Part shown: positions 1-57,212 of the stretch, in pieces
How the letters are laid out: every line of letters begins with the position of its first letter
How positions within the stretch are numbered: the stretch's first letter is position 1
DNA from: Tannerella sp.
GTDB taxonomy: Bacteria > Bacteroidota > Bacteroidia > Bacteroidales > Tannerellaceae
Length of the DNA: 57,212 nt
Direction: 5' to 3'
Assembly (NCBI GenBank): GCA_031258835.1
Contig: JAIRMH010000179.1
Span: 1-57,212, forward strand
The notes under the pieces: generated by a model
Told to the model about the DNA's origin: nothing
The model's database searches: none
The model's input: only the letters and a program-made list of their open reading frames with translations
Translations under genes and position numbers: made by a program

Positions 1-273
1 GCAAAGGCGGCGATCCCCACAATAAAAGGAGAGATACGCCTGGAGATTGAAAATAAAGACGGAGAATATCGTATGCTACTGACAACGCCGGCGAATATGG
101 AGAGTGAAGTTTATCTCCCTTTGTTATCGAACAAATACGAAGTGAAAAACAACGGCGCTGTGCAGAAAACGACAAAAGTGAAAGATGCGCCGTTCATTTA
201 CCTGGGATGTCTGCCGCCGGGAAATTATACGATAGAGATAAAGTCCGTCGATAATACACAAGAGGCTTATTGA
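1..273 (+). CDS. Alpha-L-rhamnosidase, C-terminal end (partial, cut by window edge)
   Basis: The reading frame is open from base 1 and ends in TGA at 271-273, so only the last 90 residues are visible. They look like the C-terminal beta-sandwich of bacterial alpha-L-rhamnosidases: an [11 protein letters not shown] segment (the family's 'PTP.G.I' strand), then [13 protein letters not shown], matching the family's 'i..vPanttA.VyLP' strand, and a closing [10 protein letters not shown]. The catalytic barrel lies outside the window. Such enzymes remove rhamnose from rhamnogalacturonan or flavonoid glycosides, which fits the hexuronate genes near 24-27 kb. The call is by remembered family pattern, not by alignment. 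Confidence 0.7.
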
Positions 274-322
274 CAGCAGTTTGCTGTTGGTAAAATTTGC
301 GGAATATATAAAATGTACTGTA

Positions 323-1138
323 ATGGAAATAAATTATCGGGCGGCGGCGGATTATATATCGTCGAAAACAGGCGGGAATCCTGAAACCGGGATCATATTG
401 GGGAGCGGGCTTGGTATGTTGGCCGACATGATACGGGACGCAGTGGTAATCCCATACTGCGATATTCCCGGATTCGTGCGTTCTACTGCAATGGGGCATA
501 AGGGGAATCTTATCTGCGGAACGTTAAAGGGAAAACCGGTGTTAGCTATGCAGGGACGTTTCCATTATTACGAAGGATATACGATGCAACAGGTGACATT
601 TCCGATACGTGTGATGAAATGCCTGGGCGTGAAAAATTTGTTTGTGTCGAATGCGGCAGGAGGGATTAATAGTGCATTTAAGGTGGGCGATCTGATGATT
701 ATCTGCGACCATATCAACATGTTGCCGAATCCTCTTATCGGGAAGAACGACGATGTGTTCGGCGTGCGTTTTCCCGATATGACGCGGGTTTATGACCGGG
801 AATTTATACGTTGCGCGGAGGAACTTGCCGCGTTGCATGATATACCGTTGAAAAAAGGGGTATATGTCGGACTGACGGGGCCATCTTTCGAAACGCCTGC
901 CGAATATGCTTTTTATGGCAGGGCAGGAGGGGATGCCATCGGGATGAGTACGGTACCGGAAGTCATCGTTGCCCGTCATGCCGGGTTGCGTGTGTTCGGC
1001 ATGTCGGTGATCGCGAACGAAGGGTATCATTTTGCTGATGATTTTACGAATGACGGGGGAGATGTCGTGAAAGCGGCCGAACGGGCGGCGGAAAAGATGT
1101 GTCTGTTATTTATGGAACTTATTGCTAAGATCGGGTAA
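323..1138 (+). CDS. Purine nucleoside phosphorylase, class I (PNP/MTAP family)
   Basis: Phosphorolyses purine nucleosides to base plus (deoxy)ribose-1-phosphate in cytosolic purine salvage. The 271-residue protein has the family hallmarks: phosphate-binding GSGLG at residues 27-31, MGHKG near 57-61, GRFHYYEGY at 78-86, [10 protein letters not shown] with the purine-contacting Glu, GMSTVPEV, and an Asn in IANEG equivalent to the base-binding Asn of trimeric PNPs. The ATG at 323 is preferred over an upstream TTG at 281 because the family starts just before the first helix. It lies 49 bases after the rhamnosidase and 8 bases before the flavoprotein, so the three may be co-transcribed. Inosine/guanosine preference is inferred from the trimeric class. 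Confidence 0.95.
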
Positions 1139-1146
1139 GAAAATAT

Positions 1147-2646
1147 ATGAAGAACAGGACGGTATTTGTAATAGGGACAGGTGTGTCGGGGCTGGTTGCC
1201 GGAATATATGTGCGTCTGGCGGGTTTGGATGTAGAGATGTTCGAAGCGCATTCCATCGTGGGAGGCAATTGTACGGGTTGGAATCGTCAAGGCTTCCATA
1301 TAGACGGATGTATACAATGGCTTACAGGCACCCGTCCGGGAACGGGAATTCATAATATATGGCGGACGTGCAGGGCATTGGGCGACGATGTTCCGGTTTA
1401 TAATACGGAAAAACTTGCATCAACGATTTATGAAGGTAAGATGTACCATTTGTATTCGGATTTAAAGAGGATGGAATGTGCGTTATTGGATATCTCGCCT
1501 GATGATAAAGCGGCAATCCGTAAATTAATAAAAGATATCCGGCGATTTCAGAATCTTAATGTCCCTATTGATAAGCCGTTTGAGCAAGCGAACCCGTTGA
1601 TCTTTTTGTCGTTGATATGGAAATTGGTTCGCTCCGGGAAGCCGGATAAGAAAACGGAACTTATGACTATTAACGACTATCTGCAAGAGTTTGAGTCGCC
1701 CGTTATACGTCAACTGTTATCGTGCGTCTTCCCTACCGTATTGCCGGCATATACGTTATTTTATTCATTGGGGATAAGAACATCGGGCGACGGTGGATGG
1801 CCGGCGGGTGGGTCTTTGGAATTTGTAAAGCGGATGCAGCGGTTTTTTGAAGATTTAGGCGGAAAGATACATCTGGATAAAACAGTCGATAAGATAATTG
1901 TTCGTGACGGTAAAGCCGCGGGTATTCGGATGAAAGGGGAAGAGCGGGAGTTGACGGCTGATTACATTATCTCGGCCGTAGATGCGGATATGTTACTGAA
2001 TCGACTTCTTGACGCTAAATATCCGGATAAGTTTTTTGAAAAACGTTTTGCCGAGCTACATAATTATATGATTTTAACCGGGACTTATGTTGGACTGGGC
2101 GTTTCTGCCGATATCGGCTCATATCCTCACAATATTTATATTCAGCCTGAAAAACCATTGCGTATAAATAAGACGGAGTTGAGTTTTTTTAATGTGAAAA
2201 CATATCATTTTGATCCGAAATTCGTTCAGGACGGAAAGACCGTAATGACCGTTTTATTAACCGAAAATGAATTTGATTTCTGGAAATCTCTCAAAGAAAA
2301 TTCCATACGGGAATATAATTTGGAAAAAGAACGTATCGCAAAGTGGGTGACAGGAGGGATTGTAAATGTATTTCCGGAGTTAGAGGGTAAAATTGAAATG
2401 TCGAATGTGGCGACGCCTCTTACGTTTAATAAATATTGCAATTCATATCGTGGCGCTTATATGTCGTTTATACCATATGGCCATGTAAAAAAACAAATTC
2501 ATAAAGGTGCGATCGACGGAGTTCAAAATCTTTATGTTGCAGGACAATGTACATTCCCTGCCGGAGGATTGCCGTTAGCTGCAATATCCGGTAAATTTGC
2601 CGCTCAACGATTGTTGTCGACAGACAGAAAAAATAATAAGAAATGA
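1147..2646 (+). CDS. NAD(P)/FAD-dependent oxidoreductase, phytoene-desaturase-like (CrtI family)
   Basis: A 499-residue flavoprotein. The N-terminus has the Rossmann motif GTGVSG at 10-15, an acidic residue ending the second strand (FEA) and a GGNCTGW segment as in CrtI-type amine-oxidase flavoproteins. The C-terminus has NLYVAGQCTFPAGGLPLA, the second FAD-contacting block. No carotenoid synthesis genes (crtB, crtY, crtE) are nearby, so the substrate is unknown; related gut Bacteroidales proteins are annotated only as oxidoreductases. It starts 8 bases after the phosphorylase stop, which suggests one transcript. It converges with the antiporter gene on the opposite strand 57 bases on. Confidence 0.8.
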   Translation: MKNRTVFVIGTGVSGLVAGIYVRLAGLDVEMFEAHSIVGGNCTGWNRQGFHIDGCIQWLTGTRPGTGIHNIWRTCRALGDDVPVYNTEKLASTIYEGKMYHLYSDLKRMECALLDISPDDKAAIRKLIKDIRRFQNLNVPIDKPFEQANPLIFLSLIWKLVRSGKPDKKTELMTINDYLQEFESPVIRQLLSCVFPTVLPAYTLFYSLGIRTSGDGGWPAGGSLEFVKRMQRFFEDLGGKIHLDKTVDKIIVRDGKAAGIRMKGEERELTADYIISAVDADMLLNRLLDAKYPDKFFEKRFAELHNYMILTGTYVGLGVSADIGSYPHNIYIQPEKPLRINKTELSFFNVKTYHFDPKFVQDGKTVMTVLLTENEFDFWKSLKENSIREYNLEKERIAKWVTGGIVNVFPELEGKIEMSNVATPLTFNKYCNSYRGAYMSFIPYGHVKKQIHKGAIDGVQNLYVAGQCTFPAGGLPLAAISGKFAAQRLLSTDRKNNKK

Positions 2647-2703
2647 ATGGAGACAAAAAGATGACGGATTCTTCTTGACTTGTCGTTATATTTTTGCAGT
2701 ACA

Positions 2704-4155
2704 TTATTGATCGGATTGTCTCCATGTTTTTATTTTATATCCGGTCGCCGCAACGATAACGCTTACCAGAGGACTTGCGATATTAAAAAAGGCATACGGC
2801 AAATAAGTCAGGGTCGGGATGCCAAGCACGGTAGCCTGTGTCATGCCGCATGTGTTCCAGGGTATAAGCGGAGACGTCACGGTGACGCCATCTTCGGTCG
2901 TGCGGCTCAACAGGCGGGATTCGTATCCTTTTTTATGGTAAATATCTTTATACATATCGCCCGTAAGGATAATCGACAGGTATTGGTCGCCCGTACAAAT
3001 GTTGAGGAACAAACCTGAAAAAACCGTTGACGCCACAATGCCGACCGTGTCTTTCATAAAACGTAGAAATACGGAAAGGACACTCCCTAACATTCCGCTT
3101 GCCGTCATTGCCCCGCCGAAACACATGGCACAGATAATCAACCATATCGTATTCATCATGCCGGCCATGCCGCGCGTAGCGACAAGATTGTTCAATACCG
3201 CGTGTCCCGTATCTACCGATGTGCTGCCGTATACCGAAATAAGCAAACCCCGGAATTGTGACGTTATGTCCGGAACATCCACGCCGGAAATGTCGTTTAA
3301 TATATGCGGCTGAAAAATCAATGCGCACATGCACGCCATAAAAGAGGCGATGAACAATGTTGCTACGGAAGGCATCCGCCTTATGATGAGGAAACCCGTC
3401 AAAACGGGAACAAGCAATAACCATGGCGAGATATGGAACGTATTTTTTAACGATTCGGAGAATGTCAGAAGTTCGTCCGTCGGCGCTGTGCGATAGAAAA
3501 AGCCGGCGATCGTATAAATGATGAGCGCAATGACGATTGACGGAACGGTGGTTAACATCATGTAACGTATATGCACAAACAAAGGAGTGCGGGTAACGGC
3601 AGAGGCCAGTACGGTCGTGTCCGACAGCGGGGAGATCTTATCCCCAAAATAAGCGCCGGAAATAATCGCGCCGCCGATCCATCCGGGAGAAAACCCTTGG
3701 GCGAGGCCTATGCCCGATAACGCGATGCCGATAGTTGCTACCGTAGTCCACGAGCTACCCGTGATGACCGATACCGCCGAGCAGATAATACACGTTGACG
3801 CTAAGTAAAAATCGGGATGTATCACCTTAATACCGTAATAAATAAGCGTAGGAATGACCCCGCTGATCATCCATGCGCCCGACAAAGCGCCTATCAATAA
3901 CAGTATCAATAATGCCGAAGCGACGCCGGTAATGTTATTCACGATTGCATGCTCAATGTCTTTCCACTGCGTGCCGCAAAATATAACAGCTAACAGGATA
4001 CAGACGGCAGTGGAGGTCAGAAGCACAATCTGGCTTGCTCCGTCGAGCGTATCGCCGCCGAACGTTCCGACTGCTACATACAGCAATCCGACTAATACCA
4101 ATACCGGCGTTAAGGCAAGCAGGGGCGGAGGCGTTTTTTTGGGCGTTGTCGTCAT
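2704..4155 (-). CDS. nhaC: Na+/H+ antiporter, NhaC family
   Basis: A 483-residue inner-membrane protein with about a dozen hydrophobic segments. Family signatures are visible: SGVIPTLIYYGIKVI, then SVITGSSWTTVATIG, then GAIISGAYFGDKISPLSDTT, the conserved acidic and Ser/Thr-rich ion-path block of NhaC proteins. These exchange sodium for protons and help with salt and alkaline stress; substrate direction is not visible here. It has its own consensus promoter upstream (-33 TTG at 4204-4206, -7 TATTTTTG at 4175-4182, minus strand). It is divergent from cysS and convergent with the flavoprotein gene. The length matches the family. Confidence 0.92.
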   Translation of the reverse strand: MTTTPKKTPPPLLALTPVLVLVGLLYVAVGTFGGDTLDGASQIVLLTSTAVCILLAVIFCGTQWKDIEHAIVNNITGVASALLILLLIGALSGAWMISGVIPTLIYYGIKVIHPDFYLASTCIICSAVSVITGSSWTTVATIGIALSGIGLAQGFSPGWIGGAIISGAYFGDKISPLSDTTVLASAVTRTPLFVHIRYMMLTTVPSIVIALIIYTIAGFFYRTAPTDELLTFSESLKNTFHISPWLLLVPVLTGFLIIRRMPSVATLFIASFMACMCALIFQPHILNDISGVDVPDITSQFRGLLISVYGSTSVDTGHAVLNNLVATRGMAGMMNTIWLIICAMCFGGAMTASGMLGSVLSVFLRFMKDTVGIVASTVFSGLFLNICTGDQYLSIILTGDMYKDIYHKKGYESRLLSRTTEDGVTVTSPLIPWNTCGMTQATVLGIPTLTYLPYAFFNIASPLVSVIVAATGYKIKTWRQSDQ

Positions 4156-4174
4156 ATCTGAAGATTATCGGGCG

Positions 4175-4206
4175 CAAAAATAATAAATAATCGGGTAACG
4201 ATTCAA
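4175..4206 (-). promoter_or_regulatory. Promoter for nhaC
   Basis: On the minus strand, TTG (4204-4206), a 21-base spacer and TATTTTTG (4175-4182) fit the Bacteroidota primary-sigma pattern TTTG-N19-21-TAnnTTTG. The predicted start lies about 15 bases upstream of the nhaC ATG. Confidence 0.6.
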
Positions 4207-4258
4207 TGATAGTAAAAACAATTTTTATTCGTTTGTATGTAATTTGAGAATTTTATGC

Positions 4259-4266
4259 TAATTTTG
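4259..4266 (+). promoter_or_regulatory. Probable -7 box for cysS
   Basis: TAATTTTG is a perfect TAnnTTTG box 53 bases before the cysS ATG. No TTG sits at the preferred distance (candidates leave spacers of 12 or 23 bases), so the -33 element is weak or absent. Confidence 0.45.
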
Positions 4267-4319
4267 CATCCATAAAAAAGATGTTTTCCATTTAAAAATG
4301 TTCATTAAAACAGGTATAC

Positions 4320-5786
4320 ATGAAACTTGTAATTTTCAATACGCTGACAAGGAAAAAGGAGTTGTTTAAACCATTACACGAACCCAATGTAGGAATGTAT
4401 GTGTGCGGGCCTACCGTCTATGGCGATCCGCATTTGGGGCATGCACGCCCTGCCGTAACATTTGACGTCTTATTTCGTTTTTTGGGGCATTTGGGATATA
4501 AAGTCCGTTATGTGCGCAACATAACCGACGTGGGACATCTTGAGCGCGATGCGGATGACGGCGAAGATAAAATCGCAAAGAAAGCAAGGCTCGAACAACT
4601 GGAACCAATGGAGATCGTACAGTATTATACGTTGCGCTATCACAAGGCCATGGAGCGACTCAACGTGTTGTCGCCGAGCATCGAACCGCATGCCTCCGGT
4701 CATATCATTGAACAAATAGAACTTGTGAAGAAGATTTTGGGAAATGGATATGCCTATGAAAGTGAAGGCTCCGTATACTTCGATGTAGAGAAATATAATA
4801 AAAATCACCGCTACGGGATACTGTCGAACCGTAATATTGAAGATATGCTCAATACAACCCGTGAGTTGGAGGGGCAGGATGAGAAACGCAGCCCGGTGGA
4901 TTTCGCCCTCTGGAAGAAGGCTAAACCGGAACATATCATGCGCTGGCCGTCGCCATGGAGCGACGGGTTTCCAGGATGGCACTGCGAATGTACGGCGATG
5001 GGGAAGAAATATCTGGGCGAGCGTTTCGATATACATGGCGGCGGTATGGATCTTATTTTTCCCCATCACGAATGTGAAATTGCACAAGCGGTCGCATCGC
5101 AGGGAGATGACATAGTACATTACTGGATACATAACAACATGATAACGATAAACGGTCAAAAAATGGGTAAATCCCTTCATAACTTTATTACGCTGGAGGA
5201 ATTTTTTACCGGTAATCATGAACTTCTGACACAAGCTTACGCTCCGATGACGATACGCTTCTTTATCCTTCAGGCGCATTACCGCAGTACGGTGGATTTC
5301 AGTAACGAAGCCCTGATAGCCGCCGAAAAAGGACTGGAACGGCTGCTTGAATCTTATGCGCATTTACAGAAACTCGCTCCGTCGGGCGCTTCGTCGGTTG
5401 CGGTGGGAGGTCTGCGCAATAAATGCGAGGAGGCGATGTGCGACGATCTGAATACGCCGGTTGTGATAGCTCATCTTTTTGAGGCAAGTAAAGCGATTAA
5501 CACCGTACACGACGGTAACGGAACTATCTCTGCCGGCGACCTTGAAGAATTAAAATCCGTATTCGGATTGTTCATTGAAGATATACTCGGATTGCAGGCA
5601 AATACCGTTACCGCGTCGAACGGTAACGATGAAGCTTATAAAAAGGCGGTCGACCTCCTGCTGTCAATGCGTCAGCAGGCTAAAGAAAACAAAGACTGGG
5701 CGACAAGCGACAAAATAAGAAACGAAATGTCGGCTTTCGGGTTCAGGGTGAAAGATACGAAAGACGGCTTCGAGTGGAGCCTGTGA
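4320..5786 (+). CDS. cysS: Cysteine--tRNA ligase
   Basis: Charges tRNA-Cys with cysteine in the cytosol. The 488-residue protein has all class I CysRS landmarks: zinc ligand Cys29 in [10 protein letters not shown], the HIGH-type motif HLGH at 38-41, a second zinc Cys in GWHCECT (residue 222), zinc-site HHECE near 249, and the KMSKS-type loop as KMGKS near 282. The Gly in that loop is a common variant in Bacteroidota, not damage. The tail carries the DALR anticodon-binding helices. It stands alone, divergent from nhaC and convergent with dps. Confidence 0.98.
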
Positions 5787-5837
5787 TTCTATTCAGTCCG
5801 GCATACGATTTTTCAAAGCCGAAAGTAAAGGATATCA

Positions 5838-5860
5838 CAAAGGGACAACACTCCCCTTTG
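5838..5860. terminator. Hairpin between convergent cysS and dps
   Basis: CAAAGGG (5838-5844) and CCCTTTG (5854-5860) form a perfect 7-bp stem with a 9-base loop in the gap between the two converging genes. No T-run follows on either strand, so termination is only suggested by position. Confidence 0.35.
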
Positions 5861-5887
5861 ACCCCATAACGAAGCCATAAAACTTTA

Positions 5888-6361
5888 TTATCCCAAATAT
5901 GCCGTCAACTTCCATAAGTTGGTTTCGATATTCGAGATTTGTTTAATTGCTAACGAAGCTGTGCCGGCGTCGCTTGTTTCATTTGCCTGTTTAAGCAGGT
6001 TATGGTATTTTTCCAATAATGTTTTCAATGAAGAAACAATATTGTTTAACCCGACTTCCCAATCGGATACGCTGTTGATTTCTTGAATATCGGATGTTTT
6101 CAGATATTCCGAGAAGCGGTTTTCCGGATGTCCTCCCAATTTGACAATACGTTCCGCAACTTCATCAATTGCCGAAGCTTCATGATTGTAATATTCTTCG
6201 TAAAGTTCGTGCAATTCGAAGAATTTATCGCCTTTGATATCCCAATGTAATCCTCTCAGATTCGTGTAGTATACCTGAAGATTTGCCAAAAGTCCATTGA
6301 GACTGTTTATTGTTGCCTGCGTTGCATCTAACTCTAAACCGATAAAATTTTTTGTACTCAT
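5888..6361 (-). CDS. dps: Dps-family ferritin-like DNA-protection protein
   Basis: A 157-residue protein of the dodecameric mini-ferritin family, which oxidises Fe(II) with peroxide, stores the iron and shields DNA. The interfacial ferroxidase site is visible: His in LRGLHWDIKG, a second His in FFELHELYEEYYNHE, and the Asp/Glu pair in AIDEVAERI. The length fits Dps. It is transcribed divergently from oxyR across 160 bases, the usual arrangement of an OxyR target beside its regulator. A 15-base direct repeat lies in that gap. I infer induction by peroxide or oxygen; the sequence does not prove it. Confidence 0.93.
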   Translation of the reverse strand: MSTKNFIGLELDATQATINSLNGLLANLQVYYTNLRGLHWDIKGDKFFELHELYEEYYNHEASAIDEVAERIVKLGGHPENRFSEYLKTSDIQEINSVSDWEVGLNNIVSSLKTLLEKYHNLLKQANETSDAGTASLAIKQISNIETNLWKLTAYLG

Positions 6362-6406
6362 AATTATAATTTTTGGTGGTTAATAAATTATTTTGTTTCT
6401 ACGGTG

Positions 6407-6414
6407 CAAATATA
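6407..6414 (-). promoter_or_regulatory. Probable -7 box for dps
   Basis: On the minus strand TATATTTG matches TAnnTTTG about 45 bases before the dps ATG. A -33 TTG at the ideal distance is missing (nearest leaves 24 bases), as expected for an activator-dependent promoter. The box overlaps the first copy of the 15-base direct repeat. Confidence 0.5.
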
Positions 6415-6455
6415 ATCATATTTTTGTTTTATGATGCACAATATAATCATATTTT
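6410..6455. repeat. 15-bp direct repeat in the dps-oxyR control region
   Basis: ATATAATCATATTTT occurs at 6410-6424 and again at 6441-6455, 31 bases apart (about three helical turns), each preceded by TGCA. Position and phasing suggest a regulator site, most simply OxyR. Confidence 0.6.
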
Positions 6456-6459
6456 ATGC

Positions 6460-6489
6460 TTGTTATTTAATTGATTATTTTTATATTTG
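6460..6489 (+). promoter_or_regulatory. Promoter for oxyR
   Basis: TTG (6460-6462), exactly 19 bases, then TATATTTG (6482-6489): a consensus Bacteroidota promoter. The start would fall near 6496, about 26 bases before the oxyR ATG. It abuts the second copy of the 15-base repeat, which suits autoregulation. Confidence 0.7.
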
Positions 6490-6521
6490 TATCGATTTTA
6501 TCAATAAAAAACAATAAAGAT

Positions 6522-7466
6522 ATGACAATTCAACAATTAGAGTATATCATTGCAGTCGACAATTACAGGCGTTTTGCGAAAGCGGCGGAATCTTGTTGTG
6601 TCACACAGCCTACATTAAGTATGATGATTCAGAAACTTGAAGACGAGTTGGATGTAAAAATTTTCGACCGGATGGTACAGCCGGTTGTGCCAACTGAAAT
6701 CGGGAAGAAAATCATAAAACAGGCGCATATATCCATTTATCATTTCAATCAGATAAAAGAGCTTGTAAATAACGAAAAAGACATCCTGACCGGAGATTTT
6801 AGATTGGGTATAATTCCTACTGTCGCAACGTATCTTGTCCCGGAACTGCTGAGGCTTGTCGGCGATTCGGATTCGGGAATAAATTTGATGATGCAGGAAC
6901 TTCCCACCTCCGTTATGGTCGAGCACATCGTGAACGGCAAGATTGACGGCGGACTGGCCGCCACCCCGTTGAAAAGTCCGCTCTTACTTGAAATCCCTAT
7001 CTATTATGAAAAATTTTATGCCTATGTTTCTTCTGAAGATAAATCTTTTGACGAAGAAGAAATAGACCTCGGCAATATTGATATCCGGAAACTGTGGCTT
7101 CTGGATAATATTCACTGCTTGCGCGGGCAGGTTGAATCGCTCTGTAAGAGGAAACGGGAGAGTGATCGGCAACGAACGGTAAACTATGAATCGGGAAGTC
7201 TGGATACGCTTATCAATATTGTCGATTACAACGGAGGTTTTACGATTATTCCCGAAATGACGGCCATGGGATTGCCGGAAGAAAAACAGAACAACCTTCG
7301 CAAAATAAAAGGCGATGTTTCGGTTCGGGAGATAAGTCTGGTCGTAAGTTGTAATTTTGTGCGGCAAAAAATGGCCGGTACTATTACGGAGATGATAAAG
7401 AAAACAACACCGAAATCAATGCAGGATCCCGCACTTGTCAAATATGCGATTGACGTTATGTATTGA
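6522..7466 (+). CDS. oxyR: Hydrogen-peroxide-sensing LysR-type regulator OxyR
   Basis: A 314-residue LysR-family activator. The N-terminal winged helix reads MTIQQLEYIIAVDNYRRFAK with a typical recognition helix (TQPTLSMMIQKLEDEL). In the sensor domain, HCLRGQVESLC places the two redox cysteines at residues 199 and 208, the same numbers and spacing as the disulfide-forming pair of E. coli OxyR, which strongly supports peroxide sensing. The ATG at 6522 was chosen over an upstream in-frame codon at 6471 because it starts the DNA-binding domain and lies downstream of a consensus promoter. It faces dps, its likely target, and converges on the DUF4834 gene. Confidence 0.95.
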   Translation: MTIQQLEYIIAVDNYRRFAKAAESCCVTQPTLSMMIQKLEDELDVKIFDRMVQPVVPTEIGKKIIKQAHISIYHFNQIKELVNNEKDILTGDFRLGIIPTVATYLVPELLRLVGDSDSGINLMMQELPTSVMVEHIVNGKIDGGLAATPLKSPLLLEIPIYYEKFYAYVSSEDKSFDEEEIDLGNIDIRKLWLLDNIHCLRGQVESLCKRKRESDRQRTVNYESGSLDTLINIVDYNGGFTIIPEMTAMGLPEEKQNNLRKIKGDVSVREISLVVSCNFVRQKMAGTITEMIKKTTPKSMQDPALVKYAIDVMY

Positions 7467-7486
7467 ATGGATATAAGGGAGAAGTG

Positions 7487-7711
7487 TCAATCTTTAATCT
7501 CTACGTAATCGACATATTCCCCTTCGCTCTCGGATATTATTTTCTTCTTTGGCGGAGATTTTTGTTTATGGGAAGGCGAAGACGCCTCTTTTCTTTGCTG
7601 CGATGAACGTTTTTGCTGCGAAGGATTGCCGAACAGGAATCTTAAAATCGTACGCAACAAAAACGGAATTACAAAGAAGATAATAAATAATATGGATAAA
7701 AATTTAGTCAT
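7487..7711 (-). CDS. DUF4834 small membrane protein
   Basis: A 74-residue protein with one N-terminal membrane segment (residues about 5-27), a basic Ser/Gln/Lys-rich linker and the conserved acidic tail GEYVDYVEIKD, the signature of DUF4834 in Bacteroidota. Function is unknown. It lies 102 bases downstream of pssA on the same strand and has its own consensus promoter in that gap, so it need not depend on the phospholipid operon. Confidence 0.8.
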   Translation of the reverse strand: MTKFLSILFIIFFVIPFLLRTILRFLFGNPSQQKRSSQQRKEASSPSHKQKSPPKKKIISESEGEYVDYVEIKD

Positions 7712-7734
7712 ATCAGTCTATTAATAATCGCTGA

Positions 7735-7765
7735 CAAAATTACATGAAAAACTCGAATTTTCCAA
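7735..7765 (-). promoter_or_regulatory. Promoter for the DUF4834 gene
   Basis: Minus strand: TTG (7763-7765), 20 bases, TAATTTTG (7735-7742). The -7 box is preceded by TTTTCATG, giving TTTCATGTANNTTTG, the same extended form seen at the end of the dispersed repeat near psd and ssrA. Confidence 0.6.
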
Positions 7766-7813
7766 GTGCATGAAATGAAAATTAAAACCCTTGTTGCATT
7801 TGCTTCTGTATTC

Positions 7814-8590
7814 TCACGTACGTTTATCATTTTTTTTGTATGCGATAACGGACAAGAGAATATATAACAGAATCGTTGCAGCGATTCCGGGAACGCCGGA
7901 AAAGGCGATTAGTATGATAGCCAATAGGACTATTGTATATTGCAGTTTGTTTTCTCTCCATGCAAATGATGAGATTTTCAGCGAAAACATCGGAATATTG
8001 GAGATAAGAAGGTACGATGTTGCAATAGCGGATATGGAGACGCAAATCAGAAGAATGTCAGGCGTGGCGTTTGCGAAAAACTTCGTAAAGAACAGTTTTG
8101 TACGACCGTCGACGTATAAGGCGGTAGTCGGAGAAAATGCGGTGACGACGGACGACCACAGGATGGCATGCGCCGGTACGGGAAGTCCGATAAATGATGT
8201 TTTCTGACGGACGTCAAGATTGAATTTCGCCAATCTCAATGCGGAAAATACGGGTATTGCAAACGCAGGGAGAAGAAATATTTTGCAGAACAGGGAATTA
8301 TCCCACGACAGGCTATGCAGCAAATTGTCGAGAAAGCCGAACAGCATCATTCCGGGAGCGACGCCGAAACTGATAATGTCGGATAACGAATCCAATTCCC
8401 TCCCCATGTCAGAGTTTGCTTTCAACAGGCGCGCGGCCAGCCCGTCGGAAAAATCGAACATCGCTGCGAGCAGAATAGCGATCGTCGCACCGTAATAGTT
8501 GCCGGATAAGCCTAAAATAGAAGCATAAAAGCCGAATGAGAGGCTTATGCATGTCAGCGTGTTAGGTATGTGCCGGATGATGCCTTTCAT
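7814..8590 (-). CDS. pssA: CDP-diacylglycerol--serine O-phosphatidyltransferase
   Basis: Makes phosphatidylserine from CDP-diacylglycerol and serine in the inner membrane. The 258-residue protein has several membrane helices and the full CDP-alcohol phosphotransferase motif, D-G-x2-A-R-x8-G-x3-D-x3-D, reading DGLAAR then GRELDSLSD. It overlaps the upstream psd gene by 4 bases (ATGA), so the two consecutive enzymes of phosphatidylethanolamine synthesis are translationally coupled. The family (type II, archaeal/Gram-positive-like PssA) is the usual one in Bacteroidota. Confidence 0.95.
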   Translation of the reverse strand: MKGIIRHIPNTLTCISLSFGFYASILGLSGNYYGATIAILLAAMFDFSDGLAARLLKANSDMGRELDSLSDIISFGVAPGMMLFGFLDNLLHSLSWDNSLFCKIFLLPAFAIPVFSALRLAKFNLDVRQKTSFIGLPVPAHAILWSSVVTAFSPTTALYVDGRTKLFFTKFFANATPDILLICVSISAIATSYLLISNIPMFSLKISSFAWRENKLQYTIVLLAIILIAFSGVPGIAATILLYILLSVIAYKKNDKRT

Positions 8591-9291
8591 GATTCTTGCG
8601 GAGTATACGTTATTTTACCAAGGCGGGCTATTGGCGTCTGGTTACCGGTCACCTTCTGATCCATTTCGACAAGAATCTCCGTATCTAAGGGGAGGAATGT
8701 ATCTACGCGCGAGCCGAATTTTATAAAGCCCATTTGCTCGTTGACTTCGTAATATTCGCCTTCTTTTGCGTAGGTGACGATACGCCGTGCCATCACTCCC
8801 GCTATCTGACGCGTAAGTACGTCGACACCGTAATTCGTCCGGATAACGATTGTCGAGCGTTCGTTTTCCGTGCTGCTTTTCGGCAGGTATGCCGCCTGGA
8901 AACGTCCGTTTTGATGCGATACATGTTTGACCGTGCCGTTGACCGGGAACCAGTTGGCATGAACATTAAACACCGACATAAAGATGGAGACCTGTATCCG
9001 TTTGTCATGGAAATACTGATTTTCCATAACTTCTTCGATGGCGACGATGACGCCGTCAGCAGGCGCTATCACAAGTCCTTCGGAATCGAACGGAAAGCGA
9101 CGGTATGGGCTGCGAAAGAAATTGAGGATAATCAAAAATAAAATCGTTGATACCACAAGCACACTGTAAAAAGTGAATTTGTTGCTCATGGTATAAAACA
9201 AAGTTACGTTTACAATAAAAAGTATCGTAAACGTTGACAGCAATAAACCTGTCCCTTCTCTATGTACTTTAATCTTCTTTATACGACGCAT
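8587..9291 (-). CDS. psd: Phosphatidylserine decarboxylase
   Basis: Decarboxylates phosphatidylserine to phosphatidylethanolamine. The 234-residue precursor has two N-terminal membrane segments and the self-cleavage site GFIKFGSRVD; Gly193-Ser194 is the expected scissile pair that yields the pyruvoyl cofactor, as in the short prokaryotic Psd class. The ATG at 9291 gives the expected 'MRRIKKIKVHREG' start; an in-frame ATG at 9318 would add nine unconserved residues and lies upstream of the -7 box. The promoter is supplied by the end of a dispersed repeat (9308-9376). Confidence 0.95.
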   Translation of the reverse strand: MRRIKKIKVHREGTGLLLSTFTILFIVNVTLFYTMSNKFTFYSVLVVSTILFLIILNFFRSPYRRFPFDSEGLVIAPADGVIVAIEEVMENQYFHDKRIQVSIFMSVFNVHANWFPVNGTVKHVSHQNGRFQAAYLPKSSTENERSTIVIRTNYGVDVLTRQIAGVMARRIVTYAKEGEYYEVNEQMGFIKFGSRVDTFLPLDTEILVEMDQKVTGNQTPIARLGKITYTPQES

Positions 9292-9307
9292 ATCTTTTAA
9301 AGTGCGG

Positions 9308-9376
9308 CAAAGATACATGAAATTTACGAATTACACACAAATGTATAAAAATGTCGGGCGAAATTTATAGGAGAAA
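9308..9376 (-). repeat. Dispersed ~70-bp repeat, copy A, carrying the psd promoter -7 box
   Basis: This stretch is similar along its whole length to 33242-33312 and 34007-34077. On the minus strand it ends in TTTCATGTATCTTTG, whose last eight bases (9308-9315) are a perfect -7 box 16 bases before the psd ATG. A TTG at 9338-9340 leaves a spacer of 22 bases. Copy A is the most diverged: it keeps the two GAAATTT segments and the ATAAAAATGTC core but differs in the middle. The remaining gap to the helicase stop at 9410 shows nothing else. Confidence 0.7.
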
Positions 9377-9409
9377 ATCATTTTTTTTCTCTAATATGGG
9401 CAAGGATGT

Positions 9410-12400
9410 CTAAAAAATACATTTTTCGATATCATTAAGTGAGATATACCAAAGATAACCATCCACGTGTCGGTAGCCCATATCCCGTATCAGGGATATA
9501 TATTTTTTCACCTGGCTGTGATGAGAACTCTCCTTTTTCCCCCCGAACTTGTAATCGACAACGGTAACATTGTCGCTATTGTCTTTCATAATACGATCCG
9601 GACGGCGCGATTGTCCTTTCCCGAACAGTATATCTGTTTCCATCAAGACCTGCATGGAGCCGTCGAACCATTTTTCCACCTGTTCAATACCGATAAGGCC
9701 GGTAAGCCGGTCTTTCAAAATGTCGGCCTCGTCGCGGGTTATTTCGCCGGATAAATATTTTATGGATATTGCGGAATCTATGTCCTCCCGTTTCTCAACG
9801 AGGCTTAATATATCGTGCATAAGTAATCCGTATTTACGTTTTTCCTCTTCGAAAAAACCGCTTTTACGGTGTTGCAGGCGCAACTGTATCCGCTTGTCGG
9901 GCGACACGGAATACAAATGTCCGACGTGCAGTTCTTCTATTTCCGGAGTTTCTTCGCTCTTTGTCGCCGTATGCCACCATGTTCCGCGTTCATAGATGCC
10001 TGCTTCACAGTCTAACGGATGTTGAGTATCCGCTTGTAGTCCTTTCCACAGTAATTGTGATATGCTTGTCGCTCCGCGTTCATGTTTAGGCGCTATTACA
10101 ATGAGTTCTTCTTTAGCGCGAGTGAACGCTACATATAATATATTAAGGTTATCCATGTAAGCATGAAGTTTCTCATGGAAATAGTCGGCGGCAAAGAAAG
10201 TATTTTTTAGCGTCAGGCTGTATTTAACAGGCACAAGGCTTATTTTGTTGAAAGGTTTTTTGGAGGGATGGCACCATAAAATAGCCTCTTTCTGGTCTAA
10301 TTTCCATTCTGCAAAGGGTATGATAACAGCTTTTACGCCAAGTCCTTTTGCTTTGTGTATGGTCATTATCCGGATTGCGTTCTGCGAATCGGGTGTGACT
10401 ATTTTTTTTCGGACTCCCGTCTCGTCCCACCACGAAATGAATTGTCCGATATCGGCCGTTTCGTTCGTTGAAAATTCAACAATTGTGTCGAGGAATGCCT
10501 GGATGAAAATAAGTTCATTATCGGGGAAATCATCTTTGAAGAGACGGAGTAGTCCTTCGGCAATTTCGTAAAGAGGACGGTTCGACAGATTTTTGATGAT
10601 CGCCATCGTTTCGGGCGGGAAAGGGTGAAATAAATTCCGGGAATCTTGTGAGGCAGACCTGTCCCGGTCGTTTTGCAAAACAGAATCGTTGGAGGATTCA
10701 TTTTCGGCGTCCTTCTGTCCTTTGGCGTGCGAAGAGTGTTTTTTTCTGCGTAAGACGACATATGCGGCGAGGGCTTTCTGATAGTTACTTGTAATATCCG
10801 GTTGATGAAGATATCGCAGCATTGCTATGAACCATCGTACCGAAAGAGAAGATCCGACGGTTAGCGAATCTTCCGAGATGATGTCGTATTTGTAGTTCGA
10901 TTCGGGATGCGCTTCTTTATATGTAAGCAATGTATCTGCAGCTAACGCGCCTTCCCTGCCTGTTCGTGTGAGTATGGCAATATCCCGCAGTTCGTATCCG
11001 TTGTCCTGTAACTGTTCGACGATACGTGGCAATTGTTCCAGACTTAATTCCTGCCATTTTTTTTCGTCCGTGTCTTCCAAAAATCGGATATGTACATGGC
11101 CGTTTTTGTCTGTGAAAGGTTTCGAGACGTGTTGTAAAGAGTTGGCATATGCGGATATGATACGGGCGCCAAACTGTTTTTTTTCATCATCCGGCAGCGA
11201 TGACTGCTCTATTTCTTCGTTGTATGAATTTTGCAGGATGGCAGGAATCTGTTCGAAGAGCATATTGTTAAATTCGACAATATGTCGACAACTCCGCCAA
11301 TTTACATCTAATTTTTTTTCGGTTATCTGTTGCGGGAAGTCTTGTTTTACCTGATAGTCGAGCAGCGTCCAGTCGGAATTGCGAAAGCGGTAAATGCTTT
11401 GTTTGATATCGCCCACAATAAGGTTGCTACGGCCATAGTCGAGGCTGTCTTTGAGCAGCGGGCGGAAGTTTGCCCATTGCATGCCGCTTGTATCCTGAAA
11501 TTCGTCAATCATATAATGTTCTATGCGCGTCCCCGTCTTTTCGTATATGAAAGGAATCTCGTTTCCGTCAATTACCTTGTTGAGCAGTTCGGTCGTATCG
11601 GCAATGAGCAATTTATTTTTCTCCTCGCGCCAGGCTGCAATGTGTTGCGACAAATCGGCAAGTATGCCCAGAGCATAGAAATTACGGTTAATCTCGTGTG
11701 CCGTATAATAACCGGCAAGGTTATCAAAAAAAGAAACGATGTCACGTATGAGATCATTCATTCCTTCCCCGTAGATATGTGCGGCTGCCTCTCTATGCGC
11801 GGGCGTGGCTGTTTTTGCAAGATAACCGTCGATATTATCGACTAATCCCCGGAAGGTTGCGCTTGGCGCATCCATTATTCCTTTGACGAGTTTGTTGAAA
11901 TATAAAAATGCGGATCTGCTGCCGTTTTTGAAATCTGTTGGCTGCATTCCATGTTGTTTTATCAACGAAATGCCTTTTATTCCGAACTCTTTTGCCGTTT
12001 GCCGGGCTTGTTGAATAATTTTAGAAAGGTCGTTTTGATAATCGGATAAAAATTCTTTTTGCTGCAGTTCTTCCCGAATTTCGTGATGGTATGATTTATA
12101 TGTTTCTTTAAATAATTGTCCGCCGAGCTTTATGATATCCCGCCGTATATCCCAACCGCCGCCTTCTTCTATTTTGTTTTCGGTGAAACGCAACAGCCAG
12201 TTCATAAGCGCTGCATTTTCGCTTTTTTCAAGTTCGGAAAGCATGTTTTCGACCGATTCTTCCATCATCAGGTTTTCATTCAGCTCTATCTGATAGTTTC
12301 CTTGCAGTCCTATTTCACGGGTAAACGCCCGAATGGTTTGTTGGAAGAAATGGTCTATTGTACTTATGTTAAGCGCCGAATAGTCATGCAATATATTTAT

Positions 12401-12670
12401 CAATATTTCTTTTGCCTGCTTGCGGACGATTGTTTCATCTTTTTTGCCGTTGTCGGATAACATTGCAATATAACAGGAAGGGCGATTGTCGGCAAGGCGG
12501 AACAATTCTTCCACAATACGGTTTTTCATCTCGGCTGTCGCTTTATTCGTGAACGTTACGGCGAGTATGCGCCGGCGCTGTTCCCTGCCTTTGAAAAGTA
12601 ACGACAGATATTCTCCCGTCAGCGTATGTGTCTTGCCTGTTCCTGCGGAAGCGCTGTATATTGTAAGCAT
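9410..12670 (-). CDS. addA: UvrD/RecB-type helicase-nuclease (AddA-like)
   Basis: A 1086-residue superfamily 1A helicase fused to a nuclease, for processing double-strand ends before recombination. Walker A SAGTGKT is at residues 8-14; further helicase blocks include FTNKATAEMK, STIDHFFQ, IDEFQDTS, GDIKQSIYRFR, TIHKAKGLGVK and YVAFTRAKEEL. The C-terminus has a RecB-type PD-(D/E)XK nuclease: LLMHDILSLVE, RRPDRI and VTVVDYKFG with the Asp/Asp-Tyr-Lys residues. A hydrophilic insert of about 40 residues rich in Ser, Asp and Asn lies near the middle, after VLRRKKH. It starts 12 bases after yciH, at the end of the porU-porV-ispF run. The usual partner AddB is not adjacent. Confidence 0.88.
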   Translation of the reverse strand: MLTIYSASAGTGKTHTLTGEYLSLLFKGREQRRRILAVTFTNKATAEMKNRIVEELFRLADNRPSCYIAMLSDNGKKDETIVRKQAKEILINILHDYSALNISTIDHFFQQTIRAFTREIGLQGNYQIELNENLMMEESVENMLSELEKSENAALMNWLLRFTENKIEEGGGWDIRRDIIKLGGQLFKETYKSYHHEIREELQQKEFLSDYQNDLSKIIQQARQTAKEFGIKGISLIKQHGMQPTDFKNGSRSAFLYFNKLVKGIMDAPSATFRGLVDNIDGYLAKTATPAHREAAAHIYGEGMNDLIRDIVSFFDNLAGYYTAHEINRNFYALGILADLSQHIAAWREEKNKLLIADTTELLNKVIDGNEIPFIYEKTGTRIEHYMIDEFQDTSGMQWANFRPLLKDSLDYGRSNLIVGDIKQSIYRFRNSDWTLLDYQVKQDFPQQITEKKLDVNWRSCRHIVEFNNMLFEQIPAILQNSYNEEIEQSSLPDDEKKQFGARIISAYANSLQHVSKPFTDKNGHVHIRFLEDTDEKKWQELSLEQLPRIVEQLQDNGYELRDIAILTRTGREGALAADTLLTYKEAHPESNYKYDIISEDSLTVGSSLSVRWFIAMLRYLHQPDITSNYQKALAAYVVLRRKKHSSHAKGQKDAENESSNDSVLQNDRDRSASQDSRNLFHPFPPETMAIIKNLSNRPLYEIAEGLLRLFKDDFPDNELIFIQAFLDTIVEFSTNETADIGQFISWWDETGVRKKIVTPDSQNAIRIMTIHKAKGLGVKAVIIPFAEWKLDQKEAILWCHPSKKPFNKISLVPVKYSLTLKNTFFAADYFHEKLHAYMDNLNILYVAFTRAKEELIVIAPKHERGATSISQLLWKGLQADTQHPLDCEAGIYERGTWWHTATKSEETPEIEELHVGHLYSVSPDKRIQLRLQHRKSGFFEEEKRKYGLLMHDILSLVEKREDIDSAISIKYLSGEITRDEADILKDRLTGLIGIEQVEKWFDGSMQVLMETDILFGKGQSRRPDRIMKDNSDNVTVVDYKFGGKKESSHHSQVKKYISLIRDMGYRHVDGYLWYISLNDIEKCIF

Positions 12671-12682
12671 AGACGGATGTAT

Positions 12683-13027
12683 TTAGATGATTTTTGTTTT
12701 ACCGTATCCTTCTTTGGCCAGTATGTCCGCAATTTTGTGTCGGAAGTCTCCCTGAATGATGATTTCCCCGTCTTTTACCGATCCTCCTACGCCGCATCTC
12801 ACTTTCAAAAATTTCCCGATGGAAGCGAGATCTTCGCTTTTCCCCCGGAATCCGGTAATAAGTGTTACCATTTTCCCGTTCCTGTTGCGTTTATCCAATG
12901 ATATACGTAACGATTGCTTTTCTTTCGGGAGAGTTTCTTCCTCTGCATTCTTTCCCGTCTCGTATTTAAAGTCGGGACTGGTTGAGTAAACCGTTCCCAA
13001 GCGGTCTTTCCAGTCATTATTTTTCAT
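12683..13027 (-). CDS. yciH: SUI1/eIF1-like translation factor YciH
   Basis: A 114-residue protein whose C-terminal 70 residues form an SUI1 domain: KQSLRISLDKRNRNGKMVTL, then the GKFLKVRCGVGGSVKDGEI core and QGDFRHKIADIL. Bacterial YciH can discriminate initiation complexes in vitro; its cellular role is not settled. It is packed between ispF (9-base gap) and the addA-like gene (12-base gap) and so probably shares their transcript. Confidence 0.92.
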   Translation of the reverse strand: MKNNDWKDRLGTVYSTSPDFKYETGKNAEEETLPKEKQSLRISLDKRNRNGKMVTLITGFRGKSEDLASIGKFLKVRCGVGGSVKDGEIIIQGDFRHKIADILAKEGYGKTKII

Positions 13028-13036
13028 ATATGTGGA

Positions 13037-13504
13037 TTATTTTATTAAAACGACGGCGTAAGCGGCAATTCCTTCGCGGCGTCCGGCGAAGCCGAGATTC
13101 TCTGTTGTTGTGGCTTTTATTGACAGGTCGTTGACCGGGACGCTCATCACTTCTGCCATTGTCTTTTGCATTTCGGGGATATAGGGGTTCAGTTTAGGTT
13201 GTTCGGCTACAATTGTTGCATCCATGTTTCCCAATTCATATCCTGCTTCGCGCAGCATGCGCATGGTTTCGCGGAGCAGTATTTTACTGTCTATATTTTT
13301 ATATTTCCCGGACGTATCGGGGAAGTGATGTCCAATGTCGCGCATGTTTGCCGCGCCAAGCAACGCATCGCAGACAGCGTGTATAAGTACGTCCGCATCG
13401 CTGTGCCCCATCAGTCCGTAAGGATGGTCTATGCGGATACCTCCAAGCCATAGTTCGCGGCCTTCCGTCAGAGCATGTACGTCATATCCGAATCCTGTGC
13501 GCAT
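13037..13504 (-). CDS. ispF: 2-C-methyl-D-erythritol 2,4-cyclodiphosphate synthase
   Basis: Forms the cyclic diphosphate in the methylerythritol-phosphate route to isoprenoids. The 155-residue length fits the trimeric enzyme. Zinc ligands Asp8 and His10 (GYDVH) and His42 (DADVLIHAV) are present, as are the DIGHHFPDT loop and the TTTENLGFAGRREGIAA tail that binds CDP. I chose the ATG at 13504: the longer frame opens with TTG at 13519 and would overlap the porV stop. It follows porV by 7 bases, a pairing common in Bacteroidota. Confidence 0.97.
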   Translation of the reverse strand: MRTGFGYDVHALTEGRELWLGGIRIDHPYGLMGHSDADVLIHAVCDALLGAANMRDIGHHFPDTSGKYKNIDSKILLRETMRMLREAGYELGNMDATIVAEQPKLNPYIPEMQKTMAEVMSVPVNDLSIKATTTENLGFAGRREGIAAYAVVLIK

Positions 13505-13511
13505 GATAATT

Positions 13512-14690
13512 TTATTCAAACAGGCCCTTCAATCCATCCATATCGAACGAAAGAGTAAAACGAAGCGTCTGGTCAAGCGGATTGCTTTGTACGGTACTGA
13601 TCAGGTAGGCGGCATCAAGCTGGAACACGTTCATTTTGAATCCGGTTCCAACGGACAGATACTGACGGTTACCTTTCATCTGATGTTCGTAGAAATAGCC
13701 TGCGCGGACGAAAAACTGGCTGTTATAGTTATATTCGGCTGCGACGGAGAGGTTTATTTCCTTTAGTTCTTCATTCGCCCCTCCCGGCGCATCGCTGAAC
13801 GAATTAATCATACCTTTAACAAAATTCATGTCGTTGTATTCGTCATATCGTTTGTCGTAATCATCCTCATTTTCATCAATGCCCCTTACCGGTTTAGACG
13901 GAACGAGATATTTGTTTAAGTCTACATAAATACCAAGTTGGTTGTAGTCGTCCAGAGGCATAAGCAGACCGGTTCCTATCCGCAGGTTTGTAGGCAGGAA
14001 CTGGTTTGTCATTCCGCCATCATACGTAACTTTGTTTCCCATATTGGAGATATTGAATCCGCCGCTCCACAGACATTCGTTGCTCCCCATGACGATATAT
14101 CGCTCTCCGTATCCGCTTAAATCCGCTGCTACGGCATTACCGGGTCGCAGTTCATATTCTATGTCGGCGCCCATGTCGGAACGTATATAGCGCATGGCAA
14201 CGCCGAGCGAAAATCCTTCCGACAATTTAATGCAGTAACTTACGTCAAGCGCCATTTCATAGGGATTAAGGTTCAGATATTCACGCCCTCCGATATCGGT
14301 AACAGGCACTTCTCCAAGCGAGAAATAGCGAAGTGAAGCGCCAAGCGCATGCTGATCATATTGTCCCAGTTTGTAATATCCGGATAGGTAAGCTAATGCT
14401 ACGTCGTTCACAATTTTACGCATCCACGGCGTATATGACAGTCCTACTCCGGCTTTGCTTTCCATAAATGCATATTTGGAAGGGTTCCAATATTGAGATG
14501 ATATGTCGGGCAGGGTTGCCGCACCATTGTCGCCCATACCTCCACCACGTGCATCCGGTGCTATCGCGAGAGATGGCACTGCCGTGTTAAGAGGACTGAA
14601 CTTGTTTTTTTCATCATCCTGTGCGTGTATAATAAGAACTGATAATGCCGGACATACGAATATCAAGAAACCTAATTTTAATAATCTCAT
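13512..14690 (-). CDS. porV: Type IX secretion system outer-membrane protein PorV (LptO)
   Basis: A 392-residue FadL-like outer-membrane barrel with a signal peptide (about residues 1-23, ending IIHAQ). PorV is the shuttle that collects folded cargo from the translocon and hands it to the sortase PorU for cleavage and attachment to A-LPS. Diagnostic features are the N-terminal ATLPDISSQYWNPSKYAF block, the YTPWMRKIVNDVALAY strand and alternating amphipathic strands to the C-terminal FTLSF. It directly follows porU (69-base gap), so sortase and shuttle are made together. Other T9SS parts (porK-N, sov, porT) are not in this window. Confidence 0.95.
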   Translation of the reverse strand: MRLLKLGFLIFVCPALSVLIIHAQDDEKNKFSPLNTAVPSLAIAPDARGGGMGDNGAATLPDISSQYWNPSKYAFMESKAGVGLSYTPWMRKIVNDVALAYLSGYYKLGQYDQHALGASLRYFSLGEVPVTDIGGREYLNLNPYEMALDVSYCIKLSEGFSLGVAMRYIRSDMGADIEYELRPGNAVAADLSGYGERYIVMGSNECLWSGGFNISNMGNKVTYDGGMTNQFLPTNLRIGTGLLMPLDDYNQLGIYVDLNKYLVPSKPVRGIDENEDDYDKRYDEYNDMNFVKGMINSFSDAPGGANEELKEINLSVAAEYNYNSQFFVRAGYFYEHQMKGNRQYLSVGTGFKMNVFQLDAAYLISTVQSNPLDQTLRFTLSFDMDGLKGLFE

Positions 14691-14759
14691 GCTTTAAATG
14701 TGTTAGTTGTATACTTGTTTAAAAATTACACGTAATCTATAAACTCTATTTTCATATCT

Positions 14760-17700
14760 TTATTGTGCAAGTATAATTAATTTCTTTGCCTTCGAGACTT
14801 CGTTGGATTTATCGCTGCTTATTACGGCGCGATAGATATAGACGCCGGGACGCAGGCGCGCTCCTGCGCCATCTGTGAGGTTCCAGTTTATTTTATACGA
14901 ATTAAATATCTCCGACGAACCCCGTTCTTCACACTTCCATTGCAGTCTCCCCGCCATATCAAAAACTTGAATTTGCACATTGATCAGCGATTCGGGCAAG
15001 TCGTGCGAAATAATGAAGTTCACATATTCGCTTGCCGGAGACGGGCCTGCCGTCAGGTTGATGATAGACGGTTTATAATTATCCGCCACTACGAAATTGA
15101 AAACGCCGGAACTGGAATTGTTATAACTATCCCATATTTTGAACTCGCCGGTATGTTTCCCGGCTTCGAGTTCCGGAATTGGGAATTTTACGATGCATTC
15201 GCCCTTTTCGCCTTCCAGGTAGGCGCCGTAGTAGCTGTTTAACACAAAGTTCATTGCCGGGTTATTGTCGATTGTAAGCGTGATATCATGCCCGATACCG
15301 CCCCCGCTTACGTTTATACCGCTTTCGTCCCATACGATAGCGGCGAATACAGGCGTTTCATTCACTTTGTCGCCGTCTTTGAAGTCGGAAGTGTTGAGAT
15401 ACATCATCCGTATATCCGGCCCGGTAGTATCTTCGCCGGTGATATCTGCCGTTCCTCCTAGTGTAAAATTCTTATAACATCCGTTGGCCTCTTTGTCGTT
15501 ATCCCGGTCGGCTGCATAGAGCGATATTTTTCCATTTTGGTAGGAATAAAAGATGTCTTTCGGGACGGTGAAAGCGAATGAAAATTCGCCGTTGCGTACC
15601 GAATCGTTACCGATATACATTACACTGGGATAATCCGAATAGGTGAATTTTATGTCGGTACCGTTATTGTCTAGCGTCGTGATCTGGTCCTGGCTGTCGA
15701 AAACCAAAACCGACATCAATCCGTTGAAGTCGGTTGCCGGCATCCCATCCGGCGCATTGATCTTTCCACTAACGGTAATATTTTCGAATGCTTTGAAGTT
15801 CACAGGCTTGTCTGTGATGGGCTGGCCGTTTATCTCCGTCACCTCCATGTTGTAATCATCGGGAAAAGCAAGTGTTAGTGCCGGGTCTCCGATTAAAACA
15901 AAACTCATTATTTTTTGATTTTGGAGGGTGCCGTATGAACTCTTGAAAGCGTTTTTTGAATTTTTCAATGCATCTCCGAGTCTTTGATGGCGTCCGTTAT
16001 CTTGTTTCTCGAACAGGTTTTTCAGAAACAATTTGTTTATTTGCAGGTTCTCATCGCTATATGCAACACGTGAAGTCGTATACAGGGCGATTCCTCCGCT
16101 GTTTTTATTGAGGAACACCTCTTCGCCGGCGGAGATTCCTGTTGCATCGAATGGAGCGAAATCGCACGACGCCGTTATCCAAAGCGGAAGATTCGGATAA
16201 GTTGCATTGCTGATGTCCGCCTGTGTCATAACTTTTTCTTCCGCCCACGATTCGGAATCGCTATGGCCGGTGTAATTGATTATTAACACGCCTTCTTTTA
16301 GTTCTTTCTGAATGTTGGCGCGGATATCGGGGTAGGTAGGTTTCCCTCCCGAATTGCTCTTTTTGTATGCGTCAAAGAACAGTTTCCTGGGAATGTATTG
16401 GGGGTGGTTATTTTCGATATATTGCGCCAGCAAATCCGATCCTTCCATATGTTCTATATCATGATTGTCGGACGGGTTCCCGTCGTCCGCTATGAAGCAC
16501 AATTTATTTTTCCAGAACCCGTAATTTGAGTTTTCGATATACGAAATCACTTTATTTACCGCATTTTTTGCCTGCGTAACCGTGGCGACAGGGAAACGCC
16601 CGATGCCTATACACATCGTCGCATTAATCGGGTTGGCGCCTTCATTATCGTACAAGAATCCGAAATAATCGTCGGATACGTACGAACTTTCTCCGATAGA
16701 TTCGACCGATTGATATGTGACGATATAATTGTCGGATGAATTTTCCCATTCCTTAGTGAGTTTCCTGTTGTCGAAGCGTCCGTCGCCGAACAGCAACAGG
16801 TATTTCGGCGCATCGTCGTCTGAAGTTCTGCGGTCGTAAAACATTTTCATGAAACGGCGGATCGCCGTCGCCTCTTGTCCGCCGCCGGAAAACTCGTTGT
16901 ATACCTGTTCGGGCGTAACTACGGCAACAGTGAGGCGGTCGTGCGAACGATGAACATCGGCCAACCGTTTGGCTTCCGATACAAATGCGTTCGGAGCCAG
17001 TATTATCATATCCGTTTGTGGCATGCCGTGCAGGTTTTGCGGTGCTATTTCACCGACTACAGCTGGAGATGGCAGATCTTTATTCGATATATCGACCATT
17101 GCAAATTCACGCAACGGCCCTGCCGGTATCGAAAAGGAGAGTTCTGTTCCATTCCGTTTCGTTTCGATTTTCCACATTCGGTTACCTTCCGTTACATCAA
17201 AAACGATCATGTCGGATGGCGCATTTTTGATAAGAAAACGTGTGGCTTTGTTCTCGGATTCGATGCTGCGGAAAAAGGTGCAGGAACCGTAAGGTTGCAA
17301 CCGGCGTTTCATTTGCAGGCGTATATAATCTAAGTGGCTTGTCTGTTGGGTTACGCTGAAAGATATATTAACCGTTGTGTTTTCGCTTTTTTCTCCATTC
17401 CATACCACTTCCTGCGAAACGCCTAAGGCGGCGGTGTAAATACCGTTGTTCTGGCCGATGTTAGCGCTTGTAAGTTTGACGCCGTCGGCGCTCATAGTCA
17501 CGACGCCTGTTCCCGACTTTACTTTCGCGACAAAACGAAAGGCTATTTTCCCGTCGTCGTTTGTGATTCCGGGAATTGTGAATTTGAAATCTCGGGATGT
17601 ATTTGTGTCGAAACTCTCACCGAAGAGATCGCGACCGGAATAAGGGCGTCCGGGGGTTGTGATGGAAACCATATCCTGTTCATGCAGCATGTAATCGTCA

Positions 17701-18182
17701 TAAGTGTCTATAATAACAGGTGCGTTGTCTTCCGATGGGATGGATACGGCTTCGTTTGTTTCCGTAGCGTCGGTCACGAAATAATATCCGAGCGTCGCAT
17801 ATGCGTTATTCGTATGCCTGAAATTTTTATTTGTAGGATCATACGTCCATTTTATCGTTCCTCTCCCGAAAAAGAGCAGATAATCGCTACCTCTCCATAC
17901 GGCTACGGGAGGAACATCGTCGATATATTCCGCGTTTTTGAAATCTTCTTCCATTGGCCATCCGCCGTAACCATGAATGGAAACTTTCGCCGGATCAGAG
18001 AATCCCATTCCTTTTAGATCCGAATAAGTGAGTTTGTAAATGCCCGTCTTTTCAATGCTTATCTTTACCCATTTACCTTCCGACAAGGCCGATTTGGCCG
18101 CATAACGGGATGCGTCGGCCCTGGCAAAGGCCGATACGGTAATACATAATAATATATATAGCGCTCGTAACATAGTTTTCAT
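14760..18182 (-). CDS. porU: Type IX secretion system sortase PorU
   Basis: An 1140-residue surface cysteine protease of the gingipain (C25) clan that removes the C-terminal signal of T9SS cargo and links it to the cell surface. A signal peptide covers about residues 1-22. The catalytic dyad is visible: His in IINYTGHSDSESW and Cys in LWITASCDFAPFD. The C-terminal ~90 residues are themselves a CTD-like beta-sandwich (AGPSPASEYVNF, QVFDMAGRLQWK, LRPGVYIYR, KKLIIL), as in other PorU proteins. Length matches the family. It heads the porU-porV-ispF-yciH-addA group. Its presence implies that the organism exports CTD proteins, though none is encoded here. Confidence 0.95.
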   Translation of the reverse strand: MKTMLRALYILLCITVSAFARADASRYAAKSALSEGKWVKISIEKTGIYKLTYSDLKGMGFSDPAKVSIHGYGGWPMEEDFKNAEYIDDVPPVAVWRGSDYLLFFGRGTIKWTYDPTNKNFRHTNNAYATLGYYFVTDATETNEAVSIPSEDNAPVIIDTYDDYMLHEQDMVSITTPGRPYSGRDLFGESFDTNTSRDFKFTIPGITNDDGKIAFRFVAKVKSGTGVVTMSADGVKLTSANIGQNNGIYTAALGVSQEVVWNGEKSENTTVNISFSVTQQTSHLDYIRLQMKRRLQPYGSCTFFRSIESENKATRFLIKNAPSDMIVFDVTEGNRMWKIETKRNGTELSFSIPAGPLREFAMVDISNKDLPSPAVVGEIAPQNLHGMPQTDMIILAPNAFVSEAKRLADVHRSHDRLTVAVVTPEQVYNEFSGGGQEATAIRRFMKMFYDRRTSDDDAPKYLLLFGDGRFDNRKLTKEWENSSDNYIVTYQSVESIGESSYVSDDYFGFLYDNEGANPINATMCIGIGRFPVATVTQAKNAVNKVISYIENSNYGFWKNKLCFIADDGNPSDNHDIEHMEGSDLLAQYIENNHPQYIPRKLFFDAYKKSNSGGKPTYPDIRANIQKELKEGVLIINYTGHSDSESWAEEKVMTQADISNATYPNLPLWITASCDFAPFDATGISAGEEVFLNKNSGGIALYTTSRVAYSDENLQINKLFLKNLFEKQDNGRHQRLGDALKNSKNAFKSSYGTLQNQKIMSFVLIGDPALTLAFPDDYNMEVTEINGQPITDKPVNFKAFENITVSGKINAPDGMPATDFNGLMSVLVFDSQDQITTLDNNGTDIKFTYSDYPSVMYIGNDSVRNGEFSFAFTVPKDIFYSYQNGKISLYAADRDNDKEANGCYKNFTLGGTADITGEDTTGPDIRMMYLNTSDFKDGDKVNETPVFAAIVWDESGINVSGGGIGHDITLTIDNNPAMNFVLNSYYGAYLEGEKGECIVKFPIPELEAGKHTGEFKIWDSYNNSSSGVFNFVVADNYKPSIINLTAGPSPASEYVNFIISHDLPESLINVQIQVFDMAGRLQWKCEERGSSEIFNSYKINWNLTDGAGARLRPGVYIYRAVISSDKSNEVSKAKKLIILAQ

Positions 18183-18230
18183 AAAGCGTTTCTTTTTTAA
18201 AATTCACGTCGGAACCGGAACAGGATATGT

Positions 18231-18845
18231 TCAACGCACATAAAAATCAAGTAATTTGCGGTTGCCTATATATCCTTGCAGATGGTCGCCTATATTTACC
18301 TGCCCCACGCCGGCGGGTGTTCCCGTATAAATGAGATCGCCCATCTTCAATGTGAAGAAACGGCTTGCATAAGCAATTATTTTATCTGCCGGGAAAAGCA
18401 TCTCTGCCGTATTTCCCTTCTGTACGGTTTCCCCGTCCATATCGAGATGAAAACTAAGGTTTTGAATGTCGCCGGCCTCGCTCAGAGGAATGAATTCGCC
18501 CGTCACGGCCGCTCCGTCAAATCCTTTGCTTATCTCCCATGGTAATCCCTTATTCCGCAGTTCCGTTTGCAGATCGCGCGCCGTAAAGTCAATTCCAACC
18601 GTCACTTCATCATAGTAGCGATGAGCAAATTGTTCTGCAATATTTTTGCCGATTCTGTTAATTTTCACGACAAGTTCTGTTTCATAATGGATATTCGACG
18701 AAAAATCGGGTAAGAAAAAGGGTTTTCCATCCTTCAACAGCGCCGAGTCGGGTTTTATAAAAAGAACCGGTTCCGATAATAATAACGAATTATGCATCTC
18801 TTTATTGTGATTTGCATAGTTCATTCCTACGGCAATAATTTTCAT
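18231..18845 (-). CDS. Fumarylacetoacetate hydrolase family protein
   Basis: A 204-residue single-domain member of the FAH fold (YcgM/FAHD1-like), which cleaves or decarboxylates small 2-oxo acids using a divalent metal. The metal site is visible as HYETELVVKI (first acidic pair) and later TVGIDFTARDLQ with GLPWEISKGFDG, the substrate loop. The end, DLIYTGTPAGVGQVNIGD, is the family's conserved closing block. The true substrate cannot be read from sequence; oxaloacetate decarboxylation is one possibility. It follows rex by 7 bases. Confidence 0.88.
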   Translation of the reverse strand: MKIIAVGMNYANHNKEMHNSLLLSEPVLFIKPDSALLKDGKPFFLPDFSSNIHYETELVVKINRIGKNIAEQFAHRYYDEVTVGIDFTARDLQTELRNKGLPWEISKGFDGAAVTGEFIPLSEAGDIQNLSFHLDMDGETVQKGNTAEMLFPADKIIAYASRFFTLKMGDLIYTGTPAGVGQVNIGDHLQGYIGNRKLLDFYVR

Positions 18846-18852
18846 TTTCTTG

Positions 18853-19506
18853 TCAGTTATTGGAGTTTTCGTTCATTCGATTGAACATAACGGCCAGATG
18901 AGCATAAATGGACGTGTTCTGGACGACGATTTTTTCTGGTACCCGGATTCGGAAGGGGGTGAAATTCCATAATGCTTTTATGCCGTTTGTTATGATAAAA
19001 TCAGCTACTTCCTGTGCTTTCTCGACGGGTACGGTTATGATACCGATAGTCGCTCCGTATTCTTTTTGTTTTTCAGGAAGGATATCCATTGAAAAAACGG
19101 GTATCCCGCCGATTTTTTTTCCGATGACATCTTTTCGTATGTCGAATCCGGCGACAATGTCGACGCCGTACTGGTTCAGCCCCGAATCTCTCATGAGCGC
19201 CGCTCCGAGTTGTCCTACTCCAAACAGGAACGCTTTATGTTGCGAGGTAAATCCAAGGAAGTTTTCCAGTATGTTAATCAACGCGTCGATCTCGTAACCG
19301 ACGCGTGTTTTCCCGGATATATTGACAAACGACAAGTCTTTAGCGACTTGGCTTGCATCGACATTTATCTCTTTTGCTATCTGGGTAGATGAGACAACCG
19401 CGTCTCCTTTTCCCTTCAGCAACTTTACATATGCCAAATACCATGGCAACCGCCGAAGAGTAGGCTCGGGAATTTTCCCGTAATATTTCAGTTCGTCATT
19501 TGCCAT
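18853..19506 (-). CDS. rex: Redox-sensing transcriptional repressor Rex
   Basis: A 217-residue repressor that reads the NADH/NAD+ ratio. The N-terminal winged helix (EPTLRRLPWYL, VSSTQIAKEINVDASQVAKDLS) is followed by a Rossmann domain with GVGQLGAALM and an Asp-ended strand (AGFDI), and by a domain-swap helix at the C-terminus. Known Rex proteins repress fermentation and respiration genes when NADH is low. I saw no clear Rex box (TTGTGAA-type palindrome) in the promoters of this window. It lies between the acyltransferase and the FAH-family gene in the long minus-strand run. Confidence 0.96.
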   Translation of the reverse strand: MANDELKYYGKIPEPTLRRLPWYLAYVKLLKGKGDAVVSSTQIAKEINVDASQVAKDLSFVNISGKTRVGYEIDALINILENFLGFTSQHKAFLFGVGQLGAALMRDSGLNQYGVDIVAGFDIRKDVIGKKIGGIPVFSMDILPEKQKEYGATIGIITVPVEKAQEVADFIITNGIKALWNFTPFRIRVPEKIVVQNTSIYAHLAVMFNRMNENSNN

Positions 19507-19594
19507 AATATCCGTTCTTCTTTCATTCGATGTTGTTTATATGAATTTTGTTACTTGCCGTTCGTAGCCGTTCTCAATTTCATTAAAAACATTC

Positions 19595-20767
19595 TTATTC
19601 GATACTGTTCATATTGTTCTGCAATGGGTTTGAGTACATTTCGAGAATCTTCGTTCGCAGGAAAATCTCGTCTTTGTCAGGAAGATCTATTTTATCTATT
19701 TGTTTTTGCAGGTATGCCTCGAAAAGCATTTTGTCGCGCAGGTCGTAGTTGGTTCGGAAATATACGCTGTGGTGCAGCAGGTCGTATGCAATATAATTGT
19801 AAGGATAAAAACGGTAGTGTTTATAGATCTCTTTATCGATTGTTTCTGCGATAGCTGTTATCAATGCGTTTTTATCAAGATTCAGGCTTTTCATCTGCAT
19901 CAGCTTGTCATTTATCGGTGAACCTAAGGAAAAATGAACGCGCCCTTTGTTGTTGAGCAATCCTGTCTCCATGTTCAACAAGTCGTCGCGTTTGCTTTTT
20001 ACAAAATCGGGATTGTCCCGTTTCTGTTGAAACTCCTTGGCTTTAAGGAAATCGCACGGGTCGTATTCGTAAGATATGGCGATGGGGACGATATTGAGAT
20101 CCATTAGATTTTGCAGGACGTTATCTTTCTGTTCTCCCGCCATATTGAGCATCTTCAGCACACTGCTCTGTGTCTGGTCGTTGGAGTCTTTCGCTCTGCC
20201 TTCCCGTTGCGCGATCCATACGGATTCTTTGTCATCTTTGATTGTATGATGGATGTAAGCGGACAGTTTCCTGCTTGCTTCGAGTAACTGGCGGACGGGT
20301 ATATCACGCTTGACGATAAAACAGTTGTTAAGTCTGACGACCAAGTCAATCCATGGGTGGATCAACAGATTATCGCCGATAGCCACTTGTGTCATGCCAT
20401 GGCCGATGTCGAGGAGCAACGCGTTTAGGAACGCTGCATCCAGGATAATATCGCGGTGGTTGGATATGAATGTGCAGGGTGTATTTTCCGGTATGCGGCT
20501 ACGTCCCGATATGGTCAACGAAAATGTTGTCATTTTTGCAATCTGCATGACCGCATTATATGCAAGGGTTCTCTTGAATTGTTCTTTTGTCTTGCATGTA
20601 CGCATCGTTTCTGCAAACTGCTCCCATTTTAAATCGGGCATGATATATCGCAGTGCGTTCCTGAACCCTTCCGAAGCCGCAAGGCGTTCAATAGCATCAT
20701 ATACTTCGTCATTATTAAGAGGACGAATATCATCAAAATTATATTTAGAATAATCTGTGCTCATCAT
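19595..20767 (-). CDS. Glycerolipid acyltransferase family protein (PlsC-like fold)
   Basis: A 390-residue protein with the acyltransferase motif HX4D as NHRDIILDAAFL, a following GDNLLIHPW and VKRDIPVRQ block, and EGRAKDSND as the third motif. It is longer than PlsC and matches the Bacteroidota family annotated as 1-acyl-sn-glycerol-3-phosphate acyltransferase or 'glycerol acyltransferase'. Substrate is not certain: lysophosphatidic acid, or an amino-acid lipid as in glycine/ornithine lipids. It has a -7 box at 20786-20793 and probably starts a transcript. Confidence 0.82.
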   Translation of the reverse strand: MMSTDYSKYNFDDIRPLNNDEVYDAIERLAASEGFRNALRYIMPDLKWEQFAETMRTCKTKEQFKRTLAYNAVMQIAKMTTFSLTISGRSRIPENTPCTFISNHRDIILDAAFLNALLLDIGHGMTQVAIGDNLLIHPWIDLVVRLNNCFIVKRDIPVRQLLEASRKLSAYIHHTIKDDKESVWIAQREGRAKDSNDQTQSSVLKMLNMAGEQKDNVLQNLMDLNIVPIAISYEYDPCDFLKAKEFQQKRDNPDFVKSKRDDLLNMETGLLNNKGRVHFSLGSPINDKLMQMKSLNLDKNALITAIAETIDKEIYKHYRFYPYNYIAYDLLHHSVYFRTNYDLRDKMLFEAYLQKQIDKIDLPDKDEIFLRTKILEMYSNPLQNNMNSIE

Positions 20768-20785
20768 TAAATATCGGTTAGACTA

Positions 20786-20793
20786 CAAACATA
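20786..20793 (-). promoter_or_regulatory. Probable -7 box for the acyltransferase gene
   Basis: TATGTTTG on the minus strand, 18 bases before the gene's first ATG. No TTG sits at the ideal upstream distance. Confidence 0.45.
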
Positions 20794-20835
20794 CGAATGA
20801 TATTTGAAAATATTAAACATTTAACTTTTTTTATG

Positions 20836-21804
20836 TTATCTATCTTCTATGATTTCTGTTATAACTTCCTTAATATCAAGGCCTGCGGCGCTTATTTGCT
20901 GCGGGATGAAGCTGGTAGCCGTCATGCCCGGCGTTGTGTTTATTTCCAGAAGTACGGGCTGGTTGTCGTCGGGGATGATATAATCAATACGTATGATGCC
21001 GTGCGCATCTATGATGTCGTATATCTCCAGCGTCTGACGTTGCACTTTCTCCGTCAATTCTTTTGATATGTGCGCCGGCGTTATTTCCCGAACCCGACCG
21101 TTATATTTGGCGTCGTAATCGAAAAACTCGTTGTCCGGGACGACTTCTGTTACCGGAAGAACAACCTGTTTGTTCTTTACTTTATAACAACCGCAAGAGA
21201 CTTCCGTCCCTTTGATGAAACTTTCAATGATTACTTCGCGTCCTTCGGTGAACGCTTTTTCGATAGCCGGCATCAACTGTGACGCATCTTTTACTTTACT
21301 CACGCCGAAGCTGCTTCCGCTGTCGTTGGGTTTTACAAAAACAGGCAATCCCAGCTTCTTTATAATATGATTAGTGTCAGGAGTTTGACTTTTCGTGAGG
21401 CGTATGGAGGCGGCAACGCGATAGCCGAGGCTTTTTAGAAACTGATTGTTTATGAATTTGTTGAATGTTAATGCGCCGGCAAGTACGCCACATGACGAAT
21501 AAGGCATGTTCAGCATATCGAAATAGCCCTGCAGGCATCCGTTTTCACCCGGATGGCCGTGGATGGTGATATATACGTAGTCGAATTTTATTTTTTCTCC
21601 GCCGGACTGAAAACTGAAATCATTTCTGTCAATAGAGAGAGCTGCGCCGTCCGGCATATTGACGCTCCACTTCCCATTTCTCAATATGACAATATACGGG
21701 TTGTAACGATTTTTGTCTATAAAACCGTATATTCCTTCTGCGCTTCGTAAGGAGACCTCATATTCGGAAGAATCGCCTCCGGCGACAATTGCAATATTCT
21801 TCAT
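20836..21804 (-). CDS. ddl: D-alanine--D-alanine ligase
   Basis: ATP-grasp enzyme joining two D-alanines for peptidoglycan. The 322-residue protein has the N-terminal IAIVAGGDSSEYEVSLRSA, the GHPGENGCLQGYFD block, the ATP-binding LGLPVFVKPNDSGSSFGVSKV, and the metal and substrate end RIDYIIPDDNQPVLLEINTTPGMT. Length is normal for a Ddl. It follows the pseudouridine synthase by 53 bases in the envelope-gene run. Confidence 0.97.
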   Translation of the reverse strand: MKNIAIVAGGDSSEYEVSLRSAEGIYGFIDKNRYNPYIVILRNGKWSVNMPDGAALSIDRNDFSFQSGGEKIKFDYVYITIHGHPGENGCLQGYFDMLNMPYSSCGVLAGALTFNKFINNQFLKSLGYRVAASIRLTKSQTPDTNHIIKKLGLPVFVKPNDSGSSFGVSKVKDASQLMPAIEKAFTEGREVIIESFIKGTEVSCGCYKVKNKQVVLPVTEVVPDNEFFDYDAKYNGRVREITPAHISKELTEKVQRQTLEIYDIIDAHGIIRIDYIIPDDNQPVLLEINTTPGMTATSFIPQQISAAGLDIKEVITEIIEDR

Positions 21805-21857
21805 AATCTATTTAATATTTTGATCATTTTTGCCATAGTATATTCTCGACAGTTTTG

Positions 21858-22949
21858 TCATTCCGGACGGTAATATCTCCTCCATCGATCCGTAAGTTGT
21901 TGCATATCGTCGGGAATTTCGGAGTCGAAAAACATTTCTTCGCCTGTGGTCGGATGTACGAATCCGAGCGTTTTGGCATGTAACGCCTGCCGTGGGCAAA
22001 CTTCAAGGCAATTATGTATAAATTGCTTATAGCCGGACGATTGCAAACCCTTGAGAATCACATTCCCCCCATATCGTTCATCATTGAAAACAGGATGTCC
22101 GATATGTTTCATGTGCGTGCGGATTTGATGTGTCCTTCCTGTTTCCAGCTGACATTCAACGAGCGAAACATATCCGAATTTTTCTATAACGCGATAATGG
22201 GTGACGGCATGTTTCCCATGTTCACCGCCGGGGAATACGGTCATCGTTTTCCTGTCGTGCGGGTCGCGTCCGATGTTCCCTTCGATACGTCCTTCCGTCT
22301 CTTTCGGTATTCCCCATACCATGGCGATATATCGGCGTTGCGTTGTTTTATTAAAGAACTGTGAACAGAGGTTTGTTTTCGCTTCCGGACGTTTGGCAAT
22401 GACCAGAAGTCCGGAGGTATTTTTGTCAATACGATGAACAAGCCCGACGCTCGGATCTTCCGGATCATATAGCGGATCTTCCTTAAAATAATATGCCAGA
22501 CCGTTTACAAGCGTACCTTGATAGTTCCCGTGACCGGGATGTACGACTAACCCGGCCGGCTTGTTAACGACGAGCAGTTCGTTGTCTTCATAGATAATAT
22601 CAATAGGAATGTTTTCCGGGATTATTTCCGATTCGTAACGTGGGCGCGACATCATAATTGTAATCACGTCCATCGGCTTTACGCGATAATTACTTTTTAC
22701 GGCTTTTCCGTTCACCAGAATGTAGTTTGCTTCGGCAGCCGACTGTATTCGGTTGCGGCTGGTATTTGTCAGCCGGTCAATAAGAAATTTGTCGATGCGT
22801 AATAACGACTGGTTCCTGTCCGCCGTAAAGCGAAAGTGTTCGTATAATTGATTCCCGTTACCGGATAAGGGTTTATCGCCGTTGTCATCACCGGGTTCAA
22901 ACCAATCGCAATATTGTAAAATGTCGTCTGTTTCTTCCGGATAAGTCAT
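21858..22949 (-). CDS. rluD: RluD-type ribosomal large-subunit pseudouridine synthase
   Basis: Converts uridines to pseudouridine in 23S rRNA. The 363-residue protein has an N-terminal S4 domain (LLRIDKFLIDRLTNTSRNRI..YILVNGKAVK), then the RluA-family catalytic domain with VVNKPAGLVVHPGHGNY and the catalytic Asp in VHRIDKNTSGLLV, and RTHQIRTHMKHIGHPVF. A longer frame opens with TTG at 22961 inside the upstream gene; ATG at 22949, just 2 bases after that gene's stop, is the better start. There is an acidic N-terminal extension of about 40 residues. RluD rather than RluA/C is inferred from the S4 domain and locus. Confidence 0.92.
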   Translation of the reverse strand: MTYPEETDDILQYCDWFEPGDDNGDKPLSGNGNQLYEHFRFTADRNQSLLRIDKFLIDRLTNTSRNRIQSAAEANYILVNGKAVKSNYRVKPMDVITIMMSRPRYESEIIPENIPIDIIYEDNELLVVNKPAGLVVHPGHGNYQGTLVNGLAYYFKEDPLYDPEDPSVGLVHRIDKNTSGLLVIAKRPEAKTNLCSQFFNKTTQRRYIAMVWGIPKETEGRIEGNIGRDPHDRKTMTVFPGGEHGKHAVTHYRVIEKFGYVSLVECQLETGRTHQIRTHMKHIGHPVFNDERYGGNVILKGLQSSGYKQFIHNCLEVCPRQALHAKTLGFVHPTTGEEMFFDSEIPDDMQQLTDRWRRYYRPE

Positions 22950-22951
22950 AG

Positions 22952-23563
22952 CTAAAACCAATTTTCATCGTCGCCGATTATTTCAACATTGTTTTCTGTG
23001 GAATCATTCAGAATAATATTGCCATCGCTTATTACTAAAACAAGTTTGGCCGTTAACGGCACACGTGTACCGCTGTTTATCATCTGACCTTCGTATTCTA
23101 CGCCGATCGTAAGATCGCGATATTCGCCTGACACATATTTGTGCTCCACATCTATAAAACCGCGAGCCATTAAAAGGGCTGCAGCCTGACGGAAAGATAG
23201 TTCCGTAATATCGGGAACAGGAACCGTCTCTTCCGTTTTTGCGTTTATCGTGATAGATACGATCCGGTTCTTTTTTACTTTAGAGTTTGCCTCCGGCAGT
23301 AATTCTATAATGGCGCCGGGCGCTGTTTCTTTTGAAAAAATAGAATCGACAATGACATACCGCAACTTGTTCTGTTTAAAGAATGGAGCGGCGTCTTCTA
23401 TCTGCAACCCTCTTACATCGGGAATTCTGACGCCCTGGTTGTGATTTGTGTACGAATCGATACTTTTCAGCACGATATAGAGGATTAAGCATGAGAGTAT
23501 GAATATGGCCAGGAGGTGGACATATACGGGCAACCTGAATATTTTACCAAAGAAAGCGTTCAT
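22952..23563 (-). CDS. PASTA-domain membrane protein
   Basis: A 203-residue protein: one N-terminal membrane anchor (residues about 13-34), then two PASTA repeats on the periplasmic side, the first starting VRIPDVRGLQIEDAAPF and the second VPVPDITELSFRQAAALL. PASTA domains of this kind bind peptidoglycan or muropeptides. There is no kinase or penicillin-binding domain, which is normal for the Bacteroidota protein that sits beside rluD and ddl. It overlaps nothing and is followed after 2 bases by rluD, so the two are probably coupled. Confidence 0.88.
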   Translation of the reverse strand: MNAFFGKIFRLPVYVHLLAIFILSCLILYIVLKSIDSYTNHNQGVRIPDVRGLQIEDAAPFFKQNKLRYVIVDSIFSKETAPGAIIELLPEANSKVKKNRIVSITINAKTEETVPVPDITELSFRQAAALLMARGFIDVEHKYVSGEYRDLTIGVEYEGQMINSGTRVPLTAKLVLVISDGNIILNDSTENNVEIIGDDENWF

Positions 23564-23612
23564 CTAATGCTCTTATACCGGACGTTTGTATTCATTTTTT
23601 ATATACCAACAA

Positions 23613-23642
23613 AGCAAAAGTCTCAGTAAGGAGGCTCTTGCT
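23613..23642 (-). terminator. Hairpin after rpmH
   Basis: Twelve-base arms at 23613-23624 and 23631-23642 pair with one mismatch and a wobble around a 6-base loop, between the rpmH stop and the PASTA gene. On the minus strand a T-rich stretch follows (GCTTTGTTGG); on the plus strand TTTTATTATT follows. It could cut down read-through from the strong rpmH promoter. Confidence 0.45.
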
Positions 23643-23674
23643 TTTATTATTACGGAGGTTACGCGCAAGGCGCT

Positions 23675-23827
23675 TTAAATCGTGTATTCGTCGGAAACCG
23701 TCAATTTGGTACGACCTTTTGCACGACGGGCGGCAAGCACTCTGCGACCGTTAGCGGTAGCCATACGCTCGCGAAAACCGTGTTTGTTTTTTCTCTTGCG
23801 GTTAGAGGGTTGAAATGTCCTTTTCAT
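23675..23827 (-). CDS. rpmH: 50S ribosomal protein L34
   Basis: Fifty residues on the minus strand, beginning [20 protein letters not shown] and continuing with [17 protein letters not shown], the invariant core of bacterial L34. The short acidic tail TVSDEYTI is typical of Bacteroidota. Small and very basic, it binds 23S rRNA in the large subunit. It has a perfect consensus promoter at 23916-23946, giving an 80-base leader. A hairpin follows before the PASTA gene. Confidence 0.97.
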
Positions 23828-23915
23828 CTTCTATTTGTTTTTTTTACTACTATATTATATTATTCTGCAAGTTAGTTATTATTCTGCATTGGGCTTAATA
23901 CTCCAAACGAGGCTG

Positions 23916-23946
23916 CAAAGATAGATGTTTTTTTTGAAACGGCAAA
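23916..23946 (-). promoter_or_regulatory. Promoter for rpmH
   Basis: Minus strand: TTTG (23943-23946), exactly 19 bases, TATCTTTG (23916-23923). Both boxes are perfect matches to the Bacteroidota consensus. Confidence 0.8.
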
Positions 23947-23962
23947 ATTTTTGGCGCGCGAT

Positions 23963-23993
23963 TTTGTCATCAGCAATAAATCAGCTATCTTTG
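23963..23993 (+). promoter_or_regulatory. Promoter for uxaB-uxaA
   Basis: TTTG (23963-23966), exactly 19 bases, TATCTTTG (23986-23993). It is the same sequence and spacing as the rpmH promoter, pointing the other way with 16 bases between the two -33 boxes. The start would fall near 24000, about 76 bases before the uxaB GTG. Confidence 0.75.
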
Positions 23994-24075
23994 TTCTGCC
24001 AATCACTATTGTATAACCGCAACAAAGGAACAGGTTTTTTTGATAAAAATAAATTTAATAATAAAAAGAAACATC

Positions 24076-25518
24076 GTGAAAGAATTAAACAGGAAAACAG
24101 TGGTAAAGCGGATTCGTCCGGAACGTATCATCCAGTTTGGCGAAGGAAATTTCCTTCGCGCATTTGTTGACTGGATTGTTTATAAAATGAATGAGAAGAC
24201 GGATTTCAATGGCAGTGTCGTTGTTGTGCAGCCGATAGAGAATGGTATGATCGACATGCTTAACAACCAGGATGGCTTGTATCATGTTAATCTTCAGGGG
24301 CTGGATGGCGGCGAGATGGCGAATAGCCTTACGCTGATTGATACGATAAGCCGTGCACTTAATCCATATGCCGATTTTGACGCTTTCCTGAAGCTGGCGG
24401 AACAGCCTGAAATGCGTTTCGTCATCTCGAATACGACGGAGGCCGGTATCGCGTTTGACCCGTCGTGCCAACTTGCGGATGCTCCCGCATCATCGTATCC
24501 AGGCAAACTGACGCAGTTGTTATATCATCGTTTCAAAACTTTTGACGGTGACAGAACGAAAGGACTTATTATATTCCCGTGCGAACTGATTTTCCTCAAT
24601 GGTCATAAACTGAAAGAAACGATCAGCCGGTATATCGAACTGTGGAACCTGGGTGAAACATTCAAATGTTGGTTTGCGGAAGCATGTGGCGTTTATGCGA
24701 CTCTCGTAGACCGGATTGTGCCGGGCTTCCCACGTAAAGATATTGCGGCGATACAGGAGAAAACAGGCTATCGGGATAATATGGTCGTGCAGGGTGAAAT
24801 CTTTCATTTGTGGGTGATCGAAGCGCCACAGGAGGTCGCAGAAGAATTCCCGGCTGACAAAGCGGGTCTTAATGTGCTCTTTGTGCCTTCCGAAGAGCCT
24901 TATCATGAGCGAAAAGTAACGTTACTGAACGGCCCTCATACGGTGCTTTCGCCGGTCGCATATCTTGCCGGGATTGATATAGTGCGCGATGCATGTCAGC
25001 ATGAGGTGACAGGAGAATATGTCCGGAAAGTGATATTTGAAGAGTTGATGGAGACGCTGAATCTTCCGAAGGATGAACTGGAGAAATTTGCTAACGATGT
25101 GCTGGAACGTTTTAACAATCCTTTTGTAGATCATCAGGTGACGTCAATTATGCTGAACTCTTTCCCTAAATATAAGACGCGCGATCTTCCGGGACTGAAA
25201 ACCTATCTCGAACGTAAAGGCGTATTGCCGAGGGGACTTGTACTTGGTCTTGCCGCAATCATAATATATTATAAGGGTGGTAAGCGTGTCGACGGAGCGG
25301 AAATTACTCCTGCCGATGCTCCCGAAATAACGGATCTCCTCAAATCATTGTGGGCGACAGCTTCCACGAGGGTAGTCGCCGAAGGTGTGTTGGCGGCAAC
25401 GTTCATTTGGGATGAAGACTTAAATAAAATACCCGGGCTTACCGACATGGTAAAATCATATCTGGATGATATAGAAGAAAACGGAATGATAAGCGTGATC
25501 AACAAAATAATTAATTAA
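24076..25518 (+). CDS. uxaB: Tagaturonate reductase (altronate oxidoreductase)
   Basis: Reduces D-tagaturonate to D-altronate with NADH, the second step after uronate isomerase in galacturonate use. The 480-residue protein belongs to the mannitol dehydrogenase family: RIIQFGEGNFLRAFVDWIV is the nucleotide-binding N-terminus, and YHERKVTLLNGPHTVLSP carries the catalytic Lys and the Asn-Gly-x-His substrate block. I chose the GTG at 24076, since related proteins begin MKELNRK; the only upstream in-frame option is a TTG at 24040. It is 20 bases upstream of uxaA and shares its promoter. The isomerase uxaC and a hexuronate transporter are not in the window. Confidence 0.94.
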   Translation: MKELNRKTVVKRIRPERIIQFGEGNFLRAFVDWIVYKMNEKTDFNGSVVVVQPIENGMIDMLNNQDGLYHVNLQGLDGGEMANSLTLIDTISRALNPYADFDAFLKLAEQPEMRFVISNTTEAGIAFDPSCQLADAPASSYPGKLTQLLYHRFKTFDGDRTKGLIIFPCELIFLNGHKLKETISRYIELWNLGETFKCWFAEACGVYATLVDRIVPGFPRKDIAAIQEKTGYRDNMVVQGEIFHLWVIEAPQEVAEEFPADKAGLNVLFVPSEEPYHERKVTLLNGPHTVLSPVAYLAGIDIVRDACQHEVTGEYVRKVIFEELMETLNLPKDELEKFANDVLERFNNPFVDHQVTSIMLNSFPKYKTRDLPGLKTYLERKGVLPRGLVLGLAAIIIYYKGGKRVDGAEITPADAPEITDLLKSLWATASTRVVAEGVLAATFIWDEDLNKIPGLTDMVKSYLDDIEENGMISVINKIIN

Positions 25519-25538
25519 ATTATCCGCTATATAATTTT

Positions 25539-27059
25539 ATGGATTACATACAAATCAATTCATTGGATAATGTGGCGGTAGCGATACGGCATTTGTCTGT
25601 AGGGAAAACATTGTTGTATAGAGGAATGTCGCCTTCTGTTATTGTTGTGAAAGAGGAAATACCTGCCGGACATAAGGTCGCATTACGTGATTTTGCAGTC
25701 GGCGATCATATCATAAAGTACGGGGCGCCTATCGGTCGTGCAGTGAAAGAGATCTCTAAAGGTTCGCTTGTCAATGAAAAAAATATAAAAACGAATCTGG
25801 AGGGTCTTTTGGATTATACGTATGCTCCTGTGCCGGTTCCCGCTCTTATGGAGAAGCGAAATCTGACGTTTAAAGGGTATAGGCGCAAAAATGGCGATGT
25901 CGGCATACGTAATGAGATATGGATAATTCCTGCCGTAGGATGTGTGAATGGAATCGTCGGTCGGCTTGCCGAAGCGTTGAGAGCGGAAACAGGATGTACG
26001 GAGAGACGGGATACATTTGACGAGGCAGGAGTCGATGCCATCGTCGCTTTCCCGCATAATTACGGATGTTCGCAGTTGGGAGATGACCATGAAAATACCC
26101 GTAAGATTTTAAGGAATATGGTGAAGCATCCGAATGTAGGCGCCGTTCTTGTCGTAGGGCTGGGATGTGAGAATAATCAACCGGATGCTTTTCGTGAGTT
26201 TCTGGGCGAATACGATGAGGAAAGGGTACGTTTCATGGTGGCCCAGCGCGTTGATGATGAATATGAGGAAGGGATGACGATTCTTCGCGAACTTTATGCG
26301 GCGGCTTCGGCCGACAGGCGTGAAGATATACCCTTGGGCAAATTAAGAGTTGGTCTTAAGTGCGGCGGCTCCGACGGTTTCTCCGGTATTACGGCGAATC
26401 CCTTACTTGGCGTGTTTTCAGATTTCCTTGTTGCACAGGGAGGTTGCTCCGTACTGACGGAAGTGCCTGAAATGTTCGGTGCAGAGACGATCCTGATGAA
26501 TCGTTGCGAGACAGTCGACTTGTTCGACAAGACGGTCGCCATGATAAATGATTTTAAGAACTATTTCATTTTGAATAATCAGCCTGTATACGAAAATCCG
26601 TCTCCGGGGAATAAAGCCGGTGGCATATCTACGCTGGAAGAGAAGTCGCTGGGGTGCACACAGAAGTCAGGGAGCTCCGCCGTGAAAGATGTACTCCGTT
26701 ATGGCGACAGAATCAAAGAAGACGGACTGTCACTGCTCTCCGCTCCGGGTAATGACCTGGTAGCCGCTACGGTGCTGGCCGCCTCGGGATGTCATGTAAT
26801 TCTTTTCACAACAGGGCGCGGTACTCCTTTCGGAACATTTGTGCCAACAGCAAAAATCTCTACCAATACTCGTTTGGCGGAACATAAGTCGGGATGGATA
26901 GATTTTAATGCCGGAACGCTGGTGGAAAGTGAAACGATGGCATCGCTTGCAGAACGTTTTATTACTTTCGTAATCAGTATTGCGAGCGGAAAGTTGACCC
27001 AAAACGAAAAGAAAGGATATCGCGAAATCGCCATCTTCAAAACCGGGATAACACTTTAA
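25539..27059 (+). CDS. uxaA: Altronate dehydratase
   Basis: Dehydrates D-altronate to 2-keto-3-deoxygluconate, feeding the Entner-Doudoroff end of pectin breakdown. The 506-residue protein has the N-terminal SAF domain (about 1-100: ALRDFAVGDHIIKYGAPIGRA) fused to the UxaA catalytic domain with GYRRKNGDVGIRNEIWIIP, FPHNYGCSQLGDDHENT, LGCENNQ and KCGGSDGFSGITANP, whose Cys residues are candidate iron ligands. Length matches the fused family. It is second in the uxaBA operon. Confidence 0.95.
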   Translation: MDYIQINSLDNVAVAIRHLSVGKTLLYRGMSPSVIVVKEEIPAGHKVALRDFAVGDHIIKYGAPIGRAVKEISKGSLVNEKNIKTNLEGLLDYTYAPVPVPALMEKRNLTFKGYRRKNGDVGIRNEIWIIPAVGCVNGIVGRLAEALRAETGCTERRDTFDEAGVDAIVAFPHNYGCSQLGDDHENTRKILRNMVKHPNVGAVLVVGLGCENNQPDAFREFLGEYDEERVRFMVAQRVDDEYEEGMTILRELYAAASADRREDIPLGKLRVGLKCGGSDGFSGITANPLLGVFSDFLVAQGGCSVLTEVPEMFGAETILMNRCETVDLFDKTVAMINDFKNYFILNNQPVYENPSPGNKAGGISTLEEKSLGCTQKSGSSAVKDVLRYGDRIKEDGLSLLSAPGNDLVAATVLAASGCHVILFTTGRGTPFGTFVPTAKISTNTRLAEHKSGWIDFNAGTLVESETMASLAERFITFVISIASGKLTQNEKKGYREIAIFKTGITL

Positions 27060-27316
27060 AAATTCGTAACTACTCAGGTGCATTTCAGTAGAAGGATATA
27101 ACAGTTTCTTCAGACATTCTTGGGTTTTGCATAATAGTGCAAGCCTGCCTGAATGGGAACAAAACTCCTGCAGATAAAAATGTGTTGTAAAACATAATTT
27201 TTTATTTGCTGATTTTATTCTTTTGCACTTTCTTCGCAAAAAAATAGCAGAATATGGCACAAGTAAGCAATATTATATTATGTAATTATCCATGGTTAAA
27301 GTCAAGATTACCGGCG

Positions 27317-29626
27317 ATGGATAGGAAATGTTATTTAATTTTGTTCCTATTTTTAATGTGGATGGAAATGCAAGCTCAAACATCTGTCATTAAGGGCACA
27401 GTTGCCGATATACATCAAAAACCCATTTTTCCGGCAAACATTCTTTTGTATGATTTAAATGACAGTACACAAATAATTAAAACAGCTTCTACTGATATAA
27501 ACGGTCGTTTTGTATTATCGCAAATTCCCGTCGGTAACTACAAACTATCAGTTTCATGTATAGGATATGATAGAATACAAATTCATATTGAGAACTTGTT
27601 ACAAAACATAAATTCTCTACAAATCGTGATGTTGGAAAAAGCGATTGAACTCGACGAGGTCACGGTTATGGCCGATAATATAATACATAAATTCGACCGG
27701 CAAATAATTTTTCCGAATGAGTTTGAAAAAAATAATTCAATAGGCGGAGTAGAACTCATTGAAAAAATGAACTTGAATAGAATCGTCATAAACAGAGAAA
27801 ACAATACAATTAAGGGATTATTAGATGGAATTGTACAATTACGCATAAATGGCGCACCGGCAGATTTTGCGAACGTGCAAGCTATTGACCCAAAATTAGT
27901 AACACGAATAGAATATCATGATATGCCATCAATGCGATATGGAGAAGTAGAAGCGGTGATCGACATGTATGTAAAACGCAGGGAATCAGGAGGTTCAACC
28001 AGTCTATTTACTTATAATTCCGTAACGTCGGAAGTCGGTAACGAGTCGGTAAACATAAAACTGAATCATTTAAAATCGGAATTTAATTTAGAGGGCGGAC
28101 ATTCATATACCCATTTTAAAAAGAATTACAGTACAAATAAATCCGTTTTTAACTTTGAAGATGGGACAGCGCTTACTCGCTATGCAGACGGTATTCCATC
28201 GAAATATTATGAAGATATGTATAATGCGAGAATGAGTTACAGCTACTATGATCCGGATAATATTTTGTTTGTAGCGAAGCTGTCTTATATTTTCTTTGAT
28301 ATCCCGATCAGCATCGGGAAAAGTCATTTATATACGGACAAACAACCGGAAATATTAATAAATAAGATAGATTCAACGATCTATCACGACAAAAAACCGT
28401 CATTCAGCCTTTATTTCCAAAAGAATTTAAGAGATAAACAGTTTGTAGCGTTTGATATAGTAGGCACCTATCTTAATGTTAAGTCAATTGATTCATATCA
28501 CGAAACACAGGAAACAATCGCAGTAACAGATATTTATTCCGATGTGAACGGAGAGAAATATTCGGTTATCGCCGAGGGAATTTATGAAAAAAGATTTGAC
28601 AAAGGAAAAATAAGCGCCGGATTGAAGCAGAATTTAAGTTTTAGTGATAATGAATATAGAGGTTCATTGATTTATGACAGTAAAATGAACCAGTATCTTA
28701 CCAACGGATATTTAGAATGGTCGGCAAAAATAAATCGGGTGAATTATGCCATAGGTATTAGGGGAACATTCATCCAGATGCGTCAGGAAACGGGGAATGA
28801 TTCCTATGTTCGCTTTAATCCTTCCTTGAAATTAGGATATATGTTCAGTGGTAACGCTCAAATTCGTTATCAAAGCAAAATGTCTATAGGAATCCCGTCG
28901 CTTGGCCAACTTAGTAATGTAGAACAAGTTGAGGACAGTTATCATATAAGAAGAGGAAACCCTAACCTGAAACCGGCATCAAGCTATTCTAATTTATTAA
29001 CTTTTACATTTGATAAAGGGAATTTTAGTTCCAGTTTGGATGTGAACGACATCTATGTTGCCCGTCCGATGCTGAGAAATACCTTCCGTGAAGACGGGAA
29101 GTTTATAACACAAATGCAAAATGCCAAAAACGCTCATAGCGTTTATGTTTTGGGATCAGTAAGATGGTCTGCTTTCAACAGGCGACTAAGTGTCTATGCA
29201 CGAGGCGGATACAGGTATAATAAAAATACAGCCGATGATTATTCACACTCGCTAAATTGTTGGTATGGCACCTTTGGCGCAAGCGGGACATACAAGGATT
29301 TAACGCTATCCGGCGAGGTCCGAAAAGAGGCGGATCTTCTTTCAGGTGAACGAATCACATATCGCGGACAATCTGCACAATTAGGAATAGATTATAAATG
29401 GAAAGACATAAAAGTAGGAGGAACAATGGGTTGGGATTTGCGTTCATTCGCCAATCGAATTTTAAACTTAAACCGATATGCTTCAAGTGACAGCCGAATT
29501 TACATGCCCGAAGGCCAAACCTATTTAAGGCTTAAAGTCTCATGGAACTTCAGTTTTGGACGTAAACATAGCAGTGGCTATAAACGTATTGAAAACAGTG
29601 ATGAGGGTAGTGGAATTTTATTGTAA
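27317..29626 (+). CDS. Outer-membrane beta-barrel protein with carboxypeptidase-like regulatory domain (TonB-receptor-like)
   Basis: A 769-residue protein. From the ATG at 27317 it has a signal peptide (MDRKCYLILFLFLMWMEMQA, cut near QA/QT), then a carboxypeptidase-D-like beta-sandwich (SVIKGTVADIHQKPIFPANI ... VGNYKLSVSCIGY), a short plug-like region (LDEVTVMADNI) and a long barrel with Y/F-rich strands ending in WNFSFGRKH. The longer frame from 27254 would put 21 residues in front of the signal peptide, so I reject it. It resembles the OMP_b-brl_3 family rather than SusC: no SusD partner follows. It is AT-richer than uxaBA, and an IS5-type remnant begins directly after its stop. Transported substrate unknown. 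Confidence 0.75.
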   Translation: MDRKCYLILFLFLMWMEMQAQTSVIKGTVADIHQKPIFPANILLYDLNDSTQIIKTASTDINGRFVLSQIPVGNYKLSVSCIGYDRIQIHIENLLQNINSLQIVMLEKAIELDEVTVMADNIIHKFDRQIIFPNEFEKNNSIGGVELIEKMNLNRIVINRENNTIKGLLDGIVQLRINGAPADFANVQAIDPKLVTRIEYHDMPSMRYGEVEAVIDMYVKRRESGGSTSLFTYNSVTSEVGNESVNIKLNHLKSEFNLEGGHSYTHFKKNYSTNKSVFNFEDGTALTRYADGIPSKYYEDMYNARMSYSYYDPDNILFVAKLSYIFFDIPISIGKSHLYTDKQPEILINKIDSTIYHDKKPSFSLYFQKNLRDKQFVAFDIVGTYLNVKSIDSYHETQETIAVTDIYSDVNGEKYSVIAEGIYEKRFDKGKISAGLKQNLSFSDNEYRGSLIYDSKMNQYLTNGYLEWSAKINRVNYAIGIRGTFIQMRQETGNDSYVRFNPSLKLGYMFSGNAQIRYQSKMSIGIPSLGQLSNVEQVEDSYHIRRGNPNLKPASSYSNLLTFTFDKGNFSSSLDVNDIYVARPMLRNTFREDGKFITQMQNAKNAHSVYVLGSVRWSAFNRRLSVYARGGYRYNKNTADDYSHSLNCWYGTFGASGTYKDLTLSGEVRKEADLLSGERITYRGQSAQLGIDYKWKDIKVGGTMGWDLRSFANRILNLNRYASSDSRIYMPEGQTYLRLKVSWNFSFGRKHSSGYKRIENSDEGSGILL

Positions 29627-29940
29627 TCAAGATAAATAGTCGTCCCTTAAATAATGGAATTTTACAGCCGGATTAAAATTCCCGATAAAGGGAAACCATC
29701 CCAAAGCAGGAAAATATTTTTGAGCCAAAAAGACAACAATTTCTTTCAACTGTTCATTTTCTTCTTGAAGTTGAAGGCAGCGGCGGCTAAGAGCACATTG
29801 ATCCCGTCGCCAAAGAGTCCTTTGTAGAAATTACGGCTTAAACGGTGGTCTGATTTGGCGTGCCCGATAACGGGTTCTATATCCTGCTTCTTCTGTGATA
29901 ATACCCTGTTGTACAGCATCAAATCCAATCTTTTTGGAGT
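29627..29940 (-). pseudogene. IS5/IS1182-type transposase, C-terminal remnant
   Basis: On the minus strand, codons at 29928-29752 read EPVIGHAKSDHRLSRNFYKGLFGDGINVLLAAAAFNFKKK (in two runs of that order), the conserved C-terminal block of IS5-group transposases with the catalytic Glu region at its start. The frame then breaks near 29752; the next frame continues QLKEIVVFLAQKYFP to LRDDYLS and ends exactly beside the stop of the upstream outer-membrane gene (29626). The N-terminal two thirds of the transposase are missing. This is a dead fragment, marking the left edge of the protease region. Confidence 0.75.
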
Positions 29941-30009
29941 AGCGGAAGGTAACTTAAATTAACAACGCGCCGGCGCAAAATAAATAATTCGTTATATTGT
30001 TTACGTTGA

Positions 30010-31194
30010 TTATATGCCCGTATCTGTTGTTGAAAGACCGGAAGATGTTCTCTTCGCCCACTTTAGTCTTTTATATGCTTCGTTTGCTATTGCGTATTCC
30101 GTCTGTGGGATGTATATCGACAAACCGCTAAATGTTTTGATTTCTTGCAATGTACGTGTTCCCGCTGAATAGTAGCTACCGGTGCAGGCTTTGTACAGTA
30201 TGCAGTTGTTAAGTACAGATTGAAAATCATTATATTTTTCGGACGATAAATGCCGCACATAATCCCCCAAGTCAAAATAGATTTTTTGATTGCCGTAACC
30301 AAACGTCTGTATGTCCATAATATTTGTTTCATTAAGAATTTGGTCTGTAATTTCGCAAAAAACGCTTATTACTGTTTCCAATCCTGCTGTTCTTACTACA
30401 CTGACCGTTGCCGATTGATATAGACCGCTTTGAGCGGCGTAATATTCGTAAAACTCACGGGCGATTGCTGTTAAATCAAGGTCGAACTTGAACAAATGCT
30501 TCATCATGGAAAAATAGACAAACCCTGGAGACAGTACTTCGGCGGGCGAGGCTACTATATAATCAACTTTGTCTTTCAGTTCGCAGGCGACTTCAATTGA
30601 CCCCATAAAACAAGCATCGAAAATGATAAAATCAAGTTTATATGGTATGGCATCGGCAAAATCCGTTAGTTCCATATAATTGTTTGCTTCGTTAACACCT
30701 TTGTCCAGAATAACGGATTTGAGTATGGGTGCAGGGTCGGACATATCAGCAGGTAGCCAGCCTGTAGCATGTGACAGCACGATCAGGCCGTAAGAAGCGG
30801 CAGGGAAATATTCTTTTGTTTTGTTGAGTACACGGGTAAGCATGGCGGGAGATGATGAATTTTCTATCGGACAAATTTCAATGGTGTCGGCTATGTTTCC
30901 GTACCTTTCAGTATAATGGATATGCACCAATACAGGCTTTTCGCCGGTGTCGGAGTAAACAAGCAAATTGCCGTCAAAGTTTTTATCCCAATTTTCAGTT
31001 AACATTTCGATTTTCTGAGAGGCTTCAGCGCGGAAATTGTTATCAACTCCCAAATAGACAAGCACCGTGCAACGCTCGCTCGCAGGTGCATTGGCCAATT
31101 CTTCCTTTTCGCAGGAAACAAACATCCATATTATGGCAATTATGATTGCCATAATATGGATGTTTCTACTGTTTCTATCATCTCTCAAAAGCAT
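30010..31194 (-). CDS. Clostripain-family (C11) cysteine protease, lipoprotein
   Basis: A 394-residue predicted lipoprotein. After a short n-region and the hydrophobic stretch MAIIIAIIWMFVSC the lipobox Cys is residue 28. The C11 domain follows: VLVYLGVDNN opens it, the catalytic His is His142 in IVLSHATGWLP, and the catalytic Cys is Cys195 in DFIIFDACFMGSIEVA. Known C11 enzymes cut after Arg or Lys and are self-processed; fragipain of Bacteroides fragilis is a relative that activates a toxin. The ATG at 31194 gives a charged n-region; later ATG 31152 would still keep the lipobox, and the longest frame (31266) does not look like a signal sequence. The signal region lies in a 46-bp palindrome. 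Probably third in the operon with the C10 gene. Confidence 0.87.
   Translation of the reverse strand: MLLRDDRNSRNIHIMAIIIAIIWMFVSCEKEELANAPASERCTVLVYLGVDNNFRAEASQKIEMLTENWDKNFDGNLLVYSDTGEKPVLVHIHYTERYGNIADTIEICPIENSSSPAMLTRVLNKTKEYFPAASYGLIVLSHATGWLPADMSDPAPILKSVILDKGVNEANNYMELTDFADAIPYKLDFIIFDACFMGSIEVACELKDKVDYIVASPAEVLSPGFVYFSMMKHLFKFDLDLTAIAREFYEYYAAQSGLYQSATVSVVRTAGLETVISVFCEITDQILNETNIMDIQTFGYGNQKIYFDLGDYVRHLSSEKYNDFQSVLNNCILYKACTGSYYSAGTRTLQEIKTFSGLSIYIPQTEYAIANEAYKRLKWAKRTSSGLSTTDTGI
31120..31165. repeat. 46-bp palindrome inside the C11 signal-peptide region
   Basis: Arms 31120-31140 and 31145-31165 are perfect reverse complements of 21 bases each, around the 4-base spacer TATG. An outer GAAAC/GTTTC pair (31115-31119 and 31171-31175) extends it with a bulge. 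It covers the codons for the hydrophobic core and the internal ATG at 31152, so the mRNA could form a very stable hairpin near the start. The two strands encode nearly the same peptide here. Confidence 0.9.
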
Positions 31195-31328
31195 TTTGTC
31201 AACTAATACCTGCTGCCATATTATTATACAGATAAAAAAGAGGGGAAGAAAATGAATTCCTCCCACTCTCCTTAGGATCGTCGAGATATAAAAGCATATA
31301 GTAAAAAATCATAATGCCTTCTGCATAT

Positions 31329-31787
31329 TCATTTTCCTTCTTGGAATATACTCACTTCGCCTTGTCCATTTGCCCCGGCATTTATGGATATTTTCATCCT
31401 CCGTTCCGTTCCGGTATTTTCCTTAAGTTGAATTATGATATTAGAGCCATCTTTTTCAATGGAATACCATTCGCCAACAACGGGATTATCATATACATTA
31501 AATGTATCCCCACCCTCGGATTTAGTAACAAATGTGTTTGAGTGTACAACTTCACCAATCGTTACATAGTTGACACCCCACTTGTCCTGATGTCTCCAGT
31601 TACCTGTATCCAGTATCCGAATAATCCCGGATGATTCCTTTGCCTCAAAAGTCAGTTCTTTCTTGTCAAATCTAAGATTGTATTCTCCATCTTTTGGTAA
31701 ATTACTATCATTACTGCAACCCGATATAAGAACAATCCCCATAACGGCAATAAAGGCGTTTACCGTTTTCTTAAATAATGTATTCAT
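31329..31787 (-). CDS. Small lipoprotein between the C10 and C11 proteases, possible protease inhibitor
   Basis: A 152-residue lipoprotein: signal MNTLFKKTVNAFIAVMGIVL with lipobox ISGC (Cys24), then an all-beta domain of about 125 residues. Its end, SINAGANGQGEVSIFQEGK, resembles the last strand of BACON-type domains. I chose ATG 31787 because the upstream part of the frame has no signal-like start and overlaps the C10 gene's stop. The gene starts 16 bases after the C10 stop. In Bacteroides fragilis and streptococci, C10 proteases are encoded beside small inhibitors, so an inhibitor role is plausible but unproved here; a BACON-like adhesion or spacer domain is the alternative. Confidence 0.7.
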   Translation of the reverse strand: MNTLFKKTVNAFIAVMGIVLISGCSNDSNLPKDGEYNLRFDKKELTFEAKESSGIIRILDTGNWRHQDKWGVNYVTIGEVVHSNTFVTKSEGGDTFNVYDNPVVGEWYSIEKDGSNIIIQLKENTGTERRMKISINAGANGQGEVSIFQEGK

Positions 31788-31803
31788 ACTGTTCAATTTT
31801 TTT

Positions 31804-33008
31804 TTAGTACATATCAATATATATCTGCACATTATCATCAAGATACGGTTTGTTTTTACTTGCAGGCTGTTCATAGTTAGCATACCATCCATCGTCGTAT
31901 CCACCCCAGCCCCAGTTGCAGTGGAGTGAATGTAATGTACTTACCGTCGATGAATTAGCTACACAATATATGCCGTCCCATATCCATGCATGTCCCACTC
32001 TTGGGTTTTTTGTAAAACCGGAAGTGAGGTGGATATTGCCGGTAAGAAGATTTTGGTATAACCAATCTATTCTGATATTTGCATCGGTCTTTTTATTCAA
32101 ATTGTAATAACCTAAACCGACTATATAGGAATAAGCATTATTCATTGATGCAGAAGTACTCGAACAGCCGAAAGTTGCTTGAATACCCAAACCTACAACT
32201 CTCATAAATTCAGCTATATCACCGGCATAAGGGCTACTGGTGGAAATATTGGACGTTGTCCTCAATGTCGATAAATTATACCAGTTTGAATAAGTTGAAG
32301 GGAAATTATAATACGCGATTACCTGTGCTACGGCAGTTGTTACACAACCGGTATAAACATGTCCACCACTGCCTCCGCTCGTACATGTGGCAAGATTGTT
32401 GTTATACGGAGCGGTTTGGTTCCATGTGGTTTGAACCAAAGGCCCAATTATGACTGTTGAACTGGGTTCTGCTCTTGTCACAGGATCTTCCTCAAGGGTA
32501 TAATATCTGTCAATATCATCCTCTATTATTGAAGGAATATTGAATAGAGTTGCTGCTAATCCTTTATTAAAGGTTGTGTCGGAAAAAGCCCCTTTTTCTG
32601 TATAGGCATATACCCTGTTCAATCGAGGATCGGAGCATACGATTGCAAACCCTTCATCACCATTTACTTCGAAAGAAACATTTTTCACTGTAACATTTAT
32701 TTTCCCGTTTTCAAGTGCTAAATCAGAACTTCTCGTTGATAAAATATCTGATGGAGGCTCAACTGCAAATTGCTGATACTCTATAGATAATACATTCAAT
32801 TTGTTCGAAGTACTGTTAGATCTCGTTTTTATATTCCGATTCACCGTGTTCCTGAAATTTTCAAGTAATGCTAATGTCGGATCTTCCTAACTGAATTATC
32901 AATAGGATCAATTACCGTAACTTCACTGTCTTTACAATTAGTTAAAGCCAGCACACACATTGCCGTCATAATGGCGACACTCATAAAAAACTTCCTTTTT
33001 GTATTCAT
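31804..33008 (-). pseudogene. Streptopain-like (C10) cysteine protease, frameshifted
   Basis: ATG 33008 opens a lipoprotein signal (MNTKRKFFMSVAIMTAMCVL, lipobox ALTNC at Cys25) but runs into TAG at 32871 after 45 codons. The rest of the protein is open in another frame from about 32884 to 31804. Adding one base near 32883-32885 (AGGAAGATCC to AGGAAAGATCC) joins the frames into about 401 residues: signal, prodomain (LALLENF, GFAIVCSDPR), then the C10 domain with catalytic Cys in GHVYTGCVTTAVAQVIAYY (codon 32346-32344), catalytic His in RVGHAWIWDG (codon 31992-31990) and the CNWGWGG loop. All catalytic parts are intact, so the lesion is recent or a sequencing error. A consensus promoter lies at 33108-33137. 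Confidence 0.82.
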
Positions 33009-33107
33009 AATAACGATTTTAAATAAATAATAAAACTTCTATATTAATTCCTTATTTTAATTTTTCACAGAGCCGAAGTTCGTATAAAACACTGTTAGAA
33101 ATCACTG

Positions 33108-33137
33108 CAAAGTTACTATTAAAATTCCGAAAAACAA
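33108..33137 (-). promoter_or_regulatory. Promoter for the C10 - lipoprotein - C11 group
   Basis: Minus strand: TTG (33135-33137), exactly 19 bases, TAACTTTG (33108-33115). The start would be near 33101, giving a leader of about 93 bases before the C10 ATG. Confidence 0.7.
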
Positions 33138-33175
33138 GCAGATGTTCTAAAATATTTTATGATTATCCGCACATA

Positions 33176-33491
33176 TCGCAGATTCAACCATCAAATGCAA
33201 CAAAATTATTAATACGCTCAAAGAACTGCTTTTAGGCGTGTCAAATGTACATGAAATTTTCGACATTCCACACAGACCGATAAAAATGTCCTGTGAAATT
33301 TATATGGGAAATATAAGAATTTTTCTTGGTCTTCGATTAATTTGGCACTGAATATTGTTCACGTCCTGCACTGACACATTACTATGGGGCATTTTTTTAG
33401 GGAAATACTGTCTGATAAGACCGTTCGTATATTCATTGAGGCCCTGTTCCCATGACGAAAGGGTTGGCAAAATAAAAATTAGTTTTAAGCG
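33176..33491 (-). mobile_element. IS30-family element, 3' remnant, split by repeat copy B
   Basis: On the minus strand 33491-33322 reads LKTNFYFANP, then after a small frame change SSWEQGLNEYTNGLIRQYFP, NNIQCQINRRPRKILIF: the typical C-terminal DDE domain of IS30 transposases (W..G.NE.TNGL.RQ.FPK, N.RPRK.L). The coding sense resumes after repeat copy B as D-TP-KKQFFERINNFVAFDG (with one base missing) and stops at 33184, followed by the IS tip down to 33176. So this is one decayed IS30 tail interrupted by the ~70-bp repeat. 33492-33585, up to ssrA, shows nothing. Confidence 0.8.
33242..33312 (-). repeat. Dispersed ~70-bp repeat, copy B, inserted in the IS30 remnant
   Basis: About 40 consecutive bases are the same as copy C at 34007-34077 (from the TACATGAAATTTTCG part to GATAAAAAT), and the rest is similar. 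On the minus strand it ends CATGTACATTTG, again a TAnnTTTG box. It splits the IS30 transposase sense between ...KILIF and DTPKKQFF, and ATTT appears on both sides of the inserted segment. Confidence 0.8.
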
Positions 33492-33585
33492 CTGTAGTAA
33501 TCAGTGGTGTTCGTAAAATTCGGTACCCCAGACATTTATCAACTTTTGTATTTTACTCATTTTTCAGGCGATTACGCCACGTTTG

Positions 33586-33982
33586 TGGAGCTGGAGAGAT
33601 TCGAACTCTCGTCCAAACGAGGAACTAATTTGCTTTCTACATGCTTATCTTCGCCTTATTTTTCGTGTTGCAGCAAGACCGAAGCCACCAACCGTAACCT
33701 TAGTCCCTGAATTTTCATCTGCCGTACGGGACTTCCGTCAGACTGTCTCCGATATATCTGCACCACCTGATCGGAACGCTTCGAAGCCACAGCTTCCGGG
33801 TGATGTCTCGTCCAAACACCTGGTGTAAGGATAAAGCTTTAATCTACTATACTTCGATTAAGCAGCGAGAGCATAATTGTTTTCGCCAGTTAAATTTTTG
33901 TCAACCGAGATTATAGTGCCGGCCAACGACGCACTGCATGCTTACAAACCACTTCTACCCGCTGTCAAAACCGGTCAGCCCC
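33586..33982 (-). ncRNA. ssrA: tmRNA (transfer-messenger RNA)
   Basis: A 397-base tmRNA that rescues stalled ribosomes together with SmpB. The 5' end GGGGCTGACC (33982 downward) pairs with the 3' acceptor strand CAGCTCC, discriminator A at 33586; the 3' CCA is not encoded (the next bases are CAA). The T arm with GAGTTCGAATCTC is intact. The tag reading frame is 33887-33858, codons GGC GAA AAC AAT TAT GCT CTC GCT GCT TAA, giving GENNYALAA. The tRNA-like half begins GACCGGTTTTGACAGCGGG. The -7 box upstream (34007-34014) belongs to repeat copy C, so a leader of about 20 bases would be trimmed by RNase P. Confidence 0.98.
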
Positions 33983-34006
33983 AATGGATTGTTTCAATAT
34001 TGGCGG

Positions 34007-34077
34007 CAAAGATACATGAAATTTTCGACATTCCACACAGACCGATAAAAATATCCGACGAAATTTACAGGAGAAAT
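34007..34077 (-). repeat. Dispersed ~70-bp repeat, copy C, carrying the ssrA -7 box
   Basis: On the minus strand it ends in AAATTTCATGTATCTTTG; TATCTTTG at 34007-34014 is a perfect -7 box 25 bases before the mature 5' end of tmRNA. It is the copy closest to B. No TTG lies at the normal -33 distance; CTG at 34038-34040 leaves 23 bases. Confidence 0.8.
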
Positions 34078-34157
34078 CTCGCTGGTGACGGGCGCATCCT
34101 TTGCGGACGATTTTTTGCATCGTCGCCGACAACGCCAGCGCGTACTGATCCGTGAAT

Positions 34158-34345
34158 TTAAATGTTGTTTTGCTTCAGAATCATGCGTATTTCGTCGACG
34201 GAGAGCGCCGTCAGTTCGGCAATTCTACCAGCACAAGCTCCATCCCTTTTATCACTTCGTGAGTGTTCTGACGGTTTGTGATCTGGTAATGGTGATAAAA
34301 CTCAGATAAATCAGATTCCAAAGATAGCTCTTTTCTTTCTTACCG
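34158..34345 (-). pseudogene. Rpn-family (PD-(D/E)XK) recombination-promoting nuclease, C-terminal remnant
   Basis: On the minus strand one frame reads DLSEFYHHYQITNRQNTHEV and goes on IKGMELVLVELP, the mid-part of Rpn/'PD-(D/E)XK nuclease transposase' proteins. It then stops, and the overlapping frame carries the family tail GRIAELTALSVDEIRMILKQ to a TAA at 34158. The two parts are joined by an internal deletion or frameshift, and the N-terminal nuclease core is missing. The stretch 34078-34157 between it and copy C shows nothing I can name. Confidence 0.6.
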
Positions 34346-34371
34346 CCAAATAGAGAACGTTTTTTTCTATG

Positions 34372-34388
34372 TCGCAGATTCAACCATC
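34372..34388 (-). repeat. Second IS30 tip (17-bp direct repeat of 33176-33192)
   Basis: TCGCAGATTCAACCATC is found here and at 33176-33192, where it is the end of the IS30 remnant (last codons FDG-stop and beyond). The two copies are in the same direction and enclose ssrA, both B and C repeats and the Rpn remnant. Confidence 0.7.
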
Positions 34389-34392
34389 TATT

Positions 34393-35874
34393 TCATCGCC
34401 ATCTTTTCAAAATGCCGGTTTTTCTTACGGAGATTGCGACGCCCAGATTGTCTCCGTAAATTGAGCCTGTGTCGGCCCCTATCTCTCCGGAAAAAAGCCA
34501 TCCTTCCAAATGCGGATGACAGTATGATATTTTCGCTGCACAGGAAAAATCGTTTGTCTTTTTTAGAAACGGCATATACATGACGCCCCAGCCTTCGGCA
34601 TTTGTCATCAGTATACGGTATGCTACCTGTGTGGATAAATATCCGTCAAAACCGATATGCCATGCCCGTATGCGGTTATTTTTGAATCCGACACTTCCGT
34701 TTTTATTATATTCGGGGGAGGTGATTAACGGAGATCCGAGACTTCGATTGAAATAGGATACGCCTGTCGTATATTCCCCGTTATTGTAGTAGTCGTCGCT
34801 TCCGCCGCCGTAGCCGGGATACACATCATGGTCGAACCAAAGGTAATGGGCAGGTCCGCTTTGGTTTTTGGTGTACAGGTATTCAAAAAGGACTCTGTTT
34901 ATCAATGGAAAGGTTGGAAAGTTAATCTGCATACCGTACAGGCCGTCCGGAAGATTATAAAGTTCCATCCCCGAAACATCATCAAAAAAATGCTGTTTAT
35001 ATAAATGGACGTCGAACAAAGAATGGATGTATCCGAGTTTGAAGTCGTAGCTCCCATAATGATTACCCAATACATTGACTTGAGCGGAAAGAGATGCGTC
35101 GTCGCCGCCGGAACCTCCCACGATGATGCGCATGAAATCTTTCAATGAATGAGGTTGAACCCCATCTTTGGTTGATATGCCTCCCCATTGGGCATGATGA
35201 CGAACGCCTATTGTTGCAGTCAACGGGAAATTATCATAAGGATCTAATATCCTTATATGCAGCGATTTATGGTGCCATAATACATTTTCGACGTAAAGCT
35301 GTCCTTTATTTTTTAGTTGTTTCAGGTATTCGGTATCAAAAGAGCGTCCTGCGGCAAAATCTCCTTTAAACAGTATAAAGCCTTTTGTAGCCGGGAGAGG
35401 GGTAAAATTAGGAACGGAAATGTTTATTTCCGGTATGGGACGGGCGTTGGCGGAGTGAACCATATCTCCGCTACTTAAATTTTTGTCCCACAGGGAGGTG
35501 TAATTTTCTTTACTGCCGATTGTCAGCATGAGCCATTTGTATCCTATCTCTGCATATAGTTGCTGGATATAAACATTACGGTAACGCGGCGTACTCGCGA
35601 TGATGTCCACGCCGACGCCTATACGTACGTTTTTCCGTAGCGACTGATTATGGAATGTTCCCACACGCAAATAGCTGTTGCCGGCATCCAAAGGGGCCGT
35701 TCCGTAGCGATTTCCGACAATCCAGAAAGGAGTATACTTGCCTGTTGCCGTCGAACCGAATGTCTCAATATCGAACTCCGTTGATCCGAAGGAGTGATTG
35801 TCGTTTTGCGACAGGCATGGCGTAATGTCTGATATTAATACAAAGAGGAATATATATTTTATTAAGTATTTCAT
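34393..35874 (-). CDS. Capsule assembly Wzi-family outer-membrane protein
   Basis: A 493-residue outer-membrane barrel with a signal peptide (about 1-22, ending PCLSQ). It matches the Wzi-like family of Bacteroidota: FDIETFGSTATGKYTPFWIVGNRYG at the start of the mature part, LYAEIGYKWLMLTIGSKENY, and NHYGSYDFKLGYIHS. E. coli Wzi binds capsular polysaccharide at the surface; the Bacteroidota homologues are assigned by similarity only. No other capsule genes are nearby. It is last in a minus-strand set after rsmE (28-base gap). Confidence 0.85.
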   Translation of the reverse strand: MKYLIKYIFLFVLISDITPCLSQNDNHSFGSTEFDIETFGSTATGKYTPFWIVGNRYGTAPLDAGNSYLRVGTFHNQSLRKNVRIGVGVDIIASTPRYRNVYIQQLYAEIGYKWLMLTIGSKENYTSLWDKNLSSGDMVHSANARPIPEINISVPNFTPLPATKGFILFKGDFAAGRSFDTEYLKQLKNKGQLYVENVLWHHKSLHIRILDPYDNFPLTATIGVRHHAQWGGISTKDGVQPHSLKDFMRIIVGGSGGDDASLSAQVNVLGNHYGSYDFKLGYIHSLFDVHLYKQHFFDDVSGMELYNLPDGLYGMQINFPTFPLINRVLFEYLYTKNQSGPAHYLWFDHDVYPGYGGGSDDYYNNGEYTTGVSYFNRSLGSPLITSPEYNKNGSVGFKNNRIRAWHIGFDGYLSTQVAYRILMTNAEGWGVMYMPFLKKTNDFSCAAKISYCHPHLEGWLFSGEIGADTGSIYGDNLGVAISVRKTGILKRWR

Positions 35875-35902
35875 AATTGAGCGATAAATAGTGAATGATT
35901 TG

Positions 35903-36604
35903 TTACATGTTTAAGACATGGATGGTATGACATGCTACCAATGCGGCTGTTTCCGTACGCAGGCGGCTTTTTCCTAAAGATACCGGTGAAAAACCAGCAG
36001 CTATGGCTGCATTTATTTCTTCGGGGCTGAAATCTCCTTCCGGCCCTATCAGTATAACAACGTTTTTAGCTGGGGTGTAGATATCTTTGATAAGATTTTT
36101 TTGCCCTTCAGAGCAATACCCAATCATTTTGTAATCACCTGTGCTAAGTGCTATAAACTCTCGAAAATCGACGATCCCGTTTATTTCCGGGAACGTGGTT
36201 TTCTGCGATTGTTTCATGGCGCTAACGGCAATTTTGTTCAACCTTTGCAGTTTTATCTCGCGCCGTTCGGAATAGCGACAACGCAGGCACGTTATTCTGT
36301 TTATCCCTATTTCGGTTGTTTTCTCAACGAGCCATTCCATTCTATCCATATTTTTTGTAGGAGATATTGCAATATGAATATCAACGTTCCATAAAGGTTG
36401 CGGTTTCAGTTTTTCTGTGATGTCGATCCGGCAATGCTTAGGGTGTGTTTCCGTTAAGATTGCTTTATAAAGAAAGCCTTTGCCGTCGGTGACGGTTATG
36501 GCGTCTCCGTTTTTAAGTCTTAGCGCGCGAGCGCAATGTTGCGATTCTTCTTCCGGCAATTCCGGGTTCAACACAATGTCCGGTGCATAAAATAGATGTT
36601 CCAT
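35903..36604 (-). CDS. rsmE: 16S rRNA (uracil(1498)-N3)-methyltransferase
   Basis: Methylates U1498 in the decoding centre of 16S rRNA. The 233-residue protein has the PUA-like N-terminus (MEHLFYAPDI, SQHCARALRLKNGD) and the SPOUT knot: ISPTKNMDRMEWLVEKTTEIG, CSEGQ, VVILIGPEGDFSPEEI and VSLGKSRLRTETAAL. The frame is open further upstream, overlapping the previous gene, but ATG 36604 matches the family start. It follows the BFN gene by 10 bases. Confidence 0.95.
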   Translation of the reverse strand: MEHLFYAPDIVLNPELPEEESQHCARALRLKNGDAITVTDGKGFLYKAILTETHPKHCRIDITEKLKPQPLWNVDIHIAISPTKNMDRMEWLVEKTTEIGINRITCLRCRYSERREIKLQRLNKIAVSAMKQSQKTTFPEINGIVDFREFIALSTGDYKMIGYCSEGQKNLIKDIYTPAKNVVILIGPEGDFSPEEINAAIAAGFSPVSLGKSRLRTETAALVACHTIHVLNM

Positions 36605-36614
36605 TTTTTTGAAG

Positions 36615-37247
36615 TCAATCTTTTTTACTCTCTTTTTCCCTGCGTAATAATTCGTCTTTATATATTTTTGCAAATTCATAATTTTCTTCCGACACGGCTT
36701 TTTCCATCCGTTCTTTGAGTTCTTTCTTTTTCAGTATGCGTAGTTTTCTTTTTAGTTTGGGAATATCTTGTAAATCATCTATCGTAAATTCTTCGGGTAG
36801 TGCTTCCAGTTCGTTTTTCTCGACGTAATTACATTCCTCTAAAACGATACCGCATTTATGCATGATAGATTCTGTTGTATATATGTCGCAATCACACCGC
36901 AATGCGATAGCAATTGCGTCGGAAGTGCGCGAGTCTAAACAAATTTCACGCGTATTGTCGGTCAATACTATTTCCGAATAAAATATACCATCCCTGAAGC
37001 TGTGGATGAAAACTTCTTTCATGCGAAATCCTGTTAATTTAATATATTCAATAAACAAATCGTGCGTGAGCGGGCGTGGGGGATTTAGCTTCTCGATGGC
37101 GATAGCGATGGATTGCGCTTCGAACATTCCGACAATAATCGGCAAACGCCTCAATCCGTCTTCAGCCAGAACCAAAGCGTAGGCTCCTGATTGTACCTGG
37201 CTATTCGTAAGCCCCTGTACGTTTAATTTTATCTTCTTCTTTTCCAT
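36615..37247 (-). CDS. Bifunctional nuclease (BFN/DUF151) family protein with C-terminal UVR motif
   Basis: A 210-residue protein. The first ~140 residues form the BFN domain (GAYALVLAEDGLRRLPIIVGMFEAQSIAIA in order, then SRTSDAIAIALR). The last ~40 residues form a UvrB/UvrC-type helical pair (LKERMEKAVSEENYEFAKIYKDEL). This domain pairing is standard in Bacteroidota. Plant BFN proteins have RNase and DNase activity, but the bacterial role is not known. It is co-directional with rsmE and the DUF5106 gene. Confidence 0.87.
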   Translation of the reverse strand: MEKKKIKLNVQGLTNSQVQSGAYALVLAEDGLRRLPIIVGMFEAQSIAIAIEKLNPPRPLTHDLFIEYIKLTGFRMKEVFIHSFRDGIFYSEIVLTDNTREICLDSRTSDAIAIALRCDCDIYTTESIMHKCGIVLEECNYVEKNELEALPEEFTIDDLQDIPKLKRKLRILKKKELKERMEKAVSEENYEFAKIYKDELLRREKESKKD

Positions 37248-37267
37248 AAAAGTATTATCTGTAGTTA

Positions 37268-38185
37268 CTATTGCTTACGGAAATAATTCTCAAGCATTTC
37301 AAAAGTTGTATCTTTTAAAAGGACTTTTTTATCTTTGTCTAAAAGATATATTGTAGGGAATCGCTTAATATTATAGATTCCTTCCATGTTTATCCGTTGT
37401 TCCGCATCGCGTGAATAAATCCAGGAATTTAAGACGGCGGATGCGTGTTTTTTCCATGCTTCCACATCATCATTTGTATAAACGGCAAGTATCTTGAGTC
37501 TTCCCTGTTTAATAAAATCGTTTATTATCGGCGATACAATAAGCCTCCTCGTTAGCAGGAGGCAATCTTCACATTCGGGATCGTTAAAATAAAGCAGGAT
37601 GTAATCGGTATCGAGGGCGTGCAGCGTACCGGTTTTATCATCCGCCAGTGTGTAAGTAAAGTCATTTGCCGTCTGTCCGATCCGGTTTTGCATGACACTC
37701 CGGAGGAGGAATTGCGGACGTATTTTTTCAGCGTCGTTAAGCACCGGCGATTTTAGCTCCTGCTGTAGGAACAGAATCAATTTTTCTTCGTCGCATATCG
37801 GCGAATCGTAGTTGTAAAGGTACTGTTCGCTTAGCTTTGATATAAAAAGAAATGTTTCCCGTTGACTTTCCGCCTTTTTCATCAGCGAACTGACAGACTT
37901 GGCCATCGTATCGCCGGATACGAAAGACAGTAAGTCTGCATAATCGACAAAACTGCGCTCTAACAGTTTGTCTGTCATCAGGAAAGATGTGTCGCCAAAA
38001 TCATATTTATCCCAATAGTGCATGACGAGATAGGTGGCGCGTTGCGATGGCTCGGTTATTTCTTTCGGTATGTCCGGCATCATATTCAGCAATAAGCTAT
38101 CCTCCAGTTGCCGGGCATGACAAAATGAACCGGAAATAAGAGCGATAATCGCAGAAATAATATATATACGTACGGTTTTATACAT
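37268..38185 (-). CDS. DUF5106 domain protein with thioredoxin-like C-terminus
   Basis: A 305-residue secreted protein. Signal peptide MYKTVRIYIISAIIALISGS, then an alpha-helical DUF5106 domain (IPKEITEPSQRATYLVMHYW, DYADLLSFVSGD), then a thioredoxin fold with a CXXC centre in DPECEDCLLLTRR and the cis-Pro strand KRFPTIYLLD. Such proteins are found in the Bacteroidota periplasm or outer membrane and are thought to act in disulfide exchange. ATG 38185 is chosen because the upstream in-frame ATG at 38239 lies upstream of the -7 box and would bury the signal peptide. Confidence 0.85.
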   Translation of the reverse strand: MYKTVRIYIISAIIALISGSFCHARQLEDSLLLNMMPDIPKEITEPSQRATYLVMHYWDKYDFGDTSFLMTDKLLERSFVDYADLLSFVSGDTMAKSVSSLMKKAESQRETFLFISKLSEQYLYNYDSPICDEEKLILFLQQELKSPVLNDAEKIRPQFLLRSVMQNRIGQTANDFTYTLADDKTGTLHALDTDYILLYFNDPECEDCLLLTRRLIVSPIINDFIKQGRLKILAVYTNDDVEAWKKHASAVLNSWIYSRDAEQRINMEGIYNIKRFPTIYLLDKDKKVLLKDTTFEMLENYFRKQ

Positions 38186-38209
38186 TTGTTTTGTATGTGA
38201 ATTTGAAGA

Positions 38210-38240
38210 CAAAGATAATGTATGCTTCGGGTAATACAAA
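38210..38240 (-). promoter_or_regulatory. Promoter for the DUF5106 gene
   Basis: Minus strand: TTTG (38237-38240), exactly 19 bases, TATCTTTG (38210-38217). Perfect consensus; the start falls about 18 bases before ATG 38185, confirming that start choice. Confidence 0.8.
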
Positions 38241-38295
38241 ATAAATTGTTTAAAACTATTGTGCCGTTTATAAATAAACTTGGCAAATAATGTAT

Positions 38296-38303
38296 TATTT
38301 TTG
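38296..38303 (+). promoter_or_regulatory. Probable -7 box for dnaG
   Basis: TATTTTTG, 21 bases before the dnaG ATG. No TTG lies at the ideal distance upstream. Confidence 0.4.
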
Positions 38304-38324
38304 TCTCGTTATTTGTATCGGACA

Positions 38325-40604
38325 ATGATAGATAAGTATACAGCGGATAGAATATATAATGCGGCACAGATTGTTGATGTCGTATCGGATTTTGTTACTC
38401 TCCGGAAGAGAGGTGCAAATTATGTGGGTTTATGTCCTTTTCATTCGGATAATACGCCTTCATTTCATGTCTCTCCATCGAAAAATATTTGCAAATGTTT
38501 TGCTTGTGGAGAAGGCGGTACGTCTGTGCAGTTCATCATGAAGCACGAGCAGATTTCTTATTACGAGGCTTTGCGTTATCTGGCGAAGAAATATAATATC
38601 GAGATTCGGGAACGGGAACTTACGGACGAAGAAAAACATATGCAGAGCGACCGGGAGAGTATGGTGATTATCAACAACTGGGCGCAGAAATTTTTCGCTT
38701 CACGTTTATACGAACATGAAGAGGGACGAAGGATTGCCATGTCATATTTTACGGAGCGGGGATTCCGTGATGATATCGTACGTAAATTTCAATTGGGATA
38801 CAGCCTCAACAAACGGGATGATCTATACGCAAATGCGACGGAGCACGGCTTTAATGAGATATACCTGCTGAAAACGGGTCTTGTCTATAAACGTGATGAT
38901 GGCGCGATTGCAGATCGTTTTCATGGACGCGTTATTTTTCCGGTACATACCTTGAGCGGGAAAGTGATCGCTTTTGGAGGACGTATATTAGGAAAAAAAG
39001 ATAAGGTCGCGAAATATATAAATTCGCCGGAAAGTGAGATTTACCATAAAAGTAACGAATTATATGGCATTTATTTTGCCAGACAAGCGATTGTCAGAGC
39101 GGATAAATGCTACCTCGTAGAAGGTTATACCGACGTTATCTCCATGCATCAGACCGGAATTGAAAATGTTGTCGCCTCATCGGGAACATCGCTTACGGAT
39201 GGACAGATACGTCTTATTCATCGTTTTACGAATAATATAACAGTGCTTTACGATGGCGATGCCGCCGGCATAAAAGCGGCCATACGGGGTATAGATATGT
39301 TGCTTGCGGAAGGGATGAACGTAAAAGTCGTTCTTCTTCCCGAAGGAGAAGATCCGGATTCTTTCGCTCGTTCGCACAATTCATTCGATTTTACATTGTA
39401 TATAAATGAACATGAAGTTGATTTTATACGGTTTAAAGCAGGTTTGTTGTTGAAAGAAGCCGATGATGATCCTGTCAAGCGGATAAATCTTATAAAAGAG
39501 ATGATGGAGACCATCGCTGTTATTCCTGATAATATAACCCGTTCGGTCTATATTAAGGAATGTAGCCATCTTTTTGATGGGAGGGAACAACTCTTGATGG
39601 ATGAGGTTATGAAAATAAGGGGCAGACGAAGCCGCTCCGTCCAAAAGATGCCGGGTCAAAGGACTTCGCCTCCGGCGTTATCAGCGCTGTCGGATTCTAA
39701 CCTGTCCGCATCTGCTCAAACGACATTTGCTCAACCGGATTCGCCTTCGATGATTCCCGCTCAGTCCACATCCGACGTTCGGACAACTCCGTTTCCACCC
39801 GCTTCTGCCCGAACAGCATCCGATCAAATGATATGGGATGGCGAACTCGCGACGTTGACGCCGAATGATTATCCGCCGGATGTTACCACGGAAACAAAAG
39901 AAGGCGGAGCGGCAACCGGCGACATTACCGGGAAAACAGAAACCCCGGTTAATAACAGGGATTATAAATATTCCCCATTCAAGAAATACGAATCAATATT
40001 GTTACGTTATGTAATACGTTATGGCGAACGGATTCTTTTTGTAGATAAAAAGAGTGATGAGAATGGCGATATTGAACGCCTTGTGAGTGTTGCTGAATAT
40101 ATACAATCGGAATTGCAAAAAGATGAAATAGAGATTCAGACGCCGATATACAAACGAATATTGGAAGAAGCGATCGTTCAGAGCGAAAATGAGGGTTTTA
40201 CCGCATCTCATTATTTCCTTACTCATTCCGATCTCGAAATCAGTAAATTAGCCACAGATATGATAAGCAGTAAATACTCGCTGAGCAAATATTTTTACAA
40301 TCCTGAAGATGTGGCGCTGAAACAGACGACTCTTTCCGACGAACGGCAGGAAGCGGAAAATGAGGCCAGGAAAAGGGAAAAAGAGCGCGATCAATTGGAA
40401 CGTTGGGTCGTGCATGATATATTTACATTGAAAAATGCTTACATAAAACATAAAATCGACGATGTCAACAAGCAAATGAGGGAATTTCGGTCTGACGAAG
40501 AAAAAGTAATGACGCTTTTGAAAAAACGCATGGAGCTGGACCGTACAAAAATTAAATTAAGTAAGGCGCTGGGAGATAGAATAGTAACCGGTATCGGGGA
40601 ATGA
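38325..40604 (+). CDS. dnaG: DNA primase
   Basis: Makes RNA primers at the replication fork. The 759-residue protein begins MIDKYTADRIYNAAQIVDVV; the frame opens earlier with a TTG at 38280, but the ATG at 38325 matches the family. The CHC2 zinc ribbon uses Cys37, His40, Cys57 and Cys60. The catalytic domain shows the toprim centre LVEGYTDVISMHQTGIEN and YDGDAAG. A linker of roughly 120 residues, rich in Pro, Ser, Thr and Ala, separates it from the C-terminal helicase-binding helices. This is longer than most DnaG proteins (about 580-650 residues). It may share a transcript with the ABC genes after it (18-base gap). Confidence 0.97.
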   Translation: MIDKYTADRIYNAAQIVDVVSDFVTLRKRGANYVGLCPFHSDNTPSFHVSPSKNICKCFACGEGGTSVQFIMKHEQISYYEALRYLAKKYNIEIRERELTDEEKHMQSDRESMVIINNWAQKFFASRLYEHEEGRRIAMSYFTERGFRDDIVRKFQLGYSLNKRDDLYANATEHGFNEIYLLKTGLVYKRDDGAIADRFHGRVIFPVHTLSGKVIAFGGRILGKKDKVAKYINSPESEIYHKSNELYGIYFARQAIVRADKCYLVEGYTDVISMHQTGIENVVASSGTSLTDGQIRLIHRFTNNITVLYDGDAAGIKAAIRGIDMLLAEGMNVKVVLLPEGEDPDSFARSHNSFDFTLYINEHEVDFIRFKAGLLLKEADDDPVKRINLIKEMMETIAVIPDNITRSVYIKECSHLFDGREQLLMDEVMKIRGRRSRSVQKMPGQRTSPPALSALSDSNLSASAQTTFAQPDSPSMIPAQSTSDVRTTPFPPASARTASDQMIWDGELATLTPNDYPPDVTTETKEGGAATGDITGKTETPVNNRDYKYSPFKKYESILLRYVIRYGERILFVDKKSDENGDIERLVSVAEYIQSELQKDEIEIQTPIYKRILEEAIVQSENEGFTASHYFLTHSDLEISKLATDMISSKYSLSKYFYNPEDVALKQTTLSDERQEAENEARKREKERDQLERWVVHDIFTLKNAYIKHKIDDVNKQMREFRSDEEKVMTLLKKRMELDRTKIKLSKALGDRIVTGIGE

Positions 40605-40622
40605 AACTTAAAACATATAAAT

Positions 40623-41534
40623 ATGGATTTTTTAGAGACTAAAGACGTGGTAAAACAATATGCCGATCATTGTGCATTGAATAATGTCAGTATTTGTGTT
40701 CCGAAAGGGAAGATTTTCGGTTTGTTAGGCCCTAACGGAGCGGGAAAAACGACGCTGATCCGTATCATCAACCGTATAATCGCGCCCGACAGCGGAGAGG
40801 TCTTTATAGATGGCCGTCCTTACCGATCGTCGGATATTTATCGGATCGGTTATTTGCCGGAAGAACGCGGATTGTATAAGAAAATGAAAGTCGGTGAACA
40901 GGCGATATATCTTGCTCGGTTAAAAGGTCTTACGGCTACCGAGGCGAAACGCCGTTTAATGGTGTGGTTTGAAAAGTTCGGTATTGTGGAATGGCGGAAT
41001 AAGAAACTCGAAGAGCTGTCGAAAGGTATGCAACAGAAAGTTCAATTTATAGTGACGGTGATACACGAGCCAGAATTGTTGATTTTTGATGAACCTTTCA
41101 GCGGCTTCGATCCTGTTAATACGGAACAGCTTAAAAAAGAGATTATTGAATTAAAGAATGTCGGTCGCACGATTATTTTTTCCACCCATAATATGACGTC
41201 GGTAGAAGAAATATGCGATGATATTGCATTGATAAACAAATCGGAGGTCGTCCTGTCAGGTCGCGTAGCGGAAATCCGTAACCGCTTTAAATCAAATACA
41301 TTTAGTGTATGTGTAAAAAATGACATATTTGAACCTTCGCCCGCTACGTTTACCGTCCTTTCCGAAACGAAGGGGGCGGACAATACGCTCAATGTGCGTA
41401 TCCGTAAGGAGACGGAACTGAGTAATTCCGCATTGCTGAATATATTGACACAAAAGCATGAAATTATCTCATTTGCCGAAGAATTGCCTTCCATGAATGA
41501 GGTGTTTCTGAAAGCAGTAATCACTAATCACTAA
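40623..41534 (+). CDS. ABC transporter ATP-binding protein (NatA-like)
   Basis: A 303-residue ATPase of a drug/Na+-efflux type ABC-2 exporter. Walker A GPNGAGKTTL, Q-loop GYLPEERGLYKKMKVGEQ, signature LSKGMQQKVQF, Walker B LLIFDEPFSG and the H-loop in FSTHNM are all present. The C-terminal extension (about 220-303) is the DUF4162-like cap seen in NatA-type proteins. Its last codons lie in a heptanucleotide repeat. The permease follows after 32 bases. The substrate is not known. Confidence 0.92.
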   Translation: MDFLETKDVVKQYADHCALNNVSICVPKGKIFGLLGPNGAGKTTLIRIINRIIAPDSGEVFIDGRPYRSSDIYRIGYLPEERGLYKKMKVGEQAIYLARLKGLTATEAKRRLMVWFEKFGIVEWRNKKLEELSKGMQQKVQFIVTVIHEPELLIFDEPFSGFDPVNTEQLKKEIIELKNVGRTIIFSTHNMTSVEEICDDIALINKSEVVLSGRVAEIRNRFKSNTFSVCVKNDIFEPSPATFTVLSETKGADNTLNVRIRKETELSNSALLNILTQKHEIISFAEELPSMNEVFLKAVITNH

Positions 41535-41545
41535 TCACTAATCAC
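41518..41545 (+). repeat. Heptanucleotide tandem repeat (TAATCAC)4 at the natA-natB junction
   Basis: Four perfect copies of TAATCAC, then a fifth start (TAATTTC). The repeat encodes the last residues ITNH and supplies the stop codon TAA at 41532-41534 of the ATPase gene. Confidence 0.9.
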
Positions 41546-41566
41546 TAATTTCAAAATGATATCGTT

Positions 41567-42868
41567 ATGAAAAAAATAGTAATCGTTACAAAAAGAGAAT
41601 ATTTACGCAGAGTAAATAAAAAGTCGTTTATATTTATAACACTGTTAGCCCCACTCTTGTTTGCCGCTCTGATGTTTGTACCTTTATGGCTCTCTTCGAT
41701 AAAAAGCGGTGATATATACGAAGTGGCTATCATGGATCGTACCGGTAAATACGCATCGTTATTCGAGGATACGGACATGTTCCGGTTTGTTGGGGATGCC
41801 GGTCATATGGCGGTAGAGGAATCAAAAAATAGTCGTCCTGATATTTTTGCGTTTCTTGAGATAACAGACGATTTGCTTGAAAATCCGAACGCCGTTACGC
41901 TTTATTCGGAGAAACAGATTCCTCAGGATTTGAAACGCGAAGTGAATCGCGTACTAAGACAACATCTTGAAAAAGAAAAACGTGCGTCATTTAATATCCC
42001 TAATATTGATGAAATCATTGAGAAGAGCAGCATACATATCGATGTTCAGACGATTAAATGGGGTAAAGACGGAACGGAGAGTGAATCGTCGTCGGGGATA
42101 AGCAGTATCATCGGCATGGTATTTACGTTCATTATCTATATGTTTATAATGATGTACGGCGCTATGGTAATGCAGAGTGTGATGGAAGAGAAGACAAATC
42201 GCATTGTCGAAGTGATCGTTTCTTCCGTACGTCCTTTCGACCTTATGATGGGTAAAATAACAGGTATCGGACTGGTCGGTATTACGCAGGTCTTTATCTG
42301 GTGTATACTGACAATGATCCTGGTTGGCCTTGGGGGTATGTTTATGGGCGCCGGTGGTGGTCATGACATGTCGGTCATACCGTCGGGCATGCAATACGGT
42401 ATGACTGAAATGTCGTCTTCGGCAGGGATATTGTCAAAACTTAGCTCTTTCAACTTCATCGAGATCATCATATACTTTGTTTTGTTTTTTACAGGCGGGT
42501 ATATTTCTTATGCATCGCTGTTCGCCGCTGTTGGTTCTGTGGTAGACAGTCCGGAAGATTCGCAACAGTTTATGACGCCTCTGATGGTTCTTCTTATATT
42601 TGCCGTTTATACCGGTATGTATAGCATAAACAATCCGGATGGCCCGCTTGCATTTTGGTGTTCGTTAATTCCGTTTACCTCGCCGGTCGTGATGATGGTG
42701 CGTATCCCTTACGAGATACCTTTCTGGCAGATATTAACTTCGCTTGTGTTGTTGTTTGCCTCGGACATATTTTTTGTATGGTTATCTGCTAAGATTTATC
42801 GTGTGGGCATTTTAATGTATGGTAAAAAACCCGATTTTAAAGAGATAGCCCGTTGGGTAAAATACTGA
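41567..42868 (+). CDS. ABC-2 type transporter permease (NatB-like)
   Basis: A 433-residue membrane protein: one N-terminal membrane segment after a basic start (KREYLRRVNKKSFIF), a large periplasmic domain of about 150 residues, then five or six membrane helices. MQSVMEEKTNRIVEVIVSSVRPFDLMMGKI is the conserved ABC-2 coupling segment. It pairs with the preceding ATPase to make an exporter, substrate unknown. It converges with rpoD, with only 14 bases between the stop codons. Confidence 0.9.
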   Translation: MKKIVIVTKREYLRRVNKKSFIFITLLAPLLFAALMFVPLWLSSIKSGDIYEVAIMDRTGKYASLFEDTDMFRFVGDAGHMAVEESKNSRPDIFAFLEITDDLLENPNAVTLYSEKQIPQDLKREVNRVLRQHLEKEKRASFNIPNIDEIIEKSSIHIDVQTIKWGKDGTESESSSGISSIIGMVFTFIIYMFIMMYGAMVMQSVMEEKTNRIVEVIVSSVRPFDLMMGKITGIGLVGITQVFIWCILTMILVGLGGMFMGAGGGHDMSVIPSGMQYGMTEMSSSAGILSKLSSFNFIEIIIYFVLFFTGGYISYASLFAAVGSVVDSPEDSQQFMTPLMVLLIFAVYTGMYSINNPDGPLAFWCSLIPFTSPVVMMVRIPYEIPFWQILTSLVLLFASDIFFVWLSAKIYRVGILMYGKKPDFKEIARWVKY

Positions 42869-42882
42869 AACACATCTAATGT

Positions 42883-43743
42883 TTATCCTAAGTAAGCTTT
42901 CAACAGTTTACTTCTCGATCCTTGACGCAGACGTCGTATCGCTTTTTCTTTTATCTGGCGTACACGCTCGCGGGTAAGGCCGAATTTGTCGCCGATTTCT
43001 TCCAGCGTAACTTCTTGACAACCTATACCGAAAAACATTTTTATGATTTCACATTCCCTTTCTGTCAAAGTAGAGAGTGCGCGGTTAATTTCTTTTGCCA
43101 GCGATTCGTTCATCAATTCACCGTCGGCGATTGGTGCGTCGTCATTTACCAGAACGTCCAGCAGGCTGTTGTCTTCGCCTTCAACGAAAGGAGCGTCAAC
43201 AGAGATGTGACGACCTGAAACTTTCAGCGTGTCGGAAATTTTATCTACCGGAATGTCAAGTTCCACAGCCAGTTCTTCGGGTGAAGGTTTACGTTCGTTT
43301 TCCTGCTCAAACCGGGAAAACGCTTTGCTTATTTTGTTTAACGAACCTACCTGATTCAACGGTAAACGTACGATCCGTGATTGTTCGGCTAAAGCCTGAA
43401 GTATAGATTGACGGATCCACCATACAGCATAGGAGATGAATTTGAAGCCTCTTGTCTCGTCAAATTTCTCCGCCGCTTTTATTAAGCCCAAATTACCTTC
43501 GTTAATAAGATCAGGAAGGCTTAGTCCCTGATTCTGATACTGTTTTGCTACTGACACAACGAATCTGAGATTGGCTCTGGTCAATTTCTCCAATGCTCTG
43601 CGATCGCCTTTTCTTATGGCTTGCGCCAATTCAACTTCTTCTTCTACCGTTATTAAATCCTCGCGACCTATTTCTTGAAGATACTTGTCTAAAGAAGCAC
43701 TTTCACGATTCGTTATTGATTTTGTTATTTTTAACTGTCTCAT
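42883..43743 (-). CDS. rpoD: RNA polymerase primary sigma factor (short Bacteroidota SigA/RpoD)
   Basis: A 286-residue sigma-70 factor with no region 1.1, as in Bacteroidota. Region 1.2 is [16 protein letters not shown]; region 2 has the invariant [21 protein letters not shown]; region 3 follows ([16 protein letters not shown]); region 4.2 is [20 protein letters not shown]. It directs transcription from the TTTG/TAnnTTTG promoters described throughout this window. Its own -7 box (43773-43780) lies inside a long inverted repeat. The htrA gene is upstream on the same strand. Confidence 0.97.
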
Positions 43744-43766
43744 TAGAATTCGCCCTTGTTATAAAT

Positions 43767-43812
43767 GGAGTGCAAATATAGTACATTTTTCCGGAATGTA
43801 CTATTGCACTCC
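43767..43812 (-). promoter_or_regulatory. Inverted repeat holding the rpoD -7 box
   Basis: GGAGTGCAA-ATA-TAGTACATT (43767-43787) pairs with 43795-43812 over 18 bases, except for 3 unpaired bases (ATA), around a 7-base loop. On the minus strand TATATTTG (43773-43780) inside the second arm is a perfect -7 box, and no -33 TTG is found. It could be the htrA terminator, an rpoD operator, or both. Confidence 0.6.
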
Positions 43813-43839
43813 CTGATTTTTAAGTTAAATTAAGCATCA

Positions 43840-45339
43840 TTAATCGATTAAATCAATTGCATAATGCCTTGTTGCCCCTGAATGAGGATAAAATCCTTTG
43901 ATAAGAAGGCCTTTTTCGTCGGTGCTTCCTTTCAGTATTTTATCTACGATACTATAGAAGTCTTCAGGTGTTTGTATTTTCTGATCATTAACAATCATAA
44001 TAATAAACCCTTTGCGGATTCCGCAGTCTCTGATTTTTCCTTTTGAGATATCGTACACTTCAATTCCGTAGTTTACGCCGTATTCACGTTTATCCTTATC
44101 GCTAAGGACTTTAAACGCAGCTCCGAGCGTCTCGGCGCTATTGTTGCCTTTAATAATTTCGGTGTTACCTTGTAGATTCTTCAACTCTACGGTAAATTCT
44201 TTTTCTGTTCCGTAGCGGTCTACTTTAACTTTTACTTTGTCGCCCGGCTGATATTTCATGATCTGTTCCTGCAGATTATTCCATGATGTCACTCGATTGC
44301 CGTTAACGGTAGTGATGACGTCGCCGATTTCTATTCCAGCTTCTTTAGCCGAACTGCGCATCGCAAAATCTTTCACATAAGCGCCTTTTAGTTCCTTAAT
44401 CTTCGGGTCTTCACCCTGTTTGATAAGTTCCGGATCGGCGATAGAGACGCCCAGCATCGCGCGTTGAACGGTTCCATACTTCTTTAAGTCGCTGACAACT
44501 TTACCTGCAATGCTTATCGGAACGGCAAAAGAGTATCCTGTATAAAGCCCCGTTTGTGAATAAATAAGTGTGTTAATGCCAATGAGTTCGCCTTTAGTGT
44601 TCACAAGCGCTCCGCCGCTGTTTCCCATATTAACGGCCGCATCAGTCTGAATAAATGACATGATTTTGTCCTTGTCGCTTTCGCCGGCTATGATGGAACG
44701 TCCTTTAGCGCTTACGATTCCGGCTGTTACGGTAGATGTCAGGTCAAACGGGTTGCCTACTGCCAATACCCATTCTCCTATTTTTAGCTGTTCGGAATCG
44801 CCGAACGTTATCGGCTGCAGGTCGTCTGCATCAATCTTTATTAAGGCGATATCCGTACTTGGGTCGGAACCTATCACTTTCGCTTTGAACATCCGCTTGT
44901 CGTTAAGTGTGACGCTGATGCTGTCGGCATTGTCTATCACATGATTATTCGTAATGATATAACCGTCGGTAGAGATGATAACGCCCGAACCTGATCCCGT
45001 ACGCAGTTGCTGTCTGGGACGGTTATCTCCGAATCCGAAGAAAAATTCAAACGGGTCCATATATTGTCTGCCTAAAGAAACGGTAGACATTACTTTTATG
45101 TGCACAACCGCATGTATGGTTTTTTCGGCTGCATAAGTAAAATCCGTATTTTCCGCCGCAACACTGTTATACGTTGTCAGATGAACAGGTTGCTTAAATG
45201 TACTGTTTGCACTTCCGGAATATTCGACCTGACCGGCATTCTTATTTTTCATAATGTGAGCCGTTACTCCTGCAGCCACTCCTCCGCTGATTAATATGAT
45301 TAATACAGCATTTAATAGATTCTTTCCAAATTTTTCCAT
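43840..45339 (-). CDS. htrA: Periplasmic serine protease HtrA/DegP (Do family)
   Basis: A 499-residue periplasmic protease-chaperone for misfolded envelope proteins. It has a membrane-spanning signal (residues about 8-30), then a trypsin-like domain with His133 (TNNHVID), Asp163 (STDIALIKI) and Ser241 (NMGNSGGAL), and two PDZ domains (KGAYVKDFAMRSSAKEAGIEIGDVI in order, and IEVYDISKG). All catalytic residues are present. A -7-like box TAGATTTG is at 45387-45394 (minus strand) without a clear -33, and three TTTGTCA boxes lie further upstream, so a stress regulator may help. Confidence 0.96.
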   Translation of the reverse strand: MEKFGKNLLNAVLIILISGGVAAGVTAHIMKNKNAGQVEYSGSANSTFKQPVHLTTYNSVAAENTDFTYAAEKTIHAVVHIKVMSTVSLGRQYMDPFEFFFGFGDNRPRQQLRTGSGSGVIISTDGYIITNNHVIDNADSISVTLNDKRMFKAKVIGSDPSTDIALIKIDADDLQPITFGDSEQLKIGEWVLAVGNPFDLTSTVTAGIVSAKGRSIIAGESDKDKIMSFIQTDAAVNMGNSGGALVNTKGELIGINTLIYSQTGLYTGYSFAVPISIAGKVVSDLKKYGTVQRAMLGVSIADPELIKQGEDPKIKELKGAYVKDFAMRSSAKEAGIEIGDVITTVNGNRVTSWNNLQEQIMKYQPGDKVKVKVDRYGTEKEFTVELKNLQGNTEIIKGNNSAETLGAAFKVLSDKDKREYGVNYGIEVYDISKGKIRDCGIRKGFIIMIVNDQKIQTPEDFYSIVDKILKGSTDEKGLLIKGFYPHSGATRHYAIDLID

Positions 45340-45525
45340 AGCTCTTATTGTTTAAATGAATTCTTAAATTTAACATTTTTCTTTCGCAAATCTAACTCAA
45401 AAAAAGTGCGATTATTTCTTGTCACCCTCGTTTTTTTGATACTTTTAACCAAGTAGAGCAGGGATTAAGCCAACTTAACTATACGGGAACTCACTGCTAT
45501 TCATTTTAACATTTCCGGCGGACAT

Positions 45526-45567
45526 TTTGTCAGTGGCATATTTGTCACTATTACATCGGCTTTGTCA
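45526..45567. repeat. Three TTTGTCA boxes upstream of htrA
   Basis: TTTGTCA occurs at 45526-45532, 45541-45547 and 45561-45567 (minus strand: TGACAAA three times), about 190-230 bases before the htrA ATG. The 352-base gap 45340-45691 otherwise holds a weak htrA -7 box and the mdh terminator. Confidence 0.5.
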
Positions 45568-45628
45568 TTACCCTGTTGATATCTGTTTGCGTATTCGGCG
45601 AAGCGACCGGCAAACATCTCGTTCGTAA

Positions 45629-45671
45629 AAAAAACAGGATATTCCGGTATTGCAGAATGATCCTGTTTTTT
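45629..45671 (-). terminator. Terminator of mdh
   Basis: AAAAAACAGGAT (45629-45640) pairs with ATCCTGTTTTTT (45660-45671); inside is a smaller ATTC/GAAT stem. On the minus strand it ends in a run of eight T, 20 bases after the mdh stop. It is T-rich on both sides and could work in both directions. Confidence 0.8.
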
Positions 45672-45691
45672 CTATCGGTTAATGAAAGCGT

Positions 45692-46636
45692 TTATTTTAC
45701 CAATCCGCTGTCTATAAGTATTTGATTTACCTTGCGGGTTGCATCGGCCGATACTTTGAAGGCGGCTTTTTCGTCGTCGCTAATCGGGAAATCAAGAATT
45801 TTTTCACAGCCATCCTTGCCAAGTACGACAGGTACGCCTGTAACAAGATCGTTTTCCCCGTATTCTCCTTCGACGAGTACGCCGCATGAAACAACACGTT
45901 TCTCGTCTTTAATGATAGATTCCGCCATATATGCTGCGGCCGCGCCCGGAGCATACCATGCAGATGTGCCGAGAAGACCCGTAAGTGTCGCTCCGCCGAC
46001 TTTTGTCGCAGCAGCTACTTCGTCTAATTTTTCTTTCGGAAGAAGTTGCGTTACCGGAACGCCTTTATATGTAGCTAACGACGTAAGCGGTACCATTGTC
46101 GTATCGCCATGCCCGCCGATAACCGTCGCTTCGATATCGTTAGGATTCGCATGAAGCGCCAGGCTCAGATAATATTTGAAACGCGCACTGTCAAGTGCGC
46201 CTCCTAATCCGACCACTTTGTTTCGTGGTAATCCTGAAATTTTCGCAGTCAGATAACACATAGGATCCATCGGATTGCTGACAATAATAAGGATGGCATC
46301 CGGCGAATGTTTCAGTGCGCTTTCAACGACCGATTTTACAATACCGGCATTCACCCCAATTAATTCTTCGCGGGTCATACCGGGTTTACGGGGTAAGCCT
46401 GACGTTATTACAATAACATCCGAACCTGCAGTTGCAGTATAATCATTCGTTACACCCGTAACACGTACATTAATACCTACCAACGTCGCCGTCTGCATGA
46501 TATCCGTCGCTTTCCCTTCGGAATAACCTTCTTTGATATCGATAAGTACAATGTCGGATGCCACATTACGTTTGGCAAGAACGTCCGCACAGGTCGCACC
46601 TACGTTTCCCGCGCCGATAACAGTTACTTTTGACAT
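45692..46636 (-). CDS. mdh: Malate dehydrogenase
   Basis: Interconverts malate and oxaloacetate with NAD(H). The 314-residue protein is of the LDH-like type: GAGNVGATCADVLA, an Asp-ended strand (IVLIDI) for NAD, ITSGLPRKPGMTREEL with the mobile-loop Arg, IVSNPMDPM, and the catalytic His in VIGGHGDTTMVPL. It is divergent from pckA, and together they handle oxaloacetate on the fermentative route to succinate and propionate. Confidence 0.97.
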   Translation of the reverse strand: MSKVTVIGAGNVGATCADVLAKRNVASDIVLIDIKEGYSEGKATDIMQTATLVGINVRVTGVTNDYTATAGSDVIVITSGLPRKPGMTREELIGVNAGIVKSVVESALKHSPDAILIIVSNPMDPMCYLTAKISGLPRNKVVGLGGALDSARFKYYLSLALHANPNDIEATVIGGHGDTTMVPLTSLATYKGVPVTQLLPKEKLDEVAAATKVGGATLTGLLGTSAWYAPGAAAAYMAESIIKDEKRVVSCGVLVEGEYGENDLVTGVPVVLGKDGCEKILDFPISDDEKAAFKVSADATRKVNQILIDSGLVK

Positions 46637-46703
46637 AATTCTTCTATTTAATTAAACGTTTACTTTTAATTTAAAACCTCTATTCGAGTCCTTAAAATCC
46701 GCG

Positions 46704-46855
46704 CAAAAGTACAACCGGATTTTCAAATAAAGAAATTTTTCCGTATTTAATTTCGTATAACAGAGGCAAAACCGGTAAACACACAAACAAATCCGGGCAA
46801 ATAATGAAAAATTTCTTTAATTACGCTCTGAGTTCAGAAATTTATAGTACTTTTG
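46704..46855. promoter_or_regulatory. Divergent mdh-pckA control region with a 14-bp inverted repeat
   Basis: The mdh -7 box TACTTTTG is on the minus strand at 46704-46711; the pckA -7 box, also TACTTTTG, is on the plus strand at 46848-46855. Neither has a good -33 TTG. Between them TAAAGAAATTTTTC (46728-46741) and GAAAAATTTCTTTA (46806-46819) are perfect inverted repeats, 64 bases apart. The left arm falls where the mdh -33 element would be. Confidence 0.55.
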
Positions 46856-46960
46856 TAGCCTGAATAACAAGGAACTTTTTCAAAAAACAGGTAAAAAGCA
46901 GGTAAAAAGGACAAAGAAGAGCTATTAAATTAACAATATCAACTAATTAAATTTTTGAAC

Positions 46961-48568
46961 ATGGCAAATTTAGATTTAAGCAAGTATGGAATTAACGGTG
47001 TAACGGAAATTGTACACAATCCGTCTTACGAGCAATTATTTCGGGAGGAAACAAAAACAGGTTTGGAGGGTTTTGAAAAAGGTCAGGTGACGGAACTTGG
47101 CGCAGTAAATGTAATGACAGGCGTTTATACGGGACGTTCTCCTAAAGACAAATTCTTTGTGATGGACGAAACAAGCAAAGATACCGTATGGTGGACTTCA
47201 GATGCGTATAAAAACGATAATAAACCGGTTGACGCTAAATGTTGGACGGCTTTAAAAGATTTGGCTACAAAACAACTTTCGGAAAAACGCTTATTCGTTG
47301 TCGACGCTTTCTGCGGAGCAAACGAAAATTCCCGGCTGAAACTTCGTTTCATCATGGAAGTAGCATGGCAGGCTCATTTTGTGGCAAACATGTTTATTCG
47401 TCCTACGGAAGAGGAGTTAGCCGCTTTCGGTACGCCTGATTTCGTCATTATGAACGCGTCGAAAGCAAAAGTTGAGAACTACAAAGAATTGGGATTAAAC
47501 TCGGAAACGGCGGTGGTGTTCAACCTGACCGAAAAAATTCAGATTATTCTTAATACGTGGTATGGAGGTGAAATGAAGAAGGGCATGTTCTCTTATATGA
47601 ACTACTTGTTGCCCCTGAAAGGTATGGCCTCTATGCACTGCTCCGCAAACACGGATATGGAAGGCAAAAACACAGCCATTTTCTTCGGTTTGTCGGGAAC
47701 GGGTAAAACGACGCTCTCAACAGATCCGAAGCGTTTATTGATTGGAGATGACGAACACGGATGGGACGATGAAGGCGTATTCAACTTCGAAGGCGGATGC
47801 TATGCTAAAGTTATCAACTTGGATAAAGAAAGCGAACCGGATATCTTTAACGCTATCAAACGCGACGCATTGCTGGAAAATGTTACCGTTGACGCCGACG
47901 GTAAAATTGATTTCGCCGATAAGTCAGTGACGGAAAACACACGTGTTTCTTATCCTATCAACCATATTAAGAACATCGTTAAGCCGGTATCTAAAGCGGG
48001 GCCTGCCGAAAAAGTGATTTTCCTTTCAGCTGACGCATTTGGCGTATTGCCGCCCGTTTCTATCCTTGATGCGGAACAGACGCAATATTATTTCCTTTCG
48101 GGATTTACGGCAAAATTAGCAGGAACAGAACGCGGTATCACCGAGCCTACCCCTACTTTCTCAGCTTGCTTCGGCGCCGCCTTCCTGTCATTGCACCCAA
48201 CAAAATACGGTGAAGAGTTAGTTAAGAAAATGCAGAAATCAGGCGCGAAAGCATATCTTGTTAACACCGGCTGGAACGGAACCGGCAAACGCATCTCTAT
48301 CAAAGATACGCGCGGCATTATTGATGCTATTCTTGACGGTTCTATCGACAAAGCTCCTACAAAAAATATTCCTTATTTCAATTTTGTCGTACCCACAGAA
48401 CTTCCGGGCGTTGACCCGAAAATCCTCGATCCTCGCGATACTTATAGCGATGCCGTTCAATGGGAAGAAAAGGCGAAAGATCTTGCAGGACGCTTTATCA
48501 AGAACTTTGAGAAATTTACAGGAGCCGAGGCCGGTAAGGCTTTAGTTGTTGCAGGTCCTGAATTGTGA
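46961..48568 (+). CDS. pckA: Phosphoenolpyruvate carboxykinase (ATP)
   Basis: Interconverts oxaloacetate and phosphoenolpyruvate with ATP/ADP; in anaerobic Bacteroidales it works mainly in the carboxylating direction toward succinate. The 535-residue protein has [15 protein letters not shown] (substrate Arg), the kinase loop [18 protein letters not shown], metal site [20 protein letters not shown], and [11 protein letters not shown] near the end. ATG 46961 is chosen over an in-frame TTG two codons upstream. The leader after the -7 box is about 100 bases. A strong terminator follows. Confidence 0.98.
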
Positions 48569-48589
48569 CTGTTTAACATCGGATAATAC

Positions 48590-48627
48590 AAAGGCGTAGT
48601 TCCTAATAAGAATTACGCCTTTTTTTA
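48590..48627 (+). terminator. Terminator of pckA
   Basis: AAAGGCGTAGTTC (48590-48602) pairs with GAATTACGCCTTT (48610-48622) with one wobble, 7-base loop, followed by a T run to 48627. It lies 21 bases after the pckA stop. Confidence 0.92.
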
Positions 48628-48656
48628 TACAAAAATTAAAAATTCATTGTCATTAT

Positions 48657-48687
48657 TTTGCTTCCCTGAAAATATGTATTACCTTTA
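48657..48687 (+). promoter_or_regulatory. Promoter for the TlpA-like lipoprotein gene
   Basis: TTTG (48657-48660), exactly 19 bases, TACCTTTA (48680-48687), which differs from TAnnTTTG in the last base only. The start falls about 23 bases before the TTG start codon. Confidence 0.55.
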
Positions 48688-48716
48688 CCCCGTGATTCAT
48701 ATAAGATATTATTGTT

Positions 48717-49802
48717 TTGAAACGGATTGTTTATATACTAAGCGTATTAATACTTATTTTTGCTTGCAATAACAGCAAAATATACAAGATAAAAGGCAGG
48801 TTATCAAATCTGAATAATACTACCTTATATGTTGTATATGAATCGCCGGAAGGAAATGCGATAGACTCCCTTACATATGACGAAAAAGGCAATTTTGTCG
48901 TTTCACACGGACAGGAAGATAATCTGCAAGCCATAACTTTTTACTATAACAACCGTGAACAATGGTTTACCGTTTATCCTGAAACAGGAAAAACTGTTCA
49001 GGTGAAAGGCGATGCAAAATATCCTGCGTTAATACGGATAAACGGCGGGCAGATCAATAACAAATTGACGGAATTTAAAAAGAATGTGGGAACAATTCTT
49101 AAAGAACAGTCCGATATTTCCGGCAGTTGGGAGGAAAACCCGCTGTCAAACAGTGAAAGCGTCTCCCAACTGGCAAATATCAATCTTGAATTAAAAAGGA
49201 GCGCGCAGGATTTTATATCCCGGAACCCAAACGAAAAAGCTTCGGCAATTCTGATTGACGAATATTTTACGAATCCGGACGAAATGGAACAAACCGAATA
49301 TCTGCTTAATTTGTTATCGCCCGAATTAAATGATTATTACATTGTAAAAAAACTGCGCTCGCAGATTGCCAAGGCAAAAAGTACTATGGCCGGCGCTAAA
49401 GCTCCCGATTTCAAAGTGACGAACATATACGGACAAACAGTTACGCCGGATTCATTCCTCAACAAATATTTTATACTTGCATTTACCGCCTTATGGTGTG
49501 ACATGTGTCAGACCGAAGTGATGATGCTGGATGAGATATCGACGGAATACCCGAAAGATTCGCTGGGGATTCTTCTTGTCAGTCTTGACGACGAATTGGA
49601 TGATGTACGCGAGATGTTACAGCAGGATACAATCCAATGGAATCTCGTGACGGATTCTGCCGGACAAGCGATTCATCTATTTGAAAAATACAATGTGAGT
49701 TCTTTGCCGAAATGTTTCCTTATGGATAAAAACGGAATTATAAAACTCAAAACGGCAAACGGTGTGGAACTAAAACAAACAATAGACGAGATCATGAGGT
49801 AG
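48717..49802 (+). CDS. TlpA-like thioredoxin-fold lipoprotein with DUF4369 N-terminus
   Basis: A 361-residue lipoprotein. The signal KRIVYILSVLILIFAC puts the lipid Cys at 17. An N-terminal beta domain (IYKIKGRLSNLNNTTLYVVY) is DUF4369-like; a helical part follows, then a redoxin domain (AGAKAPDFKVTNIYGQ) with the active site ALWCDMCQTE and cis-Pro in SSLPKCFLMD. Probably a periplasmic or outer-membrane thiol-disulfide protein. The start codon is TTG: no ATG lies near, and the signal peptide begins exactly there. Transcribed alone and convergent with the QueA-family gene. Confidence 0.88.
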   Translation: MKRIVYILSVLILIFACNNSKIYKIKGRLSNLNNTTLYVVYESPEGNAIDSLTYDEKGNFVVSHGQEDNLQAITFYYNNREQWFTVYPETGKTVQVKGDAKYPALIRINGGQINNKLTEFKKNVGTILKEQSDISGSWEENPLSNSESVSQLANINLELKRSAQDFISRNPNEKASAILIDEYFTNPDEMEQTEYLLNLLSPELNDYYIVKKLRSQIAKAKSTMAGAKAPDFKVTNIYGQTVTPDSFLNKYFILAFTALWCDMCQTEVMMLDEISTEYPKDSLGILLVSLDDELDDVREMLQQDTIQWNLVTDSAGQAIHLFEKYNVSSLPKCFLMDKNGIIKLKTANGVELKQTIDEIMR

Positions 49803-49854
49803 CGTCTATAAAATTATTCTCCCATCTGCAAAGAACTGTCTCCAAAATGAAACG

Positions 49855-51249
49855 TTACCCACCCATCAGCAGAGAACTGTCGCCATAGCTTAAAAATCTG
49901 AAATCATGCTTCAGTGCATAGTCGTAAATCTTTTTCCAGTCGCCTTTTACAAACGCGGAAACAAGCAGTAGAAGGGTGCTTTTGGGCTGGTGGAAATTGG
50001 TGATTATATTGTTTACGACATGAAATTTATAGCCGGGTGCGATCATTATTTGCGTGAAAGAAATAAATTTTTCGAGATGGTTTTTATCAAGATAACGGAC
50101 AATGTTTTTTAAAGCGTCTTCCGTCGATATTTGCGGGATGCTGTTCCGGTACGGCGCCCATTGTTTTACGGCGAGCATTTCCGGCGTTGCATCGGGACAG
50201 CCTTCGAGTATGACGCCTGCGTAAAACAGGCTTTCGAGCGTCCGTACCGACGTTGTTCCGACAGCGGTTATCCGGCCGATATGATTGAGCAAATGAATGA
50301 TGGTTCGGCGGTTTACCGAGATAAATTCGGTATGCATCTCGTGTTCGCCCAAGGTGGTTGTCTGTACTGGTTTGAATGTTCCAGCTCCTACATGTAGCGT
50401 TACCTCTTCCCTAATGAATTCTTTTTTATCGAGCGTATTCAGTATCTCCGGGGTGAAGTGTAATCCTGCTGTCGGTGCGGCAACCGAGCCTTTGATTTTC
50501 GAATAAACCGTCTGGTAGGTTTGCAAATCGGACGGTTGCGTTTCACGGTGCAGATAGGGAGGAATCGGCAATACACCGGCAGCATCGAGGATTTCGGCAA
50601 AAGTGCAGAGTGGACGATGCGGCGCCTCCGTGTTGTTTTGTCGGCTGTCTTGCCGGTTGTTTTGAGAGTTGTTTTGCTGATTGTCTTGATGGCTGTCTTG
50701 ATGGCTGTCTTGAGAGTTGTTTTGCAGGTTGTCTTGAGGGTTGGCGGATGTCTCCGGCGGATTCTCCCATTGGAACAGTATGCTATGCGTATGGCCATAC
50801 GATTGTCTACGTTCGGCAGTTAACGTTATTTTCCTATTCTCAATTGTTAGCGTGCGTTTCAGCGTTCCGCCCTTCCACCGTTTGAGGTTACCGACAAGGC
50901 ACGTCCAGCAGCATTGTCCACACGATTGAAAATTCATCGCATAATCGCGTGGAGTTTCCGGTTCAAGGCAGAAAACTTCTATCTGCGCCCCCGTATCTTT
51001 TGTGAATATCAGTCTTGCCCGGATGACGCGCGTGTTGTTGAATACCAGTAACGATTTCTCCGGCAGAAAATTCGGCAACTGATTGAAAATGTTCTCGCTC
51101 ACATTGCCGTTCCTGTATATCAACAGTTTTGATTTATCCCGCTCGCGGATCGGAAACTTGGCAATAAGTTCGTCCGGTAAGGGATAATCGTATTCGTTTA
51201 TATTTATATAATGTACGGGAGTCGGCAACTCCTTTTCTTTGTCAGACAT
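49855..51249 (-). CDS. queA: S-adenosylmethionine:tRNA ribosyltransferase-isomerase (QueA family) with Q/N-rich insert
   Basis: A 464-residue QueA-family protein; QueA transfers and rearranges the ribose of S-adenosylmethionine to form epoxyqueuosine in tRNA. Family blocks are YDYPLPDELIAKFPIRERDKSKLL, VFNNTRVIRARL, TYQTVYSKIKGSVAAPTAGLHFT (in order), LHVGAGTFKPV and VGTTSVRTLESL. It matches the longer of two QueA-like types in Bacteroidota (usually about 400 residues). The extra length is an insert of nearly 50 residues at about 172-220, made of Gln, Asn, Asp, Ser and His. ATG 51249 is the start; a longer frame opens with TTG. A consensus promoter lies at 51268-51299. Whether this copy is the true QueA is uncertain. 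Confidence 0.87.
   Translation of the reverse strand: MSDKEKELPTPVHYININEYDYPLPDELIAKFPIRERDKSKLLIYRNGNVSENIFNQLPNFLPEKSLLVFNNTRVIRARLIFTKDTGAQIEVFCLEPETPRDYAMNFQSCGQCCWTCLVGNLKRWKGGTLKRTLTIENRKITLTAERRQSYGHTHSILFQWENPPETSANPQDNLQNNSQDSHQDSHQDNQQNNSQNNRQDSRQNNTEAPHRPLCTFAEILDAAGVLPIPPYLHRETQPSDLQTYQTVYSKIKGSVAAPTAGLHFTPEILNTLDKKEFIREEVTLHVGAGTFKPVQTTTLGEHEMHTEFISVNRRTIIHLLNHIGRITAVGTTSVRTLESLFYAGVILEGCPDATPEMLAVKQWAPYRNSIPQISTEDALKNIVRYLDKNHLEKFISFTQIMIAPGYKFHVVNNIITNFHQPKSTLLLLVSAFVKGDWKKIYDYALKHDFRFLSYGDSSLLMGG
50640..50750 (-). repeat. Low-complexity tandem repeat inside queA
   Basis: Degenerate 9- and 12-base units built on TTGTCTTG/TTGTTTTG (plus strand), including two perfect copies of GATGGCTGTCTT (from 50690 on). 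All units are in frame and encode the Q/N/D/S/H-rich insert. Confidence 0.7.
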
Positions 51250-51267
51250 ATTTTTTGTTTTTTCGCG

Positions 51268-51299
51268 CAAACTTACGCGAAAAATATTGGTTTTACAAA
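51268..51299 (-). promoter_or_regulatory. Promoter for the QueA-family gene
   Basis: Minus strand: TTTG (51296-51299), 20 bases, TAAGTTTG (51268-51275). Consensus match; start about 12 bases before ATG 51249. Confidence 0.7.
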
Positions 51300-51365
51300 T
51301 GCCGTAAAATGAAACTTACGACAAGTATACCTTTTAAATCGTATCCTGATTATTCCACAGATAAA

Positions 51366-51545
51366 AGGGTAATAATTGTGCGCCAAACCTTGGCGCTTAT
51401 ATCCGGAAAAAGTATTGAACCCTTGATTTTCAGGCGCGCCTTCAGAATACTGATAACCCAATCCACATTTTCCAAAGCATCCGGTAGCATATCCGCCTGC
51501 CTGCAATATTTTACTAATTAGTACTCCTTCCATGGCCAGTTGATA
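51366..51545 (-). pseudogene. Sulfatase remnant
   Basis: The minus strand encodes LISKILQAGGYATGCFGKCG then LGYQYSEGAPENQGFNTFSG and LAHNYYP, which matches the block after the active site of arylsulfatases (L..aGYaTg.fGKwhLG.....P...GFd.f.Gy.....AHnYYP). The sulfatase active-site motif (C/S-x-P-x-R) and the whole C-terminal part are missing, and the frame runs on into unrelated sequence to a stop at 51273. It is a decayed fragment; the parent enzyme would have served glycan desulfation. Confidence 0.7.
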
Positions 51546-51554
51546 TGAAATCCA

Positions 51555-51562
51555 TATCTTTG
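51555..51562 (+). promoter_or_regulatory. Probable -7 box for the first beta-propeller gene
   Basis: TATCTTTG, a perfect TAnnTTTG box; the expected -33 position reads TGG rather than TTG. The start would lie near 51569, upstream of a 29-codon open frame and of the propeller gene. Confidence 0.45.
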
Positions 51563-51590
51563 CGACAAATTACAAAATAGAACAAATAAC

Positions 51591-51680
51591 ATGCGGAAAG
51601 AGAAAGAATACATAAATGAAGAATTTTTAGCCACTCTCATAGAGATGGTGGAGAGGTTTGTTTGTATATTTTACAAATAA
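51591..51680 (+). CDS. 29-codon open frame in the leader of the beta-propeller gene
   Basis: ATG 51591 to TAA 51678-51680, peptide starting MRKEKEYINEEFLATLIEMV. I recognise no family. It lies wholly within the predicted leader of the propeller gene, and its stop codon falls in the first unit of an 11-base repeat. It may be a leader peptide or chance; I would not call it a gene without expression data. Confidence 0.25.
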   Translation: MRKEKEYINEEFLATLIEMVERFVCIFYK

Positions 51681-51705
51681 ACAACAAATAAACAACAAAT
51701 AAACA
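51673..51705 (+). repeat. Three perfect 11-bp tandem repeats before a start codon
   Basis: ACAAATAAACA is repeated three times without change (51673-51683, 51684-51694, 51695-51705), ending one base before the ATG at 51707. In Bacteroidota an A-rich, unstructured stretch here favours translation. Confidence 0.95.
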
Positions 51706-51706
51706 C

Positions 51707-52858
51707 ATGAAACATTACGCACTTGTATTTATTTTTACATTGTACGCGCTGTACAGTTGCAAAGAGCAAACCAAACGAAAGGAAACGGGTTCCGTTATTA
51801 GCATGGATATAGACAAAAGAGATCCTGTCTCTGTTTTCGACATATTCCACAAAATAGAAATTATTCCATTGGAAACAACTGACGAATCGCTAATAAGAAA
51901 TATTGACAAATTGATTTATTACAATAATAATTTCTATATTCTTGATTACAGTGCCTACAAAATATTAGTCTTTGACAATCGTGGCAATTATCTTTTTAAA
52001 ATAGACAACCGAGGGCAGGGGCCGGATCAATATATTCATATTGCTGATTTTGATATTGACAGGAATGGGAATAAACTGACGCTTATTTCTGCCGTTGATG
52101 CTAAACTTCATGAATATGACCTGAATGGACGGTTTTTACGGCAGTATACTCTCCCTGACATTCCCGGAGCCTATGGCGAAATAAAATGTACCAATACCGA
52201 TACCATCGCATTTTGGACATACGATTATAAAAACAGGCTTAAGTTTTACTCTAAAAAAGAAAACAGGATCTTTAAAGAATCATTCCCCGAAGAAGACAAT
52301 ATTTTCACAAAAAGCCCTGCCTTTCCTGAAAATAAATATAACTATCTCACAAGAGCCATTGATAACAGAATTTTAAAATTTTCACCGGTTGATGACATGG
52401 TAACAGTGTACACGTGGGATTTCGGGGACTTAAATATTGATTACAAGTCGCTCAATTATCAAAAGGAAGGACGTAGCGATATTTTAAGAGAACTGTTCAA
52501 AAAAATGTATGCTTCCGAAATCGTAAACTATCTTTTCCGGATAACCGGAGAAAATACTGATTATCTGTATACTCAGGTAGTAAGAAAAAACAAATATGTA
52601 AATATTTTTCATGACAAAAAGAAACAACAGGCTGTTGTTTTCGAGAAAACGACAGAAAATGCTTGTTTTTTCCCTCTATACTGGACGGATGATTTTGTCA
52701 TTGGCTATCAATACCGGCCGGAAGGAGTGCCTATACCGTATATGGAATTGGATGAAATAATTCCCGATGCGATTTTGGATAATGAAAACATTGAGCGAAA
52801 AAATCGTCATAATGAGTTCGACAATCCTTTACTCATAAAATATTACTTCAAAAAATAA
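51707..52858 (+). CDS. Six-bladed beta-propeller lipoprotein (DUF5128-like)
   Basis: A 383-residue lipoprotein (MKHYALVFIFTLYALYSC, lipid Cys18). After the signal come PLETTDESLIRNIDKLIYYN and a chain of propeller-like strands: FYILDYSAYKILVFDNRGNY, IDNRGQGPDQY, KLHEYDLNGRFLRQYTL. The G-x-G-P-x-(E/Q)-Y loop and 'VFDNRGNYL' blade edges are typical of the 6-bladed beta-propeller family common in gut Bacteroidota. Function is unknown; members are often found beside NVEALA peptides and thiol proteins, as here. The next gene starts 2 bases after the stop. Confidence 0.85.
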   Translation: MKHYALVFIFTLYALYSCKEQTKRKETGSVISMDIDKRDPVSVFDIFHKIEIIPLETTDESLIRNIDKLIYYNNNFYILDYSAYKILVFDNRGNYLFKIDNRGQGPDQYIHIADFDIDRNGNKLTLISAVDAKLHEYDLNGRFLRQYTLPDIPGAYGEIKCTNTDTIAFWTYDYKNRLKFYSKKENRIFKESFPEEDNIFTKSPAFPENKYNYLTRAIDNRILKFSPVDDMVTVYTWDFGDLNIDYKSLNYQKEGRSDILRELFKKMYASEIVNYLFRITGENTDYLYTQVVRKNKYVNIFHDKKKQQAVVFEKTTENACFFPLYWTDDFVIGYQYRPEGVPIPYMELDEIIPDAILDNENIERKNRHNEFDNPLLIKYYFKK

Positions 52859-52860
52859 TC

Positions 52861-53451
52861 ATGAAAATATTTTACCGCATTATATTATTGTTAATTATAG
52901 CCTCTTTCACCGGATGCAAACAGAAGGATACGGAAAGCATTGCCGAACTTAAGGAAATCAACCGGCGTCTGGAAAATGAATCTAATGCCGCAAAAGAAGC
53001 CGAACGAATCGAACGGGAGATATATCGCCGCACTATTAAATATTCCCAGACCCCCTTTGATGACAGTCAAGTATTTTGGGGGAAGGATTCTGTAAATATA
53101 TTTTCATTAAAGGAGTTGGCTTTAAGCCCCCGTCTGGTATTCTGTTTTTCAATCAATACATGTACGCCGTGCATTGATTCGGCGATAGAGTTGATAAAAG
53201 AAATATTCACTGATTTTGAGTGTAACGAAACGATTATAATTACCGGAGACTATCCGTTGCGACTTCGGGATAATTGTTATGGAAAACGAATGTTGAGCGA
53301 CATAAAACTGCCTGTTACAGAAGTTGAAGCGCCGTTCTTCTTTGTGTTGGACAAAAGTATGAAAATGTCATTCCTGCATATTTTTAATAAAATGAACCCG
53401 GAGGCGACAAAAATATATTTAGAGGAAATACGAGAGAAATTATCTCTTTGA
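52861..53451 (+). CDS. CXXC lipoprotein, redoxin-like
   Basis: A 196-residue lipoprotein (lipobox SFTGC, Cys19). A charged helix rich in Glu, Arg and Ala (about 28-58; possible coiled coil) is followed by a compact domain with FCFSINTCTPCIDSAIELIK, a CXXC pair at the start of a helix as in thioredoxins, and a possible cis-Pro strand EAPFFFVLD. It is probably a thiol-disulfide or thiol-sensing partner of the propeller protein encoded 2 bases upstream. The domain is shorter than usual for a thioredoxin, so the assignment is partial. Confidence 0.7.
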   Translation: MKIFYRIILLLIIASFTGCKQKDTESIAELKEINRRLENESNAAKEAERIEREIYRRTIKYSQTPFDDSQVFWGKDSVNIFSLKELALSPRLVFCFSINTCTPCIDSAIELIKEIFTDFECNETIIITGDYPLRLRDNCYGKRMLSDIKLPVTEVEAPFFFVLDKSMKMSFLHIFNKMNPEATKIYLEEIREKLSL

Positions 53452-53586
53452 TAAAAAACCGGCCATTCGTTTCGAGTGGAGAATGCTCACCAGACAATAG
53501 GAACTTTTAAATGATAATCCGCAAAGCGACCATTTGAAAAAGCATCGCATAGAGGATAAAAAAGTCGGAAAAGGGTCTTAAAAAAA

Positions 53587-53618
53587 TTTGTACATGTCAT
53601 TGATATTCCATATATTTG
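53587..53618 (+). promoter_or_regulatory. Promoter of the IS1595-type element
   Basis: TTTG (53587-53590), 20 bases, TATATTTG (53611-53618), then the transposase ATG at 53647. In 53452-53586 upstream, a frame at about 53506-53580 reads DNPQSDHLKKHRIEDKK to a stop; I do not recognise it, and it may be another remnant. Confidence 0.6.
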
Positions 53619-53646
53619 TACTTTAATAATTCTAAAAACAAAGCGT

Positions 53647-54027
53647 ATGAATATCATTCAATTTAGCTCTCAATTCCCCGACGAAAGTGCCTGTATTGCG
53701 CATTTTAAGGCACAAAGAGGCGCTGTCGGAGTGGTTTGCCCCAAATGTGGCTGTACGCACCATTGGTGGTTGCAAGGCAAACTTCGCTACCAATGCAGCC
53801 AGTGCGGTTATCGCCAGTCGCTACGGGCAGGCACGGCGCTGGAAAACACCAAATTGCCGTTTATGTATTAGTATGTGGCAATGCGTCTGCTCACAAGCAC
53901 CAAAAAGTCGTTTTCGGCAGCAGAACTGCAACGGCAGCTGGGACACAAACGCTATCAGCCGATTTGGGAGCTTTGCAAAAAATTGCACGACGTAATGGGC
54001 AAACGCGACAATAAATACCAACTTTCT
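53647..54027 (+). pseudogene. IS1595-family transposase, truncated, with internal amber codon
   Basis: The frame reads an IS1595 (ISXO2-like) N-terminus: a zinc ribbon with CPKCGCTHHWWLQGKLRYQC and SQCGYRQSLRAGTALENTKL, PFMY, then TAG at 53872-53874 where relatives have a codon for Trp, then YVAMRLLTSTKKSFSAAELQ and RQLGHKRYQPIWEL in the same frame. Similarity stops after KRDNKYQLS near 54027; the catalytic domain is missing. So it has both a nonsense codon and a 3' truncation and cannot move by itself. Confidence 0.85.
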
Positions 54028-54055
54028 GTCCGGTCAAAAATTTCATGTACGTTTG
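54028..54055 (+). repeat. Partial relative of the dispersed repeat (copy D), upstream of a beta-propeller gene
   Basis: AAAATTTCATGTACGTTTG here matches the promoter end of copies A-C (AAATTTCATGTANNTTTG) on the plus strand. TACGTTTG at 54048-54055 is a -7 box 48 bases before ATG 54103. It starts where the IS1595 similarity ends. Only the promoter-proximal part is recognisable. Confidence 0.5.
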
Positions 54056-54102
54056 CAACGTTGAACCTGTCAACAGATAGAAAAAGGTATAAATGAAAAA
54101 TT

Positions 54103-55266
54103 ATGAAGATAAAAAATGGCATTTTACAGATATTGTTTTTCTTAACAGGAGTTCAGGTGATAAATCCCCAATCAAAAACAGGCGACTTGCCGGTAATTGA
54201 CATATCAAGAAATCATCCTGAAAAAAGGCAGATACTTCAAGATGTTGCTGATATTGAATATATTCCCTTAGAGACAAGCGCTGATGTTTTATTGAGCGGC
54301 AATGCGACGCTTTCTTCTGTTTCCGACAAATATATTCTCGTACATGAAGCCAGACGGGGTGATATATATGTTTTCGATCGAACCGGGGAAATATATTCTC
54401 ATTTCAATCATAAAGGACAAGGCAGTCGGGAATATACTTGGATTGGAGCAGGAACAATTATTGATGAAAAAGGTGAGGAAATATTTGTATGTTCCCAATC
54501 CATTCAGGTCTATTCGTTGAACGGAGAATACAAACGAACTTTGAAAATAAATACAATTCAAAAAGAATTGAAAGTTTTCAATTTTGATGATGAAACACTG
54601 CTTGTTTATGAGGATGTAATTATATATTCTCCTACTAACATTAGCGCTAAAAAAAATCCTTACAGTCTTATATCAAAGAAAGATGGAAGTGAGGTTTCCG
54701 TTTTGGATATTCATTTAGCTGAAAGATATTCAACCCGTATGCCTGTACCTGAAGAGAATGATAAGTTTAGGCTTGTTTCTATGTCTTATCCCGGCATGCA
54801 TTTACACTACGGTCAGGATTTTATGATTGCGGACATATCCTCCGACACGATGTATCTGTTAACCCAAAACAGGGAACTAACTCCCATATTAACCCGCAAA
54901 CCATCGGTTCATACATCCGATCCAAAGAGGATATGGTTTACTCTTTTGACAACCGATAAATTTGTTCTTATCGGTTCGTTGCCTTTGGTTTTTAATTCGA
55001 GAGGCGGACGGATTCCGGTATTGATGTATGAATTTGAAACCGGCGAAACAAGTAAAGCGTCGTTTTTAGATGCTGAAAATGGCATGGGAAAATGGACGCC
55101 TGATGCATCCCCCGCCATAGCAAAAAATATGACTGCCAGCTTGATTCAGTCGCCGTCAATAATAGAATCTTACAAGAAAAATCAATTGAAAGGGGACTAC
55201 GAAAAGTTTGCGGCGACGCTTGGCGAAGATGATAATCCGATAGTAAGAATTGTCAAGTTCAAATGA
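54103..55266 (+). CDS. Secreted six-bladed beta-propeller protein
   Basis: A 387-residue protein with a cleavable signal peptide (MKIKNGILQILFFLTGVQVI, no lipobox Cys) and the same outline as the protein at 51707: IEYIPLETSADVLLSGNATL, IYVFDRTGEIYSHFNHKGQG, SREY, then blades with IQVYSLNGEYKRTLKI. It is a second, diverged paralogue in the locus. It seems to be expressed from the short repeat-like promoter at the junction with the IS1595 remnant. Function unknown. Confidence 0.8.
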   Translation: MKIKNGILQILFFLTGVQVINPQSKTGDLPVIDISRNHPEKRQILQDVADIEYIPLETSADVLLSGNATLSSVSDKYILVHEARRGDIYVFDRTGEIYSHFNHKGQGSREYTWIGAGTIIDEKGEEIFVCSQSIQVYSLNGEYKRTLKINTIQKELKVFNFDDETLLVYEDVIIYSPTNISAKKNPYSLISKKDGSEVSVLDIHLAERYSTRMPVPEENDKFRLVSMSYPGMHLHYGQDFMIADISSDTMYLLTQNRELTPILTRKPSVHTSDPKRIWFTLLTTDKFVLIGSLPLVFNSRGGRIPVLMYEFETGETSKASFLDAENGMGKWTPDASPAIAKNMTASLIQSPSIIESYKKNQLKGDYEKFAATLGEDDNPIVRIVKFK

Positions 55267-55463
55267 TAAACAGGCTGATGAAAGCGATTGGATTAATACT
55301 GTGTCGAACGATCGGATACTGTCGGTAGACAAATATAAAAACCGTACCTGAACGCAACGACCGGCGGCTATGGCAATGTTTGCATTTTCATCGGAGAAAC
55401 TTAGATGCGCAAGGTTAAAAAAACATAAATCGAGACATGTATAACAAATAGTCAGGTGTTTTT

Positions 55464-55495
55464 TTTGCAACTGACAATACGCCGGAGTAAATTTG
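55464..55495 (+). promoter_or_regulatory. Promoter for the NVEALA peptide gene
   Basis: TTTG (55464-55467), 20 bases, TAAATTTG (55488-55495): both boxes fit the consensus. The start falls about 35 bases before ATG 55536. Confidence 0.75.
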
Positions 55496-55535
55496 CGCTT
55501 ATTATTTAGTGATTAACCAAATAAAAAGAAAAGTT

Positions 55536-55703
55536 ATGAGCAAAAAGAATTTTTTCGGTTTGTCGGTCGTTTTAGTGGTCGCAGCAATAGCTGTATTTAA
55601 TGTAAATGTTAACGCGTGGAAAGAGAGTTTGTCTGATGTTTCATTAGAAAATGTGGAGGCATTAGCTAATGAAATATTACCACAGGTAAGTTCTGTTATT
55701 TAA
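55536..55703 (+). CDS. NVEALA-family secreted peptide, very short form
   Basis: A 55-residue precursor: basic start MSKKNFFG, hydrophobic signal (LSVVLVVAAIAVFNVNVNA), then SDVSLENVEALANE, the motif that names the family, and a tail of only nine residues (ILPQVSSVI). Most NVEALA proteins I know carry a longer C-terminal part with Cys residues after the motif; this one has none. ATG 55536 is preferred to ATG 55509 because it starts the signal peptide. It lies 9 bases before a propeller lipoprotein gene and shares its promoter. The family's function is unknown; exported signal or bacteriocin-like peptides have been suggested only by analogy. Confidence 0.85.
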   Translation: MSKKNFFGLSVVLVVAAIAVFNVNVNAWKESLSDVSLENVEALANEILPQVSSVI

Positions 55704-55712
55704 ATGATGTAG

Positions 55713-56729
55713 ATGATAAAAAAACTGCTATATATCCCGATCATTGCCATATGCTGCAGTTGCAGCAAGAGTTCCGATACGGAAAAATACCGGAACAAAA
55801 GCGACCATATTATTTTTGTAAAAGAAAAGATCAATGAGATAAATTTTCAGGAAGTCTTGATTAGTCAATATGCGCGCTTATATTTGATAAATGATTATCT
55901 TCTGATAGCCGACGGCAGATCGTTAGACAAACTCATTCATATTTTTGATAAAAAAAGTTTTCGCTATATTGCCGGCGTTGCAGACAGGGGGCAAGGCCCC
56001 GGAGATATTGCCAATATTGGATTTGTCGGGGTAAATGAATCTGATAACACGTTCTATGTAAACGATCATGGGAAACAGAAAATATTCGGCTATCGTCTGG
56101 ATAGCGTTCTTGCCAACCCATTATATATGCCCGAAGTGAAAATGACAATGAACGAAAAACAATTCCCGAGTAAATATCAGTTTATCAACGACACACTTTT
56201 AATGGGTGTAACGATCGTACCTGCCGGTAATTCCGGTTTCGATCATGCTACGGCTAAAATCAATATGAACACCGGCGAAATAATACCAATATTAAACAAG
56301 CACCCAAAGGTGACAAGAAAACGCATCTCTTTTGCCGCATCTCCGGAACATGGCATATATGTCGAATGTTACAATTATCATGATTTGATGACTATTTATG
56401 ATCTTAACGGAAATCTTAAGTATAACCTGTATGGAAGGAAATGGAATGACAAAACAACAAATAGATTCGGCTATTATGAAAAAGTTCTATTTTGTAAAGA
56501 TAAAATCGTGGCATTGTATTCCGATGCCAAAAATAGATATTCCGATGCTGAAAACAGTTCTCCGACACAATTCCTTATTTTTAATACTGATGGAGATTAT
56601 ATCCAAACATTGGAAACGGAATTTTCCATATTGGATTTTTGCTATGATATGGATAACCACAGAATTATAATGCATTTAAATGATGAAATACAGTTTGCCT
56701 GTTTATATCTTGCCGGACTTGTAGAATAA
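55713..56729 (+). CDS. BF3164-like (TolB-like six-bladed beta-propeller) lipoprotein
   Basis: A 338-residue lipoprotein (MIKKLLYIPIIAICCSC, lipid Cys17). The body has propeller features: LYLINDYLLIADGRSLDKLI, HIFDKKSFRYIAGVADRGQG, PGDI, then NDHGKQKIFGYRLDS, and a late MTIYDLNGNLKYNLYG. This matches the BF3164/TolB_like family that often follows NVEALA genes in Bacteroidota. It is co-transcribed with the NVEALA peptide. Function unknown. Confidence 0.85.
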   Translation: MIKKLLYIPIIAICCSCSKSSDTEKYRNKSDHIIFVKEKINEINFQEVLISQYARLYLINDYLLIADGRSLDKLIHIFDKKSFRYIAGVADRGQGPGDIANIGFVGVNESDNTFYVNDHGKQKIFGYRLDSVLANPLYMPEVKMTMNEKQFPSKYQFINDTLLMGVTIVPAGNSGFDHATAKINMNTGEIIPILNKHPKVTRKRISFAASPEHGIYVECYNYHDLMTIYDLNGNLKYNLYGRKWNDKTTNRFGYYEKVLFCKDKIVALYSDAKNRYSDAENSSPTQFLIFNTDGDYIQTLETEFSILDFCYDMDNHRIIMHLNDEIQFACLYLAGLVE

Positions 56730-56759
56730 AAATAATGCGGCTAATTTTCGAAGCTTTTT

Positions 56760-56853
56760 GACCTGAGTAGTAAGATAAATCAAAACGGCGCGAAGAATGC
56801 ATGATTCCGTCGAGAATAGCGTCCGCAATGACCGCTTTGCCGAAAACGTCACC
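56760..56853 (-). pseudogene. IS21-type IstB ATPase, C-terminal remnant
   Basis: The minus strand reads GDVFGKAVIADAILDGIMHS then SRRFDL, close to the IstB C-terminus (g....iADAI.DRi.H...ri.L). Only about 30 residues remain, and the AAA+ core is missing. The rest of the 320-base gap 56730-57049 holds only the ECF sigma promoter. Confidence 0.55.
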
Positions 56854-56962
56854 CCTAATTCATTTTATATCAGCGCTTTGTCTTAAGTTGCGGATGTACG
56901 GTTCTGCCCGTTCTTTATCGATTAGATTTTCGGATTTAATTATTTTGAACAATTCTTTGAGT

Positions 56963-56993
56963 TTTTGATTCTGTGAAATTTTATATATCTTTA
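56963..56993 (+). promoter_or_regulatory. Promoter for the ECF sigma factor gene
   Basis: TTTTG (56963-56967), 18 bases, TATCTTTA (56986-56993), one base off TAnnTTTG. The start falls about 50 bases before ATG 57050. A second box, TATATTTG at 57040-57047, lies too close to the ATG to serve it. Confidence 0.5.
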
Positions 56994-57049
56994 CGGCCTG
57001 TTATTGAAGAATGTTAAGAAAAAGATATTCCAAATAAAATATATTTGTC

Positions 57050-57212
57050 ATGACTAACACACAAAAGGATTTTATCAATCAACTTAAAGACGGGGATGAA
57101 AAGGCTTATCGGGCGCTTTATGACAAATACTACGTTATGCTATGTAAGACGGCGTATCAATATGTGCCGGATATTTTCATGTCCGAATCTTTTGTAAATG
57201 ACGTTATTTTCC
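57050..57212 (+). CDS. ECF-type RNA polymerase sigma factor, N-terminal part (cut by window edge)
   Basis: The first 54 residues of a sigma-70 family protein: FINQLKDGDEKAYRALYDKY, YVMLCKTAYQYV, the region 2.1 pattern of the short ECF factors of Bacteroidota (usually about 180 residues). In this phylum they mostly regulate SusCD-type nutrient loci together with a FecR-like anti-sigma factor, but the downstream genes are outside the window. Confidence 0.8.
   Translation, partial: MTNTQKDFINQLKDGDEKAYRALYDKYYVMLCKTAYQYVPDIFMSESFVNDVIF

Follow-up and report, generated by a model that had tools for sequence, protein, structure and literature searches.

A short repeated element in a Tannerella genome that appears to insert into and rebuild the -7 box of promoters

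Copies of the repeat in the window and in the genome

The DNA analysed here is contig JAIRMH010000179.1 of Tannerella sp. (assembly GCA_031258835.1), positions 1 to 57,212, and this whole stretch is referred to as the window. Its minus strand carries three full-length copies of a repeat. Copy A (9308..9373; positions 2-68 of our nhmmer model) ends at the promoter box of psd (8587..9291, minus strand, ATG at 9291; named by eye and from the earlier note, with homologues in 80 loci) and is absent from the relatives L116-L121. The apparently rebuilt psd -7 box, TATCTTTG, occupies 9308..9315 (minus strand), and TGATTTT to the left of the copy (9374..9380, minus strand) is read as a relic of the native box, for which relative L117 has TATTTTTG in the aligned position. 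Copy B (33242..33308) has the box TACATTTG at 33242-33249 and a left relic, TATATTT, at 33309-33315; abutting its end is a second dispersed module (33177..33241, minus strand, ACACGC...GTTGAATCTGCG), which matches a consensus drawn up by eye at 98.5% identity and occurs at 12 places among the fetched loci. Copy C (34007..34073) has TATCTTTG at 34007-34014 and the left relic GAGATTT at 34074-34080, with the tmRNA gene ssrA (33583..33982, minus strand) downstream. The earlier note had taken segments 9308-9376, 33242-33312 and 34007-34077 to be one repeat that places a -7 box ahead of psd and ssrA. We could confirm this: the segments can be aligned along their length, minus strand, with TTTCATGTAnnTTTG at the end of each, 40 consecutive bases are identical between B and C, and the boxes of A and C are positioned as claimed. 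The native-box relics had been missed, as had two truncated copies. One of these, the right end D (54031..54055, plus strand, box TACGTTTG), lies 47 bp upstream of an ORF at 54103-55266; the other, of sub-family II (7735..7781, minus strand, box TAATTTTG, blastn E 5.8e-5), precedes a small minus-strand ORF with its ATG at 7709-7711.

The 18-base end motif AAATTTCATGTANNTTTG occurs exactly four times in the window (copies A, B and C, and 54038-54055 on the plus strand) and ten times when up to three mismatches are allowed; the mean after shuffling was 2.04, and none of 100 shuffles reached ten. Throughout the genome there are 94 exact occurrences, against none for the reversed control. A genome search for further copies had been set as a test of the repeat, and as a result of 151 model matches, whole and truncated, a lack of further copies is excluded. 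The host assembly (G000) is a draft, 86% complete, and 151 is a lower bound on copy number. Full copies, 84 in number, are 64-67 bp long and have a sharp left end in common; of 140 records that include a right end, 56 have no left end and begin at variable points; 13 copies are left-only. The element is short, non-coding and present in many copies, as are MITEs (miniature inverted-repeat elements), and as a repeated upstream sequence with promoter motifs at many non-orthologous places it resembles a mobile promoter.

As for orientation, 55 full copies have a next ORF that starts away from the box and 6 do not. The ratio was 35:5 for right-only copies and 3:5 for left-only copies, which are without the box; at other intergenic sites it was 113:19 for TAnnTTTG and 218:128 for TAnnTTT followed by A, C or T. 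Copies also form head-to-tail stacks at the insertion point, built mostly of unlike copies, and sub-family II displays the same architecture.

Junctions with native promoter boxes

We then compared orthologous loci in relatives, with upstream regions from 29 relatives for ssrA. At E<=0.01 the model matched one of 172 orthologous-locus sequences, the ssrA locus of G016, which has its own copy within the ssrA box (TACCTTT/CCCC, the slash marking the junction). This excludes the alternative raised in the earlier note that conservation is confined to psd and ssrA orthologues. Matches were present in 33 of 36 genomes of the same genus, at lower copy numbers. Viral contigs, searched with one motif pattern, and plasmids and phages, searched with one 68-bp copy, gave no match. 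An immobile promoter class or regulon site, of ancient common origin and conserved for its function, would agree with the strong orientation to gene starts and with the few intergenic regions in which two right ends face each other (e.g. C148, C189), but the promoters of relatives differ at the same genes, as the single match in 172 illustrates, and relic boxes and stacks would not be expected; we regard it as very improbable. Of the two readings in the earlier note, a conserved control module is disfavoured, and a mini mobile element supplying promoters fits best with about 150 whole or truncated copies, with their strong orientation toward gene starts, and with the promoters that relatives have at these genes without the element.

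At alignable sites, relatives carry a native promoter, and the copy lies inside its -7 box. The junction converts TAnnTTT/G to TAnnTTT, an element ending in CATGTACA, and TTTG. When the element was removed in silico, its own flanks aligned across the junction at psd (55/71), ileS (54/66), folP (69/81, gap-free, with G001), purL (60/79) and sufS (48/56, gap-free, with G007). Of 77 copies, 22 have the left relic TAnnTTT in exact register, against 0-2 in other registers (sub-family II, 8 of 19); at the break it was present in 1 of 56 right-end copies without a left end. The left-flank profile agreed only moderately with other promoters (r 0.44 at shift 0, 0.40 at shift +2). In the rebuilt box, nn was CA in 47 of 68 copies, compared with 6 of 95 other promoter boxes. 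From these alignments, in the clearest cases the element lies within a native -7 box, which it rebuilds, rather than equipping a promoterless site.

In order to examine the native box systematically, we asked whether the right flank aligned to a relative with at least 60% identity and with TAnnTTTG at the aligned place. This was so at 13 of 30 loci and for 47 of 870 mismatched pairs, and at 65% identity for 11 of 30 and 12 of 870, respectively; 17 of the 30 loci fail at 60%. The thresholded version was used instead of one without a threshold, in which 338 of 870 mismatched pairs pass and 16 of 30 loci compare with a mismatched mean of 11.65 (largest, 15). In the relatives read, a native box was not found at the aligned place for ruvC, a reductase gene (C27), cstA, a dehydrogenase gene (C145) and a flavoprotein gene (C291:2425).

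The precise junctions, left relics, CA-type boxes, stacks and second sub-family together point to a mobile element that carries a promoter, takes the -7 box as its target and rebuilds it. Comparison of sequences establishes precise insertion at the best loci, as well as position, orientation, copy number and stacking. We consider it probable that this is a small, non-autonomous mobile element, site-selective for the -7 box of primary-sigma promoters, which it rebuilds. The target TAnnTTT/G would be opened between TTT and G, and the inserted unit would be CYYCTATAAATTTYGCCGGACATTTTTATCGGTCTGTGTGGAATGTCGAAAATTTCATGTACA plus TTT. A dead relic, TAnnTTT, would stay on the left, and on the right the TACA of the element together with TTTG would form the new -7 box, with a -33-like TGTG (TTG or TTTG in sub-family II) provided by the element interior 19-20 bp or so ahead of it, judged by eye. 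The rebuilt box would itself be a target, so that later copies would land there head to tail, which would explain the stacks. By supplying a promoter in this way, the rebuilt box would drive transcription, and many ordinary genes now appear to be driven by the promoter of the element and not by their own.

Two other routes to such insertions have to be considered. The first is mobilisation, as a MITE, by a DDE transposase that prefers promoter boxes and duplicates a 3-bp TTT target, the box being rebuilt as a by-product of the duplication. Insertion is precise, and TTT flanks full copies on both sides (T in 84, 90 and 88% at the three left positions), which is compatible with either a duplication or a shared core. 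By eye, sub-family I has a weak inverted similarity (CCCCTATAAATTTCG..GACATT / AATGTC..GAAAATTTCATG), but none is visible in sub-families I' and II, so that by eye the terminal inverted repeats of MITEs are lacking, and the right flanks of the 13 left-only copies (0.1-1.2 kb) contained no transposase-bearing element with matching ends. We judge this route rather unlikely. The second needs no enzyme: promoters would be copied by recombination or template switching at short shared stretches (TAnnTTTG, T-runs), with selection for a good promoter. The short identities at junctions, the 56 copies with variable left ends and a partial insert at C147, where only about 28 bp are new and the join is at a T-run, are in its favour. 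Clean 64-67 bp insertions with both native flanks kept, and the sharp left end common to 84 full copies, are not, and we find it unlikely.

Candidate mobilising enzymes

The probable mobile element would be moved by an enzyme acting in trans. The right end reads GTANNTTTG in 109 of 115 cases, with a following C in 69 of 115, and GTANNTTTG(C) is what we take to be the IntDOT core site. For this reason a CTnDOT-type tyrosine recombinase is our first choice, a guess. A CATGTACATTTCCCC site would recombine with a TAnnTTTG site, perhaps through a circle intermediate in which CATGTACATTT is joined to CCCC. The core site of CTnDOT would be GTANNTTTGC; the open-licence literature searched did not contain the IntDOT core sequence. 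A tandem pair of IntCTnDOT-type recombinases is present at C343, and the one scanned harbours Arm-DNA-bind_5, Phage_int_SAM_5 and Phage_integrase, a set matching the published description of this type (PMC8138268).

The loci examined yielded no unit in which element ends enclose a recombinase or transposase. When 30 recombinase loci were searched with the model, the only matches were a weak end (E 0.012, and 0.077 in a second search) lying some 0.3 kb upstream of the C343 pair and, in G035, a single copy located downstream of a recombinase fragment. Locus L503 contains one CATGTANNTTT string without a model match. Nor do recombinase homologues follow copy number: G030 has 39 homologue matches and no element. 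The 13 left-only copies showed no autonomous partner in the 0.1-1.2 kb fetched on their right side from the incomplete genome. The copies flanking an hflX-xerD pair at C297 were considered as a recombinase unit and are read as ordinary promoter insertions, and an IS30-like transposase (by eye) beside C207 looks like a later insertion.

We also considered single-strand insertion 3' of TAnnTTT by an HUH/Y1 enzyme of the IS200/IS605 or REP/RAYT type, perhaps into a melted -7 region. Insertion is 3' of nTTT, and at the best loci no target bases are lost. Nevertheless, the Y1 transposase domain PF01797 had no match in G000 (86% complete), with a positive E. coli control, nor in the drafts of six relatives (G001, G007, G033, G010, G008 and G035), and Y1/RAYT mobilisation was rejected as no enzyme was found in the genome. 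In addition, 37 aligned copies gave an RNAalifold consensus of -0.03 kcal/mol with no compensatory pairs (RNA parameters), so that a conserved RNA structure was rejected and the end hairpins typical of these families are lacking as a stable consensus. This mode of insertion seems most improbable.

Relation to known elements

Elements that target tRNA genes restore the genes they enter, and in a similar way the present element restores what its insertion breaks. CTnDOT is a large element encoding its own integrase. The likeness to CTnDOT and IntDOT, which integrate site-selectively in Bacteroides, lies in the putative core, which equals the right end here, and in the IntCTnDOT-type pair at C343; in contrast, the present elements are 65 bp long and gene-free. 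These points raise the tentative possibility of promoter homing, in which the attachment core of a CTnDOT-type recombinase (GTANNTTTGC) and the Bacteroidota -7 box TAnnTTTG would be one and the same sequence, so that active promoters would serve as attachment sites. A gene-free 65-bp parasite would then rebuild both site and promoter, create a new target with each insertion and put a single common promoter in place of native ones genome-wide, at little cost to the host.

Porphyromonas gingivalis belongs to the same order, Bacteroidales. Its BrickBuilt element, as far as described in the part of the source available, has 19 copies with 23-nt repeats, 12-bp inverted ends like those of the IS5 family, promoter activity measured in E. 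coli and target duplications of varying length (PMC4596501). Both are intergenic, promoter-associated mobile repeats; BrickBuilt has one filled/empty pair, and that part of its description, unlike ours, includes no -7 box rule (PMC4596501). Promoter-bearing MITEs, such as the Correia elements of Neisseria, are classed as inverted-repeat elements (PMC10969869). They too are short, numerous, upstream of genes and equipped with promoter sequences, but here no inverted repeats are visible that the sub-families have in common, and the element enters a single core promoter box and rebuilds it. The 'mobile promoters' of Matus-Garcia, Nijveen and van Passel, named in PMC8049555, are a class defined by repetition and are not known to have a target rule, whereas the present element has a defined target, a defined junction and defined empty sites. 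The open-licence literature searched did not report a comparable element.

Promoter-carrying mobile DNA is already known, and is normally thought to alter the expression of neighbouring genes; here the landing site is the promoter core itself. If the rebuilt boxes work, unrelated housekeeping genes, among them psd, ssrA, ileS, folP and purL, would in this way acquire a promoter in common, and promoter turnover would be readable at the single-base level. If the IntDOT core is as given above, the -7 box and the core site of an integrase, two Bacteroidota sequences, would be linked.

Copies and anatomy of the element

Segments A (9308-9376), B (33242-33312) and C (34007-34077), all on the minus strand, had been described in the earlier note as one dispersed repeat, and alignment confirmed that they are true copies of a single sequence. 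In the 4.2 Mb, 354-contig genome (a draft, 86% complete with 4.9% contamination), the end motif AAATTTCATGTANNTTTG occurred exactly 94 times, versus 0 for the reversed control. A sequence-only model built from 37 copies gave at least 151 matches (best 150 of 4570 candidates scored). Mapping with nhmmer on the loci taken gave 154 records: 84 full copies, 56 right-only copies that keep the box end (7 score below 12 bits and are probably chance) and 14 left-only copies without the box (1 spurious). This mapping covered 80 of 97 listed regions directly, and 2 or 3 of the others through loci already taken.

The consensus of family I is CCCCTATAAATTTYGCCGGACATTTTTATCGGTCTGTGTGGAATGTCGAAAATTTCATGTACATTTG, and a variant, I', has ATTCGTCTGTGTGTGATTGAAAAATTTCATG as its middle. 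Sub-family II, with the consensus CCTCTGTAAAAAAACTTTTTTCATTTCGTGCGCGCTTGGAAATCGCAGAATTTTCATGTAGTTTTG drawn by eye, reached at least 47 matches with E<=1 when 40 of its 102 candidates were scored; 30 loci were read. The ends are common to both sub-families: near CYYCTRTAAA on the left, T(T/A)TTCATGTAnnTTTG on the right. A conserved RNA structure was looked for in 37 copies and none was found. By eye, an interior TGTG (I) or TTG/TTTG (II) lies ~19-20 bp ahead of the box. In PMC7366714, the sigma-ABfr consensus is TAnnTTTG/TTTG with TTTG as the -33 motif, absent from some Bacteroidetes; the interior motifs of the element are positioned near this -33 TTTG.

Other repeats were found beside the element. 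A module, ACACGCNTAAAAAGCAGTTCTTTGAGCGTATTAATAATTTTGTTGCATTTGATGGTTGAATCTGCG, lies at 33177-33241 (minus strand), with a remnant at 34373-34388 (minus strand), and at 12 places in the loci taken; it begins directly after the TTTG of the box, with a family I right end ahead in 10 of the 12 and none in contigs C9 and C145. At loci L467 and L471, a box-ended repeat ending in GCGAGCGGGAGCGATCATGTACGTTT (one base differs) stands left of sub-family II copies with the same junction, and at L464 a related end also precedes a sub-family II copy at that junction; this repeat is perhaps another sub-family. Downstream of B, an ORF at 31804-32844 (minus strand) resembles, by eye, a C10-type peptidase; its start is probably mis-called or broken.

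Empty sites and junctions

Gene names other than tmRNA were assigned by eye from protein sequence. The nearest named relatives at psd (L116-L121, one recorded as Porphyromonadaceae and five as Tannerella sp.; protein 85-87% identical) lack the element and have a native box, which reads TATTTTTGCCGCACTTTAATAGAC-ATG in L117. At ileS, this genome reads TCAACTTT-element-GCGGCAATTTTTTAACAGGG; in its closest relatives, whose IleS is ~87% identical over its first 323 residues, the same place has AATAAAAAAGATTATCTTTGCGGCAATTTTTTAACAGGG or a sequence close to it. At folP, TATTAGGTTATTTTCATACATTTGCGAG in relative G001 corresponds to TATTAGGTTATTTTCATACATTT-element-GCGAG in this genome, and the empty sites at purL and sufS are as clear. 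With the element removed and the flanks joined, alignments ran through the junction at folP (69/81) and sufS (48/56), both without gaps, and at purL (60/79), ileS (54/66) and psd (55/71); they were weaker at pheS, MBL, fabD and C175, with fabD hardly above chance. Both flanks are kept around a clean insert at the best loci, which makes this integration rather than replacement.

All 29 relatives read at ssrA carry a TAnnTTTG no more than 150 nt from the tmRNA, and in 13 it ends within 45 nt, as in this genome. Relative G016 carries its own copy there, with TACCTTT on the left followed directly by CCCC; at this place TACCTTTG is intact in G064. This was the only match of the model (E<=0.01) among 172 orthologous-locus sequences of relatives; the single match among 80 psd loci lies away from psd. 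Upstream of hflX, metF and trxB, where this genome has family I, relatives G007 and G010 (L371, L366, L400, L412) have their own box-ended sequences, TTTTTCATGTAnGTTTG or similar.

Junctions of full and right-only copies were examined at 30 loci with relatives, scoring right-flank identity together with TAnnTTTG at the aligned place. At 60% identity 13 of 30 loci qualified versus 47 of 870 mismatched pairs, and at 65%, 11 versus 12. Failure of the remaining loci comes from a long or changed leader, from another module in between, or from the lack of a box there in the relatives; no native box was found in relatives at the aligned place at ruvC, the C27 reductase, cstA, C145 and C291:2425.

On the left, the relic TAnnTTT was in exact register in 22 of the 77 full copies outside tandems; other registers gave 0-2 of 77. 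Full copies of sub-family II had it in 8 of 19 cases, and right-only copies had TAnnTTT at the break in 1 of 56. The A-profile of the left flank correlated with that of 95 other promoter boxes at zero shift (r 0.44), closely followed by shift +2 (0.40). The variable bases of the rebuilt box were CA for 47 of 68 full copies, against only 6 of the 95 other boxes, a set in which, as in the other intergenic sites below, sub-family I alone was masked, hence some sub-family II boxes are included. This indicates that 'TACA' is element-derived and that only TTT is common to both sides. A DDE transposase duplicating TTT would be another mover, one we consider unlikely.

Stacking and orientation

Integration at the -7 box would leave a box on the right of each copy, and head-to-tail copies joined at the box were present at four places. 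The identities of five neighbour pairs fell at percentiles 0.22, 0.44, 0.91, 0.34 and 0.07 of all pairs. Four of the five therefore lack the likeness expected of local duplications; the pair on C199 may be one. On C313, a sub-family II copy lies directly behind a sub-family I copy with the same kind of junction.

Excluding copies that overlap an ORF call (15/84 full, 11/56 right-only, 2/13 left-only) and counting stacked copies individually, 55 full copies have a right-hand ORF starting away from the box, 6 have one ending there and 8 have no call. The start-to-end counts were 35 versus 5 for right-only copies (5 without call) and 3 versus 5 for left-only copies (3 without call). The ORF is called from an ATG within the element, a start-calling artefact, in 7 of these 55 full and 4 of the 35 right-only copies. 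At some loci, such as hflX, a further box lies between element and gene. Other intergenic TAnnTTTG sites face gene starts 113:19 (TAnnTTT[ACT], 218:128; reversed motif, 37:29), so the orientation of the element is about that predicted by a TAnnTTTG target. A total of 298 TAnnTTTG sites lie within ORFs. The rarity of the element in genes needs active-promoter targeting or selective loss.

Mode of movement, distribution and significance

Crossover of a circle junction, CATGTACATTT joined to CCCC, with a target cut between TAnnTTT and G would yield the products seen. Of 115 right ends, 109 read GTANNTTTG, and in 69 the next base is C. The core of the CTnDOT integrase is taken to be GTANNTTTGC, and a link of these ends to it is tentative; the papers searched name IntDOT and its domain class and do not print the core. 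The genome encodes five tyrosine recombinases: two above the XerD cut-off, one XerC-like below the XerC cut-off, and a tandem CTnDOT-type pair on C343 (L495, L496), whose scanned member has Arm-DNA-bind_5, Phage_int_SAM_5 and Phage_integrase domains. About 0.3 kb upstream of this pair stands an end that resembles the element but has diverged (E 0.012), a match that chance could give. Across the genomes compared, homologues of the C343 recombinase did not track element copy number; G030, a single 3.0 Mb contig, has 39 matches to it (E<=1e-30), several in adjacent pairs, and no match to the element model.

On C147, the new sequence is only ~28 bp with the join at a T-run; together with the many copies lacking a left end, this shows that decay or recombination accounts for some of what is seen today. 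On C207 (L237) a left-only copy stops at model position 48, just before an ORF that by eye is an IS30-like transposase. Two more left-only copies, on C269 (L260) and C251 (L258), stop at positions 50-51 close to contig ends, and GCTGGATCTCCGCAAGTTTCTG follows in both; a mobile element perhaps inserted into these two. On C297 (L492), hflX, preceded by a family I copy, and an xerD-like gene are convergent, and past the start of xerD a sub-family II copy faces away, while a diverged end resembling family I (25.7 bits) faces xerD.

At least one match (E<=0.01) was present in 33 of 36 same-genus relatives, and the same holds for 3 of the 24 genomes that represent the order's other families; with equal filters, the top count in any relative was 29 versus 86 in this genome. 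Viral contigs searched with one motif pattern, and plasmids and phages searched with one element copy, gave no match. Nor did we find an earlier description of the -7 box target rule in the open-licence literature searched.

Taken as sequence evidence, these results make it likely that the elements form a mobile, promoter-carrying family whose members insert themselves in the -7 box and rebuild it. Consensus and position suggest that the rebuilt box is in use. The element would work like a promoter-bearing MITE, although the inverted ends that define MITEs were not seen by eye. It thus appears to fit the mobile-promoter/MITE kind, yet to depart from it in its ends and its target rule.
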